64,000 bases of DNA from Heterotrichella gracilis (Eukaryota; Sar; Xanthophyceae; Tribonematales; Xanthonemataceae). The notes beneath the pieces were generated by a model. It saw only the letters and a program-made list of their open reading frames with translations, was not told the origin of the DNA and made no database searches. The position numbers and the translations under genes were made by a program. How positions within the stretch are numbered: position 1 is the stretch's first letter; each line of letters starts with the position of its first letter. Below are positions 1 to 64,000 of this stretch, one piece after another. The stretch lies in the NCBI GenBank assembly GCA_032358255.1, contig JAULBX010008551.1, forward strand, positions 1 to 64,000. The letters are read 5' to 3'.

Positions 1-111
1 CACTTTCGTGCTCCCCATTTTATCCCGTCGCAAAGTTCAGGGAAATTCGAAAAATATCGCTACCCTTAGGATTCGAAACGGTTGGCTATGTGGCCTGTCC
101 TTATTATTATT

Positions 112-2735
112 ATTTAGTATTACATGCATACCAGCCACAAAAGCCAGATCAACCTTGCACAAGCATGCGCCACTCAGTCCTGTCCTGGCACTGTTTGTAC
201 CATATTTGAATGTGGCCTCACCTTACAAAGTCAAAACACGCTGGCTGCCACATCATGAACTACATGTACTTTCCAATTGCCATGATACCATATGCTTAGT
301 TCCAAGTGTGTGACTAGATGGTTCACTGATGCAGGGACAGCGAAAAGGCTGACGGCATGTTTGCCACACTCAGCATCATGCTGCCCTCACAATACAAGGG
401 GGGTAGAATGATCGTGAAGCACGATGGCCGCACAGTGAGCTACGACCTTGCAGATGATAACACCTTCTCAGAATACTACATCTGCTTCTATGCTGGTGAG
501 TGCAACACGCAAATATTTAGTTAGTTGGTTAGTTACATGCATTCCAGCAATTCAGCCAGATTAGCAGTCAGTCTTGCATATGCGGCGCCACGCAGCTCTT
601 TCCTGGCACTGTTTGAACCACTTATTGATCCCACGCGGCTTGAAGTCCTGCTGGAGTAGGTCAGCCCACGTGGCCCTTGACTTACCTACCCCCTTTGCCC
701 CCTCTACCCTACCAAACGCAAATATTTGAAGGACCCAAAACCCTAAATTCTACGGGGGAAAACAAAATCTCAAACCCATACTACCTTTTCCCTACTTGAT
801 GCCCACTTTTGAGCCCAAGGTGAGCTACAATTTTGCAGAAAAGAAGACATGATGCATTGATGTGGCTTGTGTGTCCAGCCATACTACATCAAGTTCCATG
901 CAGGTGAATGCTGCATGCTGATATCCAGTGCGTTGGTGGCTCTGCTCTACATTGTGTGGCTTGTTCACCTGCACTGGCATTCGCTGGGTGCACCCTGGTA
1001 CCCACTGTGCAGTACATACATGGCCGCATATCCCTCTCATCAGGCCACACCCTCGGTGCAACATCCACCCACACCCACATACCCATCCTGGTTTCATCAC
1101 CACCATTACACACCCACCCTTGGACCCTTCACCCCTCAGCTGCCCACACCCTCGCTACGTGTGTTACCCACAGACTGTGAGCACGAGATCAAGCCAGTGA
1201 CAGAGGGCTACCGCCTGTCATTGATCTACAACCTAGTCAGGGTGGGGGGTGGTCCGGCACCAGCGCCTGACGCCTACCCAGGCCTGGTGGACAGGGTGGT
1301 TGCACGCGTCAAGCTCTGGGAGGAAAATGCCCATGCCCCAACTCATCTGGTGTACATGTTGGAGCACAAGTGAGTAATACATTTGGATCAAATGGGCTTG
1401 TTCAAGACCTGGCTGGCTGCATGGTTGCTTTATTGAGTTACAGAGTCATTTTTACACTCCTGGTGTACAGTAGGAGGCAGGGTTGCCCGTAGGAGTGAGC
1501 GGTGCAACGACTCGTGAGGACGGTGACGGAAGTTAGTGAGTTACATTGGTTCCAGCAACTGAGCCAGAGTAGCAGTCAGCCCTACATACCTTGCACCAGA
1601 CAGCCCTGTGCCGGCACTATTATTATAATACTATCTCATCAGTCTCAGTACGGCTCAGTTCAACTCAGGTGACTGAGAGGCAAGGGGGCAACTTACATGG
1701 CTCTGAGCCTAGTACCAGTGACAAGCTATTGGTTGTTCGAGTGCCTTGACGGCACAATGCTCTGCTCCTGGGGAGCCCACTCGGCAGCGGCACATCAATG
1801 ATTGCTTTGTGGTTCAACTTGGTAGTGTATAGGTGTTGAAAGTAATAATGGAATATTAAGTACTCATATCTAGCTTTGGTATGCTTGGTACCCAGTGAGC
1901 ATGCACTGATCGCCTTTGCGGTAAGGGCGTGCATGCAATTGAGCTCTAGCCACGCACGTGCCGTGCAATTTAATGGACGAATGTAATGTTCGTCCTTTGC
2001 ATGCAGGTACACCCAGGCTGGATTGAATTCCAAGCGCGACCTCAAGGGCAAGGATCTCAAGGTGGCCAACATCCTCGATGAAGCATCTAAGCAGGTTGGG
2101 CTGAATGTGTACATGGTCAAGGTTGTCCTGAGTTCAACTTGACTTCAGTACTAGCTGCTAGCTTTGTGCACTTCCACGGTTTGCTCTGTTTTTCAGACAT
2201 GTGGGACAGGCGGTGCAGCCGCTGCGGTTGGATTTACAATTGTGAAACTGACCCAGTCCCTCCTTGTCCATAACCTGGAACCTACAGTAGCTGTGCTCCA
2301 GGTGGTATCACGATGTCGCTTTCTTCATCTGGCCTGAGAAGCTGCGCGTGAAGCTGACCATCGAGAAACTTCCTGATGCTGCAATAGCAACCTGGACCAA
2401 GGCAATTGAAAAGGCAAGCACTGGTTCCGTTGCTGGACCATTGAATGCTTGTGATGGGCTTGACATATGCTTGATAAAGTGCAGGCGTTACTCGCCATTG
2501 CTGCATGATTGGCCTACCAGAGAAAACCTAGATTGCGTGCATGCCATTGCTGAAATTGGTAGCTGCTTAGTGACATGCATGGCAGCAGTACAGTCGAATT
2601 GGCATGTAGCCTGGCAAAAAAGCAACATTCTATCCTCACTTTCGTACTTTCATGGTTCCAGCAGTGCAGCCAAATACGAGTCAGTCCTATGTGCCTTGCG
2701 CCAGCCACCAGGACAGTGCTATATGCCTCGCGCCA
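112..2735 (+). repeat. Short repeat shared by several introns of the oxygenase gene
   Basis: About 90-100 bp of similar sequence recurs at roughly 112-212, 520-630, 1535-1620 and 2645-2735, each time inside a different intron or presumed intron and always on the same strand. Shared words include TTACATGCATTCCAGCA, GCCAGATTAGCAGTCAG and CTGGCACTGTTTG. Copies are diverged. A further fragment may lie near 3432-3450. Confidence 0.6.
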
Positions 2736-5700
2736 ACCACTTATTTTGTGGACAGTGATACCCCCACACTATGCCACAAGAGCTTGCGTACTCTATCCCA
2801 ACAATGTTCACACCGATATTCCATCTGACGCAGTACATTGCTGCGATGCAGGGTCCAAATTCTACATAGAACCAATCATTCCTTGAGGCGATCATGGCAT
2901 TAATGCTCGGGGCCACGCAGGGCAAAGCCAATCCCGGATTTCTCAGGCTGCAGCTCAAGAGCAAAGTGGCAGTGCTGGTGAACGTGGCTGCATGTGGCAG
3001 CGATGCTGACAAGGCAAGGGCTGCACTACTGAGACCCGGCGTGGTAGGGCAGCTTGTGAAGTCTACTAATACTTCCACCTTAGCAAGCGCAAGTGTGCAC
3101 CAGCAGACCATGCAGCGGCGCTTGGGATACCTCGTGATGGTATATGGCTGGGGTGTGATTGCAGCAGATATGGAGAAAGCTTTGAAGGCATTGGACACAG
3201 GTGTCTCTGCTTTGAAGTGGCTTGAGGCACTGCTAGCCCCTGGGACCAGCTTGGTTGCAGACCTTGGTGAGTTAGTTTCCCCCCTTGCAGGAATTTGGCT
3301 TTGACCACATCCGCTGTGGTTAGTTTTAGTATGTTGACATGCGCTTGACTGGCTGGCTGCTGACTCGGGTATTGGTGAAGCATGAGAGCCTGTCAGTATC
3401 CTTTGCCCTGTTGCAAGCAAATATATGGCCATTTACATGCATTCCGGCGCATTGATATTGTGATTCCGTGGCATGGTCTGTATTCTTACAGCGCTGATGC
3501 ATCTGGGTACAGGCACAACTGCCGATGCCCTTACCAAGGTAGCACTGGCTGTGGTTCCACACACCATCGAGGGCGCATTTGGCAGTGAGATCTCAAGGGC
3601 ACGGTGGGCTCACCTCATGGAGGCAACACACCGGAGAGCGAAGATGCTCCTTTTGCTGGAGGCTTTGCTACCAGCCGAGCAGCAGAGTGAGTACAATAAA
3701 CGAAAAACAATTGCCATTTACAATTACAATTACAAAAATGAGTACCATTACGATTACAATCACAATCATGATACAATTATATAAAAGGCTTTGCTACAAG
3801 CCGAGCAGCAGTGTGAGTGATTTGATCAAAGGGGGTTCTTATCATATAGAATGGGTGTTTTGGGCCGGGCATGGAATCATATTTTGTCACCTACCGTATG
3901 TTGCATGTATGGCTTATTATCCTCACAAGGGAGGGACAAAGTGCTATATGCCAATAGCACTGACGGCCTGAACTCCCACCCTCCTATTATCCTCAGTGCT
4001 ATTGGTACAAGTGGTCAGCTGACTACGAGTGTTATTACCTTCGGAAGTTTTACAGTCAATTGGTTCCCAGGCAGTCCATATGCACCAACAAGCTAGGTTT
4101 CTTGTGCAAAAAGGACACTCCAAGATCTTTTTTGCTGGCACAGCTTCATCTTGATGCAAGGAAAGCTGAAAGCGCGTTGCTCGTCTACCACAGGTGGATT
4201 TGGCAATCGCCAATCAAGATAAAGATAATCATGATCATTTTCATAACCCTCAATACATAATTAATCATGATAACAAATGTTCCCACAGGTGCCTTGCCTG
4301 GTGCCATGGAAGCCATGGTTGACCGGATGGTGGCTGCGGAGGGTCTTGTGGGCATTGTGGGGGTGGTCAGCTCAGTGCACCAAGGGCTGGAGCAAGAGAG
4401 AGCAGGGTTTGCTGCAGGTGCGGCAATGCAGGGGCTTTTGCACATCTGTAAAGCGTATGGCGTGTGTTTGCATGTGTTGTTTCGTTGGCATGTGCATGCA
4501 CTGCATCTGTTTGTATGCCAGTGGGTAAATTGGACACTTCAAGAAGACGGGGAAATGCAAAATGTACCTGCATTTCAATGCTGATTGTAACTGCCATCGT
4601 GATATTTGTAGTATTTGCCCAATCACAACTGGGATTGTTGCTGCATTGCCGCAGGTAACCGGTACTTCAAGAGGATGTGCCTCAAGGCCACCGAGAGGCT
4701 GCAGCCGCTACCTCCACTGCCTGCCGCATCTGCTGACTGGGCAGTGCAGCTGTCACCTGATGCGTGCACATGCCCAGTGTGCCGTCCAGTGCTCTCTTTC
4801 CTCCAGGACCCCGCCCGCAAGGCGATGGTGCTTACTGTGAAGACTATGAAGGACCAGCAGCACATCAAGAGGTGGGGCATGCAGGGTGGTGCTTGTTCTT
4901 TACTCCTTGCCCCTGCGTCTGCTTGCCCCTGATCTACTGTTCCACTAATTTGCCAGATCCTGATATTTATCCACTAATTTGCCAGCTCCTGACATTGTTC
5001 TCACCATCTTGCCTTGCCTGCAACCAAATGGAACGGGCCGCATCTGGCAAGCCAGCTCAAGAGAGTTATAATCCGAGGTGTTACAATTCCAGCAACAGCA
5101 CGGTAAGGACGCCAATCGTATTTAATCACATAAGAGTATTCAATCGCTTGGCTTTGCCATGGTTGCGAGGTGTAACCATCTCCGGCATTATATGCTGCAT
5201 TGCAATTTAGCACCGCCTCTTGTGCTGTAGTTTCAATCAGATGCTCTGGCATAGGACCGCACAGGGTATGGAGAAACTCATGAATAGCATGCGACAGCGT
5301 GCGCGCAATGATGACTTGGCTATGATGACCAGCAGCCTTGCAACCCTAGAAGCATGATTGCATGCACACGCATAACAAAAGCAAATTAAGGTTGATCTTT
5401 TATAAAGCTAAAATAGCTACTTTTATTAAGTTCACATTATACTTTAAAACCGGTCCCCAAGACCCCCAACCAGTCGCCGGGGGTTCGCCACTGTCGCCAG
5501 GGTCTCGCCAGGGGTCGCCAGGGATTGCCCGGAGCCCATTGTCATAGTGTTTTCTTCTGTTAATGTAAAAGCACTGATACTGCATTGCAAGTTTCCAACT
5601 TTCCCACCCCGGAAATCCGCCGCAGTGCCCCACCGCAGACATTACCTGCACCACACGCACGCACACTCCACCGCCATGCAGGCACGTCCTGACCAAACTG

Positions 5701-6381
5701 CCCACGTATCCAATCCGGCCAATGCTGTATTCCCAATTCCCAATCCCAGCATCGGCCCAGTCCCCAGGGGCTCACATGTGGTATGTGTGCATGCTGCAGG
5801 ACTCTGACCTGTCCATCTCGATCCGGCGTCTGTCCCAGAAGGGCACCCCCGCTGAGCTGACATGCGCCAAGTCCCACACCCGCCACCTCAAGCAAGTGGA
5901 GGAGGCTCCTAAACGCCACGAGGAGGTGGGGTCCTATGATGCCATATTGAAATCAGCACCATACTACAAGTAATTCCCCTCGTGGGCTATCTTATACAAT
6001 TGTGTCAAATTGAGAATAGACACTGTCAATGCTCTGTTGGTAAATGTCTCATCAAAATATATATGGCGGCAGAAACCCGCCCACATGACGAATGTTTCTG
6101 CCCCTGTTACAGGTGAGGCGGTTGCTTGCGCTGCTGCCACCTGGCGATCGCCCAAAGGAGGACACAGTCCCTGCCACGCCAGGTGTGGACGGGGAGGCTG
6201 CACAGGCAATTGCAAGCACTGATGTGGCAGCTGCGGCTGGGGGCCGGGAGTGGCAGGGGGAGGTGCTCGGGCAAACATTGCCTCTGCTTCTGCTGCTGTG
6301 GCTGAGGTGGTGGACTTGACTGTGTCACCAGCCGTCCAGGAGAGTGACAGGAAGAGGGCGAGGAGGGGGAGTGGGCCCTGA
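335..6381 (+). CDS. 2OG-Fe(II) oxygenase-like protein, 5' partial
   Basis: Exons readable so far are 335-495, 1174-1369, 2007 to about 2121, 2302-2413, about 2921-3266, 3492-3686, 4289 to about 4419, 4656 to about 4875, 5800-5969 and about 6113-6319. The first exon reads FATLSIMLPSQYKGGRMIVK and joins in phase to DCEHEI, PVTEGYRLSLIYNLV, then a KYTQAGL stretch. This order is that of large prolyl-4-hydroxylase-like proteins of algae and fungi, where the His of DCEHE binds iron and the Arg of GYR binds 2-oxoglutarate. Later exons carry FIWP, CTCPVCRPVLSFLQDP and a DLSISIRR...LTCAK segment also seen in that family. The HxD ligand pair and the start codon should lie left of the window or in an exon I could not place. 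The end is unsure: one frame stops at 6319, while a more protein-like tail (EVVDLTVSP) in another frame stops at 6381. Substrate unknown. Confidence 0.6.
3786..3822 (+). repeat. Decayed copy of an exon 3' edge
   Basis: GGCTTTGCTACAAGCCGAGC followed by a GTGAG donor-like site repeats the end of the preceding exon (about 3655-3690, GGCTTTGCTACCAGCCGAGC plus GTGAGT). It sits about 130 bp inside the intron, separated by an AT-rich run of TTACAATTACAA-type repeats. Confidence 0.6.
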
Positions 6382-7842
6382 TGCGTGTGGGCTTTGTGTA
6401 GCGACTGGTCTTTTTGGGGGTAGCAATGGGTGCTGTGTGAGGTAGGGGGACTTGGTGGATCTTTGTGTAAGGATCCATGTGTTTTTGCTGTGTATTGACC
6501 AGTTGCAACGTAGAGGTTCAGTAGCTTGAATTGGATCGGAGCAGCAGTGCTGGATTGAGCAGAGTATTGAAGTGAGCGAGGGGGTAAATGGTGGGACCCT
6601 AATGTTATTGACACAGGACTATGAAGCCTTTTTCGTAGCTTTAATACGCCTCATCTTTGCATGCCTTGTCAGCAATGCCACAATGGGAGTGCTCTTTCAG
6701 GCTGCACATATCCTAGTGGCCTCACCTGCGCCTGCAGCAGTGGCTGGGTCCCAGCCTTATGTTGTGCTGGCAATGTGCCTAGGGAAGTGCTAGGGAATGA
6801 CACTCTTGCCTTGCGTTTTTTTGATGTAAATTCACTGTGCGTTTGTGTGGCAAGTTCTTGCTGTTGTTGTTTTTGCCTTGCTCAGTGAAGGCGCTTGCGG
6901 TGTGGGTGTGAACAAGAGTAATCTACTTAATTAGTTTTATTCATACAGTGAGGGGAATTTGAGTGGACAGCAAATGCACAATGGTGCTCAGGGTGATAAA
7001 AACAATTACAAGGAAAACGATTGATTATTCAAAATTTACACTATTTATTTGTAACCCAATGCTTTGATTCAAATGCGTATATGGTGCAGCATTCAGCACT
7101 GACACACTTAGCCACAATGCTTGCACATCTTCTGTACTGTGTTGCTCGAGCCCTTATCAGCCTTGCTTTAGGGTAGAGGAGCCTGCTGCACCGGTCTTTC
7201 ATTGGCGGCAGCCTTTTGAAAGTCACCTGTTTCATCCAGGGTTCAATTGCAGATCCCACCTTGGGTTTCTCTCGTGTTCAAATACCCAGAAGCTGCGTAT
7301 GTGATCGTGTACCCTGTGTGCACAACCTTGGCGACTGGCGTTTCGTGTGTGACAAGTTGCCGGTCCCCCATATTCAAGGTTCAAGGCAGCTGACGGGGTA
7401 AGTGCGGGCTCGATGCTGGTGTGGTATCATTCAACAGGAAGAGGGTATCGAAGGTCTTGCAAAGCCTCAGTAGTTTCGCAGCTTGGGGAAACGCATATGC
7501 ATGCAAGAGTGCATGCCTAAGGTCGACTAGTGCACGTGCCGCACACGTGGCACACAAGCTGCCCTGTAGCCACGGCGCAACTGACCCTTCACAGCGAGAT
7601 TGACGACTTCCACACGCGAGTTTGGATTAGGTTGTGGGTTTTCAGGTCGTAGTCGATGGAACTGAACTGCCAGACTTCCTGAATAGACACTTGGTTGTGC
7701 ACACAAGCCTAGGCAAGGCATACCCTTGGTACTAGCCCAGCTAAGCACAGCACACTTCACCACACACTTGTGGCCTGACACTTTGGTGACTGCCCCTCCA
7801 GTTCTGCACCCAACTGCTTCTGTAACTTCTCAGCAAGCAGCC
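6382..7842. other. Intergenic: no gene seen
   Basis: Holds the 3' untranslated region of the oxygenase-like gene and the promoter/leader of the acyltransferase gene. No ORF here shows a recognisable domain or splice pattern. A good translation start context (GCAGCCATG) ends the interval. Confidence 0.5.
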
Positions 7843-10800
7843 ATGCCTCCTGAGAAGCACAAAATGGAAGACCAGTTCCGGCCAGCTAGTGCCATGGACG
7901 CACATGGGCTCAACACTCACAATAAAGCCCACCCAGGCCCCACCCCTGGCGTCTTTGGAACCGTGGAGCCCTCAGCATCCGTTGGATCAAACCAGACTCC
8001 TTTCCTCCTGCCTACCGGTGCCCCAACCACAATATCCTTGGCGCCATCCCTGTCAGCTGAACTAGAAGACAACATCGACCACCTGGTGAATGGGTCCCCC
8101 TTTCTGGACTTCACCAGCCCTATGACAGCCTACGAGTACATCAAAACGGTTCTGCTGCTGCCCTTTTTGCTGGTGAAGCTGGTGCTGCTGGCCATAGGTG
8201 TGCTGCGCTGTATTGCACTGTACATAGCTGCACTGCACAGCGTGCTGGTTAGCAATTCAATAGGTGTTGGCATTCAAATGACAAAAACAGGAAGGAGGGC
8301 CAAGTGGGTTGTCACCAGCGTCACCTTTGCTGCTGGTGAAGTTGGTGCTGCTGGCCATAAGTGGGTTGCAGTGGAACACTTGTTAGCAACCCAACAGGTG
8401 TTGGACACATCCCGCAGTGCCTAGGGTCAAGTTGCAAACGCAGCAGTACAGATGAGTACTTGCACTAGCAGCGCTAAGCAGTTTATGTGTCCTAGCATTG
8501 TTTACACCCATTCCCCTTACTTGTGCAGGCCTGCCCATCGCCTACCTGTGCGCAGTCCTCCCATGTGTGGGTTTGGCGCTGCACGAGCCTGTGCCACGCT
8601 GGCGATCGGACTTCATGCGGGCGGCGGTGCAGCTGTGGGCGGGATTATTGCTCAAGTGAGTTGGCGTGCACCACCCTACTTCATGGAGCCTGGATGGCAA
8701 TGCTCCACTTTAGGGTTTAGGGTTCATGCTGTGTGCATCTGCGCACACCAGGGTGGGCTGCCAATATTACAGTGAAGGGAAGAGAAGCAGTACTGGCCAA
8801 CATGTGCCGACTACAAGCCTGGCGCGCCATCATTGTGCACAACCACGTTTTGTATGGAACCGATGGCAATTGTCCACCTTAGGGTAAAGGGTTTGGGGTG
8901 TAGAGTTTCAGGTTCATGCACCCACATATACATGTCCTCGTGTGCACCAGGGTGGGCTGCCAGTACTACTGGATCAAAGTCACGGGGAAGGAGCACTACC
9001 GAGCGGCCCAGGCCTGCCGGGCCATTATCGTGCACAACCACGTGTCCTACGTGGACCCGCTGGCCATGGTCTACCTATTCGCCCCCTGCGGGGTGGCCAA
9101 GGCGGGGGTGGCCAAGATCCCCCTCATTGGGGGAATCGCGCGGGCTCTGCAATGGGTGTTTGTGCAGCGGAAGGGCACGCAGGTAAGCCGTCCAACCTAA
9201 AGCTAAACCCGAAGCTTAGGGTCACATGTGCCGACCTGACCCTGCATGCAGCTGCAGGACTCAGATCCAGCACGATGAACGCATGGTGTAAGCAGTGGTG
9301 GCGCCACATGAGCAAAACTCAAATGCAGCCCAATACTGCAGTGCTGGAATGCATTTAACGAAGTGATTGAAATTGAGTATAGAAATCGAATAATGAAACC
9401 AAAAAGTGCAACTGAGTAATGAGGCGTATGCAGGATGAGGTTGGGAGCGGGTCGCGGCAGACCAGCACCACCACGCAGACCATTGCAGAGCGGGCGGCGG
9501 ATCCCAGGTGAGAGTTGGGCAAGGGATCAAATAGGACGTGTGGTTTCCGCACGCATGTTCGAGGGTGCGGATGATGACCCCGGCGCGCTGATCCCATCCA
9601 CGCATCCACCCCACATAGTGCACACACCGCCCACCCCGGCACCCACCGCTCGACCTTCTTCCCCACCCCTGGCCCCCCAACCCCCTGCTGTCATTTCGCC
9701 TGAGGGCACCATCAAGAACATGAACATGAGCAATACTATCTTGCGATTTTAATGAGTGAGGGAAATTACATTCTTAAAATGGTCCGATTTCCCGCCATCA
9801 GGTACCCCCTGCTGTCTGTGGCTCCCGAGGGCACCACTAAGAACGCAAACTGCCTGCTGCGGTTCTCCACCGGCGCCTTTGTGAGCGGCCAGCCGGTGGT
9901 GCCCATCCTGTTCCGGTACCAGCACCGCCACTTTGACGTGGGGTGGGGGAGGGTGTATCTGGGGCTGCACATGATGCGACTGGGCTGCCAGTTTGTCAAC
10001 CACCTGGAGGTACATAATTCCTTTTGGGTCTAGGGTTCCAGTTTAGGGTAAATGATTTCCTGGAGTGGCACATGATGCACCTGGCCTGCCAACTTGTCAA
10101 CCACCTGGAGGTACGTGGTTTGTTCAGGGTTTAGGGTTCAGCTTGGGGTTAAGGGTTACCTAGGGCGCACATGCTGCACCTGGACTGCCAGTTTGTCAAC
10201 CACGTGGAGGTATGCGATTTGTCTAGGGTTTAGGGTTCATCTTAGTTGAGGTACAACTGGGGCTGCACATGCTGCACCTGAGCTACCATTTTATCAATAA
10301 CATGGAGGCACATTGGCTGTAGTTATAGATTTCACCCTACCCTGTTAACGGATTGAACTCGGTGCTCATGCTTGGGCCCTGTACCCTAGCCTGTATGGGG
10401 TCTGGGTTTGGATGTAGGGAATCCTGCTACTCTAGCAAGGAGTAAGAAGCAGACCCCAGGATTCCCACTGCCGCTACCTAAACTGTTTGCTACCCTTGCG
10501 CAAGGTCTCGTCGTCTCATGGCCCTGCAGGTGACGGTGCTTGGGCCCTAGTACCCTAACGACGAGGAGAAGGCAGACCTTGAGTGTCACCCAGGCACTGC
10601 CTACACCGGTTTCTGACCTTACGCAATGGGCCCATTCCCCCGCAGGTGACGGTGCTGGAGCCCTACCACCCTAGCGACGAGGAGAAGGCAGACCCTAGGC
10701 TGTACGCTGAGAACGTGCGCAGCCTGATGGCTCGGGAGCTGGGGGCAGAGCTGGTTGACCAGGGTGTGGCTGAGAACCAGCTGTTGCAGCGGGCAGGGGT

Positions 10801-10891
10801 GCGCATGAACAGGACGTGGACGGGGGTGGAACGAGGCAACAGGGAGGACAAGCGGGGCTTGATACCCAACGGGGTGTCGTCTGGCGGGTGA
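7843..10891 (+). CDS. Lysophospholipid acyltransferase, LPCAT/LPEAT type
   Basis: Six exons, 7843-8197, 8529-8655, 8951-9182, 9434-9507, 9802-10009 and 10646-10891, join in phase to a 413-residue protein. Members of this PlsC family move an acyl group from acyl-CoA to a lysophospholipid at the ER. Visible: a Ser/Pro-rich N-terminus; a hydrophobic segment near residues 103-122 (LLLPFLLVKLVLLAIG) continued by a second one (LPIAYLCAVLPCVGLAL); the catalytic HX4D box NHVSYVD near 190; and the substrate-binding box APEGTTKN. The C-terminus (DPRLYAENVRSLMA) matches plant LPEAT/LPCAT members and no EF hands follow, unlike some longer homologues. The ATG at 7843 has a strong context (GCAGCC before it). 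A start further upstream would need a non-ATG codon. Acyl and head-group preference cannot be told from sequence. Confidence 0.88.
8325..8368 (+). repeat. Copy of acyltransferase exon 1 3' edge
   Basis: TTGCTGCTGGTGAAGTTGGT and GCTGCTGGCCATAAG repeat the end of exon 1 (8164-8205) about 160 bp into intron 1, keeping a GT-like donor area (AAGTGGGTT). Confidence 0.7.
8680..8940 (+). repeat. Decayed copy of acyltransferase exon 3 with its leader
   Basis: CACCAGGGTGGGCTGCCA at 8747 repeats the exon 3 acceptor region at 8946. The copy runs on for about 130 bp and includes CATTGTGCACAACCACG, the codons of the catalytic NH box (real copy near 9023). The upstream intron segment with TTTAGGG and GGTTCATGC is duplicated as well. 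The copy is interrupted and not open in the exon frame. Confidence 0.75.
9691..9730 (+). repeat. Decayed copy of acyltransferase exon 5 start
   Basis: CCTGAGGGCACCATCAAGAAC repeats the PEGTTKN-coding stretch of exon 5 (real copy near 9828) inside intron 4, about 130 bp upstream. Confidence 0.65.
10065..10311 (+). repeat. Ladder of three copies of acyltransferase exon 5 3' edge
   Basis: The last about 50 bp of exon 5 plus its donor (real 9962-10013) recur at about 10065-10118, 10164-10216 and 10259-10311, a spacing near 97 bp. Each has the word TGTCAACCAC(C/G)TGGAGGTA or a decayed form; identity falls with distance from the real exon. TTTAGGG-like heptamers fill the gaps between copies. Confidence 0.85.
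10362..10580 (+). repeat. Copies of acyltransferase exon 6 start
   Basis: CTGCAGGTGACGGTGCT and ACGAGGAGAAGGCAGACC at 10525-10580 repeat the acceptor and first 45 bp of exon 6 (10641-10690). A weaker partial copy (TGCTTGGGCCCTGTACCCTA) lies at about 10369-10390. Confidence 0.8.
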
Positions 10892-11540
10892 GCCAGGGCA
10901 ATGACTGGCGGGGTGCGTCTAGCCTGGCAAGGGTTGGGCAGTGGGCAATGGTGTTTCCTGCCCAGTAATTGCGTTTGTGAGCATGACTTGGCATGAAGCA
11001 GCTGGGCGATGAGACTTGAGCTAACTAACACAGCACGTGCTTCCACAAGCCGCTCCCAACCTGATGACACCTTTGAGTCCATTTGCATGCTTGTGGCGCT
11101 CTCTGGCAGCATTGCACTAGCCTAATGGATGCGCACTGGGATGTCTGTACTTGATACACACTATTTTGCTGGTGATTGTCTGCTGCCAAGTTCAAGGAGC
11201 CAACGTGGCACAGCACAAAGTTTTGAAGCGACAAAAACGCATGAAATAAAGTGCGCCCTAAGTAGTGGCTTCTAGAGTTTACCGCATTTCGAAACACTGC
11301 AGTCAGTTTCTCTTTTTTTTACCAGTCGATCCTCTCCTCGAGGATCTACACCCACAGCCATTCAGTCACTTGGGTCACCACCATTTTTCTTTTCCTGGGA
11401 TCCCCGTGGGGACTAAGCATCCGGGTCAGTGCTCATTGTTTTTGCCATTCTCTCCATGGGGGCACTTTCTTCAGTGTAAAGTCAGAGTACCCCGCAAACA
11501 GTGTATTGCTTGGCCTTTAAAGGTCAAGGTCCCCGCCACC

Positions 11541-14053
11541 ATGCTCCTCCCGAGCGCCCTCACGCAGGCTGCCCTGCAAGGGGACGTGGAACCCATTCGG
11601 CAGTACCTCCAAGCCGGGGGCGACCCTGACACCCGCTCGGTGTTCCAGAGCAACCTGGTGCACATAGCCGCCAAGCACGGCCAGGTAGAAGTGATGCGGG
11701 TGCTCCTGGAGGCGGGAGCAGACGTGAATGCGCTGGACTACGTACGTCTTGTACAGTGCATGCATATGCATGCATGCATCCATGTGCGTGAACGGGTGAC
11801 ACGTCGTTATCTGCAGTCCCAGTACAAATGCAACGTGGTTTGTGGTTGTAATATTCAAAACGGCCTAAGGCAACTCATCATTGGTGTATCTTTAAGTTCC
11901 AAGCTGGGGGATCACAACCACATGTGAAATGCCACGCCATGTCTGGCCAGGCCCACCCCACGGGCTGCAGCGACTTGTCACCGCTGTGTGGCTTAACCAT
12001 GTGTACCGTGTCTCCTCAGGGTGGTATGAGGCGAACGCCCCTGCACTGGGCTTGCCAGCAGGTGGGTGCTGACACGAGCTGCACGCTGCACAGGGCAAAC
12101 CACACCCAGCGGAACAAGGGACTCTACTTTCACGCGCTTGCTGACAGCAGCCCACCTTGTGTTTGGACAGCAAAGTCTCTTGCTGCAGGCAATTTTTACT
12201 GGGCAAACACACCACGTAGCTGGCTGTGCCTGTCCGCATCCAGCATAACCCCTATACCCTAACGAACGTCATTAGGCCACCTTCGCTTTGCCTTTGCAGG
12301 GGCACATCTTGGTGGTGGAGGCGCTCGTGGAGGCCGGAGCAAACACCAAAGTGAGTAAAAACCGCAAGCATATGTTTGCCTGCTCTTTCTTGAGTGTACC
12401 ACAGCCCAGGCGCATGTACTAAACACTGCTGCGCCCAGACACCTCAACATGACTTTGGGGCAAAACTGGGGTGGATAGAGGTGTAGCCACAGCATAGCAT
12501 GGTATTAACTAATAAGGGAAGTTGAGTGGTACCTCCCACTGCCAGGGTTGCTAAGGGTGGCCTGTGTGTGCATGCCAGGCGTGGTGTGCATTGGAACAGA
12601 ACATCATTAAGAACCAGAACGAGCAGCAGCAGGTGTGTATGGACACACTGCAAATGAGCTCGTCGTAAAGCGGCATGAAATACCCTGTAGTGCTTGCTGC
12701 AGTTCACTAAAAGAACGCCCTGCATGCCCACCACGAGGTGCCTGTAGAGGCGTGCCAGGCCGCCTCTCTCTGTGGTTCTTCATTTGAGCAGGTGCAGGGC
12801 ACTATTGCAATATGCACACTCAGGGGCATGCATATATCTGTCTGATTGCCAATTGCAATGTAAATCATCATGCAGTGTCGTTATGTAGATCCCCTGCGGA
12901 CCTCATCACCCTGTTTTGAGTGTGATTGTGACCCTCTGGCATGTGCTTGCGCAGGCGCAAGGGCGCAACTGGGTGACGTTAATTGCTGGGTCGCGTTGCG
13001 GCACCTTCCTGCCTCCTGACGATCCGCCAGAGGAGACCCCAGCAAGCTTGTGCAAGAACAATGCAGTGAGGCAAGTGGCTTTAGCATTCTCGTGCCACGG
13101 CTGAATTTAGCAATTGCAAATGGCATGATATCCTGACATCAATCAGGGTGTGGGCGGCCATCGCTGCATACATGTTGTACTCGAGCACTGGCATGCGCGA
13201 GCTCATCACCTCGCAACATCACTGTCTCTAGTAACTTCAAGTGATATTGATGTGGGCATCTGTCAGCGACTTGGATTCCCTCTTCAAACTTCTTGAACTC
13301 AGAGAGGGCATGGCAACGGTCACCGCAATGACCGCCAGTCATATTGACCACTTTGCAGGTGGCTACTATTGGGTTTACAAGTGACTCGCCAGCTATATGA
13401 TAAGGTTCTGAACACCGTATTGTGTCCCTGCTAGGCTCGCCCTAGAGACCCCTACATGGAGCCCACGGATACACCATATGTTCCCACGGCGCTTCAAGGC
13501 TGTAGCGCGGCTACTGGTCACCGCAGCATGCTGCCGCAACACCGCCAACACTGCTGTGCAAAGTTCCTCGACCAGCGGGGAGTGTGCTGCCAGCCAAGGC
13601 CCGGGATCTGTGGAGCACAATGCCAGAGAATTGTCCACCAATACGGTCAGCACAGCTGCACCTTACGGTGATGTGGACGGAGCAGCGCAGGTCAGAGATA
13701 CCGCATCAACCAGTGGGTGTGATGATGGGTCTGCAACCACACCCGCAGACACCAGGAGTTGTGCAGATGCAATGATGGGTGCATCATTGGCAAGCACAGT
13801 CTCAGATCCACCTGAGATACTGCCTACCAGTACAGGGTCACGTGCAGACGACCCTGGCACGTCAGGTTCGTTGCACCAATCAGGGGTGGCGGCATGCAGC
13901 TCGGGAGCTGCAACGCCTGTGGACAATGCTTTGCGGCCAGCATTCAATTTGGATATGGATTCCCTTCTGGAGGTGCTTGCACGCAGCGCCTACCCAATCA
14001 GCAGCTGGCTGGATGAAGCAGAGTTGCAAGGGGACTTTGAGCAGGAGCAGTAA
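11541..14053 (+). CDS. Ankyrin-repeat protein
   Basis: The start GCCACCATG at 11541 has a textbook context. Exons 11541-11741, 12020-12061, 12300-12350 and 12579-12632 join in phase 0 and encode ankyrin repeats: SNLVHIAAKHGQVEVMRVLL, EAGADVNALD, RTPLHWACQQ, GHILVVEALVEAGANTK. A possible further exon is 12955-13065. The last exon, from about 13435 to the stop at 14053, reads W.PRIHHMFPRRFKAVARLLV, a segment I recall from the tail of many green-algal ankyrin proteins, followed by a Ser/Thr/Gly-rich low-complexity tail ending FEQEQ. The link between the ankyrin exons and the last exon is not phase-perfect in my reconstruction, so one exon between 12633 and 13434 is missing or misplaced. Such proteins mediate protein contacts; the partner cannot be inferred. 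Confidence 0.7.
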
Positions 14054-14341
14054 AATACTGGCAGCTGCGGGTATTCGCTTCAAAAATGGGAACCTTTCTC
14101 TTTATTTCAACTAGAGCATTTACAGTTCTGCATGATATGCCATACCCTGTATGTTCACAATGCCTTCCCTTGGTCAAGGCCTATTCCTTAGATTTAGAAC
14201 CAATTGTTTATGTTACACAGACATACAGAGGGGTGGCACACGCTGCCGCATGATATTTTGCTGGGAAAGCTGAAGCTGTGTGCCTTGTGCAGTTGCGCAG
14301 TCGTGTCCAGCCCCAGCTCCCTTGTGCGGTGCCTCTAGAGT

Positions 14342-14979
14342 CTATTTGCCGTAGTTCTTCTTGCGCTGCAAACACCACATTTTTTCGTGTCAAAAGCCTG
14401 TTGCCAACCTTTGCGCTGACGCAGTTGCACACTGATATCTTTCCAGCATTGACAGTTGTCACACAGTTGCTCTTTGAATCAGTAAACAGTGTGTGTTATC
14501 ATCGGTGTACAATGCCCTGCAAACGTGTAGTCCTGCTCTTAGATTACAACTGCAACCAAACATACTTACCCACATCCACCTGGCCTCCTCCGGCTTGCAG
14601 TCCTTGAGCACTGGCATGGTGGGGCAGAAGGGCACAAAGTCCAGGTGCTGGTAGCAGGCATCGTTCAGGGACTTGCGCATGTGGTACTCCCACTCATTCT
14701 CAGGGATCTGGAGGTGGGCCTGCACGAACGATAGTTATTGTGATCTCCCAGGCTGCCCTGGTTATGTTGGGCTGCTGGTATATACAGCCAGAACTATGTT
14801 TGCAGCAGTGGTGGTGAGGCTCAAGATCAAGAAAATACACAAAGGGGGGCGAAAGAGCCTATCGCCGTTGCAGACCTCGAAGACGGTGATATACCAGGCT
14901 GTTAGCAGTCTATTCCTTTGAACCTGGAAGAGCAACGTACCGCCACAGACCAGATATCGGGCTTCTCTTCCTGGTCCAT
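14342..14979 (-). CDS. Small CX9C-type protein, 70 residues
   Basis: Three exons on the minus strand, 14979-14941, 14719-14570 and 14365-14342, all in phase 0, give 13+50+7 residues and a stop. The ATG sits in GCAGACATGG. The protein is acidic at first (MDQEEKPDIW), then has EWEYHMRKSLNDACYQHLDF, with cysteines spaced C-X9-C-X8-C, and ends RKKNYGK. A CX9C pair suggests a small protein of the mitochondrial intermembrane space (complex I/IV subunits or assembly factors use such pairs), but only one true CX9C is present and I do not recognise the family. Each junction has good GT/AG signals (gtacgt, gtaagt; gtgcag, ttgcag). It is convergent with the ankyrin gene. Confidence 0.55.
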
Positions 14980-16121
14980 GTCTGCTCTGCACAAGGAGCA
15001 AAACAGTCAGTCCCTGTTTCAACAGAACAATAGTAGCAACTGCAACAGCTTATAGTGCACAATTGGCATCGAGAAGGCAGCAGGGTCCCTTCGTACGCGA
15101 CCACCATTGCCAATGGCATTGGGCGAACCGACAGAGCGACCACATGCCACTTGATGCCGTGAACGGCGGACGCGGTGGCCACAACTCACAACTTCACAAC
15201 GCTCGATAAATAAACCAGAGCAACTATCAGAAGTCACATCGAGGCAGCTAGAATCTACCGGAACCCTGCTGCACCTTTAGCGCCACGAAAGGGCAGTAAC
15301 GCGCACCTTCGATTTGTTGAGGTTGTGGAGCCTTGTTGGCTGCAGGTTCCCCTTGCCTGGTGTTATACTAAGCTTCCTGAGATTTTGTGTGTATACCTAT
15401 CAGTGGTAGACGTTTCAGCGGTTGAAACAAACACTGCCAACATAATTTTAGAAAATACTTAGGGTTTTTTGAAACCCCTAACTTAGGGTCTGGCACTCGC
15501 ACCTTTTTTTAGTGCACTTTTTTTTGCATGCAGTATCAGGGGTTTGCTCAATACGGCAGCTATTCCTGGCGCATAAGAGCAAAGGCCTCAAACATTTGGA
15601 CTTTCAAAGGGAGTTCGCTTTGAAGCAAAGCGTGTTGCGTGAGCAGTTGTGCCAACTGGTTATCGGCAGTGCAGACAAGGGGTGCATGCAGACGTGACTT
15701 CACCACTTGCAAGGTAAGAGTACCACGGCGCACGCCCAGGTGTTCGGCGATGGTGCTTCGTCGCATATATCGGATACTTGCTTGTACGACCTTCGGCGCG
15801 GCCATGATACGAGCGCCCACACATCTCAGCTGGGGTTGATCAATAGGGGAACGAAGTACCCTTTGTTTGCGCACTTGAAACTTGGCACCTGTTTTGATAT
15901 TGGGCAACGTGGGATACTGGGTATGTTCATCAGGCCTGCTGCCAGCTTTCAGATCGCGCACTGGGTGTTGTACAAGGCGCAGCGCTCACATATATATGTA
16001 TTTTGCATGCTTACACACCGTGTCGCACATACGCAGGGAAGTGCACAGCATTGCGCTTCAAGTGGAGTGCGCGGTTTAAGCATACGATGTCCGGTAGTGG
16101 GTGAGGCGCAGCACTGGCCCC
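14980..16121. other. Intergenic between divergent genes: no gene seen
   Basis: Lies between the starts of the CX9C gene (-) and the glycosyltransferase-like gene (+), so it should hold both promoters. Contains T-rich runs near 15507-15530. Open frames here show no domain or splice support. Confidence 0.45.
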
Positions 16122-19100
16122 ATGGCCCCCAAGAAGACTCGGCAGCGGGTTTCAGCCTCGCTGTCATCGGAGCCATTCCGCAAGAGGTGTGTCACTTAGC
16201 TATTAGACCTGGCCAGGGCCTATTGAAGTTGATCGCGCAACATGCAACCACCCGTTGCCGTTGTTTATCACCCTGGGGCTTGTGCAAGGCGGAGCACGCT
16301 GCTGCCAACGCCATGCATATGGCAAGCAACTGTACAATTGCACCTGCTTGCGTGACCTGTAGACAGGGCTAGCTCCCATACACCTCATAGTCACATCTTC
16401 AAGGGGGGAAGGGTGCATGGGCAGGAGTTATGGGGGTGGGATGAGGAGGTAAGTGGGTGGGTTTCTGTGCACATTGCGCGTGGTGTGGCGTGGGGGGAGT
16501 GGCAAGGGTCCATATCGAAAGCACCCTGTACCAAATGTATCCTCCAGTGCCGGACATGGGGAGGGCTAAAGTCTTCACAGTGCACGTGTGCTTGCATTTC
16601 CGTGAGCAATATCCACAGAGGAAGGGCAACACATAAGCAGAGGGTGTGGGCGGGGTGGGGTGAGGGAGGGGGGGGTGTTGTGCAAAGGGGTGGTCAAGGT
16701 GGCACTTTGGGCTCTTGTGGTGGGGAGGGGAGGGAACTGAAGTGGGCAAGGAGAATGTGCATTGCATCGCAACGCCCCCATGGGTTGCGCCCATGTCCCC
16801 ATTGCTCCATTGAGCCTGCCTGATCACCCCATCCCACCTCCACCTGCAGCTACTCCTACACCAAGCTGAGCAACAAGCTCAGCCTGGACACAGCCTTCTC
16901 GGGGGACGACTTCCCCGTGGTGCGCCGCACCCCGCGCCCCACCACCCCCTGGCGGGCCCGCCTGTGCGGTGCCTGCATCTGCCTCACCATCCTGGGCGCG
17001 GTGCTGCTGGTGTTTGCAGCTTTCCAGGGCACGGGCCGCGGCATCTCCTCGGTGTTCCGGCCACTTAGCGCGGGAGAGTCGGCGCTGAATGCGGCGGCTT
17101 CGGTGGTGCAGAAGCATGTGGAGGCCAGTAAGAGGAGCGCAGCGCTGCATGCCAAAACCAGCGCTGTGCAAGCGCTGCAAGGGGAGGATCCTACCCTGCG
17201 GGCGCCAGATGAGGGGTCGCAGGGGGGCGCTGGGAAGGGTGTGGTTGGGGAGGGGCAGCCCCAGATGGATGAGCTTGCACAGGAGAGCATCCGCGTGGGG
17301 CAGATCGAGGGCGCAGCAGATGGCATTGTGGGAGCCTCAGCTGGTGACCCTGCAGAGATAGCAGACAGTGGTGACAGTGCTGGCGGGGAGGAGGTGCAGC
17401 AGGGGGGTGGTGGGGATGCGGACAGGGCTGGGCGCAGCTGGCAGCTAGGGCGCAAGGGGAGTGCCGGAGGTACGCATACCTGCACGCAGAAACCCTAAAA
17501 CGTAAACCCTAAATCGAAAGTTGCCCGGTTTGGGCGCACGGGTGGTTGGCATGGGTGGCGGCGTGCGCAACTGCCCATGCTAAGCACAGGATCATGACCT
17601 GCCCTGGTACAAACAATGGACGTGTGCTTTAGGAGGCGCGTTGCGAACAACACCTGGCATGGCGCAAAAACGATGAAATTTGATCAGCTGCTTGTCGTGC
17701 ATATGCAACTGTCTCATCCACTGTGACTGCTGATCTGTCTGTAATGCCGCAACGCATGCAACTAAATTGTTAACAACTGACCATTTGCAGGTGATGATGG
17801 CGCCCGCTCAGTCATACCAATCACCACCATGCCAGGGGAGGAGGATAGCGACGAGGCCATCCACATAAAGAAGCCGCTCAGCGCCGCAGACGGGGACGCC
17901 ATCGAAAATGGAGTGGGGGGACAATCAGACCACCAGCCCTCAGGGGAGGAGGGGCCCGTCGGTGATCAGCAAACTCACCCCGGTGGTGGCGATGGCGCGG
18001 GTGATGGCCACATCGGCGATCCCGAGCAGGTGAATCAGTGCTAGGATTGAATTGCAATGCTCCATAAAAGTATTCGTTGGTATAATAAATAAGAATACGT
18101 CAACCGTCGGTGCTGACTAATTAGCTCTTTTTCCATGTACTGACGTTTCAGTGAGTCACACGCATTTAACTATTTGTATGACATGTTGAACGAGGGCAGT
18201 CCATGCAGGAGGACTTGAATATATCACGTGATATACTAAGTTCCTCCTGGCCCATGCGACCCTGGGTGCCCCATAGACCAGTTACCAGCTATCGTCTACA
18301 CACCACGTGAATGCTTACGGGTTGATACTTGTTGTACCAATGAGTGATCATCAGATGTGCCCCATAGTCTGTTTGCCAACTGTTTGCCACCCAACAGGTG
18401 CAAGGCGGCGAATCACATCGACCGCAAGGGGAGGGCCAAGGGGAGGATGCCCAGGCGCAGCCGCAGCCACAGCCAGGCGAAACCACCGCCGATGGAACCG
18501 CCAACCAGCCCCAAGGGGGGGAGGCGCAGCATCCACAAGGGGAGGCCACCCCTGATGAAGTGCCTCAACACACAGCTGGGGATGGGGAGGGTGGAGCTGG
18601 GGATGGTAACACGCCAGCTGGGGAGGAGGGTGCACAGCAGCAGCAGCAGCAGCAGCCGCGGCCAACCGATGGGGATGTGGAGGTGGGCGGCGGGGATGCT
18701 GAGCAGCAGCGGCAGCCCTTGCAAGGGGTGGAGCCTGTGGTGGCGTCTGGAGTGGAGGAGGGAAGGTCGGGCGATGGCGGTGCAGGGGAGAGGCCTGTCC
18801 AGGACACGCAGCAAGATGCGCCGATCCCTGAGCGCCCCGCTGGGGATGACATTGGCTCTGCTGGGGATGGCGCTGACGGGGCTGATCCCCGTAGCCAGCC
18901 CACAGGCACCTCTGAGCGGCCCGGGGATGGCGAAGCCACGGCTGGGGATGGTAACACGCCAGCTGGGGACGGGGAGGGCGCAGCGGAAGGTGCTCAGCAG
19001 CAGCAGCAGCCCGATGAGGGGGCCTCTGAACTTGTTGTGAGCTTCAGCAAGACCGATCCTGACGTGGTGGTGCGCAGCAACACAACTGGCGACTCCACAC

Positions 19101-22100
19101 CCCTACCCCAGGAGGGCGGCGTGGTTCCAGATCCCGCCGATGGAGACCCTGCACCCCAAAACCCTACACTCCCGCAGCCTGCAGAGGGCGAGGGGGCTGC
19201 AGCCGCTGCCGAGGACCCGGCGGTCAGTTTCAGCAAGACCGACCCTTCCATGGTGGCGCGCGAAAACGCCACCACCGAAGACCCTGCGAAGGGTTTGCAG
19301 CCCGAGGCGGGGGAGGGGATGGCCGAGGCCGCCGGCGCCAAGGTGGATGATCAGGGCAATATCGTGGAGGAGGGGAGGTCGCAGCTTGAGCTGGGGGTAT
19401 CTGTAGCCAGCAGCGATGCGGTCAACGGCAGCAGCGTGGCGGGTGGCGGGGATCCCCAGGCGGATGCGTTCCCATCTGTGGATGCGGTGATGGCTGATGT
19501 GGTGCCGGTGAAGCGGCCGGAGGGGCTGGTGCAGAGAGGTAGGGCGGGGGTGAGGGGTGGCAGTGGGTGGTGGGTGGGTGGAGAGGGGGGGGGTAGTGGT
19601 AGTGCTAGGAAGAAGGGGCGGCGATGGGCGTTGCACGCCCCGCACGGGTCGATGCAGGCCGTTTTTGAGTCGTTTGTTACATCAACAGCAAGCAGGGAGC
19701 AGCTCAGCTTCCACCCACATGGATCTATTCACATTGTCTGGGCCCACGCTGCGCCCTTCTCTCGAAGAAATAGGAAACTAGGAGACTAATACCATGATAT
19801 TTGCTTTATTGAATCTATGTCCCACTTGACACGCTGTGCACATGTCCTCCTTGCAGAGGAGGAGCATGCCACTAGGTGTAGGGTTTGGTTAAAGGGTTTA
19901 GGGTTACCCACCCTTTGACACACTATGTACCCTCCCTTGCAGAAGAAGAGGAGGAGCCTGAGGAGCCTGAGGAGGTTCATGCAGCAGGGGAGGACCCCAG
20001 CAAGCGCCTGTCATTCCCCTTCCAGGACCAGGACAACGCCACAGCAGGCAAGGCCATAAACCCTAAATCATGAACCCTAAAACCTAGGCAATCATCTCCC
20101 TTCCTGGACGAAGGCAACGCCACAGGCAGGCAAGGGCATGTAAACCCTACGTCGTGAATCCCAAACCCTGGATTCACCACCTGGAGAGAGGTCCTGCAAC
20201 AGAAGAGAGGTCCTGCTTGTTTCTCCTGACTGCTCATTTGTGGACCAGTCACATGCGTACAGTCCATGCACCCGCCATGTACCATGCCCCACTGTTAGTC
20301 ATCTACATGCATAGCAAGTCAGGGAATTAATCGTAATTTTCCTGCCTCAGGTTTTGCTCAACTTCAAATCCCCGCCAAGCACTGGCCCAAGGTGATCAGC
20401 AGGGACCAGGGCAGCCTCCCGGGGACTGCCTCGCGCGCAGGTCAGTCTTGTCTTTTCTGTCGTGAGCTGCATATGCACAATATATATATATTGTATATGA
20501 TACAATCAGATGTGATGCAGTTGTATAGGATACAATCCTGCCAAGCAGCAAAAGTAGCAGTCAGCGCTGTACACACATCAAATCATGAAAAACCAAAATC
20601 ACTCCATGCAGACCTGCTCTCAACTGCTTATATCAATCTCTCGAGTCCCTTGCATGTTTGGTTCGCAGTAACTGAGGCCACGGATGACGGCTGGCAATGC
20701 CTTTCTGTCTTTGTTTGTTTGTAACTAGGCCGCATTGCGTGCAGGGGCAGCGGCGAAGTCCACCTCCCGCCTGAAGCGCCGCCGTAAGGTGGTCCCCGTC
20801 AGCTCAGCAGTGCAGCGGGTGGCCCCCGCCACGCTGGGCACAGATGGTGGGGTTGCAGTTGATCCCCGGGGTGATACAGTGCCGAGGGTGAACCTCGCAG
20901 CATTGGACGCAGAGGGTGGGGAGCCAGTCAACCCCGGGGATGATGCAGTGCCAAGGGTAAACCCAGCATCGTTGGACGCAGAGGGTGGGGAGCCAGTTGA
21001 TCCCCTGGCGGAGCCAGTCAAATCCGGGGATGATGCAGTGCCAAGGGTAAACCCCGCATCTTTGGATGCAGAGGGTGGAGAGCCAGTCAATCCCCGGGAT
21101 GACCCAGTGCCTAGGGTGAACCCAGCAGCAATAGACGCAGAGGGTGGGGAGCCAAATGATCAGGGGGCAGATACAGTGCCGAGGGTGAATCCAGCAGCAT
21201 TGGATGCGGAGGGTGGGGAGCCGGTCGATCCCCGGGGGGAGGCAGTTATTTCCGCAGATGATACAGTGCCAAGGGTAAACCCAGCATCGCTGGATGCAGA
21301 GGGTGGGGAGCCAGTCAATCCTGGGGCCGATGCAGTGCCAACGGTGAACCCAGCAGCATTAGATGCAGAGGGTGGGGAAACGGTCAATCCCGGGGCTGAT
21401 GCTGTGCCAATGGTAAAACCAGCAGCAGTGGATGCAGAGGGTGAGGAACCCACCGATGGCGAGGCAGATACAGTACCGATTGTGGACCCTGCGTCGCTGG
21501 GCGGGGAGGGTGGGGAGCCAAGTGAGACCGGGGATCTCCCATTCAAGTGCGTGGGCCCCACACCCTAAACCCTAAACCTTACACCTTGAACCCTAAATTG
21601 AGCTCGGGGATTGCCCATTTAAGCGCAGGGGCCCCACACCCTAGGCCTGGATCTTTAAACCCTGCATGCTTCCTGCCCGGGCACTTCGCATTGTGACAGT
21701 GGACCTCACATCCTACATTTTAAACACCCTGCGTTTTAAACGTAACTCTACATGCTTCCTTCCAGGAGAGTGGACCATGCCTCACCGTTCAACTTGTCAA
21801 ATCATAAACCCTGAACCCTGAACGCTGAATCCTACATGCTTTCCTGGCCAAGATTCCTGGCACGAGAGTGAACTTGACCTCGCCACTTAATCCTTCAAAC
21901 CCTGAATTTGCGAACTCCAAACCCTAAGCCCTACATGCTTCCTGTCCAGGGTTCCTGGCGAGAGAGTGAACCCTGCCTCCATTGAGGCAGAGGGTGGGGA
22001 GCCCAAGGATTTCGGCGCCAACATCTACGAGGGTGCCAATCCGCCGCGGCGCAGGGCCAAGCGCAAAACCCTCCGCAAGGGTTCCAGGAGGAGGGTGGAG

Positions 22101-25100
22101 GTGGAGGAGGAGGAGGAGGGGGGGTTGCCTGCAGGGAAGCGGGGGGTGGTTGGCGGGCTGGGGCTGCCTGTCTCATCCAAAGGTGGGCCTTGCGAGGCTG
22201 GGAAGATGCTGTTTATGGTTTAGGGTTCAGTGATCAGGGTTTAGAGCTATGTGCTGTCTCATCCAAGGTGGGCTTTGCTGGGCTAGGGAGGTACAAATGT
22301 TGCTGCTGTGTAGGGTTTAGGGTTTAGGGCCTGAGAGGCACCCGTTGGCAGGTGCTGGATCAGTATCAATTTGAGCGAGCTGTCAAGCCAAGCTGCTCTC
22401 TCTGCAGCTGCCACATGCTGGTTCTCGAGCAGAGGCGAGTTTTGTAGGGTTGTCTGAATGCTCGTGGGATTCGTGTATTGGTCTGTGGGTGTGGCGTGGT
22501 GAGGACCTTGTGTTCGGGATAGTGGTGGTGCTGGTATTAACTGTTGTCCCTCAAGGGTGTAGAGTTTAGATGCACACTGCCAGGGAGTTGTGTGCTGGTG
22601 CAGGGCCATGGTAACTGTGATTGTGATTGGTTTGCATTTGTGATTGTAAATTGTAACTTCATTGCGAACTGTGATTGTAACCATGTGGGCCATGTGCAGG
22701 GTCAGGCAAGCTTCACTTTGAGGAGGAAGCGGGTGAGGGGCAAGGGGGCCGCGCCACCAGGGGGGGAAAGCGACCGGTGGGGGGGGCGTCAGATGATGAA
22801 CCTGAGGGGAGGCCCGGTCAGCAGGCACAGCTGAGGCTTGCCAGGGGGGAATCAGATGAGGAGGAGAGGGAAGGGGAGGTGGGGCGGCGAAAGGGGTCCC
22901 AAGCAGCGGGGGAGGGGGATGATGAAGAGGAGGGTGGGGAGGTGGAAGGACAGAGGAAAAAGGCGTCAGGGGAGGCGTCAGAGGGGGGAGGTGCGCAGTG
23001 GGGTGGTGGCAGCATGGGCAGGGGTAGTTAAGGATGTTAGGCGGTTTTGGTTTTGGTGCTGTGGCTTGTTTGGTTGAGAGTGTGGTTTGCCTGTCTGTTT
23101 GGGCTGTTGGGGGTGTGCTACGACTGCATGCCACGCCAGCATAGGGAAGTGCTTTGCTTTGCTTGGGGTGCTGTTGGAATTACAGTTGCGGGCGGGATTT
23201 CATCCTCCCCTCATTGTCATATTCCCCTCTTTTCCAGAGCCAGCAGGGGAGGCATTGGATGCGAAGGAGAGGGAGGGGCGGCAAAGAAAGCAGCTGCCAA
23301 GGGAGGATTTAGATGAAGACGAGCTGGGGGGCATCGAGGGCCGGAAAAAGCCGGCGCCAAGGGAGGCGTCAGTGGGGGGGGATGAGGGGCATTGGGATGG
23401 GGAGGCGTTGGATGGGGAGGAAGGGCGGGGTGGGGCGGAGCAGCGGCGAAAAAAGCGCAGTGCTGTGCCGGCAGCGGATGAGGAGGCGGTAGAAGAAGCC
23501 CCAGGCAGCACGGCCACGCCTATCACCACCACGCCTCAAGGTAGACACCTAAAATGAACAACAAAAGCAACAGAATCAATGTAAAAACCTGGTCCGTAAG
23601 CAAATCCCCTGCCACTTTGGAACTGATGGGGGTCATTTGGGGGATGATCTTGGGGTCATTTTACATATATTTCATTTTGTGACTGTGTGGAGTGGGAATG
23701 CACACCAGCGGTACCTGGAAAAGGTCACCTCTTCTCAACATGAATTTAAGATTTGGATTTAAACCAACTCCACCATAAATCATCTCCACCAGCTACCTGC
23801 GCAGCTTGTGACAACAACCCAGGCAGCATGTGTAATAATCCTTCCAACATTAATTGTTTTCTCATTGTAGCAGAGCCAGCAGCGGTAGAGGCGCCTGCCG
23901 AGGAGGAGGAGGGTATTGAAATCCCCGTCATCATGATCCCAGCCAAAAACCCAATCCCAGACCCGGCCGCTGGGGACCAGCCAGGGGAGCAGCAAGGAGT
24001 GGAAAATACGCCAGCTGACACGGGGAGGGATGCTGGGGGGGCTGACCCTAGCACAGACCCTAAGGGTGTGGAGGACACCATCGCAGACCCTAAGGGTTCA
24101 GCCGGGGAGGGGGATGCGGGTGGGTTGCCAGCGGGCGAGGGGAGGATTGGAGTTGGTGACCTCCCCAGGGTGACCCTCACCAAGCCCCTGGCGGAGGGGC
24201 ACGAGGGTTCCGAGGAGAGCAAAACCCTAGCTAAGGGCAGGGAAGGTGGGTGATGGTGTGTGCCAATGTGGCGCCTGTGCACGCGGCTGCATGGTGCAGT
24301 TGCGCCATACCATACCGTACCATACCGCTGCATGCTGCAGTAGGGGTGGTGCATAGGCACCAGATGGAGGGCGCTGTCATGGGCCCACCAGCATGGCTGA
24401 TGCGATTTTGGCATATGCTGATGTTGTTATTCTATTCTATTCTATATGCTGATGTGGCAGTGAGATGGCGGGATTTGTACCGAGGGTGTCAAAACATGTT
24501 TTCTATTCTGTTCTCACATGAGAATCATTTCGCACTTCATTACATCTGTGCATGCGTCGTGCAGGGATTGCCGAAAAAGATGGCGCGGCACCTGGGGATG
24601 GCGGGCATCCCCAAGCTGATGCCCAGCCCAAAGGGGGGCAGGAAGGGGTGAAGAGCGGGGGGGAACCAGCAGCAGAGGTTAATGAGGTGGCTGCTGGGGA
24701 GGATGCAACGCTGGATAAGGATGCGGCTGCGGCTGCTGGGGATTCCACCACTGGGCTAGCGCCTGGGGACGCTGTGGTGGCGCCAGGTGGCGAGATGAAG
24801 GCGCAGGGCGTTGAGGTGGCGCCAGGTGTTGAGCTGCCAGGCGCTGTGGCATTGCCAGGTGGCGGGGTGCAAGGGCTCGGCGCTGCGCAGCCTGCCGCCA
24901 CCGAGGCGACAGCAAAGTGAGTGGGTGGTGCTGCGGCACCAGGTGGTGGTTGTGATTGCGGCTGCATTTGTGTCGGTTACCCAAATCCAGCTTTTCGTGA
25001 AGTGACTAAACAATGATGGACATTTTCCCCCAGAAATTATAGCATGCGTATCTGGACAAGGTCATAATATTTTAAAAACATTCTAGAGTATCATAAACCT

Positions 25101-27778
25101 TGAATGCTAGTTACAATACGCAGCTCAGTCCCCTGTCGCATGCCTGTTGTCGGATGACTGTATCGCCCATCAAGCCCACTCACCCACCTCCCTTCCCCCC
25201 CCACAGGCCGCACACCCACGCCGCCGAAGCACCCACCACCACCACCCCCGTTGCCGGCCAGCACTTCAGCAGCGCAGGGGGAGAGGGGGTGCTCCGGCAG
25301 GAGGGGGCGAGGGAGGGGCCTGCCAGCGACCGCACCGACGTGTGCTCCTCTTTCTCATGGTTGTCTGCGGGACAATCTGTGGCGCTGGTGGGCAATGGGC
25401 CCCTCACGGCCAAGCAGCTTGATTCTATCAAGGTACGGGTAGTGTGATGCTAATCAGGTACATAGAAAGTGATTAAATAAGATGCCTGGATCAGGAACAG
25501 CGGAGTGAGGCAGTGCATGTGGCGACAGTCAGCGGATCAAACAGCTGGAGTCAATCAAGGTGGGTGCTGTGTGATACAATTAAGAAACAAATTAAATGGT
25601 AGGAAATTCTGAAATAAGAAACCCCGAGGAGGAACAGCAAGTGATGCGGTACATGTGGGCAGAGGACCGCTCACAGCCAAGCAGCTGGAGTCAATAAAGG
25701 TGCGCGTGTGTGGTACAGTTACAATAATATTAAAAATATAAAAAATAAATCAAAAGGGAAAGCTCGAAAAGGGACAGCAAATAAAGCGCCACATGTGGGC
25801 ATTGGGTCCTCTCACGGCCAAGTAGCTGGAGTTAAATAAGGTGGGTTCGGTGTGATACAATGCTTTACCTTACCCTAATTGGTAATATTGATATATTATT
25901 GTGGCAAATGGTTTGCCTTCAAGTCCCAAACCTTAAACAGCACCCAAAACCCTCACCTTCGTTCCAAACCCTAACCCCTGCTCCTTCACGTGCAGGGCCA
26001 CACCATGGTAGTTCGCTTCAACGACCTTGACAACTTCAAGTGCGACGAGCGGATAGATGTGTGGGTGGTGCGCACCAAGGGGGAGCAATTTGCTGGATTC
26101 CACGGGGAGCCGCCATGCGAAGCGGCAGAGGTGCGATGACAGCTTGAGCAGAAACCCTAAACCCTAAATTAGGGTACTCCAGAGAATAAAGGCACCCCTT
26201 TACCCCAAAGAACGGCTGGAAACTAGAAAGCGTGAACGTTGAATCCTGAGCCTTGGTGTGTTGGTGGTGCGCATCGAGGGGAAGCAGTTTGCTGGATTCT
26301 GCGGGGAGTCGCCATGCCAAGCGGCAGAAGTGTGTGGGGGTGGTGGGGCAAATACTAATGGGACAAAATGCCATGCTATGTAAATGTAGAACCATTGATT
26401 CCTTGCCTTGCTAGCCCAGAAAGCAAGTAGCAATGCCCCAATATTTTCCCCCCTGTCCAGGTGCTTCAGCGGGTGTCCTCCGTGTGGCTGCTGGGCGGCA
26501 GCCTGCAGTCAGTATCCCATGTGACGGAGGCCTACCCCGCCCTGCAGCACAACCACATGTTACCCAACATCATGACCACCTTTTTTGGCAATGCTTGTTG
26601 CTCAGAACATGCAACTGATTGTCCCTCCCCACCCCTCCCACCAGGTGCTTCAGCGGGTGTCCTCTGTGTGGCTGCTGGGCGGCAGCCTGCAGTCAGTGTC
26701 CCATGTGATGGAGGCCTACCCCGCCTCACAGCACAACCACATGGTACCAACACCATGGCCAATGTGCACCCTTTCTGGCAGCGCACATCCCCCACTACAA
26801 ACAACTGATTGTGCCCCTTTACCCCCCTCCCACCAGGTGCTTCAGCGGGTGTCCTCTGTGTGGCTGCTGGGCGGCAGCCTTCAGTCGGTAACCCATGTGA
26901 CGGAGGCCTACCCGGCCTTGCAGCACAAGCGCTGGAGCCACCTGCTGCTGGATCCCTGGCGCAACCTGCTGGCCAGGAAGAGCGGGTCCAAGGGGGGCAT
27001 GCTCATGGAGCCAACCTCGGGATGGGTCGGTGAGTGAATATTCTAACAAATAATATAGGAAAGGGTTTAGGACGAGGGTTGTTGCTTAGAATATTCACTT
27101 ATAGTTTGACCAGGAAGAGCGGGGGCCATTGGCAGTATGGCCTTAAGAGATGTTTCATTGCGTGGGACACAATTGTATCTACAGTTCATTGCAGTTGCAT
27201 TGCATTTATTTAAAGGAACGCTTTTGAACCGAGCACCAGCATCATGATGGTCGGGTGCTCCATACTCTCAGGTGCCAAAGGAAAATGCGACAATGATTAC
27301 TGTACACGATTATCCACTTGGTTACCTGAATTTGTTTTGGGAATAAGGACACTGACTCGGAGAGCTCACAATCACCAAACCCCTGCTACGGCACGGTACA
27401 AGACCCCTTTCTGTTGAAACCCTAGCACAAAAGCTGAGATCCCAGCTGATGCTACATCCCATTACCTCACGACAAGATCCCAGGATTCAAAGCCCTCTCC
27501 CACCCACCACCACAGGCCTCATGATCTCAGTTGCCTGCGTGCCGGACGCCACCCCCATCCATCTCTACGGCTTCAACTGGGCCGCCGACCAGGGCAGCGC
27601 CACGTCAGCGCGCCTGGAGTACCGCCTGGTGAAGGACTTGGTGCGCGACCACAGCGTGGTGCTGCACCCCACACCCTGTAGGGAGGCGCACGCGTGCGGG
27701 GGGTGCTCGGTGACAAAGGAGTCCTTCGGCCCCACCTTCACGTGCGTGCGCCAGGCGCACCAGCAGGCCGCCAGCTAA
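16122..27778 (+). CDS. Type II membrane protein with GT29/sialyltransferase-like domain and giant low-complexity stem
   Basis: Sixteen exons join with matching phase at every junction: 16122-16186, 16850-17469, 17791-18029, 18398-19538, 19943-20047, 20351-20440, 20745-21546, 21950-22182, 22700-23023, 23238-23540, 23874-24245, 24565-24916, 25207-25432, 25996-26130, 26837-27029, 27516-27778 (1820 residues). A basic N-terminus precedes one membrane helix near residues 60-80 (CLTILGAVLLVFAAF), the layout of Golgi glycosyltransferases. Residues about 82-1600 are an acidic, Gly/Pro/Glu/Gln-rich stem. The C-terminal 220 residues resemble GT29: VALVGNGPL with VVRFND and ERIDVWVVR (L-motif region), then MEPTSGW followed by IHLYGFNW (S-motif region). 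Intron 5 uses a GC donor (gcaagg). Donor sugar and acceptor are unknown. An alternative is two genes, but the unbroken phase argues for one. Confidence 0.7.
19845..19880 (+). repeat. Copy of glycosyltransferase exon 5 start
   Basis: CCTCCTTGCAGAGGAGGAGC repeats the acceptor and start of exon 5 (19932-19958) about 90 bp upstream; a TTTAGGG run lies between. Confidence 0.65.
20095..20135 (+). repeat. Copy of glycosyltransferase exon 5 end with GC donor
   Basis: AGGCAACGCCACAGGCAGGC and AAGGGCATG repeat the exon 5 end (20025-20055), including the unusual GC donor GCAAGG. Confidence 0.65.
20820..22010 (+). repeat. Coding tandem repeat, 23 or 30 residues per unit
   Basis: Exon 7 of the glycosyltransferase-like gene encodes about nine units of the form D-x-VPRVNPASLDAEGGEP-VNPG, mostly 23 residues (69 bp), two of them lengthened by seven residues (EPVKSG, EAVISA type inserts). 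A tenth unit (RVNPASIEAEGGEPKDFG) opens exon 8, so intron 7 divides the array. Late units drift (VPMVKPAAVDAEGEEP, VPIVDPASLGGEGGEP). Confidence 0.9.
21601..21885 (+). repeat. Copies of exon 7 end and exon 8 start in intron 7
   Basis: GGGATTGCCCATTTAAGCGC at 21606 repeats the exon 7 end (GGGATCTCCCATTCAAGTGC). GCTTCCTTCCAGGAGAGTGG at 21752 and TTCCTGGCACGAGAGTGAAC at 21853 repeat the acceptor and start of exon 8 (GGTTCCTGGCGAGAGAGTGA). CCCTAAA-like words separate them. Confidence 0.7.
22248..22292 (+). repeat. Copy of glycosyltransferase exon 8 end
   Basis: CTGTCTCATCCAAGGTGGGC repeats the exon 8 end and donor (22167-22189) about 80 bp downstream, with TTTAGGG-type words between and after. 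Confidence 0.7.
25530..25862 (+). repeat. Ladder of three copies of exon 13 3' edge
   Basis: The exon 13 end (CCAAGCAGCTTGATTCTATC, AAGGTACGG) recurs at about 25540-25582, 25655-25720 and 25797-25862. Each copy carries AGCAGCTGGAGTCAATAAAG or a decayed form plus a GT donor-like site and a shared tail TGTGATACAAT. Spacing is about 120-140 bp. Confidence 0.8.
26263..26345 (+). repeat. Copy of glycosyltransferase exon 14 end
   Basis: GCAGTTTGCTGGATTCTGCG and CGCCATGCCAAGCGGCAGA repeat the last about 75 bp of exon 14 (26060-26135), followed by a GTGTGT donor-like site. Confidence 0.75.
26453..26750 (+). repeat. Two near-identical extra copies of exon 15 5' half
   Basis: The acceptor and about 100 bp of exon 15 (real start 26837) appear also at 26461 and 26645, with the same C-rich tract and CAG before each. 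Both copies stay open in frame (VLQRVSSVWLLGGSLQSV). The second, 26645-26743, ends ATG followed by GTACCA, so it is 99 nt in phase 0 and could be spliced as a cassette. The first lacks a GT at that point. Confidence 0.85.
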
Positions 27779-27828
27779 CGCGGGGCGGGGCTAGAGTTTT
27801 TATGTAGGGTTTTGGGAGGGTTTTGGGT

Positions 27829-28070
27829 GGAGGACCTGGTGTGCGACCACAGCGTGGTGCTGCACCCCACGCCCTGCAGGGAGGCGTGCGGGGGGTGCTC
27901 GGTGACCAAGGAGTCGTTCGGGCCCACCTTCACGTGCGTGCGCCAGGCGCACCAGCAGGTTGCCAGCTAACGCGCAGCGGGGTTTTTTTAGGGTTTTGTT
28001 TGGGTCTTGGGAGGGTTTTGGGTGGGTTACCTGGTGCGCAACCACAGCTAACGCGCAGGCTCGGGTTTTG
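27829..28070 (+). repeat. Copies of the terminal exon beyond the stop codon
   Basis: About 150 bp of the last glycosyltransferase exon, including the TAA, are repeated at 27829-27985 (CACAGCGTGGTGCTGCACCC, CACCTTCACGTGCGTGCGCC). A short remnant (GCGCAACCACAGCTAACGCG) lies at 28036-28056. They fall in the 3' untranslated or flanking region. Confidence 0.85.
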
Positions 28071-29466
28071 CTTAGGGTTTTGACAAAGGTTTGGTAGGAT
28101 AGGGAGAGCCGGCGCCACAGCAGCTAGCACTCTGTGGAGCAGGCGCATGCACAGCGCTGTGGTGCTGGTCCTGCTCTGTGCCCCTTGTAGGTCCAGGTGG
28201 ACGCGGAGGTTAGGGGTGGGGCCAGGCACGCTTTGGGGCCGTTTGGTTGCCACTTGCACTAGGTCAGCAGCGGCAACAGCGGGGAGCTGGGCCACTAGCT
28301 AGGAGGGGCTTTCGGTTTCTTCATGCACACAGGTTTGCTTAGGAATGCGCTGCTGTGCACCATATGGTGCTGAGCATGCGATTGGGTTGGTCGTGACTTG
28401 ATGCTCGTGATGCCCGCAGCATGTACTACATGTTCAGGTTTAAACTAACTTAGGGTAGTTCATTGTAGGCCAGGGGATGGCCACCTGGTAGTACATGCTG
28501 CGCGCATTGGCAGTGCCCAAGTGACCTTGTTGGACCAGTTGCTTATCTACTCTGGTATGGGGCTACGATTTTAAGGCCTACCACACCACAGCGCACTTGG
28601 CCTCGGCAATCGGCGGGTCCCAAGTGCTGGGGTGGGGTCCCGGATTTATTTTCCAGAAGGTCCAGAATTGAGTGACCTGCTCTACCCCTATGAGTAACAG
28701 TACCCTCGTGCATGTGTCACTAACCTAGGGGCTTTTCAGCAACAACTAGGCTTTCCGTCAGGGCTGGACCATTAAAACTCATGCCCTGTTGTTGAGACCA
28801 CTTCTGCTTCCTCTCGAATGACTCATGAAGCAGAAGTGTTGCATCCATGGACGATGTTGAACATTGCATGCTAATGGCATTAAATTTTGATGCCAATGGC
28901 AATTAATTTAATGCTGAGTTTGCTAAATTTCCAGAGTAAGCAGATGTATGGCCAGGATCCTCTGACTGTCACAGTCACTGTGCTGTTGGAAGTCGGCATC
29001 TTTTCCACCAAACATTTCATAGAAAGTTGCTCCAGTGCAATGCATGCCTGGCGCCGGTTTGGTGATGGGGCCACAATGCATACCACAAGGAGTACCATAT
29101 GCCTTGTCAATCGCTGCTGCAGCATGGTCAGCGGAGAGGCACTAGTTGACAGCTGCGTTGGCAATGCACACCGTCCCCATCCTCCCACTTTCATGCGATC
29201 ACGCACCAATGGAGGTGCCAAGGCCCAGTAAGGAGAAAGTGTGTTACAGCATCACTGCACAGGACACACCAGCCTGGAGCACACCACAGGCTCGCATCAA
29301 CAACAGCAGGCACACACCATGGCTACATCCAGGCTACACATATGTGTATGCGCCGCAACTGCTGCGGAAGCCACAAACGCCAGCGCAGGGTCTCCCCACA
29401 CCACCCCCGCTGTAGGGCCTACCCGCGCGCGGTGCCGACCCCACCCATGGGCATTCAAGGGGGCGT
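28071..29466. other. Intergenic between convergent genes: nothing recognised
   Basis: About 1.4 kb between the glycosyltransferase-like gene and the eS6 gene. No domain-bearing frame or structured RNA was seen. Confidence 0.5.
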
Positions 29467-32250
29467 TTATGCCTCCTTGGATGCCTGGGACGCCTGGCGC
29501 ATGGCGCGCTTCTTGGCCAGGGACTCGGAGCGGCGCTCGCGGGCCTCCTTCAGCCTCTGCAGGCGGGGGAGTGGGGAGGTGAGAGGGGGAAACTGAGAGG
29601 GTGAGAGGCAAAACCGGTCACAACGCACAGTGGGTATATTCTGACTATGTGCACAGCCCAGCAAGGTACATTTACCTACAGGTTCGATGTTCTGAGGCCT
29701 CATCCAAAATGCGTGCCACATCAGTCCCACATCAATGCGCGAGGCGCCCAATGGACCCAAAACATGCTGCATGTCCATGCGTGTGCAATGTCGCCTTCCC
29801 TACGGCCACCGAATATCCCCCGCCCCACCAACCCGCACTCCATTCCTTGCGCTCCCAGCCCCAAGCACCCCATTTGCCCCCCCCAAGCTCCCGTCATGAC
29901 ACCCACTGTGTGAAGCCCCCCCATTTTAAGCCACCAAAACCCTAACACAAACTTCATAGCTCCGACATATTGCCTCCTCCCAGACCCTCCTCCCCAAATC
30001 CCTGACCCGCTGAGATCCTGTGGTGATGCTCGCAACAACCCTTCCTGCCCAAACCCTGCACCCAGCGCCGCGCACCTGCACCAGCAGCTTGTGGTACTCG
30101 ACTGCCTCCACCTTCCTGAAAATAATCTCCCTAAACCCTCCACCAAAACCCTGCGCCGCTCACCTGCACCAGCAGCTTGTGGTACTCTGCCGCCTCTGCC
30201 TTCTTGGTGGTGATCTTCCTCTTCTTCAGGGCAGCGCGCCGGCGCTTGCGCTGCAGGGTGACTGCGGTGACCAGGCGCTGGATCTTGGGCGCCTTGCTGT
30301 GGGTCTTGCCCTTGGCGTCGGTGTACGTGCGGCGGTACACCTTGGTGCAGCTGAAAAAAAGGGGGTGGGGGGGGGATTAGGGTTTGCGTTTAAGGGTTTG
30401 TGAGCTTGCGGCGGTACGTCGTCATGAAGCAGCGAAGGGGAGGGGGGTAGGGTTTTCGTTTAAGGGTTTGTGAGCTTGTGGCGGGATTTTTTCACGTAGC
30501 TGCAGGAGTGGGGTGTGGGGGAGGAGTGGGGAAGGGGGGGGGGGGGGGGGGGGGGGTGGAGGGTGGTTTTGGTGGTGGGCTAGATGGTGGCTTANNNNNN
30601 NNNNCCCCCCCCCGGCCGGGAGCGTGCTGGTTTTGGTACTTGTGTGGCAGGACGTTAAGAGGACCCCCCGCGTGGCAGCCATGCCCAGAAGTCCAGTCCG
30701 GCACCCAGCTGAGCTGTGCTTGCCGCTGTGATGCGTGTGTGCGTGATGCTTGGGTTCATGGTGTGGCCAAGCTGTTTCCGTAGCTTGTGAGCACGTCCTA
30801 CAGGCGGCAGTGGAAGGCTGTCCACTTGAATGGCTGCAATGTTGCTCCCTTAGCCTGTGGGCACCCCAGAGAGGCGGCACCATCCTAGCCGCACCACTGT
30901 ATTATCTTGCCCATTGCCCATTGCCATCCACTGGGGTTCTTTGTGTGTGGTATGCTGGCTGGAGGCGCCCGACGCTCTGCCCCTGCTGCTCAGCCCTTGC
31001 ACCCAATGCAGGCCCCCACCCACCCATCAGGATGCACAGCCACCTCCTGCAAACCCATGCCCCCTCTACAAACCAGCTGCCACCTCCACAAAACAGCTGC
31101 CGCTGCCCTGCCTACGTGTGCGTATATTGGCTATGCCCTACCCGTTGCCCCTGCTGCACAGCTCTAGTACCCCATGAGCGATGATGCAAAGCCACCTGCT
31201 GCCAACCCAGGCAGCCCCCATGGCACCACACACCAGCTGCCCCCCCCTTGCCTACGTATGCGTGTACTCACGTGCGGACGTCGTCAGCCTTGGAGAGGTT
31301 GAAGAGCTTCCTGATCTTGGACGCCCGCTTGGGCCCGCGCATGCGGGGCTTCTCCTCATCGGTCAGGCCGGGGAGGTCCTGCTCGCCTTGCTTGACGATC
31401 ACCAGGTTGAGCACGGAGAGGTCGGAAGAGACGATGCAGCCGCGCACGGACTTGCGGCGCCTCTCGCCCTTGCGGCGCCCGAAGCCCCTGAAGCAGGCGT
31501 CACCTGCAGAAAGGGATGGTGTGTGCACGTTGGTAGACGCCAGTCGCGAAACATGTCTGTTGCACCAACGCCTGGTAAGGTATGCTGGGCTAACGGATGA
31601 AAGATACTGCGTAGGTAAGGTGATGACGGCCGCAAAGAGGAACTTTAGTACCCACAGTAACACTCTGGGTACTGTTTCGAAATGATAGCAACCCAGCTAA
31701 CTCATGTTGATAGACGCCACCTGGGTGACAATGCCCATTCAACCACCCCTGGCAAACCTATGCTGTGCCATAAGCCATAAGTGCACTAGATAGCAACGCC
31801 AGGGGCGGCTGCATAAGCAAGAAAGCCACATTTTGTACTGGGCACTGCATCCATGGTACTGCACACCATCTGCTGCACAATAACACCCCAGGATTAGTGT
31901 CCCCAGCAGCCATGGCCATATTGCATTCCCTGATGAGCAAGGCCCAGCTGCACCCAGGCACCGGCTTGTGCCAAAGAACAAGTAAGAAACCCAGTTGCCT
32001 GCTCATGCATACCCGGTGACATTAGGAGGCGCACACGCCCTGGCGTCAGCACTCCCTGCTTCATGGGGAAGCCCTGCTTGTCCTGTCCTCCCTTGATTTT
32101 GAAGACATAGCCCTTGAACTCGTCCCCGAGGTGGTCCCCCTCCACCTCCTGTGAGATGCGCTTGTCAAAGAACGCGCGCAGCTTCACATCGTCGTCGATT
32201 TCGATCTTCTTCTGGCACCCCGTGGAGGGGTTTGCAATGTTGAGCTTCAT
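29467..32250 (-). CDS. RPS6: 40S ribosomal protein S6 (eS6)
   Basis: Four minus-strand exons, 32250-32013, 31503-31272, 30350-30164 and 29556-29467, join in phase to 248 residues, the usual eS6 length. The start [19 protein letters not shown] is the conserved eS6 N-terminus. [56 protein letters not shown] and the basic tail [20 protein letters not shown] follow in order. The protein sits in the small ribosomal subunit, and in eukaryotes its C-terminal serines are phosphorylated downstream of TOR; several serines remain here. It is divergent from the DNAJC8-like gene. Intron 2 contains the sequencing gap. Confidence 0.97.
30050..30118 (-). repeat. Copy of eS6 exon 3 end
   Basis: CGCACCTGCACCAGCAGCTT and GTGGTACTCGACTGCCTCCA repeat the plus-strand image of the exon 3 end and donor (30158-30200) about 100 bp into intron 3. 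Confidence 0.85.
30390..30515 (-). repeat. Two decayed copies of eS6 exon 3 start
   Basis: TTTAAGGGTTTGTGAGCTTG occurs at 30389 and 30460, each followed by a remnant of the exon 3 edge (GCGGCGGTACG, then GTAGCTGCAGGAGTGGGG). Real edge: GCGGCGGTACACCTTGGTGC next to 30350. Confidence 0.5.
30595..30604. other. Sequencing gap (10 N) between a G run and a C run
   Basis: Ten Ns lie just after a G-rich run (about 30530-30556, over 20 Gs) and directly before CCCCCCCCC. Assembly broke in a homopolymer inside eS6 intron 2, so true length and sequence there are unknown. Confidence 0.99.
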
Positions 32251-33541
32251 GGCTGCAGCCTAACCGAAGCTGCCAAGGGTCAAGTGTAGCGGTGCGTACA
32301 CCTGAGCACAATTACAGCTCCATCGCACAAAAAGGACAGAGCCATTCGCCAGCAACCAGTATAACCAGGTGGGCTGCTGAGCCGCCATAGAGGGCAGCCC
32401 GATCCAAACTGATTAGAGGGCGCTTGCTTCGATGATCAAAAGGGGGAATTTGAAAATTGAAAACGGGGACTTACACCCCAAACTTCTGAAGTGTGAATGC
32501 GGAGAATTACAGGCGCCATATCTCTTGTCTTTGTAGGAGCGTGCATCTGTTGTGACGCTTGGAACGCCTGATACATGCATACATATGCGCTGTGTGGTTT
32601 CCAATCACATGCATGCTACATCCCGTCCACTTCAGTAATTCCCGCACCAGTCCAACACCAAGCAAGAACCGGTTCTGTAGAACTGTAGCATTCTAGACGT
32701 TTGCACAAATAGAGCTGCCACGCTGTCTGGTTGGCCCACCAAGAACGAGAGCTCTTGGCTGTATTGGACCAGAGTGCGGGATGCTGTGTGCTAGTTGGAA
32801 GAGCCCACACGGAACCCTGGCAGTTAGTTCGCTGCTTGGTTGTTGACAAACAAACTGGGACGCTAAGGAGTAACGTGCTGTATTCGACCCAGTACCTCCT
32901 CACGTGGGGCAAAGGTATGGGGTGTCTATGTTGTGGCCCACCGGGGCAACTTTCACCTTTTGTGGCCTCAGGCCAGTGAAGACTGCATATCAATTCTTGC
33001 TCTGCAGTGAACCTTAGACACGAGTCTGCATTGGTATCTCTTTCGAAAAGCACGTGCGTCTGCGTTCTGTGCAAGCTTAAGCAGGATGCGTAGCTACGCT
33101 CCATCTGCCAGCCACTGAGTGTATCGGGCAATTTCGTGGCCCATTGCACCCGTCCTAATACACAGCAACACTGAAAAGCCGGTCCAAGCAGCTGCAGGTT
33201 TTCTGCATATTGCATGCATATGCTTTTGCTCCGCCCCAACACTGCATAGGCGCATTGGGTGCGTGTTAATCGCAACCTCGGGTATTCCAGTGCTTGCAAC
33301 AACCACTGCAATAAACAGACACTTCCTGCCTTGGACGTCCGCTCATACCAAGCTGTGCAGCAACTAACAAAACCAACCTCCACACACCTGCAGAGTGCAA
33401 GCGCCCAACAAGCACCACATTGGCTTGGGACACAACCACCGCTGGCCTACTGGGCCTATCTATCAGCCCTAGCACACACCACCACCACCACCACCACCAC
33501 CACCGCCACCAGCACCACCACCACCAGCACCACCACCAGCC
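32251..33541. other. Divergent promoter region of eS6 and DNAJC8-like genes
   Basis: About 1.3 kb between two outward-pointing start codons. A long minus-strand frame (32616-33383) has no ATG near its start and no recognisable domain and is not called. The right end holds a CAC microsatellite. Confidence 0.5.
33472..33541. repeat. CAC/CAG trinucleotide microsatellite in 5' leader
   Basis: Mostly (CAC)n with interspersed CAG and one CGC, about 70 bp, ending at the ATG of the DNAJC8-like gene. It probably lies in the transcribed 5' untranslated region. Confidence 0.85.
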
Positions 33542-36500
33542 ATGTCAGACCCCGCCGCTGCTGGCACAGGGGGGGAGTTGCAGCAGGAGGAGAAGGAGGA
33601 GGAAATGGTCAATGCAGAGGAGGAGCTGGCCATCCTAGTGGGGGAAACAACAGCCACTGGTGGAGAGGCGGAGGAGCCAGAGAGCCTGCCAGTGAATGCT
33701 GACGAGCTGCTCAAGGTATTAAACCGTAGATTTTTAACCCTAACCAGTACTAAACCCTAAGCCCTAACCAGTCCTGGGGGAGCGACCTTGGGTGGAGGGT
33801 TGTGCAAATGCTGCAGCACACACATGCCTTCCATGGCGTACACAAAGCACAGAACACAAGGCAGTGACTAGGAAATGGACTCGTGAACTGCGATGCATCA
33901 CTGAACTGCCTTTGATACCAACCCCATGCCAATTGTAATGCTCATGCCAAGGCCGTGCCAAACCAAACCAAGCCACACCCACCCACACACCCTGTACTTG
34001 TTCCCCTGGCGCCAAAACCCCACCCGCCCACGCACCCGCAGGAGTTTTTCTCTGAGGTGCGCGAGGTTGATCGCGACAACGAGGTGAACCGCATCCTGGG
34101 GGCCTTCAAGCTCAACCCCTTCGAGCAGCTGGGGGTGCACTTTGACGCGGGGCCCGATGACATCAAGCGCCAGTACAGAAAGGTAAACCCTAAACCCTAG
34201 ACCCTAAACCCTGACCCTCACAGGAAGGTGAGGCGCCTCGACGCCGCGCAGCATAGGGCATAGGGTAAAAGGTAGGGTTGGGGTTTTGGGCGAGCATGTG
34301 GGGGGGCAGCAATAGCTGGGGGTGCACTTTGATGCAGGGCGTGGCGATATCAAATGCCAATACAGACAGCTGAGGCGCCTGGACAAAAGCGCATGGGCGT
34401 GGCTGATCCAGCCCTTTTTCAGTGATGCCAGGCCTAGCAACCCCAAGCAATGTTGGCAAAGGTTGATGTGCAGTGGCAGTGATGTGGCAGTGTTGATTGT
34501 AATCCAAAGTAAGCCAGCGGCACCAGCAATGGCAGGAGCACATGCCCACATGCATGGTCTAGCACAAGCTCCATCCTCATCCTCTGCTCATCTACCTGCC
34601 CCCCAAGGTGTCCCTCCATGTCCACCCCGACATGTGCCACCACCCGCGCATCCAGGGGTGACACTCCCCCAGTAGTGGTTAAGGCTTGACCACATGCCCG
34701 AGTGCCACTCGAATTCCCCCAAAGCACCCGTGCTCACCCACTCCAGCAAGCACCCCACCAACCCACTCCTCACCCCCACTCCTCAGGTGTCCCTTCTCGT
34801 CCACCCCGACAAGTGCCACCACCCGCGGGCAGCCGACGCTTTCCGCATTCTTGGCCTCGCACACAAGGAGCTGCTGGATGACCCCAGGAGGGAGGCGCTG
34901 GTGTACTTGCTGGGCCATGCGCGGGACGAGGTGCGCAAGGAGCGGGGCAAGCGCACCAAGCACGACGCGGCGGTGCGACTGGCGGGCGTGCTGCACGAGG
35001 TGAGCTGGTTGGGGGCGTGGTGGTGATGGTGGTGGTGGTGCAGTTGAGGCGGCGATGGTGGTGGTTGTTATTTGTGTATTTACTGGGGCGTACTTGGGAC
35101 GAGGTGGGCAAGGAGCGGGGCAAGCGTACCGAGCATGACGAGGCGGTGCGGCTGGCGGGCGTGCTGCACGAAGTGAGGGGGCGGTGGAGTGGTGGGTGGT
35201 TTCTATCTTAATCCAGTGTGCGGGTGCGGGTGTATGGATGCTCATTTAGAGTTATTTTCTGTAATATCCTGGGGAACTACTAATAATCGTAACTTAACCA
35301 GGTTTTCCTGTTCCGTTTGTCTGAAAGAGTGTTTAGTAGTATTTTTCCATAATACTTCAAATCAAATATCATCTTGGTGTACCTGTGTGCAGGAAGGCGC
35401 CAAGGGCGTTGCCGCTGATTGGGAGCAGAGCGACGAGTTCCACGAGCTGTGGAAGGCCAAGGCAAGGGACGTGCTGGCAAAGTCGGAGTGGAGGAAGAGG
35501 AAGCTGACGAAACGGGTAGGGCACAGGGCCATGGCGGGGCGTGGAGCATGGATGGGTGCTGTGTTATGTCATTGTTGTATCTTTTTGTGCCCCATTACTT
35601 TTCTTGTAGACACCCAAATGAGGAAGGTGGTGCAGCCCCGCCTTGCCATGTTGTCCGACCTTGCTTGCCCACAAAATACTTAATTATCACAATCTTGGGT
35701 CAGGTTCAATTGAAATTATGCTCCTTGTAAAAACAACACCAATGCTGTTTTGGAGTGGGACAGTGCACAATGTCAATTCTCCCCTGCTTACAACCACACC
35801 TACCCCACCTCCCCTGCCCATGCACTGACCCTCGCACCCCCACCCCCCCACTTCAGCTGAAGGCCGAGGAGGAGCGTTGCGAGGAGGATGAGAAGGCCGA
35901 CAAGGAGATTAACAAGCGGCTGAGGGACCACAGCAAGAAGTGGGAGGAGACCAGGGAGAACAGGGTAAGGGGGGTTGAAGGGAGGATTAGGTCGATGGGG
36001 GGAAGGGGTGGGATGCGGGTACTTGCTGGTTGAGTGGTAGCCGCCGTTTCACGCGTGTGAACCCTGGCAGTGTGTGCTGTTGATGCATGGTGATGCATGC
36101 AAATGAGTGGTGGCCGGCTGTGTGGGCATATGCTTGATGGTGCATGCTCCTCCTGCCAGGCAATGTGTGCAAATTGTTTCTGGCTGGCTGACTGTGTGTG
36201 CGCACCCGCGCAGGTTGGCACATGGCGCAACTTTGTGACCAAGAAGAGCAGCGGGAAGAAGGTGAGAGGGGGCGATATATGCGGGCTTTTTTCAGGTGTA
36301 TACTGGGATGTATTGGTCGCGTGTGTGGGCAGTTGTAGCGCACTGGCAGGGGCAGGGGATGTACACGCCTAGGCATGCCTACTTGAGCGTATTTCACCTG
36401 GTTGTTGGGGTGTGCTGACTGGGTGGGCTTGCATAGAGTTCTGTGGCTGGTTTTGCGCATGCACCAATGTGTACAGTCAGCCATGCCTTGGCCACCTGTC

Positions 36501-36829
36501 CCAAATCAGCATCCATCCATCCCGCTTTGTATCCACATCTCCCAAGCTGAGAAGATGGGCGGCATCAAGCCTCCGATCCAGACGAATTGCGGGAAAATAT
36601 ATTTGCCATTGCACAGAAATTGACCCCATCCACCTCTTCCCCGACCTACGCCCATCTTTGCTAAGGCTTGTATTCTTTCCCCCCCCAGGCTGAGAAGATG
36701 GGCGGCATCAAGCCCCCCAAGCAGAAGACCTGGGACGAGGAGCACACCTACATCCAGCGCCCAGTGGGGGAGCAGTTCAAGCCACCGCCACACGTGGTGC
36801 CAAAGGGGAAGGGGCCGCCCAGGCAATAG
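33542..36829 (+). CDS. DNAJC8-like J-domain protein
   Basis: Seven exons, 33542-33715, 34042-34182, 34787-34999, 35393-35515, 35857-35964, 36214-36261 and 36689-36829, all in phase 0, give 315 residues. After an acidic N-terminus comes EFFSEVREVDRDNEVNRILG and LNPFEQLGVHFDAGPDDIKR, then YRKVSLLVHPDKC with the HPD triad that stimulates Hsp70, split by intron 2. The J domain continues AADAFRILGLAHKELLDD. Charged helices (WRKRKLTKR, KEINKRLRDHSKKWEETREN) and VGTWRNFVTKKSSGKK near the C-terminus match human DNAJC8, a nuclear protein found with the spliceosome. Family membership is clear; the splicing role is inferred from the human member. Confidence 0.93.
34310..34380 (+). repeat. Copy of DNAJC8-like exon 2 end
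   Basis: GCTGGGGGTGCACTTTGATG and AATGCCAATACAGACAG repeat the last about 60 bp of exon 2 (34128-34185) some 190 bp downstream. Confidence 0.8.
34605..34665 (+). repeat. Copy of DNAJC8-like exon 3 start
   Basis: AAGGTGTCCCTCCATGTCCA and CCCCGACATGTGCCACCACC repeat the exon 3 start (34787 onward), including the HPD codons, in intron 2. Confidence 0.8.
35085..35185 (+). repeat. Copy of DNAJC8-like exon 3 end
   Basis: GCAAGGAGCGGGGCAAGCGT and GCTGGCGGGCGTGCTGCACG repeat about 95 bp of the exon 3 end (34905-35005), followed by a GTGAGG donor-like site. Confidence 0.85.
36530..36605 (+). repeat. Copy of DNAJC8-like exon 7 start
   Basis: GCTGAGAAGATGGGCGGCAT and CAAGCCTCCGATCCAGA repeat the exon 7 start (36689 onward) about 145 bp upstream. 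Confidence 0.85.
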
Positions 36830-37694
36830 TGCCTGCCAGGGTGTGTTGGAGGCCCCGTTCCGGGGGACGCATATACCCGGTATATATGCTATGATAATCT
36901 TGACCTGGACCTGCAAGCTGTGTCTCTTGATTGCCAATGACCAGGCTTCTTACACCCTCACATTGCATGCGCAATATTGCATGTTTTTCCACCGAACTGT
37001 GGGTCCAACGTCGCCATTTTAGAGTACACAGTGTCACTCAGGATTTTCAAGGGCTCATATGTGCACGTTTGCCTCTCCGAAGGGCCTTGACATTCAAATT
37101 CAAATGATTAATCAATGATGCTTGCACCAGAAATTTGGCAGGCCTGCCGGCTGAGCAATGCCACGGCGGGCAGTGTGCATGCATGCCCGCTTTGCTTGCA
37201 ATTGCGGTTTGAAGCTCGAATTACAGAGCACAAGTACTATTAAGGATGTAACACACTAGCTGGCAGCGTATCAGCAAACATGAACAATTCCTGCCCAAAA
37301 CGATTGTCAGCACACGCCCCCTGACGCCCCCTGTCAGCGCATCCCCGCATGACAATCACTGGCTGCCACCTGCCCACTCACAACCCCGCATGCCATTGCT
37401 ATATCGGTATTCTTTATCAGTAACAAGACTAATGCACGTTGAAATGTTTATCACCCCTGAAACCATACTGTCATCCATCGTAATTTCGGAACCCACTCCA
37501 CAGAACCACACAACAGCTGCGGTCACATGCGGCTCAGCATGCAGGCGCCCTACACAAATGATGTGGCAGCCCAGAGGCGCTCACCATGGTCAGCTGCAGG
37601 TCATATCCTTTGTCCTCCCCACTCCCGCACGCAACACCAGACCTCGTGGCCACCATCACATGATCACACCCATTACGCTCCACACCACAGCGCC
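36830..37694. other. Intergenic between convergent genes: nothing recognised
   Basis: Holds the 3' ends of the DNAJC8-like and TPI genes. No coding or structural signal was found. Confidence 0.5.
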
Positions 37695-41032
<3,338 letters not shown>

Positions 41033-41575
41033 CTTGTGGAATGGAGGGGCAAAGGTGGTGTCGAGGTGCGGTTGCACAACCTAGTGATGGCAGATGCTTT
41101 GATGCGACACTTTCGGCCGAGATCACTTGAGAAAGGTCTTCCTTTGCCACCCACCAACGTTGTATCCTCAGCGTTTTTAGGCTCGGGCCATGAGTCTCAG
41201 GGGGATCGGGCTTCAAACGAGAGCGAAATTGGACGACCTTTTCCCAAAAAACATAAAAATGCAATTTAATTTGTTTAAAAAACACTGCATTTCAAACCTT
41301 CCATCGAAGTGCAAACCTCCCGAAACAAACTGCGTGCGGGCTGATAAGCCTTGTTCGAACCACAAACCGTCGCAAGTGTACGGGTTGTGCACCACATCGT
41401 CCCACCCAGCTCATATCAGTAACTGTGCGGCCTGCCATTGCCAGTTTCCTCTGCATTGGCCGAGTGAATTCTCATAACGGCCGACAGTCACATCCACGTT
41501 TGAAAGCCAGCCACAAGCCCAATGTGGTCTGCACTATAACACCCAACCGGTTCTGTATATACTCCGTCTTCCGCC
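41033..41575. promoter_or_regulatory. Divergent promoter region, TPI and HAD phosphatase
   Basis: About 540 bp between the two outward-pointing ATG codons, 41032 (-) and 41576 (+). Inferred from position only; no specific element is claimed. Confidence 0.45.
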
Positions 41576-44500
41576 ATGGACCCCACAGCGAGCACCAGCT
41601 GCCAGCAGTTGCAATTGCAGCGGCCTGTCAAGGCAACGCGGTTTGGCATTCCCTCACGAGCTGTCGCGCAACGATGCCACAGGCGGTTCAGCAGGACCCA
41701 CACCACCTGCGCCGCGTCAGACAGCTTTCAAACGCGTGCCTCGGCCCTGAGCGTAGACCTTTCTACCTACCGGTCGCTGTTGGAGCCAGCAACGCCACCA
41801 GTCAATGCCCTCCCCTCTCTTGACGGCGGGAGGACAGCAGGGAGGTCGGACGTGGGCGATGTGGGCCAGCTCAAACCGCGGCTCAGAGTGGCAGTAGACG
41901 TCGACGAAGGTGTGTTGCACGACTTGCATATGCTGGATCGCCCGTCCAGTTCCCGGGTGAATAGTGAATGCATACACATCTTGTCATGTGGGGCAGTTCC
42001 TGGGCTGCGTGGGCAATGACAGCTGTACCGCTTTGGGTGGGCTGCTTGACAGCGCACAGCGTCGCTGTTAGTTGCGTTACGACTAGTGCTGGTGCGGTGT
42101 GCTGCAAGGATTGAGCTGGCGGGTGTGCACATGTAGGGGAGCCTGGTGTAGTAGTGCCTGCATGTCCACCACAAAGTTGCACAAGTCGGTTTTGGGTGGT
42201 AGTTCACAAGCTGTGCAGCTGCAAGCACAGGGGGTGTTCAGGATAAAGAAACAGCTGGTTTTGCTTTTTCATTGCTCGGGCGCATTGCATTGTCTGGCTG
42301 GGGTGTTATTTTCCATGTGTCCCTGAGCATGTGCGTGTGAGCTTGCGCCATATAAAAAGCCCAAAATACAACTTGCATATGGATAACAAAAGTGTATCCA
42401 AACCATTCTCAATTCAATAACTGGGCTGGCGGACCGGTGGTGGCCCACCGTTGCCATCCCTTGGCGATGTGTTAACACCCCACCCCACCCCGCCACCACC
42501 ACCACCACCACCCACCTTCACCCCTTGTGCGCACCAGCATCAGCACCAACATCAGCTGCCATCCATCTGCACAGTACCCCACACCTAACCCCGTTGCTGC
42601 CCTTGGCACAGCCTACCACGCCAACTCCCGCCACCGCCCCTTAACCTACCTACCTGAGGCCCCACACTGACCAGCCCCGCAGAAAACCCTAAACCCATAA
42701 CCCCAAATTCTGTATTTCACCATACCCAGGGACTGCCCCAGCCACCCCTGACGTTTGTGTTGCCCTCCTCCCCTGCAGTGTTGGGTCGCTTCCTCCACAG
42801 CTTGAACCAGTTCTGTGCGGAGAACTACGGGTTTGAGTATGATGTGGGCGACTACTTCATGTATGACTTTGCAAAGGTGCGGTGCGGGCAAAACCCTAGG
42901 CTAGGGTGCAAGATGGGACGGGCCGCCGTGGACGGCTGCAGACGTTTCGCGATTATAGGTGGCGGTGGTGGTGGTTTGTGACAAAGCAGAATCCTGGTGG
43001 GAGGTTGGTGGGTTTGTAGCTTGAACTACTGCTGCGCGGAGAGTGTATGGTCTAGGGATTGGATTTTGAGTATGACGTGGGCACCAGCTTGAGAATGACT
43101 TTGCAAAGGTGGGCTGTGTGCTGCGGGCAAAACCCTAGGGCTTTTGGCTTTTGCCTCGCCTGACATATGCCATTGCTGGTCTGTTTCCCCCCCGTCCACA
43201 ACCTCCACCCCCCTTCCCCGCACCTACCCCCCACTGCCAACCCACCCCAATCCCCCCTGCCTTCCACCCCCAAGACCCACCACTCACCCGCCCACCCCTC
43301 CCCTCCCCCAGGTTTGGCAGTGTTCCCAGGACGAGTCCAACCACATTGTGCACAACTTCTTCCAGTCGCGGCATTTCTCACACGGAATCCTGCCAATACC
43401 AGGTACCAGCCCTGCGCACCAACCCTTCTACCCCAAACCCTATATGGCGCCAATTTCCGCACGGCAAAATGCCCATTCTGGAGTAAGCTCGCGCCACTTG
43501 CCGTTTGCAGATGCGCACTCTCAGCCATGTGCAGCTGTGGGTGACCTCCAGCCGTGTGTGTACCATGTGTGTCCTCGGCGCTACAGAGTGTTGTCATGCA
43601 CACTAAAACCCTATGTGCATGGACACCAAACCCTATACATGCGCCACAAACCCTTTGAATCAAATCCTATGTGCATGGCCACTAGAACCCTACGGCATGC
43701 CCACCATACCCTGTGCATGCGCTCATCACCCTGCGCACGGTACCCTGCATCCAGCCCCCACATCCCACCACCCTGATCCCCCTCGCTCATTTTACCCCCT
43801 CCCTACCTTCCCCAAGAGCCCTGTCCAGCCTGCAGGGCCTGTCCCCGCACTGGGACCCTACATCCTAAACCACAAATCCTAAATCGTAGTCACCCCGTGC
43901 ACCATCCCAAACTCCATGCATGTGGCATCACATTCCATCGTTTTGAGCACCCCACTCCCCCCACCACGTTCCACCACCCAAATCCCCTTCCCTCAAACAG
44001 CCCCCCTCCCCTCCCCAGGTGCCCTGTCCAGCCTGCTGCGCCTGTCCCCGCACTGCGACCTGGCCATAGTCACCCCTTGCATTCCGAACTCCATGCATGT
44101 GGCATCACATCCCCTGCCCTGATACAGCCCCCCCTACCCTCCCCAGGTGCCCTGTCCAGCCTGCAGCGCCTGTCCCTGCACTGCGACCTGGTCATCGTGA
44201 CCTCCCGCCAGCACATCATCCGCCAGCCCACCCTGGACTGGGTGGACACGCACTTCCCCGCCATCTTCTCGGAGGTGCACTTTGGCAACCACTTTGCGCT
44301 GGAGGGCACGCCCAAGAAGAAGAGCGAGATGTGCACGTGAGTGGGGGTGTGGGGTGTAGGTTTAGGGCTGGGTAAGGTATGCTCGCGAGGTGGAAGTAGG
44401 GCCCATAAAATTGGCACGGCAGTGACCATTCTACAGAATAAATGATTTTTTTCAATATGCGATGCAATCAATTTGGGCTGGAGGGCACGCCCAAGAAGAA

Positions 44501-45621
44501 GAGCGAGATGTGCACGTGAGTGGGGTGTGGGGTTGGGGTTTCAGGACGGGGTGGTGGGTTGTTGGCCCAGGGCTGGTTGGCAGCCATAGGCGGTGGTTCA
44601 GCTGACATGGCAATGATGGTGGGAGCCCGTGGTGGTGTGGTGATGATGTGCTGGCCAGTGGTGGGTGCATCCCAGTGCATTCACAGCACGAATGCAGCCG
44701 TAATCGCCACACCCACCACCCCCACCACGCCATTGGCAGGGAGCTGGGCGGCCAGGTGCTGATTGACGACTACCCTAGATCATAAACCCTGAACTCTAAA
44801 CCCTAAACCACTCGCAAGAAGCTGGGCGCCCAGGTGCTGATTGACGACAACCCCAAAACCCTAATCCCTAAACCCTACTTCACCGGCAGGGAGCTGGGCG
44901 CCCAGGCGCTGATTGGCAACAAACCCAAACCCTAATCCCTGAACCCTAAACCCTAAACCACTCGCAAGAAGCTGGGCGCCCAGGTGCTGATGGACGACAA
45001 CCCCAAAACCCTAATCCCTGAACCCTATACCCTAAATCACCTGCAGGGAGCTGGGCGCTCAGGTGCTGATTGACGACAACCCGCGCTACGCTGTTGAGTG
45101 CGCTGAGGCCGGCATCCATGTGCTGCTGTACGACTGGCAGCATGCATACCCCTGGAGCAAGACGGAGGACGGGTGAGTGGGGATGATAGAGGGGGAGGGG
45201 TGGGGGCTGCTGTGTTTGTTTTGGGTGGGGAGGTGGGGTGGGATGACCATGTTGCACAAGACCAGCAAATGACGGAAACATCGCCAGGGTAGGTTTGGAT
45301 GACCTTAGTACCCGTATAGGTCAGGTGCCATGCAAATGGTTCCAAGTTAGTTCAAAAGGTGCTCTTTTCTAGTATGCTAATTCGATGTCGAAAAGGTCAT
45401 GAATCCTGAAGTGGCAGTAATGATAACTGAGTCATCTCTACTCTGCCTGATCGTCCCCCCTCTTCCTCCCACCCCTGCCTAACCCCTTCCCCCCTTCCTG
45501 CCACCCCTCCCGCAGGCCCATCCACCCGCTGATAGAGCGCGTTGCTGACTGGGACCAGGTGGAGGCGGCGCTGGCAAAGCTGGCGCACACAGGGGGGTGG
45601 GCGGTGCATGCGGGGCAATGA
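41576..45621 (+). CDS. HAD-fold NT5C-like phosphatase with probable organelle leader
   Basis: Six exons, 41576-41909, 42779-42876, 43312-43402, 44147-44336, 45047-45172 and 45516-45621, join in phase to 314 residues. HAD motifs: VAVDVDEVLGRFLHS (motif I, DxD near residue 108), VTSRQH (motif II), the Lys-rich TPKKKSEMC (motif III region) and LIDDNPRYA (motif IV). This set resembles the 5'(3')-deoxyribonucleotidase NT5C type and a plant HAD family annotated that way; the true substrate is not fixed. The first about 60 residues are Ser/Thr/Arg-rich with few acids (TSCQQLQLQRPVKATRFG), fitting a plastid or mitochondrial transit peptide. The start CCGCCATGG has a good context. Confidence 0.85.
43055..43140 (+). 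repeat. Copy of HAD exon 2 end
   Basis: TTTTGAGTATGACGTGGGCA and GACTTTGCAAAGGTGGG plus GCGGGCAAAACCCTAGG repeat the exon 2 end and intron start (42831-42902). Confidence 0.85.
43812..44112 (+). repeat. Two copies of HAD exon 4 start
   Basis: CCCTGTCCAGCCTGCAGGGC at 43820 and CCCTGTCCAGCCTGCTGCGC at 44022 repeat the exon 4 start (44150). Both copies share an extra tail, AACTCCATGCATGTGGCATC, which marks one duplication after the other. C-rich tracts and an AG precede the 44016 copy as at a real acceptor. Confidence 0.85.
44465..44530 (+). repeat. Near-exact copy of HAD exon 4 end
   Basis: GCTGGAGGGCACGCCCAAGA and AGAAGAGCGAGATGTGCACG followed by GTGAGTGGGG reproduce the exon 4 end and donor (44298-44346) with almost no change, about 180 bp downstream. 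Confidence 0.9.
44735..45005 (+). repeat. Ladder of four copies of HAD exon 5 start
   Basis: GAGCTGGGCG(C/G)CCAGGTGCTGAT or a close form occurs at about 44741, 44818, 44889 and 44967 before the real exon 5 start at 45047. Units are about 71-80 bp and each ends in CCCTAAACC-type words. The second and fourth copies share AAGAAGCTGG and CAACCCCAAAACCCTAATCC. Confidence 0.92.
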
Positions 45622-46440
45622 GACGGGGAGCGACCCACCCCCTGGCGGGTGCGGGGTGGCGCTCGCATGTGGACTGATGGCGCCAGCAGCCACAGGGCAG
45701 TGAGGGTGCAGCCTCGTGTGGGGCGTGTGGGGTGGTGGGCGCATGTGCGCAGTCAGCATACCTGCGCAGCCCGGTAGTGGGGGGTAATCTGTTGGTAAGG
45801 GGGTGGCAGTTGTGGAGCGTGGGGTGCTGAGGTACTTGGGGGCTGCGCGCGACAGTTGAAGGAGGAGTGCACAGCGTCTGTCCGCCCAACTGGTGGTGGG
45901 GGGCAATGAGGTGGCGCAGGCCAGAGGGGTGGCGGGGGGTTGGATTGTGATGGCAATGAAATAGAAATGGAGCTGCGATAAAACGTAATCGGCAAGGCGC
46001 TTCAGCTGGCGCATTGCATGAGGATAGGCACAGTGCGAGGGTATGCACGCAAACAGCTTACAAACATGAGCCAGCACCAACACATGGGTATACCACGGGC
46101 ATACATGAACACTGGTCGCGCCGGTGACATGGTGCTGGGGTTTAGTATATTACAAGACTGGCAGTGGCCACTGCACGAGGCAGGCGAGGCCTACCCCCTT
46201 TTGTTCTTGTACTATAATAGCACCCAGGCTGCTGGTGGCGGAGCTTGCCTTTTCTCGGTGCAATGAGCATATGCGCACCAGGTCCAGCAACGTTTCCTAC
46301 TGCTGGGCAGCCTCATTCCTGACCACCAGGGCTTTGTCTGCATACTCTGCGCAGAGGGCATTGCCAACAAAGGGACCAACCCAGCGACCAACACAGACAC
46401 AAGCACGGTCCAATAACTGCTCCCGTGTTAAAACACCAGT
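45622..46440. other. Intergenic: no gene seen
   Basis: Holds the 3' flank of the HAD gene. A minus-strand frame over 45397-46083 is Pro/His-rich and partly antisense to the last exon; it is not called. Confidence 0.45.
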
Positions 46441-47125
46441 CGCGCTATGGTTAGTGCTGTGCTGCTGCTCGTGGTCGTCTAGGTCCAACCAACAGTACTG
46501 TACCCACCATAAGTAGTTCAGGTCACAGCCGCTGCACAGCGACGCAAGCGGGTCAGTGCCACTTGAAGTGCGGCTCTGGGACTACACCCAGGTGTGCGTG
46601 ACGCTGACTCAGAGCTGAGATGTGGTGGTTGAATTGACAACGGTGGCAGTGAGGCTTTGAGTGGTGTTGGCCATATATATATTGACCCACAGGTAACTAG
46701 CGACATTGTTACAAACAAACACAAAAGGCATTGAATTTCCCAGCCGTCATCAGCTTATTGCCATGCTACAATAATACAAAACAGCGGAATGCAACATTAT
46801 GCAGAATTCTGCTAAGCAGCGTGCGTCCAACCAACCCTTGGGCCAACTCCCCAAGCTGAAACGCCACCATGTGCTGCAGCAGATGCCACTCGCATTGAGA
46901 CGGTGGCACAGGGACTGCCAACTGACCGCAATGCAGCAGGCTATCTAGGTAGTTTATCTATCAATCAGTTATACGCGAGGCGTAAAAGCTCACTATTCAT
47001 GTGAAATGCAAACGAAAAATGGATGTGGAAAGCGGCAAGCCCGCCCAAAATGAGCTTTGAATGTACTACTTTACTGCAGTGCACTGTTGTCCACAGATAC
47101 AGCCTTGTGGATCCGTGACACATAC
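46441..47125. repeat. Dispersed repeat, copy A
   Basis: About 680 bp similar to 49150-50045. Shared words include GTACCCACCATAAGT, AACATTATGCAG, GTGCGTCCAACCAACCCTTG and CAGATACAGCCTTGTGG. It has no ORF or terminal repeats that I can define. It lies downstream of the small unknown minus-strand gene. Confidence 0.7.
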
Positions 47126-47343
47126 GCACAGACATCAGTCATTACCTAACTAAGCGCAGTCTGCTGGACAAGGGACCAGTCTGGTGGCTGACAAAAGGCA
47201 CATCATGCATGCTACCTGCGGCATAGCACGCACTAACCAGCGGCATAAACACGCCCAAACCTCAGTGTCTCAACCCACCCGGGGGTTTGGCTAACAACAA
47301 ATTGCTGCCAAGGTGCAGAGCTCTGCAGACGTTTGGACAAGCC

Positions 47344-48003
47344 CTATGCACGCCCGCCAGGCCCACTCTCAAACTCAATGCGCACTGCCAGTGTCGTCTT
47401 GAGGAAACAGCTCAGTACCTTGAGGTCCTCCAGGCAGGTGACTGACTGCCAAAACCCTTTGTTGTTCATCAGCAGGTCCACTGCCACCACGCTGCCCTCC
47501 CCTCAGCTCTGCCGGGCATACCTCCGTGAAGTACCGGCCCAGGCTTGGCCAGGGAGTGTCGCCCGCAGCCTTCAAGATCTTGCCCACGGAGCTGGTGAAG
47601 GTGTCCTCGAGCAGCACGCCGTCGACAACCACCTCCACCTGGGCAGCCAACAACCACACCGCGTGAGAGTGTGGTACAAACAGGGAGAACACAGAAAACG
47701 TTCATCGTACGCTCTGCACACAGGGTTCTCGCAAACTCACCGTCAGTTCCCGCTGGCTATCCCAGTACTCCGCCAAACTTCAGCTGGGCGTTATTGGTGA
47801 GATTGGTCACTGCTCCGCAAACAACGACATGCAACACGCCCTGCACATACGAAAAAGAGGCAGTCAGCCGCTTGTGGCACAGCAGTATTGCAAGTTGGAG
47901 GAAGGGGGGCTAAGGATGCATACCGTACCTTCCCAAAGGTGGTGACCTCGCCCAGCGACGCTGATGCCGCCCATCCCACCAATATGGCAATACCCAATCG
48001 CAT
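47344..48003 (-). CDS. Small secreted-type protein of unknown family, apparent frameshift
   Basis: Minus-strand exons 48003-47929, 47840-47769 and 47638 to 47344 join in phase 0. The N-terminus MRLGIAILVGWAASASLGEV looks like a signal peptide or membrane anchor. Then come GVLHVVVCGAVTNLTNNAQL, VEVVVDGVLLEDTFTSSVGK and PWPSLGRYFTE. The continuing frame turns Gly/Arg-rich, while a neighbouring frame reads VVAVDLLMNNKGFWQSVTCL and EDLK to a stop at 47344. A one-base error or mutation in the G-rich stretch near 47495-47505 would explain this; a 30-nt intron is the less likely alternative. I do not recognise the fold. Repeat copies A and B flank the gene. Confidence 0.45.
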
Positions 48004-49149
48004 TCTCCTTGATCCTTTTCAGTGTTGAGGGGGGCACACCAGGGTAGGAACGGAGGGTCGGCGGTGGCGCAGGCCAGTCCAGGCCAGACCAGGCACCCTG
48101 CATGCAACGATTGTTTTTTGTGTTGGCAGGCATGCAAGCATAGATTATATGCTGTTTTGATGGCACGCATACACATGGCAGGGCACAAGCGAGACCCACG
48201 TCGAGTTGGCAGCAACAGTGGAAACCCAGCTCACCTTTGTTTGCCCATACGCCGAGAGCCTGCTTTTCTTGGTCCTAGCCGGTCTCGCCTTGTCCTCTGG
48301 ACCTGCAGGGCCCTTGCCAGGGCGGAGGCTTGTGGGAGCCAGCCCTAGTGTGGTCGCTGCCCTCGGCCTCGTTGTGCACAGAGGGTTGCCGAAGTGGACC
48401 CGTGAGAGACAAGTGTTGGACATCGTTACGGTGCAGCTGTGGTGACTGAGCATGGCTGTGCTTCCAAGCATTGCAGCGAAATAACCTGCAAAGTGGTGGT
48501 GTACCAGCTGAAACCCACTACTGGGAATACGTACGATCGTCCAACTTGGAAACAGGCACTGGGTAAGGAGGCCAACGGCAGCCTTGAGAATTGGTTGCTG
48601 GGTCTGTGGTGACGCCAAATGGTGCACCCAAAAAAGCAGGTACCAGTACTCCGTTTTTACAGCAGAGCACTCAACTGGTCACGACAGCTTTGGACTCTAT
48701 TCTGTTACTAGGCGCACACCCTCATAAATATTGGAATACGCTCATGCACGCTCGTACTATCGTCAGATAACCTAGTGATAACCTGTCCACCCCAGTCAAA
48801 ACCGCACATGCATGCATGCATCTTCGCATGCATCTTCACCCCCTTTGTGTATGTTTTCCCTGCTTCGCTCGTATATGCTTTAAAGTTTGCAGTACCCCAG
48901 TGCTTAGAATACCCATATGCTTTTGAACGAGCCCCACTGGGGGTTCTTCATATACCTAGGTAGGCGCTGTTTCGCCTGCTGTTACGTAGGGTGCACTCTG
49001 GAGTGATTACCGCTAACCAGTGGTAAATAACCACCCTCAACCACCTTCAGCCCTACAGATACCTTACACCACCCACCACAGGCACAGGCACACCTCCTTC
49101 ATCACCACCATTACCACCAACCCCACCGTGGTGGCCACCTCCTATCTCC
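48004..49149. other. Intergenic: no gene seen
   Basis: Upstream flank of the small minus-strand gene. Contains GCATGCATGCATC at about 48807-48820. No domain-bearing frame. Confidence 0.45.
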
Positions 49150-50045
49150 AAGGCCATGGTTGGTGGGTAGTGGTGTTGCTGCTGGTCATCTAGGTCTATA
49201 GGTTGGCAACCACCAGTACCCACCATAAGTTCAGTTCACAGCATCTGCACAGCAAGGCAAGCGGGTCATTTGAGCGAGGCACTAGGATATTGAGGCGAGC
49301 ATGGACAGTAAGACGCTGAGCTGAGCTGGTGTGGTGGTTGAAGCGAAATTGATGGTAGCTCAAGTGAGATTTGTGTGGTGATGGCACACGGGTAACTAGT
49401 GACATTGTTACACTAGTATGATACAGCGGAATACAACATTATGCAGCATACTCCTGCTCAGCAAGGTGCGTCCAACCAACCCTTGGGCTACTCCCCGGGC
49501 TGAAACTCCACCTTGCGCTGGAGCAATATGCGCAGAGGGCCCTCGCAATGAGATGGTGGCACAGGAACTGCCAGCTGCCGAGTGGTGTGCACGCAGTGCA
49601 TGCACACTACTGATAGCCTTCTACACCGCCAATAGCCTTCTCATGCCGTGAGCTGTGCTGCACGTGCCCACACAATGACTAGATCATCCAGTTATTACCA
49701 CAGTGTAGGTTGTTTCTGTCAGAGTGTAGGTGTAACCCTAGCTTAGGTTCTACAAGAGGAAATGTAGAAGAGGAGATCTCGGCAGGTTTTAGGAACAGTG
49801 GCAATTCTGTTACAAATAGTCTATCTCTACCCAAGTAAGAGAAACTGTGGCAGTGCCTTTTAGAAGCTCAACAGCTTGTTGCATTAAAGGGTGTAAAAGC
49901 TAAAGTGAAATGACAAAAACGACAAATCAAAATGGGAAAGCAGCAATCCCGCACTCAAAGATCAAGCTTTGGAATTAGTACCGAAATGCAGTGCACTTGT
50001 CAACAGATACAACCTTGTGGGTATTGGTGACTACATAGCAGGTAC
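49150..50045. repeat. Dispersed repeat, copy B
   Basis: Similar to 46441-47125 over most of its length, in the same orientation. It is longer by about 190 bp (roughly 49690-49880), which looks like an insertion in B or a loss in A. Shared words include AACTAG(C/T)GACATTGTTAC and GTGCGTCCAACCAACCCTTG. Confidence 0.7.
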
Positions 50046-51812
50046 GTGCAGATACCAACTCCAACTTGATATCAGATATCAGATTCTGCGCACACCTCCA
50101 AGGCAAGAGTGGGGGGGGCAGGTATACTGGGGGAGAGGGGAGGTAGAACAGCCATTTTTGACGGGACGAGACCGAGAGTTGCTGACTTTGGCAGGCCAAG
50201 GTTGCAGCAAGGTTCAGCAAGGTGCGGCACAAGGTTGGCCCTTTCAGTTGGCAGTGTTCGAACTCATGGAATTCATGGTCAGGGCTCAAGAGCTATCGGC
50301 GCGATAGAGGCCCTTTTAAATAAATAGTAGGGTTTAGGGGAATGGCTGACCCACCGAATCGGCCTCAGACCGTCATGCTGCATTGGAATTTTCATGGGAC
50401 TCCTCTGATCGTGCCGCTGCGTGTTGCATGTGAGGTGGTCCCCGCACGTGCGGACGACACTGGGGCGATACAAATCGCTTTGGCTTCCGCTAGGGTTTTG
50501 ATCATGACCCTTGTGAGTCCTAGTATCACGGCTATCATAGGTGGTCCCCGCACGTGCCACGCTATGATAGGCGACCTTCCGCTGGAATTCCAGGGCAGTG
50601 CGAGCAGATAGATCGCACCTTCCCCGAAACTCCGCTCAGGGTACTGAGTTTCGGCACAGTGCCCCAACAACCCGGGACCCCCTGCCCCTGCGTGCATGTG
50701 CCTTTGTTCGGGCCTGTCTTTGACCTTCCGGAACCAATACACGAGCTATGGTCACGCCACGGCATGAGGAAGGAAGGTGTTTGGTCAAAAGCGTGCTCAG
50801 GGGCATCCAATACTGTAAAAGCAACTCCAAGGTGCGGGACAGCGTAGAGGCATCTTTCCGAAACGTACGCTGCCTTGCAAGCCCAACTGACAAGGGTGAG
50901 GGAGAGCTAGCTTTCCTTGGGGTATACCCTAAAGGAAACCCCAGCCAGTTGGGGTTTCCTTTAGCTTGGGGTGAAAGTGTCGGAAACCAGGCTCTGTAGT
51001 CCACCTGCAACGGGTACGCACACAGACGCAGCGACATCTTATGCCCCTGTACCAAACTTGGAAGCCCATCACACACCTGAAGCGGTAGCCCAACGCCCCA
51101 ATGCTACACACTCACCTGCAAACCCTAAACACGGGTTTTTTATAAAACCCACTTGCGGAATTGATTGCAGGCTGCTGCTGAGCATTTGGTGGGGTATGTA
51201 GGGTTTTAAAGAATTCATACAGCGGATGCTTTGCACTCGCCTCCCTGTGCTGAAGTGCGGTGCGGCGCTTTGAGCTTGTCGCGTCGCATTGCAGTGCACA
51301 CTGAATGCATTGCAATTGCACAAGGCGCCGGCAAATAAATAAATAAACATATTTTTTCCAGATAAAGAAAATGTTTACTGATTTATTTTTTAGCGCCTGT
51401 GCAAGTGAAGCAGTTGGATATAATTAATACTTTATTTACTTAGTTGTTTCTTGGCGCACACGTGCGCCTGGAGGTTAGCGTACTGCCAATGCGGCATGTG
51501 CATGTGGGTGTATGCCGCATGACTTGTGCTGTGCGCACAAACGCACATGCATATGCGCTGGTCCCCAAAGCTTAACAGATGCACATGCATCAAAGCAAGA
51601 GCCACTTACATGGCGGGTGTACCATATGTGGCACAATGTTACACCGCACGGAGATGGCAGGCATGCTGCACGCCCCTTTTCTGTGCCACATGGCTTTTGC
51701 CCTGATCAAAATCTGCATGCGATCAGCCTCCAATCACCTGCAATCAGCTAAGACCAACCTATCCTTCCCCTTTCTGTGCGCAGCCGGTCACAAGGGCAGC
51801 AGCTACAGCAGC
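50046..51812. other. Gene-free interval with a cluster of inverted repeats
   Basis: No gene was recognised. Composition and word use at about 50300-51000 differ from the surroundings. A perfect 14-bp stem lies at 50929-50942/50951-50964 (CTAAAGGAAACCCC, 8-nt loop). CTATCATAG at 50532 pairs with CTATGATAG at 50562, with GTGG/CCAC inside. The word GGTGGTCCCCGCACGTGC occurs at 50436 and 50540. The right end holds the promoter of the next gene. Confidence 0.6.
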
Positions 51813-54800
51813 ATGGCAAGGGGAGCGACACGCAATCAGTCCCAGCAGGGGGGGCGCAAGCGCAAGGCTAGCAAGGGGGATGACCCTGATCTCCATGGGG
51901 GAGTTGCAAAGAAGCAGGAGGCAGCAGGGGAGGAAACCGCACCTGGTAGGTACTGACTCAATCAATTACAAGGATTATTTGACTGATCAGATTGGGCCGG
52001 TGGTGAGAAATCATCATCCACCGAATCTGATTACTCACAAAGACCCTTGTACATGGCTCAGTGATGAGTGATGACAGGTCATGAGTGATGAGTGGAGTGA
52101 TCACTGCCGTGCTAATCAGCTGTTTGACCTCTGCATAAGTAATTATGAGTCAATGTGGCTGTGTGACCGCCCCTGCAAATAAGTATTAGACGGATGTGGC
52201 TGTTTGACCTCCCCTGCAAGTAATAAATCATTAATCTGGCTACTTGATCTCCCCTGCTCTCCTGCTCCAGCTGCAGGCGACTCCCCCCCACCCCAGCATG
52301 GCACTGACCCAGCCGAAGCACAGCCAGGGGAGCAACCCAAAGGGGGTGTTCAAGGGGAGGAAGCTCCCGCCAACACAGTGCAGCAGCCAGTGGGCACCGA
52401 GGGGGAAATGCCTGACAGCGTGATTGAGGAGGGGAGGTTGCTTTTCTTCTACCGCGCGCGGGTGGGGGTGGAGGAGGCGCACTCGCTGGACCAGGTGCAG
52501 CGCTCATACATGGTGAGAGGGGAGGGAAAAGGATGGGATTGAAAGGGGAGGAAAGGGGAGGGAAGGGACGGGTGCCCAGTGGGAGATCCACCTGATTGCC
52601 ATCTGTAAGAAGCACCTGGTTGCAATCCCCGATAATCTGCATCCCAGACAAGTGCTTCGCCTGGAATCTACTGCAATCTGCTGCTGCAAATTTCACCAGC
52701 ATTCTGTGTCATGTAATGTATCCCCACCGCAGGTGCTGGCCCCCACCTCCCGCCCCACCGGCCCCCTGCGCCTGATCGCCATCCCCAAGAAGCGCCTGCC
52801 CAGCACCCGCCGCAAGGAGCGCGTGTTTGCTTTCGTGGACAAGGTGCAGCGCGACATGGAGGCAATCACGGGGGACCTGGGCGAGAAAACGTGGGTAGGC
52901 TGCCAGGACTTGGGGATGGGTTGTGGGGATTGCATTATGGATGGAATCATTGGGGACCTGGGCGAGAAAACGTGGGTAGCTGTCAGGGCTTTGGGGATTG
53001 TTGTGGGGATTATTTTAGCAGACCTCAGTCTGGAATTGCATCTGTAAAACAGGATGTCGTTTGTGTTTTGTTTCCATGTTGTAATAAGAATTCTAAAATT
53101 ACATGCATTGCGTTCCCTTTTGTGTAATTTTTTGCATGTACAAGACCACGCATGCTTGCACGCGGCAACAATAAATTTAAGAAATGTAAGAAACATTTCA
53201 TACTTATATGAATATGACTGTCAAATATTTTTTGTGAAATCTTGTATATGCATAATTTGCCTATTTCTTCCACAGGTACGAGACCAAGACCCGTGGCACC
53301 CGCACGCTTGCCCCCGCACGCGTGGCAGCAGAGGGGGTGTATACCCTGGTGGGGCGCAAGGGGAGTGCGCAGCTGGGGTATGTGATGAGTGTGCCTGAGC
53401 AGGCGGGGCCTGTGCAGAAGGCGCTGGGGCTGGAGGGGCAGGGCAGCTTTGTGCTGCAGGTCAAGGTAGGGTGTCGGATTTAGGGTCCAGGACTTGGGGT
53501 TGGTGTTGGTGCGGAAGAGGCAGGGCAGCTTTGTGCTACAGGCCAAGGTAGGGTCTAGGGTTTCCTGTATGGGTTTTGGGACGTGCGTTCTAGGTTGGAG
53601 GGGGAGGGCGGTGGTGTGATACTGACGCTTACACCTTGCTTGCGCGCAATACTAATCTGGCTGTATTGCTAAATGAAATGTAACTAATAAATTAGCTAAT
53701 TAAGTAAGTAACGTTTGGGTTGGCGTTGGTGCTGGATGGGCATTGCACGTCCTGGGCGGCAGGTAGGGGTCACTAACAGGAAGTGGGGTAAGCTTTAGAG
53801 TACATGTCTGCACTAAGGGATTCTGCACTGCACCACAGTCTAGGCAATCACCTCCATGCAATCACCATCCCAATACCCTACAAGGAATGCTCAGGCACCA
53901 ATCCCAGATCTGCAGAACCTACGCCCCCAATTCGAAGCCCTAAATTCCCGTAGAACCCCCGAGCGTTTCAAACCCTAACCCTGAACCCTGACCCCCGCAG
54001 AACTCCGAGTGCCCCAGCCCCCTCAACGCCGGCCTGGATACCAAGGCTGACTACATCCTAATCCCTAAACCCCAAACCCTAAACTCCGCAGAACCCCGAG
54101 CGCCCCAACCCCCCCAACGCGGGCCTGGACAACAAGGCCGACTACACCCCTGGTCAGAAGGAGGAGTTCCAGGGATATGCGTGGATCCCCGCCACTGACC
54201 CCACCCTCTTGGATCAGGAGCGCTGCGAGCTGCTGCTGGTGGGGGCGCATGAGGAGGCAACAGGTTGGACATTTTGCCAAAACAGAGCCATTTGCACCCA
54301 AGACATTCCATTCTACGCACATATGGAATTCCGTGGTAGCTAATTAGGGATAGAAAATACGTGATGCGTAATACGTAATACGTGGTATTATGTATTTTTT
54401 TATTTGCATGGAAATAATACATTGAACATGCGTTATCTAATAGCAGTGAAGTGACCATGTTTGTGACGCCATTTCACGTCGAGAACTCCATTTACCGGCA
54501 TGAACAATGTCTCACAAGGTCACATGCAACCCTCAGCTACCAACTAGGACTCAACATAGCACACTTTTACTGTCTGAGGGCCAATACCTGCCTAAAATAG
54601 AAAATGCGATGGAAATTGACATATATTTCACAATTAATATGCGGTCACTGACAATTATTTTGCAAGCAAAAATGGTTGCATGAAGTCTTGTAAGCCCGGC
54701 ATGTATCAATATTGTGACTCCTGTGCTAAAATATGCACTTGGAAATTTATCTGTGACTTGAATGCATTTAATTTATTATTTCACGTATTTTTAAACGTAT

Positions 54801-55729
54801 TTTTCACGTATTATCGGAATTTAATGAAAATACGTGGTATTACGTATTATTTCTCGGCAATTCGTGGTACCGTATTTTGAATCCCTATAGCTAATTGTGC
54901 GTGGGTCCCTGGCTCGAACGCAATCCTCGTGGATCAGGGGTGCAAGCTGCTGCTGGTGGGGGAGCAGGAGGCGGCGGCAGGTGGGGGGAGTGGGGGGGCG
55001 CATGGTGTGGGTGTGGGTGGAAGCGAAATCGCACGGCATTTTGCCCGCTGTGATGCACCATGGCAAAGGATTCTGCAAGGCGTCAGGGTGATAAAGATTG
55101 CAAGGTGAGTGGGACGGCAGTCTTAAACCCTAGCCTAGACAGTGTCTACACCCTGAGGGATATGATAGCTGCAGATGCACCTGGTGAGGTAGGCGAGCAC
55201 ACTACTCACATGGCACGCCAGAACCAGAGGCCTTTAATTGGGAACCCTGAACCCTTGAAAACCTTCTAGCTGGGTCCCTGAACTCTAAACCCTGCTGGCT
55301 GCAGGTGAGCTAGGCGAGGCAGGCCAGCACATGGCCCACATGCCACACCTCAACCAGGATCCTTTCATCACCTGAACCCTAAACCCTGTACCGGTGACCC
55401 TCTTCTATGGTCTCTGAAACCAAACCCTGCTGTGTGCAGGTGAGCTAGGCGAGGCAGGGGAGCACATGGCACACATGGCACACTTGAACCAGGGGGGCAG
55501 CAGTGGGGAAAGCGAGCATGGGGGCTACAGCAGCAGCGACATGGATGAGGAGGGGAGTGCGGAGGAGTCCCCCCCTGATGGGGAGGAAAGGGAGGATGGG
55601 GAGGAAAAGGAGGAGGGGGAGGGAGGAGGGGGTGGCACCAGCGCCAGCCTGGTTCAGAAGCTGGAAGCTGAGCTGGAGGGCGGTGGAGATGTGGTGACTG
55701 GGCCTGCAGCCACGGGGCAGTGGGAGTGA
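51813..55729 (+). CDS. Conserved protein of unknown function
   Basis: Six exons, 51813-51945, 52271-52512, 52733-52890, 53276-53465, 54092-54263 and 55440-55729, join in phase to 394 residues. The N-terminus is basic (GGRKRKASKG, nuclear-signal-like), then acidic and flexible. A folded core follows: GRLLFFYRARVGVEEAHSLD, VQRSYMVLAPTS, RLIAIPKKRLP, RVFAFVDKVQ, YETKTRGTRTLAPARVAAEG, YVMSVPEQAGPVQKALGL, SFVLQVKNPE, and YAWIPATDPTLLDQERCELL. I recall similar FYR...EAH...LDxVQR proteins from bacteria and fungi without an assigned role, but cannot confirm by search. The C-terminus is a Glu/Gly-rich tail. The start GCAGCATGG is good. The last intron carries a hAT-type insertion. Confidence 0.8.
52945..53012 (+). 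repeat. Copy of exon 3 end, unknown-function gene
   Basis: TGGGGACCTGGGCGAGAAAA followed by CGTGGGTAG repeats the exon 3 end and intron start (52871-52900), about 80 bp downstream and nearly exact; the repeat continues into intron sequence (TTTGGGGATTG). Confidence 0.85.
53515..53562 (+). repeat. Copy of exon 4 end, unknown-function gene
   Basis: CAGGGCAGCTTTGTGCTACA and GGCCAAGGTAGGGT repeat the exon 4 end and donor (53439-53472). Confidence 0.85.
53993..54060 (+). repeat. Copy of exon 5 start, unknown-function gene
   Basis: CCGCAGAACTCCGAGTGCCC and CAAGGCTGACTACATCC repeat the acceptor and first 55 bp of exon 5 (54087-54148), about 94 bp upstream. Confidence 0.85.
54345..54887. mobile_element. 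Non-autonomous hAT-type DNA transposon (MITE-like), 543 bp
   Basis: The element begins TAGGGATAGAAAATACG and ends CGTATTTTGAATCCCTA, imperfect terminal inverted repeats of 17 bp with two mismatches. It is flanked by an exact 8-bp target-site duplication, TAGCTAAT, at 54337-54344 and 54888-54895. An 8-bp duplication and TAGGG-type ends fit the hAT superfamily. The interior is AT-rich, has subterminal ACGTATTA/AATACGT words at both ends and no transposase frame. It sits in the last intron of the unknown-function gene and was presumably moved by a hAT transposase elsewhere in the genome. Confidence 0.85.
54896..54990 (+). repeat. Copy of exon 5 end, unknown-function gene
   Basis: TGGATCAGGGGTGCAAGCTG and CTGCTGGTGGGGGAGCAGGA repeat the exon 5 end (54210-54266). 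The hAT element lies between the exon and this copy. Confidence 0.8.
55165..55352 (+). repeat. Two copies of exon 6 start, unknown-function gene
   Basis: GCAGGTGAGCTAGGCGAGGC at 55303 is near-identical to the exon 6 start (55437). A more decayed copy (TGGTGAGGTAGGCGAGCACA) lies at 55182. Both continue through the ACATGGC(A/C)CACATG region. Confidence 0.85.
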
Positions 55730-57539
55730 GAGGCATGCATGCAGTCAGAAACGCTTGCAGACTGTGTGCGCATCGTAGAGGTATCATTGCTGCCTGCGAA
55801 ATGGATCTAGTACAAATACTTGTCACCAGTAGCGTCAATAATACAATAAATAGTTCACTGCAGCATTCTGGGCCCCTGCACCACATTTGGTGATTACAAG
55901 TCCTTGTGGTTAAGCTCTTGACTACAGGTGACCAAACCGTTTGCTTTGCGTTAATTAACACGGATCCTGGACCCGGAGAAAATTCTTTTGAGTGTTTAGT
56001 ATCTTACCCATGAAGTAGTGCTCGCCAGTCACTGCCGGGCCACCTGCCAGTGGTCCAGCCTGATCTGGTCGGGAATTACGTCCAAGTTTGGTACTCATAC
56101 CCATGCATTGTGCAGCGCCATCATGGTATGATACTGGTATGATACTGGTTTGCAAATTGGACCAAGGCACTGCCATCGGTCGCATGGCCCATGCTGACAG
56201 CGTTGGTAATGTGCAGACCTGTTGCTCCTTCAAGAAAGGATGAGGCTAAGCCTTGAATCAATGCATTCATGAATGCTACTCGCAACATTAACCTCTTCCA
56301 TAATGGTTGAAGTCTTGGTCATTGACAAGAAAAAGTACATTCCGCAGGTTTCAAAACCATGATGATATTAACAGCCCTCAGAAGGCCATTTATGCATGCA
56401 CGGTTCTCGGGCCATGGCGCGTCCAGTTGGAAGTTGTTACAGAAAAGCATACTCTATTTCTGATTCAGAACGGTTTTGAACGGTTAGCGGAGCCACTGGG
56501 CAGGTTCGGACACAGAATCTGCCCAGGTCAAGTTAACTCTTAAAAGTCAGTTTGGAAACGAGGCAGCCATATGCTTCATGCCACTCTACCATTGCGGATT
56601 TTGTTGAATGAATGATCATCATTGGAATAAATTAATGATCAATTGTGATCAAGCAAATAAGGACCGGACAGGCCTCAGGCTGCAAACGACAATCGTCTCA
56701 GGGGCGACAGCCCAGTGAGTACATCCCATTGCAAAAACAATTATTGTGAAACTTGGGCAATTGCCCTGGTGACTTCAAAATCTCGGAATGTAACACGCCA
56801 TGACAGTAACCAGATGCCGCTGGGCCATTTTCACAAAATAAATGGGATGACCTCCTGGATTACCCTGTCTGAACCAGACTTTGGTGAGGGAAATGCGCCT
56901 CACCACTAAGCTTTATGGAGCACCTGATATGACACGGTGTAGATAACGACAGCCCACATGAATCGGTGGGCTGTTTCGCTAACGATCAAGTAAAATACAA
57001 AACGAAACACACCCTACACGGATATGCCGCCCCTAAGACTGGACATCAGCGCTCCATGAAAACCTAACCAAGGGTCTGCCATGAACTACTTTGGCGTTCT
57101 CCCACAACACTACGAACACACTGCAACAACTGCATTGCACTATCTAGGGAATCACAGCGTGAAGGGAAATCACAACTACAGGACACAGGGCCCTACGGTA
57201 GGGTACACAAGGATAAATATGTGGGCAAACTGGTGTACAGTGGTGGCACCACACGCCATACGCTGCTGCGCGCTGTTGGTGGAACGTTGCCGATAGGCAC
57301 TATGTCTTTGATTGAAAAATGCAACACGCAATCCTGAGCACTCGTTGGCACCGCGCCCCAGACAAGCGCACTGCCTTTGCTTCGGAATCAGGCCATTGCC
57401 ACACTCCCGCCGAGGTGGGTGCTGCTGTGTTCGAATGTAGGATTCAAAGCTACATAATGGTCAGATTATGAGCCTGAGTCAGGTGTTCCAGCGCCCAACC
57501 TCCATCCCAGCAGCCAATGTAAAACAATGGAACGATCAA
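55730..57539. other. Intergenic between convergent genes: no gene seen
   Basis: About 1.8 kb with no domain-bearing frame on either strand. Lower G+C than the flanking genes. Confidence 0.45.
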
Positions 57540-58140
57540 TAATATACAAGCTCAATGATTGGAAGCCAGACTGCTCGCCCAGTCCTTGCCATTGAATGGC
57601 GCATGGCATGTGGCTGGCTGCTGCACTGCATGTAGGTGAAGTGTTGGATACCGCGGCAACTGCACCCCCAGAGATATTATCAGGCTCCAGACCCCACAGC
57701 GTGACCCCATGTACCCAGCTGGCTAAGCATCCAAACCCACGGCGTGATCGCATGTAACCAGACTCTGATGAGCTGCTGGCCCAGTCCTCGCCTCTTGGCG
57801 CGTGGCATGTGGGGCTGACTGCTGATGTGGCTTGTTGCTGGACCGCATGTAGGCGAAGTGGGTGGTAACGGCAACCATTGCATCCTCCCGGGCAGTTCTC
57901 TCCCCAGGCTCCAAACCCACGGCGTGATCGCATGTGACCAGCTGGCTAGTCATCCAAGCCAGATTCCGATGAGCTGCTCGCCTCTTGGTGCATGGCATGT
58001 GAGGTTGACTGCTGAGTTGGCTGGCTGCTGGACAACATGTTGGTGGAGTGGGTGGGTACCACGGACGGTGCACCCTCCCGGGTATTTCTCTCCCCAGGCT
58101 CCAAACCCACGGCGTGACGTGATCGCATGCAACCAGCTGG
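57540..58140 (-). repeat. Tandem repeat downstream of the F-box gene with copies of its terminal exon
   Basis: About three units of 185-215 bp follow the F-box stop codon (on its strand). Each contains the plus-strand words GGCTCCA(A/G)ACCC(A/C)ACGGCGTGA or similar, GCGCATGGCATGTG-type words, and a remnant of the exon 3' end (CATCCAAGCCAGATTCCGAT at 57953 against CGTCCAAGCCAGATTCCGAC at 58147). The unit nearest the gene is least decayed. Confidence 0.8.
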
Positions 58141-61100
58141 CTAATCGTCCAAGCCAGATTCCGACGAGCTGCTGGCCCAATCCTCAGCCCACCCCTCTTC
58201 CATGAACAAATCCTCGGATTGGTCGCTCCATGACACCCCGTCAGGGAACTCCTCCTCCCCGTCCTCCCCGTCATCCTCGCCCCCCTCCCCCTCCGCGTCC
58301 CCCTTGCTGTGCCGCCCCCCCTCCGACACCATCTCCAGCCCCCCCGCCTCCACCAGGGGGTCGGGGTGGATGTAGGTGTAGTGGGGGTGGGGGGAGGTGG
58401 CGGCGGTGAAGCCAGTGAGGGGGGCGCCAACCACCTTCACATAGCTCAGGCATGCTGCACGAGGATAAACAGTAGAAAATAAAATAATAAATATAAACCG
58501 CATTTAATAATATGCCCAAAATATGTATCAACATTCATTTTATGGAGCATCATATGCTTGCCTACGTGGCCCTGTCCTGAACGAGAGTGACCATGCATGC
58601 GTGGCGCCTACCATAGGATATGCGTGGCTATGCATATGCACATGCTTGCCAGCATGGCCACATGATGTACACCAGAGTTTACCTCTTTCCGGCGCCTGGG
58701 CACCTACTGTAGAACAGGCCGTCCACCGCCTGGCGCTATGCATATGGGTGGGATTGCCAGGCTGGGCACACAACACATAATTTAATACGATACATGATGC
58801 ACGCCATATCAAATTATATGACTATGCCCAATCTGTACTCATGCACCTACCGTAGAACAGGCCGTCCACCGCCTGGCGCTGCACCGTCCCCACCAGCTCG
58901 ATCTGCACCATCCCGCCCCCGCACACCACCCCCGGCACCGCAAACCGCTGCAGCGTGTCAGCGGGCGCCACCGGCATCAGCTCGGAGCTCCACTGCCATC
59001 TGACGGTGCCGCACAGTGCTGACCTGGAAGAGAGAAGGAGGATATGTATTACAAAGCACTGCTGAAGTTGTCACCAGTCTAAAGACTGAAGTTGACAGGG
59101 AAGGACAGCCTCGGAAGCCTCTCCTTCCCTCACATATTATTATTTAGGAGGGGGGGAGTGCAGGGGTGGCAACGCCGAGGGGACAACGAGATAACAACAA
59201 GCCCTGACATCCCCGCGGCAACAGCGGGCTTTTCATCATTATTTCTAAAATTGTACCAGGACACCTAATTATCAAAGACACCACAGGCCCAGCAAACCAT
59301 GCTCAAAAATCTGAGGATATGGCGCTTGCTTAAAACTTAAACCACTTTCTATTTATCTTCCTATATAATTTGAATGTCAATATGTAATCCGTACCTGGCC
59401 TCCCAGGTGAGTGGCTGACCCTCTGGGGTGAAGCAGTCTGCGCCGCCCAGCTTGATGCGCAGGGAGTGGGGCGCGTACACAGGGGACCCCTGCTGGAAGT
59501 AGGCCGCAAAGGGGCGCAGCTGGACCTCACGCACCACGCACATGGGGTGCGCCAGGCAGAAGGTGATGGTGTCGATGTGGCCCTCGTCCTGCGGGTGGGG
59601 TGGGATGAGTGAGGAGAGGATAGGCAACGGAAGGGAGGGATGGGTTTGCCTGCAGGGTTGATGGTGAGAGGGGGGGTTGGGGTGGGTACAACAGGGCGCA
59701 GCAGGATTCGCGCACCACACATATGGGGTGCGCTAGGCAGAAGGGGATGGTGTCAACTTGGTATCGATTCTCAACCCTACCGGGGCCCGCTAAAACCCTA
59801 AACCACAAAATCTGCTGGACCAGTAGTTCAGCCGCCTGCTCCTAAACCCTAAATTCTGTACCCTAAAACCCTAAAACCCTACCGGGGAGCCTCTGCTTGA
59901 CCAATAGCACAGCCGCCTGCCCCGATTAACCACATCGGGGTTTAGCACATTCTCCAGGCGCTCGTTGGTGTGGTCAGTGGAGGAAGCCAGCAGGGCCTCA
60001 GCTATGAGGGAGTGGGTGGCGTTGGTGGTGCCCAGCTGCCAGCACAGGCGCTTGAAGAGCTGGGAGAAGGCCACTGTGGCTGGGGAGAGATCCCACAGGG
60101 CGGTGGTTGGGGGTGGGTGGTGGCTGGACGTGGAGGTGGAGGCGCCGTGGGGGGGTGCGGTGGGGGGGCTGGCGTCAAGGGGGGGCAGGGGGGTGTCCTG
60201 GTAGGGGAGGTCGGCTTCTGGTACCTGGAGGGTTTTGGGCGCGTGGGTGAGCCCTTTGGTGGCGGATCTCTCGCTGGCAATGGGACTGGCAAGCCCGATT
60301 GCCCAATACAATGGAAGCTCTGGATCTTGACTGTGATAATAACCAAGACCCGTTTCGCCAAGGGTTGCCACTTTGGGGTACTTCACAGCGCTTCAGCGAC
60401 AGGTGGGGGAGCATGGCACTGTGCAGCGTTCACAGCACGCAGCATGGCTTGTGCCACAAACACTGTGCCATGTGTGCCAAGGAAATCCATGCCACCACCC
60501 GTTAGTCATGGTGTCGTACCCCAAATGGGGCGCATAGCATGAGCCTGTATTCCTGGGGTGTTGCTGCAGGGGAGGCGCCTATGCAGGTACTGTCCTTGTT
60601 ATTTACCTGTAGGCATATGGCGGGCGTGTAGTCACTCAGGTTGGGGCAACCCCTCAGGCACAGGCGGCGCCACAGCTGGTGCTCAACCACTGCACAGACA
60701 ACAACATAATACAAACAACTCAGCGCGAAACCTTCAGACAGGATGGCAATTGAACCAGCAGGTGCTGAATAATCAAGGCAGTGCTGACTATTCAAGGCAA
60801 CAAAAGAATAAGCACAACTCAGCGGGAAACCTTCAAGCAGGCTGGCAGCCAACGGCAGTTGCACCAGCAGTGCTGACTATTTGAGGCGGTGTTTTCCGAG
60901 TTTTGCAGGCCGCTGGCATAGTGCTGTTGCAGTGCGGACGTAGCAGTGGGGTGGGTAGGGTAAGTGCCATCCAGTGCGGCCCTCCCAGCTGCTCTCACCT
61001 ATGGTGCGAAACCTCCTGCACACCAGCTCGGTCCAGTGGAGGTGCGCTGGTGAGAGGAAGCTGAGAGCTTTTGACAGCACGTCATCCTGTGAGGGGGACA

Positions 61101-61167
61101 AGCAGGAAACGTGAGGGCACAGCCATGAGTTGGGTGCAGTGGGATATGAATGGTGCCATGGGGACAT
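58141..61167 (-). CDS. F-box protein, At4g00755-like
   Basis: Minus-strand exons 61086-60999, 60689-60607, 60224-59883, 59588-59395, 59023-58851 and 58454-58141 join in phase (397 residues from exon 61086). The F-box region reads DDVLSKALSFLSPAHLHWTE and LVCRRFRTI, then LWRRLCLRGCPNLS. The downstream domain STDHTNERLENVLNPDVVNR, LCYWSSRGSP, PFAAYFQQGSPVYAPHSLRI is the signature of the Arabidopsis At4g00755 type. Such proteins dock substrates to SCF ubiquitin ligases through SKP1. The C-terminus is acidic (DDGEDGEEEFPDGVSW) and ends SSSSESGLDD. The first exon is unsure: a CTCACAG acceptor precedes 61086, but an unspliced in-frame ATG exists at 61167. I give the outer limit. Confidence 0.85.
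58685..58742 (-). repeat. Copy of F-box gene exon 5 end
   Basis: TGTAGAACAGGCCGTCCACC and GCCTGGCGCTATGCA repeat the plus-strand image of the exon end (58845-58882) about 150 bp further into the intron. Confidence 0.85.
59690..59845 (-). repeat. Copies of two F-box gene exon edges in one intron
   Basis: CGCACCACACATATGGGGTG and CGC(T)AGGCAGAAGGGGATGG at 59711-59750 repeat the start of exon 59588-59395. ACCGGGGCCCGCT at 59779 with TAGTTCAGCCGCCTGCTCC at 59823 repeats the end of exon 60224-59883. CCCTAAA words lie between. Confidence 0.75.
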
Positions 61168-62184
61168 TTTATTGCTGTCAGGTCAAAGTTATCAGCTTCT
61201 TGACTGCCGGATTTACCCAAGATAGTAATATCTATAACAGAAGAGAGAGGACAGGGTAGCTAGTTTGGAAGACAGGATCGCAGCCACTGCATTTCTGCAC
61301 GCCACCCAGTAAGGAGAACTGGTTCACTGGCGTGCAGAGATGGTGGGTCGTACGCTAGGTGAGCTGTAGAGGCCCTCAACACGTCAACAACTGTCCTTCG
61401 CGACGCTTTTTGTAGTGGCAACTGCCAAACGTAAGCAACGTCGTGCAATTTGAGTCATGGCTGTGACTCATGGGGAATTACAATTGCCCAGCAGCCCCAT
61501 CATTCTGGCACTCTGAAAGCTACAAAACGCACAACCATGACCTGCGAAAGGCCAGAAACGCACCGGGAGGTCGTGCAGCGTTACGGGAGGTTGCCGGGCC
61601 ACGGCAGTTTGCTCCTGCTCCAACCCAGCAGGCACCATGGGCAGAACCAGCTGCCACCAGGGCGACAGTGTGAAGGTTTGCAGGGCAAGTAAAGGTTCAC
61701 ACTGCTTGCTAAGCGTACACGGCACGACACGGAGGCGTTTCTGCAAGGTAAAGCAGGTGGGACTACTGCTGAATGAGGGAGTTGGGTTCTTTTGTAGGCC
61801 ATGTGAAATAAGGAAGCATAATACTTTGCAACGAGAGTGACGAAAGTGGGCATTGCATGCAAAAGCAGCTGAAATTGCGTGCTTCTAATAGCGTACAGAT
61901 ACACCAGCCTTGTTTGTACCGTTTTAGTTCAGAAAAACAAGCTTAGGTCTTTAGCTTTGCTGTTGCAAGCAGGCACAACGCTCCCACAACTCATCTCAAG
62001 CACAGCAGTGACTTCCTTGCTCACCCATTGTCCCCACTGGCTGCCCTTCCGCTGCAGCATTGCTTGCCTATTGCTCTAGCAACTAGCTGCTTAGCAGCCC
62101 CACGCCTCAACCAAGTAACTGCACCGTGCTTAGCAACGTGGTTGGTGGCTTGGGTACCACTGTGAGTAACCTGCCCTGGCCACA
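61168..62184. other. Divergent promoter region, F-box and NDUFA5 genes
   Basis: May contain the first F-box exon, which I could not place. No other gene was recognised. Confidence 0.4.
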
Positions 62185-63029
62185 ATGCTCAGGCACTTGA
62201 GCTCCCAGCTGGTGGGGCCTCTGCGGTTCAGGGTGCATGCGGCTTCTACCATCTTCTCCAGGAACCTAAAGGCCTCCACAGGCATCGCTGGGTTGGACGT
62301 GGTGCCTGATGCCCGCAACGTGCTCAAGGAGAAGATCGCGGAGATCATGGCCTCGCTCAAGGTCATTCCCGAGGATGTCGAGTACAGGAAGAACGTGGAG
62401 GCCACCTTCAACTACAGGCTAAAGCTGCTAGAGTCAGAGATGAGCGATGAGGCCATCGAGGACATGTTCGACCTGCAGCTGGAGGAGATGATCGTGCAAG
62501 CCCAAGAAGAGCTGACCCTCATTCCCAACATGGCAGGTGCGTGTAACCGTTCCTAATGCACCTCTGGGCTACTGGGAAGCTTCAGGTTTCATATTACCAG
62601 GAAGCATTGCATGGTTTAGCCCAGCTCCTATATGCATGCATATGGCCTATTATCCAAGTCTCGAGTCGCCACAGCTCAAACCTTGACCCACCTTGTTTGG
62701 CTGCGCAGAGTGGAAGCCATGGGACGTCCCTGAAGGCTACACGGTGAGTGACAGCGTCGGTTGTTGTCCTTGAGTACAGTACAGCCTCTGCACCCTCCTT
62801 CACTCGGCATAAACCCGCTCACTCGGTGCTGCATCCTGTGCACAAACCTGCTCCAACGGGTGCTGCTTAACTCTGCACGAACCTGTTCACTCGGAACTGG
62901 ACCCTGTGCTCAAACCTGCTCAATGGGTGCTGCATACTGTGCACAAACCCGCTCACTTTGGTGCGGCTTCCTGTGCAGATCGAGTGCCTAGAGGAGGAGG
63001 AGGTGGAGGCACGGCTGGCAAAGAAGTAG
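62185..63029 (+). CDS. NADH:ubiquinone oxidoreductase subunit NDUFA5/B13
   Basis: Three exons, 62185-62536, 62709-62743 and 62979-63029, join in phase to 145 residues. The N-terminus MLRHLSSQLVGPLRFRVHAA is basic and amphipathic, as for a mitochondrial leader. The family core follows: KASTGIAGLDVVPDARNVLK, VIPEDVEYRKNVEATFNYRL, IEDMFDLQLEEMIVQAQEEL, then EWKPWDVPEGY, where the typical W-x-PW motif is split by intron 1. NDUFA5 is an accessory subunit of complex I on the matrix arm. The length is slightly above the mammalian protein because of the leader and the acidic tail ECLEEEEVEARLAKK. Confidence 0.93.
62800..62978 (+). repeat. Minisatellite in NDUFA5 intron 2
   Basis: Four to five imperfect units of about 36-40 bp built on CTGTGCACAAACC(C/T)GCTCA(C/A) and GGTGCTGCAT. 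The last unit merges into the exon 3 acceptor (CTGTGCAG), so units resemble duplicated acceptor-side intron sequence. Confidence 0.75.
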
Positions 63030-63938
63030 GGAGACTAGTGGCAACTAATAGGGGATTGTAGAGTAGTAGACCTACTATACCATCCCCCCCTGCAAGTATT
63101 GCTCATAAGCTTCCCGACAGTACAGCCTGCATGCCGGAGACGTCCCCTCACCATCTCCAGTCACCTAGCAGAGCCAGCCCACGCACACAGCCTCCAGAGC
63201 CAACACTGAAAGACCCACTTTGAGGACAGCATGCTGAGAAACTGCCTTCCTTTTCAGCTGCCGGTGCAGTTGCAGCGTGCCATAGTTGGTGGGGGTTTGG
63301 TGACCATTGGAGGCCTGTTTTGGCCGTGCCACCCTCCTGCCACTCAGTGTGTACCACAGGACCAAGCCTGTATCAACTGCGTTTGTCAGCTCGCACTACA
63401 GTTGCATTTTGCCAACAACTAGCTGAGAGTATATCAAGTGCTGCTTGGCCGTCACTATGACCCCAGGGTGAAGTTGCGCTCCTCGTTGGTTGTCCAGCGT
63501 GGTACATTTTATTCTGTACTTGGTCGGCAGATGACAGCGCAGGATGTGCCACACCTTTGCTGTAAAAGAATCGGGATCGCCCCGGGTATGATATGGTGGG
63601 CCTTTCCCCATGGCGCTTCAGGCCCCATGGCGCTTCAGGCCGCAACATTTTGTTCTACATACTGCACTGGCTTGCTGGCTGTCACAGTATAACTTGCAAC
63701 AAAAATGGCCTGACTGGTGACTGCATGGTCCAGCATCCTGAAATGTTGATTTACATTCACTGAACGACTATGGGCCCTACAAGCACGTCTCTATATTGGC
63801 TAATTGAGTTGAACTTTCCTATGCGCAAAGGCGTGGCATAATGATTAGCAGACGTGACTCAATCCACCCATGCCAGGAAGGTGCAGTGCTGGATGCTAAA
63901 ATACAATCTGTCCCCATGAGACTTGCCTCTGCTAACCT
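63030..63938. other. Intergenic: no gene seen
   Basis: 3' flank of the NDUFA5 gene. No convincing coding signal. Confidence 0.45.
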
Positions 63939-64000
63939 ATAATACAGACCCCCTAACCCCCAATACTGGCTGCGCCTGCTGGAAAACGCCCTGCCCCATA
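63939..64000 (+). CDS. Possible exon of a further gene, cut by window end
   Basis: After an ATAATACAG acceptor-like site, one frame reads PNPQYWLRLLENALPH to the window edge. Its composition looks protein-like, but the stretch is too short to identify. Confidence 0.25.

Follow-up and report, generated by a model that had tools for sequence, protein, structure and literature searches.

Gene models and copied exon edges

The window analyzed here is a 64-kb stretch of eukaryotic nuclear DNA, probably from a chlorophyte, which belongs to a draft assembly and contains one 10-N gap. Haematococcus, with its repetitive genome and AACCCT telomere motif (PMC7617258, PMC10400597), is one conceivable source. 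The 12 gene models counted in it are self-trained predictions, curated by hand in part. A Pfam family is assigned to 6 of the 10 proteins scanned, and the TPI gene model is backed by PDB comparison. For the long read-through stretches in the first 15 kb, Pfam gave no family in the two of six frames that were scanned, and a relative of eS6 was looked for among viral contigs and not found. Several of the copies described below were first predicted as exons by the gene finder and were masked afterwards, which is a warning to annotators that copied edges can be miscalled as exons.

The ends of many exons in this window, together with their splice sites, are copied in direct orientation into the neighboring intron, as a preliminary description of the sequence had claimed (Table 1). 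Direct-repeat pairs at most 600 bp apart and scoring at least 30 bits number 82, whereas 10 shuffles gave 0.2 on average and inverted pairs in the window number 9. There are 47 local non-redundant families, 33 of which have one exon-containing and one non-exonic copy. Random placement gives 13.9 such families (sd 3.0), and none of 2000 placements was as high as 33, so the excess is upheld in the comparison that the preliminary description had set for junction-spanning repeats. Scoring by script yields 45 separate copies on both strands, of which 25 are donor-type and 20 are acceptor-type, and at a tolerance of 16 bp a copied edge is present at 31 of 134 junctions. Nine of the 12 gene models contain such copies. 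The copies lie close to their sources, as is expected of repair-mediated duplication: with exon–exon families left out, the offset is 68–233 bp in 40 of 43 families, and 408, 413 and 452 bp in the other three.

Table 1. Copied exon edges in the window (positions in the whole stretch; "tract" denotes telomere-like sequence)
Position	Strand	Copies	Source edge	Remarks
881–937	+	copy	donor, exon 408–495	weak: 74% identity, 36 bits, offset 408
3786–3818	+	copy	donor, exon 3513–3686	
8331–8369	+	copy	donor, exon 7834–8197 (acyltransferase)	
8746–8879	+	copy	acceptor, exon 8951–9182	tract at exonic end of copy
10060–10313	+	three-copy array	donor, exon 9802–10009	tracts between copies
10522–10578	+	copy	acceptor, exon 10646–10887	
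20092–20169	+	copy	donor, exon 19943–20047	tract at joint
21596–21643	+	copy	donor, exon 20745–21546	tract at joint
21813–21873	+	copy	acceptor, exon 21950–22182	
22254–22327	+	copy	donor, exon 21950–22182	tract at joint
25538–25861	+	three copies	donor, exon 25207–25432	
26257–26332	+	copy	donor, exon 25996–26130	
26444–26736	+	two copies	acceptor, exon 26837–27029	
27826–28048	+	copy	coding end and 3′ flank, exon 27516–27775 (predicted model)	pair 27628–27853 × 27826–28048; tract at joint
30060–30118	-	copy	donor, eS6 exon 30164–30350	tract at joint
34314–34369	+	copy	end of exon 34042–34182	donor site lost; tract at joint
34606–34648	+	copy	acceptor, exon 34787–34999	
35074–35195	+	copy	donor, exon 34787–34999	
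36541–36585	+	copy	acceptor, exon 36689–36826	
38025–38152	-	copy	acceptor, TPI exon 37698–37910	8-bp deletion
39278–39306	-	copy	acceptor, TPI exon 38935–39057	
39592–39721	-	two copies	donor, TPI exon 39760–39844	tracts between copies
43065–43139	+	copy	donor, exon 42801–42876	
43755–44074	+	two copies	acceptor, exon 44147–44336	
44464–44552	+	copy	donor, exon 44147–44336	
44730–45036	+	four-copy array	acceptor, exon 45047–45172	joined by tracts
52937–53011	+	copy	donor, exon 52733–52890	contiguous, without tract
53507–53563	+	copy	donor, exon 53276–53465	tract at joint
53970–54058	+	copy	acceptor, exon 54092–54238	contiguous; tracts at both joints
55168–55358	+	two copies	acceptor, exon 55440–55726	tracts between copies
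57608–58143	-	tandem copies	coding end and 3′ flank, gene ending at 58144 (predicted model)	pair 57608–57982 × 57825–58177
58700–58737	-	copy	donor, exon 58851–59023	
59694–59754	-	copy	start of exon 59395–59588, minus first 15 bp	pair 59512–59573 × 59694–59754; tract at joint

The splice junction lies inside the exonic copy in 30 of 33 families, to which the earlier wording of an edge plus its splice site applies. It does not apply to two families in which the coding end and 3′ flank of predicted models are copied, or to one that begins 15 bp inside the exon. With coding ends copied as well, at least in the predicted models, splicing as such is not what is targeted. The direction of the copies, which the preliminary description had noted, calls for no mechanism of its own: survival of one intact exon explains it. 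If the upstream exon is left whole, the spare copy must lie downstream of the donor, and the mirror image holds at acceptors. Nevertheless, exon-edge families make up 33 of 43, compared to 42–44% in simulations of duplication, purging and decay (p = 1.3e-5), so something still favors exon edges beyond duplication and selection.

Neutral decay and telomere-like tracts

The copies evolve as if neutral. The reading frames of aligned copy segments were assigned exon by exon, and mismatches at codon positions 1, 2 and 3 amount to 45/508, 56/508 and 96/510, or 8.9, 11.0 and 18.8%. The 1561 exon-homologous columns contain 197 mismatches and 35 gap columns, and the 648 intron-homologous columns contain 106 mismatches and 43 gap columns. 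The splice dinucleotide (GT, GC or AG) is intact in 25 of 30 scored copies (17 of 18 donors and 8 of 12 acceptors), and selection to inactivate the copied splice sites is thus unsupported. Copied donors also show changes at their last exon base, as judged by eye only. Contrary to the initial impression that most copies have lost their open frame, neither an in-frame stop nor a frameshifting gap occurs in 24 of 32 aligned segments.

The preliminary description overlooked the telomere-like DNA at the joint. Tracts of this type, which are short and degenerate, lie mostly in introns (68 of 80). A tract abuts the exonic breakpoint of the copy in 16 of 33 families, compared to 6.5 expected and a maximum of 14 in 2000 permutations kept within the same intron; even so, the association is in part circular, because tracts are duplicated within arrays and some introns are tract-rich. 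The intron-side end of the copy is next to a tract in only 4 of the 33. By position, tracts are found only between the copies in 8 families, only outside them in 1, in both places in 8 and in neither in 16; the 8 versus 1 split (p = 0.039) and the count at the exonic joint agree with the placement between copies expected of telomeric insertion with flanking duplication. Introns with a tract also carry copies more often after adjustment for length (log odds 1.87, P = 0.004).

Alternative origins of the copies

It is highly improbable that selection maintains the copies as alternative splice sites or as decoys in the regulation of splicing. The intact dinucleotides and open segments might seem to point this way, but both figures fit neutral decay at approximately 0.10 per site, under which the dinucleotide is expected to be kept in approximately 81%. 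The mismatch rates at codon positions 1 and 2 are those expected of a free copy, and the offsets of several high-identity copies (163, 116, 143, 179 and 182) are not multiples of three. An artefact of assembly, for instance the tandem joining of uncollapsed haplotypes, could be imagined in a draft with a 10-N gap, but it is exceedingly unlikely: the copies differ from the exon by approximately 13%, with an excess at third codon positions, which reflects evolution rather than read error or allelic difference. Intron gain, through exonic AGGT duplication or introner insertion, would make the repeats mark both ends of a newly gained intron. In potato, duplications across an exon edge did give a new intron (PMC4974935), but here none of the 78 pairs has a real junction within both copies, so that no pair marks both ends of one intron, and this origin is scarcely credible. 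The earlier dismissal of introners is likewise upheld, since in a self-comparison of the window the introns have little in common apart from telomere-like tracts, low-complexity sequence and one short dispersed repeat. Base pairing of intron ends was also considered and set aside, with a weak effect only (-55.8 vs -53.5 kcal/mol, p = 0.023–0.026, 51/67 introns; shuffled halves -52.9 to -55.3).

Plain contiguous tandem duplication deserves fuller treatment. Slippage or unequal exchange would occur at random places, and edges would be seen due to purging inside exons and the longer recognizability of copies with one constrained partner; neither a special repair route nor the tracts would be involved. 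This would account for the junction rule and for direction. Some families are in fact contiguous (20011, 52856 and 53970, plus the arrays at the donor of 9802–10009 and the acceptor of 45047–45172), and in 4 of 23 non-array rows the spacer can still be aligned with the far flank (combined p = 0.0025). With arrays included, the same test gives a Fisher p of 1.6e-9 and 10 of 29 rows below 0.05, six of the ten being trivial because they are array-trimmed. As a general account, plain contiguous duplication with small-scale decay is a poor fit. Besides the excess of exon-edge families over simulation, homology should fill the whole unit, with an expected ratio of homology to offset of approximately 0.99, but the observed median is 0.52. 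At the 5% level and the base indel rate, 27 of 32 rows reject it, or 20 of 25 after exclusion of six array-trimmed rows and one spoiled by coding repeats. In the simulations, 18–20% of the edge class consists of whole-exon duplications, but none of the 35 observed copies that span a junction covers two, and the enrichment of tracts at the joint also counts against it. These simulations assume uniform events and chosen indel rates, and with indels doubled and lengthened contiguous duplication is rejected in only 15 of 32 rows. On balance, this origin is unlikely.

Repair-mediated local duplication as the probable origin

The best reading is that a known kind of process has acted here densely, and often with joining through telomere-like DNA: the copies are probably scars of repair-mediated local duplication, often with a telomere-like joint (probability roughly 0.68). 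A break near an exon edge would be repaired so as to leave approximately 30–140 bp of flanking DNA in duplicate, in direct orientation and mostly 70–230 bp apart. The telomere-like sequence may be added filler, or it may mark a pre-existing break site. Selection would then keep arrangements with one whole exon, the partner becoming a neutral intronic decoy, and the exon-containing survivors would thereby span an edge, with a fixed direction. Two routes both fit the data, and neither is preferred. Staggered ends may be filled in, with telomeric filler, or slipped local copying may be primed at CCC/GGG microhomology. In this account the initial break, the enzymes acting on it and the sequence of steps are inferences.

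The low ratio of homology to offset indicates that filler or other DNA without homology separates each copy from its source, a result that weakens with higher indel rates, and microhomology was seen by eye at several joints. Several observations stand against repair-mediated duplication. There is no tract at the exonic joint in 17 of 33 families, the tract association is partly circular, and the surplus of exon edges goes beyond duplication, purging and decay. Inverted copies are few, while templated repair usually yields inverted copies as well. The view that the pattern is a general property of this genome, not of any gene, is supported by its spread over gene models, the neutrality of the copies and the little sequence that introns share.

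The preliminary description knew of no named element that would explain the copies, but named processes do give such scars, namely repair-mediated local duplication and telomeric insertion (PMC2671141, PMC2246262). In humans, 824 short local duplications have been described in the genome (2009, PMC2671141), the proximal ones with a mean of 162 bp and a median of 147 bp. Four donors were partly exon and intron, and joints had filler and microhomology. The likeness lies in short local duplication, joints with filler and microhomology, copied splice sites and exons, and neutral copies; in the present case, however, 33 edge families occur in one 64-kb window, direct copies alone are in excess, and telomere-like tracts are present at joints. 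Insertions of telomeric repeats where double strands had broken (Nergadze et al. 2007, PMC2246262) similarly place telomere-type DNA at a joint and duplicate flanking sequence at some loci, 6/130 in rodents and 4/25 in primates. There, duplication is a minority outcome shown against the empty sites of relatives, whereas the tracts here are short and degenerate. Schimmel et al. (2021, PMC8355091) induced breaks in mouse and human cells, with 43-bp overhangs in the assay described, and showed that CST-guided Pol alpha-primase makes small tandem duplications where the breaks are staggered. Direct duplication, formed there as the telomere fill-in machinery fills in complementary 3′ overhangs, resembles the present case, which differs in its many copies with long spacers.

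In the potato RdRp gene (PMC4974935), a duplicated exon/intron boundary likewise gives spare splice signals, but the copies here lie within existing introns, with no sign of a new one. Rogers and Bendich (2025, PMC11782384) also describe direct repeats near splice sites, of 4–30 bp and from comparison of the two borders of an intron, in contrast to the tens of bp of one exon edge repeated here inside the intron. Among the titles and abstract openings listed from a largely open-access literature, none describes copies of this kind.

Copying of this kind is one route by which introns may lengthen and come to contain spare splice sites. It is possible, though doubtful, that breaks in introns are routinely given telomeric ends and filled in, leaving an exon edge, a telomere scar and an exon edge again. 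Introns would grow in this manner, edges would gain spare splice sites, and the tracts would be a record of the repair route. If the density of copies holds genome-wide, this lineage would be a test bed for intron lengthening, for the origin of alternative splice sites and new introns, and for telomere-type end processing in ordinary break repair.

Gene models and local repeats

The 64-kb window has a G+C content of 50–61% in 2-kb windows, and its genes are intron-rich and occupy both strands. The analysis took the source, by inference, to be a chlorophyte. Genes were modeled with a small, self-trained, home-made gene finder, which was re-run after suspected copies had been masked. Counts use a fixed set of 12 gene models, 67 introns, and 134 junctions. 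Pfam families were found for 6 of 10 scanned proteins (acyltransferase, ankyrin, eS6, DnaJ, TPI, and NT5C-like phosphatase), and TPI also has a PDB match, which supports the choice of its real exon. The TPI copy lacks 8 bp and is frameshifted. For the acyltransferase, a longer exon was preferred to the gene finder's call from a reading of the protein. Other proteins are presumably GT29-like, F-box, NDUFA5-like, and 2OG-like, names assigned on reading the translations.

Features of the window
Feature	Position	Remarks
TPI exon	37698-37910	probable real exon
TPI copy	38025-38152
Acyltransferase exon	9802-10009	longer reading
Acyltransferase array	10060-10313	later copies
Tract-abutting copies missed by script	44853, 44925, 45003, 54058
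Bases common to exon and tract	44.8-45.0 kb	ACAACCC
Bases common to exon and tract	54.06 kb	CATCC/CACCC
Bases common to exon and tract	39.68 kb	CCCATGGG
Bases common to exon and tract	near 9.95-10.15 kb	AGGGT
Coding repeat	20807-21520	in frame, ~69 bp, higher-order periods; large acidic protein
Similar intergenic regions	46448-47124, 49164-50037	~2.7 kb apart; several direct blocks in common, 72-92% identity
Dispersed repeat	513-625	short, both orientations
Its 8 other places (E<=0.005), mostly intronic	120-202, 1531-1621, 2560-2604, 9336-9362, 17724-17765, 38647-38707, 53652-53702, 57815-57851
Palindromes (self-inverted matches)	50929-50964, 18206-18249, 51313-51407	two intergenic, one intronic
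Assembly gap	30595-30604	10 N, long intron of eS6 model

Self-comparison of the window yields 66 direct and 9 inverted pairs, with 56 of the direct pairs at 500 bp or less. With a minimum of 30 bits and a maximum offset of 600 bp, the counts are 82 direct and 9 inverted pairs, compared to a mean of 0.2 direct pairs in 10 shuffles. At 33 bits or more there are 78 pairs, of which 35 pair a junction-spanning copy with one spanning no junction; the remainder are 15 exon-exon, 13 intron-intron, 9 intergenic, and 6 other, and none is junction-to-junction. Collapsing redundancy leaves 47 families: 33 with one exonic copy (13.9 expected by random placement), 4 with both exonic (8.4), 8 intron only (12.0), and 2 intergenic (12.7). 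Copies inside arrays are not independent of one another, and all counts come from a single 64-kb window. Elsewhere, the two similar intergenic regions appear to be an older, larger duplication, and the dispersed repeat may be a small transposable element.

Across 32 non-redundant pairs, matches, mismatches, and gaps number 1329, 197, and 35 in exon-homologous columns and 499, 106, and 43 in intron-homologous columns. Mismatches at codon positions 1, 2, and 3 (45/508, 56/508, and 96/510) are accounted for by a neutral copy that diverges at ~0.10 per site, together with synonymous substitutions in the true exon. With 13 gap events to 197 substitutions, small indels are rare. The splice dinucleotide is retained in 25 of 30 copies, a share near the 81% expected from neutral decay at ~0.10 per site.

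Test of contiguous duplication and selection

A tandem duplication within an exon breaks the gene, so that an exon-containing survivor must span an exon edge; this explains both the junction rule and the direction of copying. Uniform contiguous duplications with purging and neutral decay were simulated (700 events in each of four settings), giving 42–44% one-exonic, 31–33% intron, and 24–26% intergenic families. Of the 43 observed families, 33, 8, and 2 fall into these classes, and the one-exonic excess has p=1.3e-5. Without intergenic families, one-exonic families (33/41) still exceed the simulated ratio (p=0.0009–0.003). Moreover, whole-exon duplications make up 18–20% of the simulated edge class, while none of the 35 junction-spanning copies spans two junctions.

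A second simulation, of homology fill, was run 60 times for each of the 32 pairs, with divergence set to that of the pair. Homology divided by offset is ~0.99 when simulated, compared to an observed median of 0.52, and 27 of 32 rows fall under the 5% level. Contiguous duplication is rejected in 20 of 25 rows when six array-trimmed rows and the 21520 row, spoiled by coding repeats, are left out; at a doubled indel rate with longer indels, it is rejected in 15/32. Of 29 rows with a spacer of at least 15 bp, 10 have one that aligns to the far flank (p<0.05), but six of these are array-trimmed; without the array-trimmed rows the count is 4/23 (combined p=0.0025). Together, these tests indicate that a minority of copies are contiguous duplications, and that many resemble shorter patches of copied sequence with a non-homologous spacer. 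A surplus of exon edges is left over after duplication and selection.

Telomere-like tracts at the joints

The window contains 80 CCCTAAA/TTTAGGG-like tracts (mean 12.6, maximum 27 in 20 shuffles): 68 in introns, 2 in exons, and 10 intergenic. Within 30 bp of a copy lie 42 of the 68 intronic tracts, compared to 27% of intron bases, a proximity that is partly circular since arrays duplicate tracts along with copies. A script places a tract at the exonic breakpoint, the exon-side end, of 19 of 45 copies, compared to 8.1% of random intron positions. Four further copies plainly abut tracts in the printed sequence and were missed because tracts had been merged across the copy. Per family, the breakpoint carries a tract in 16/33 cases (6.5 expected, maximum 14 in 2000 permutations shuffling positions inside the same intron), and the intron-side end in 4/33. 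Copy-bearing introns are 17/25 with a tract and 7/42 without (length-adjusted log odds 1.87, P=0.004). By position, 8 families have tracts solely between the copies, 1 solely outside them, 8 in both places, and 16 in neither. A strong tract lies within the span of 2 of the 8 intron-only families and neither of the 2 intergenic ones.

In the sense direction, joint tracts are G-type in 9/12 donor copies and C-type in 9/10 acceptor copies, counted copy by copy within arrays. Tracts near copies show the corresponding intron-half bias (p=0.00095, n=42), and distant ones do not (p=0.70, n=26). Base composition may contribute to this orientation, because introns are G-rich in their first half and C-rich in their second: sense-strand GC skew in 65 introns flips from +0.160 to -0.125, most strongly within 50 bp of intron ends. 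By eye, exon and tract appear to have a few bases in common at several joints.

Probable repair-mediated duplication

The copies match repair-mediated duplication, being direct, short, local, and neutral, with spacers and telomere-like joints; the surplus of exon edges and the 16 tract-less families fall outside this account. Human proximal duplications measure 147 bp at the median, with microhomology and filler, and splice sites occur among them (PMC2671141). Compared to them the window is dense, but the human figures come from a different, more restrictive method. In mammals, telomeric repeats enter break sites, with flanking duplication at 6/130 rodent and 4/25 primate loci (PMC2246262). 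In addition, the machinery of telomere fill-in, CST-guided Pol alpha-primase, generates small duplications in mouse and human cells where breaks are staggered (PMC8355091). We infer that a staggered break may have acquired telomere repeats at its end ahead of fill-in and joining, which would yield exactly the order of copy, telomere scar, and copy.
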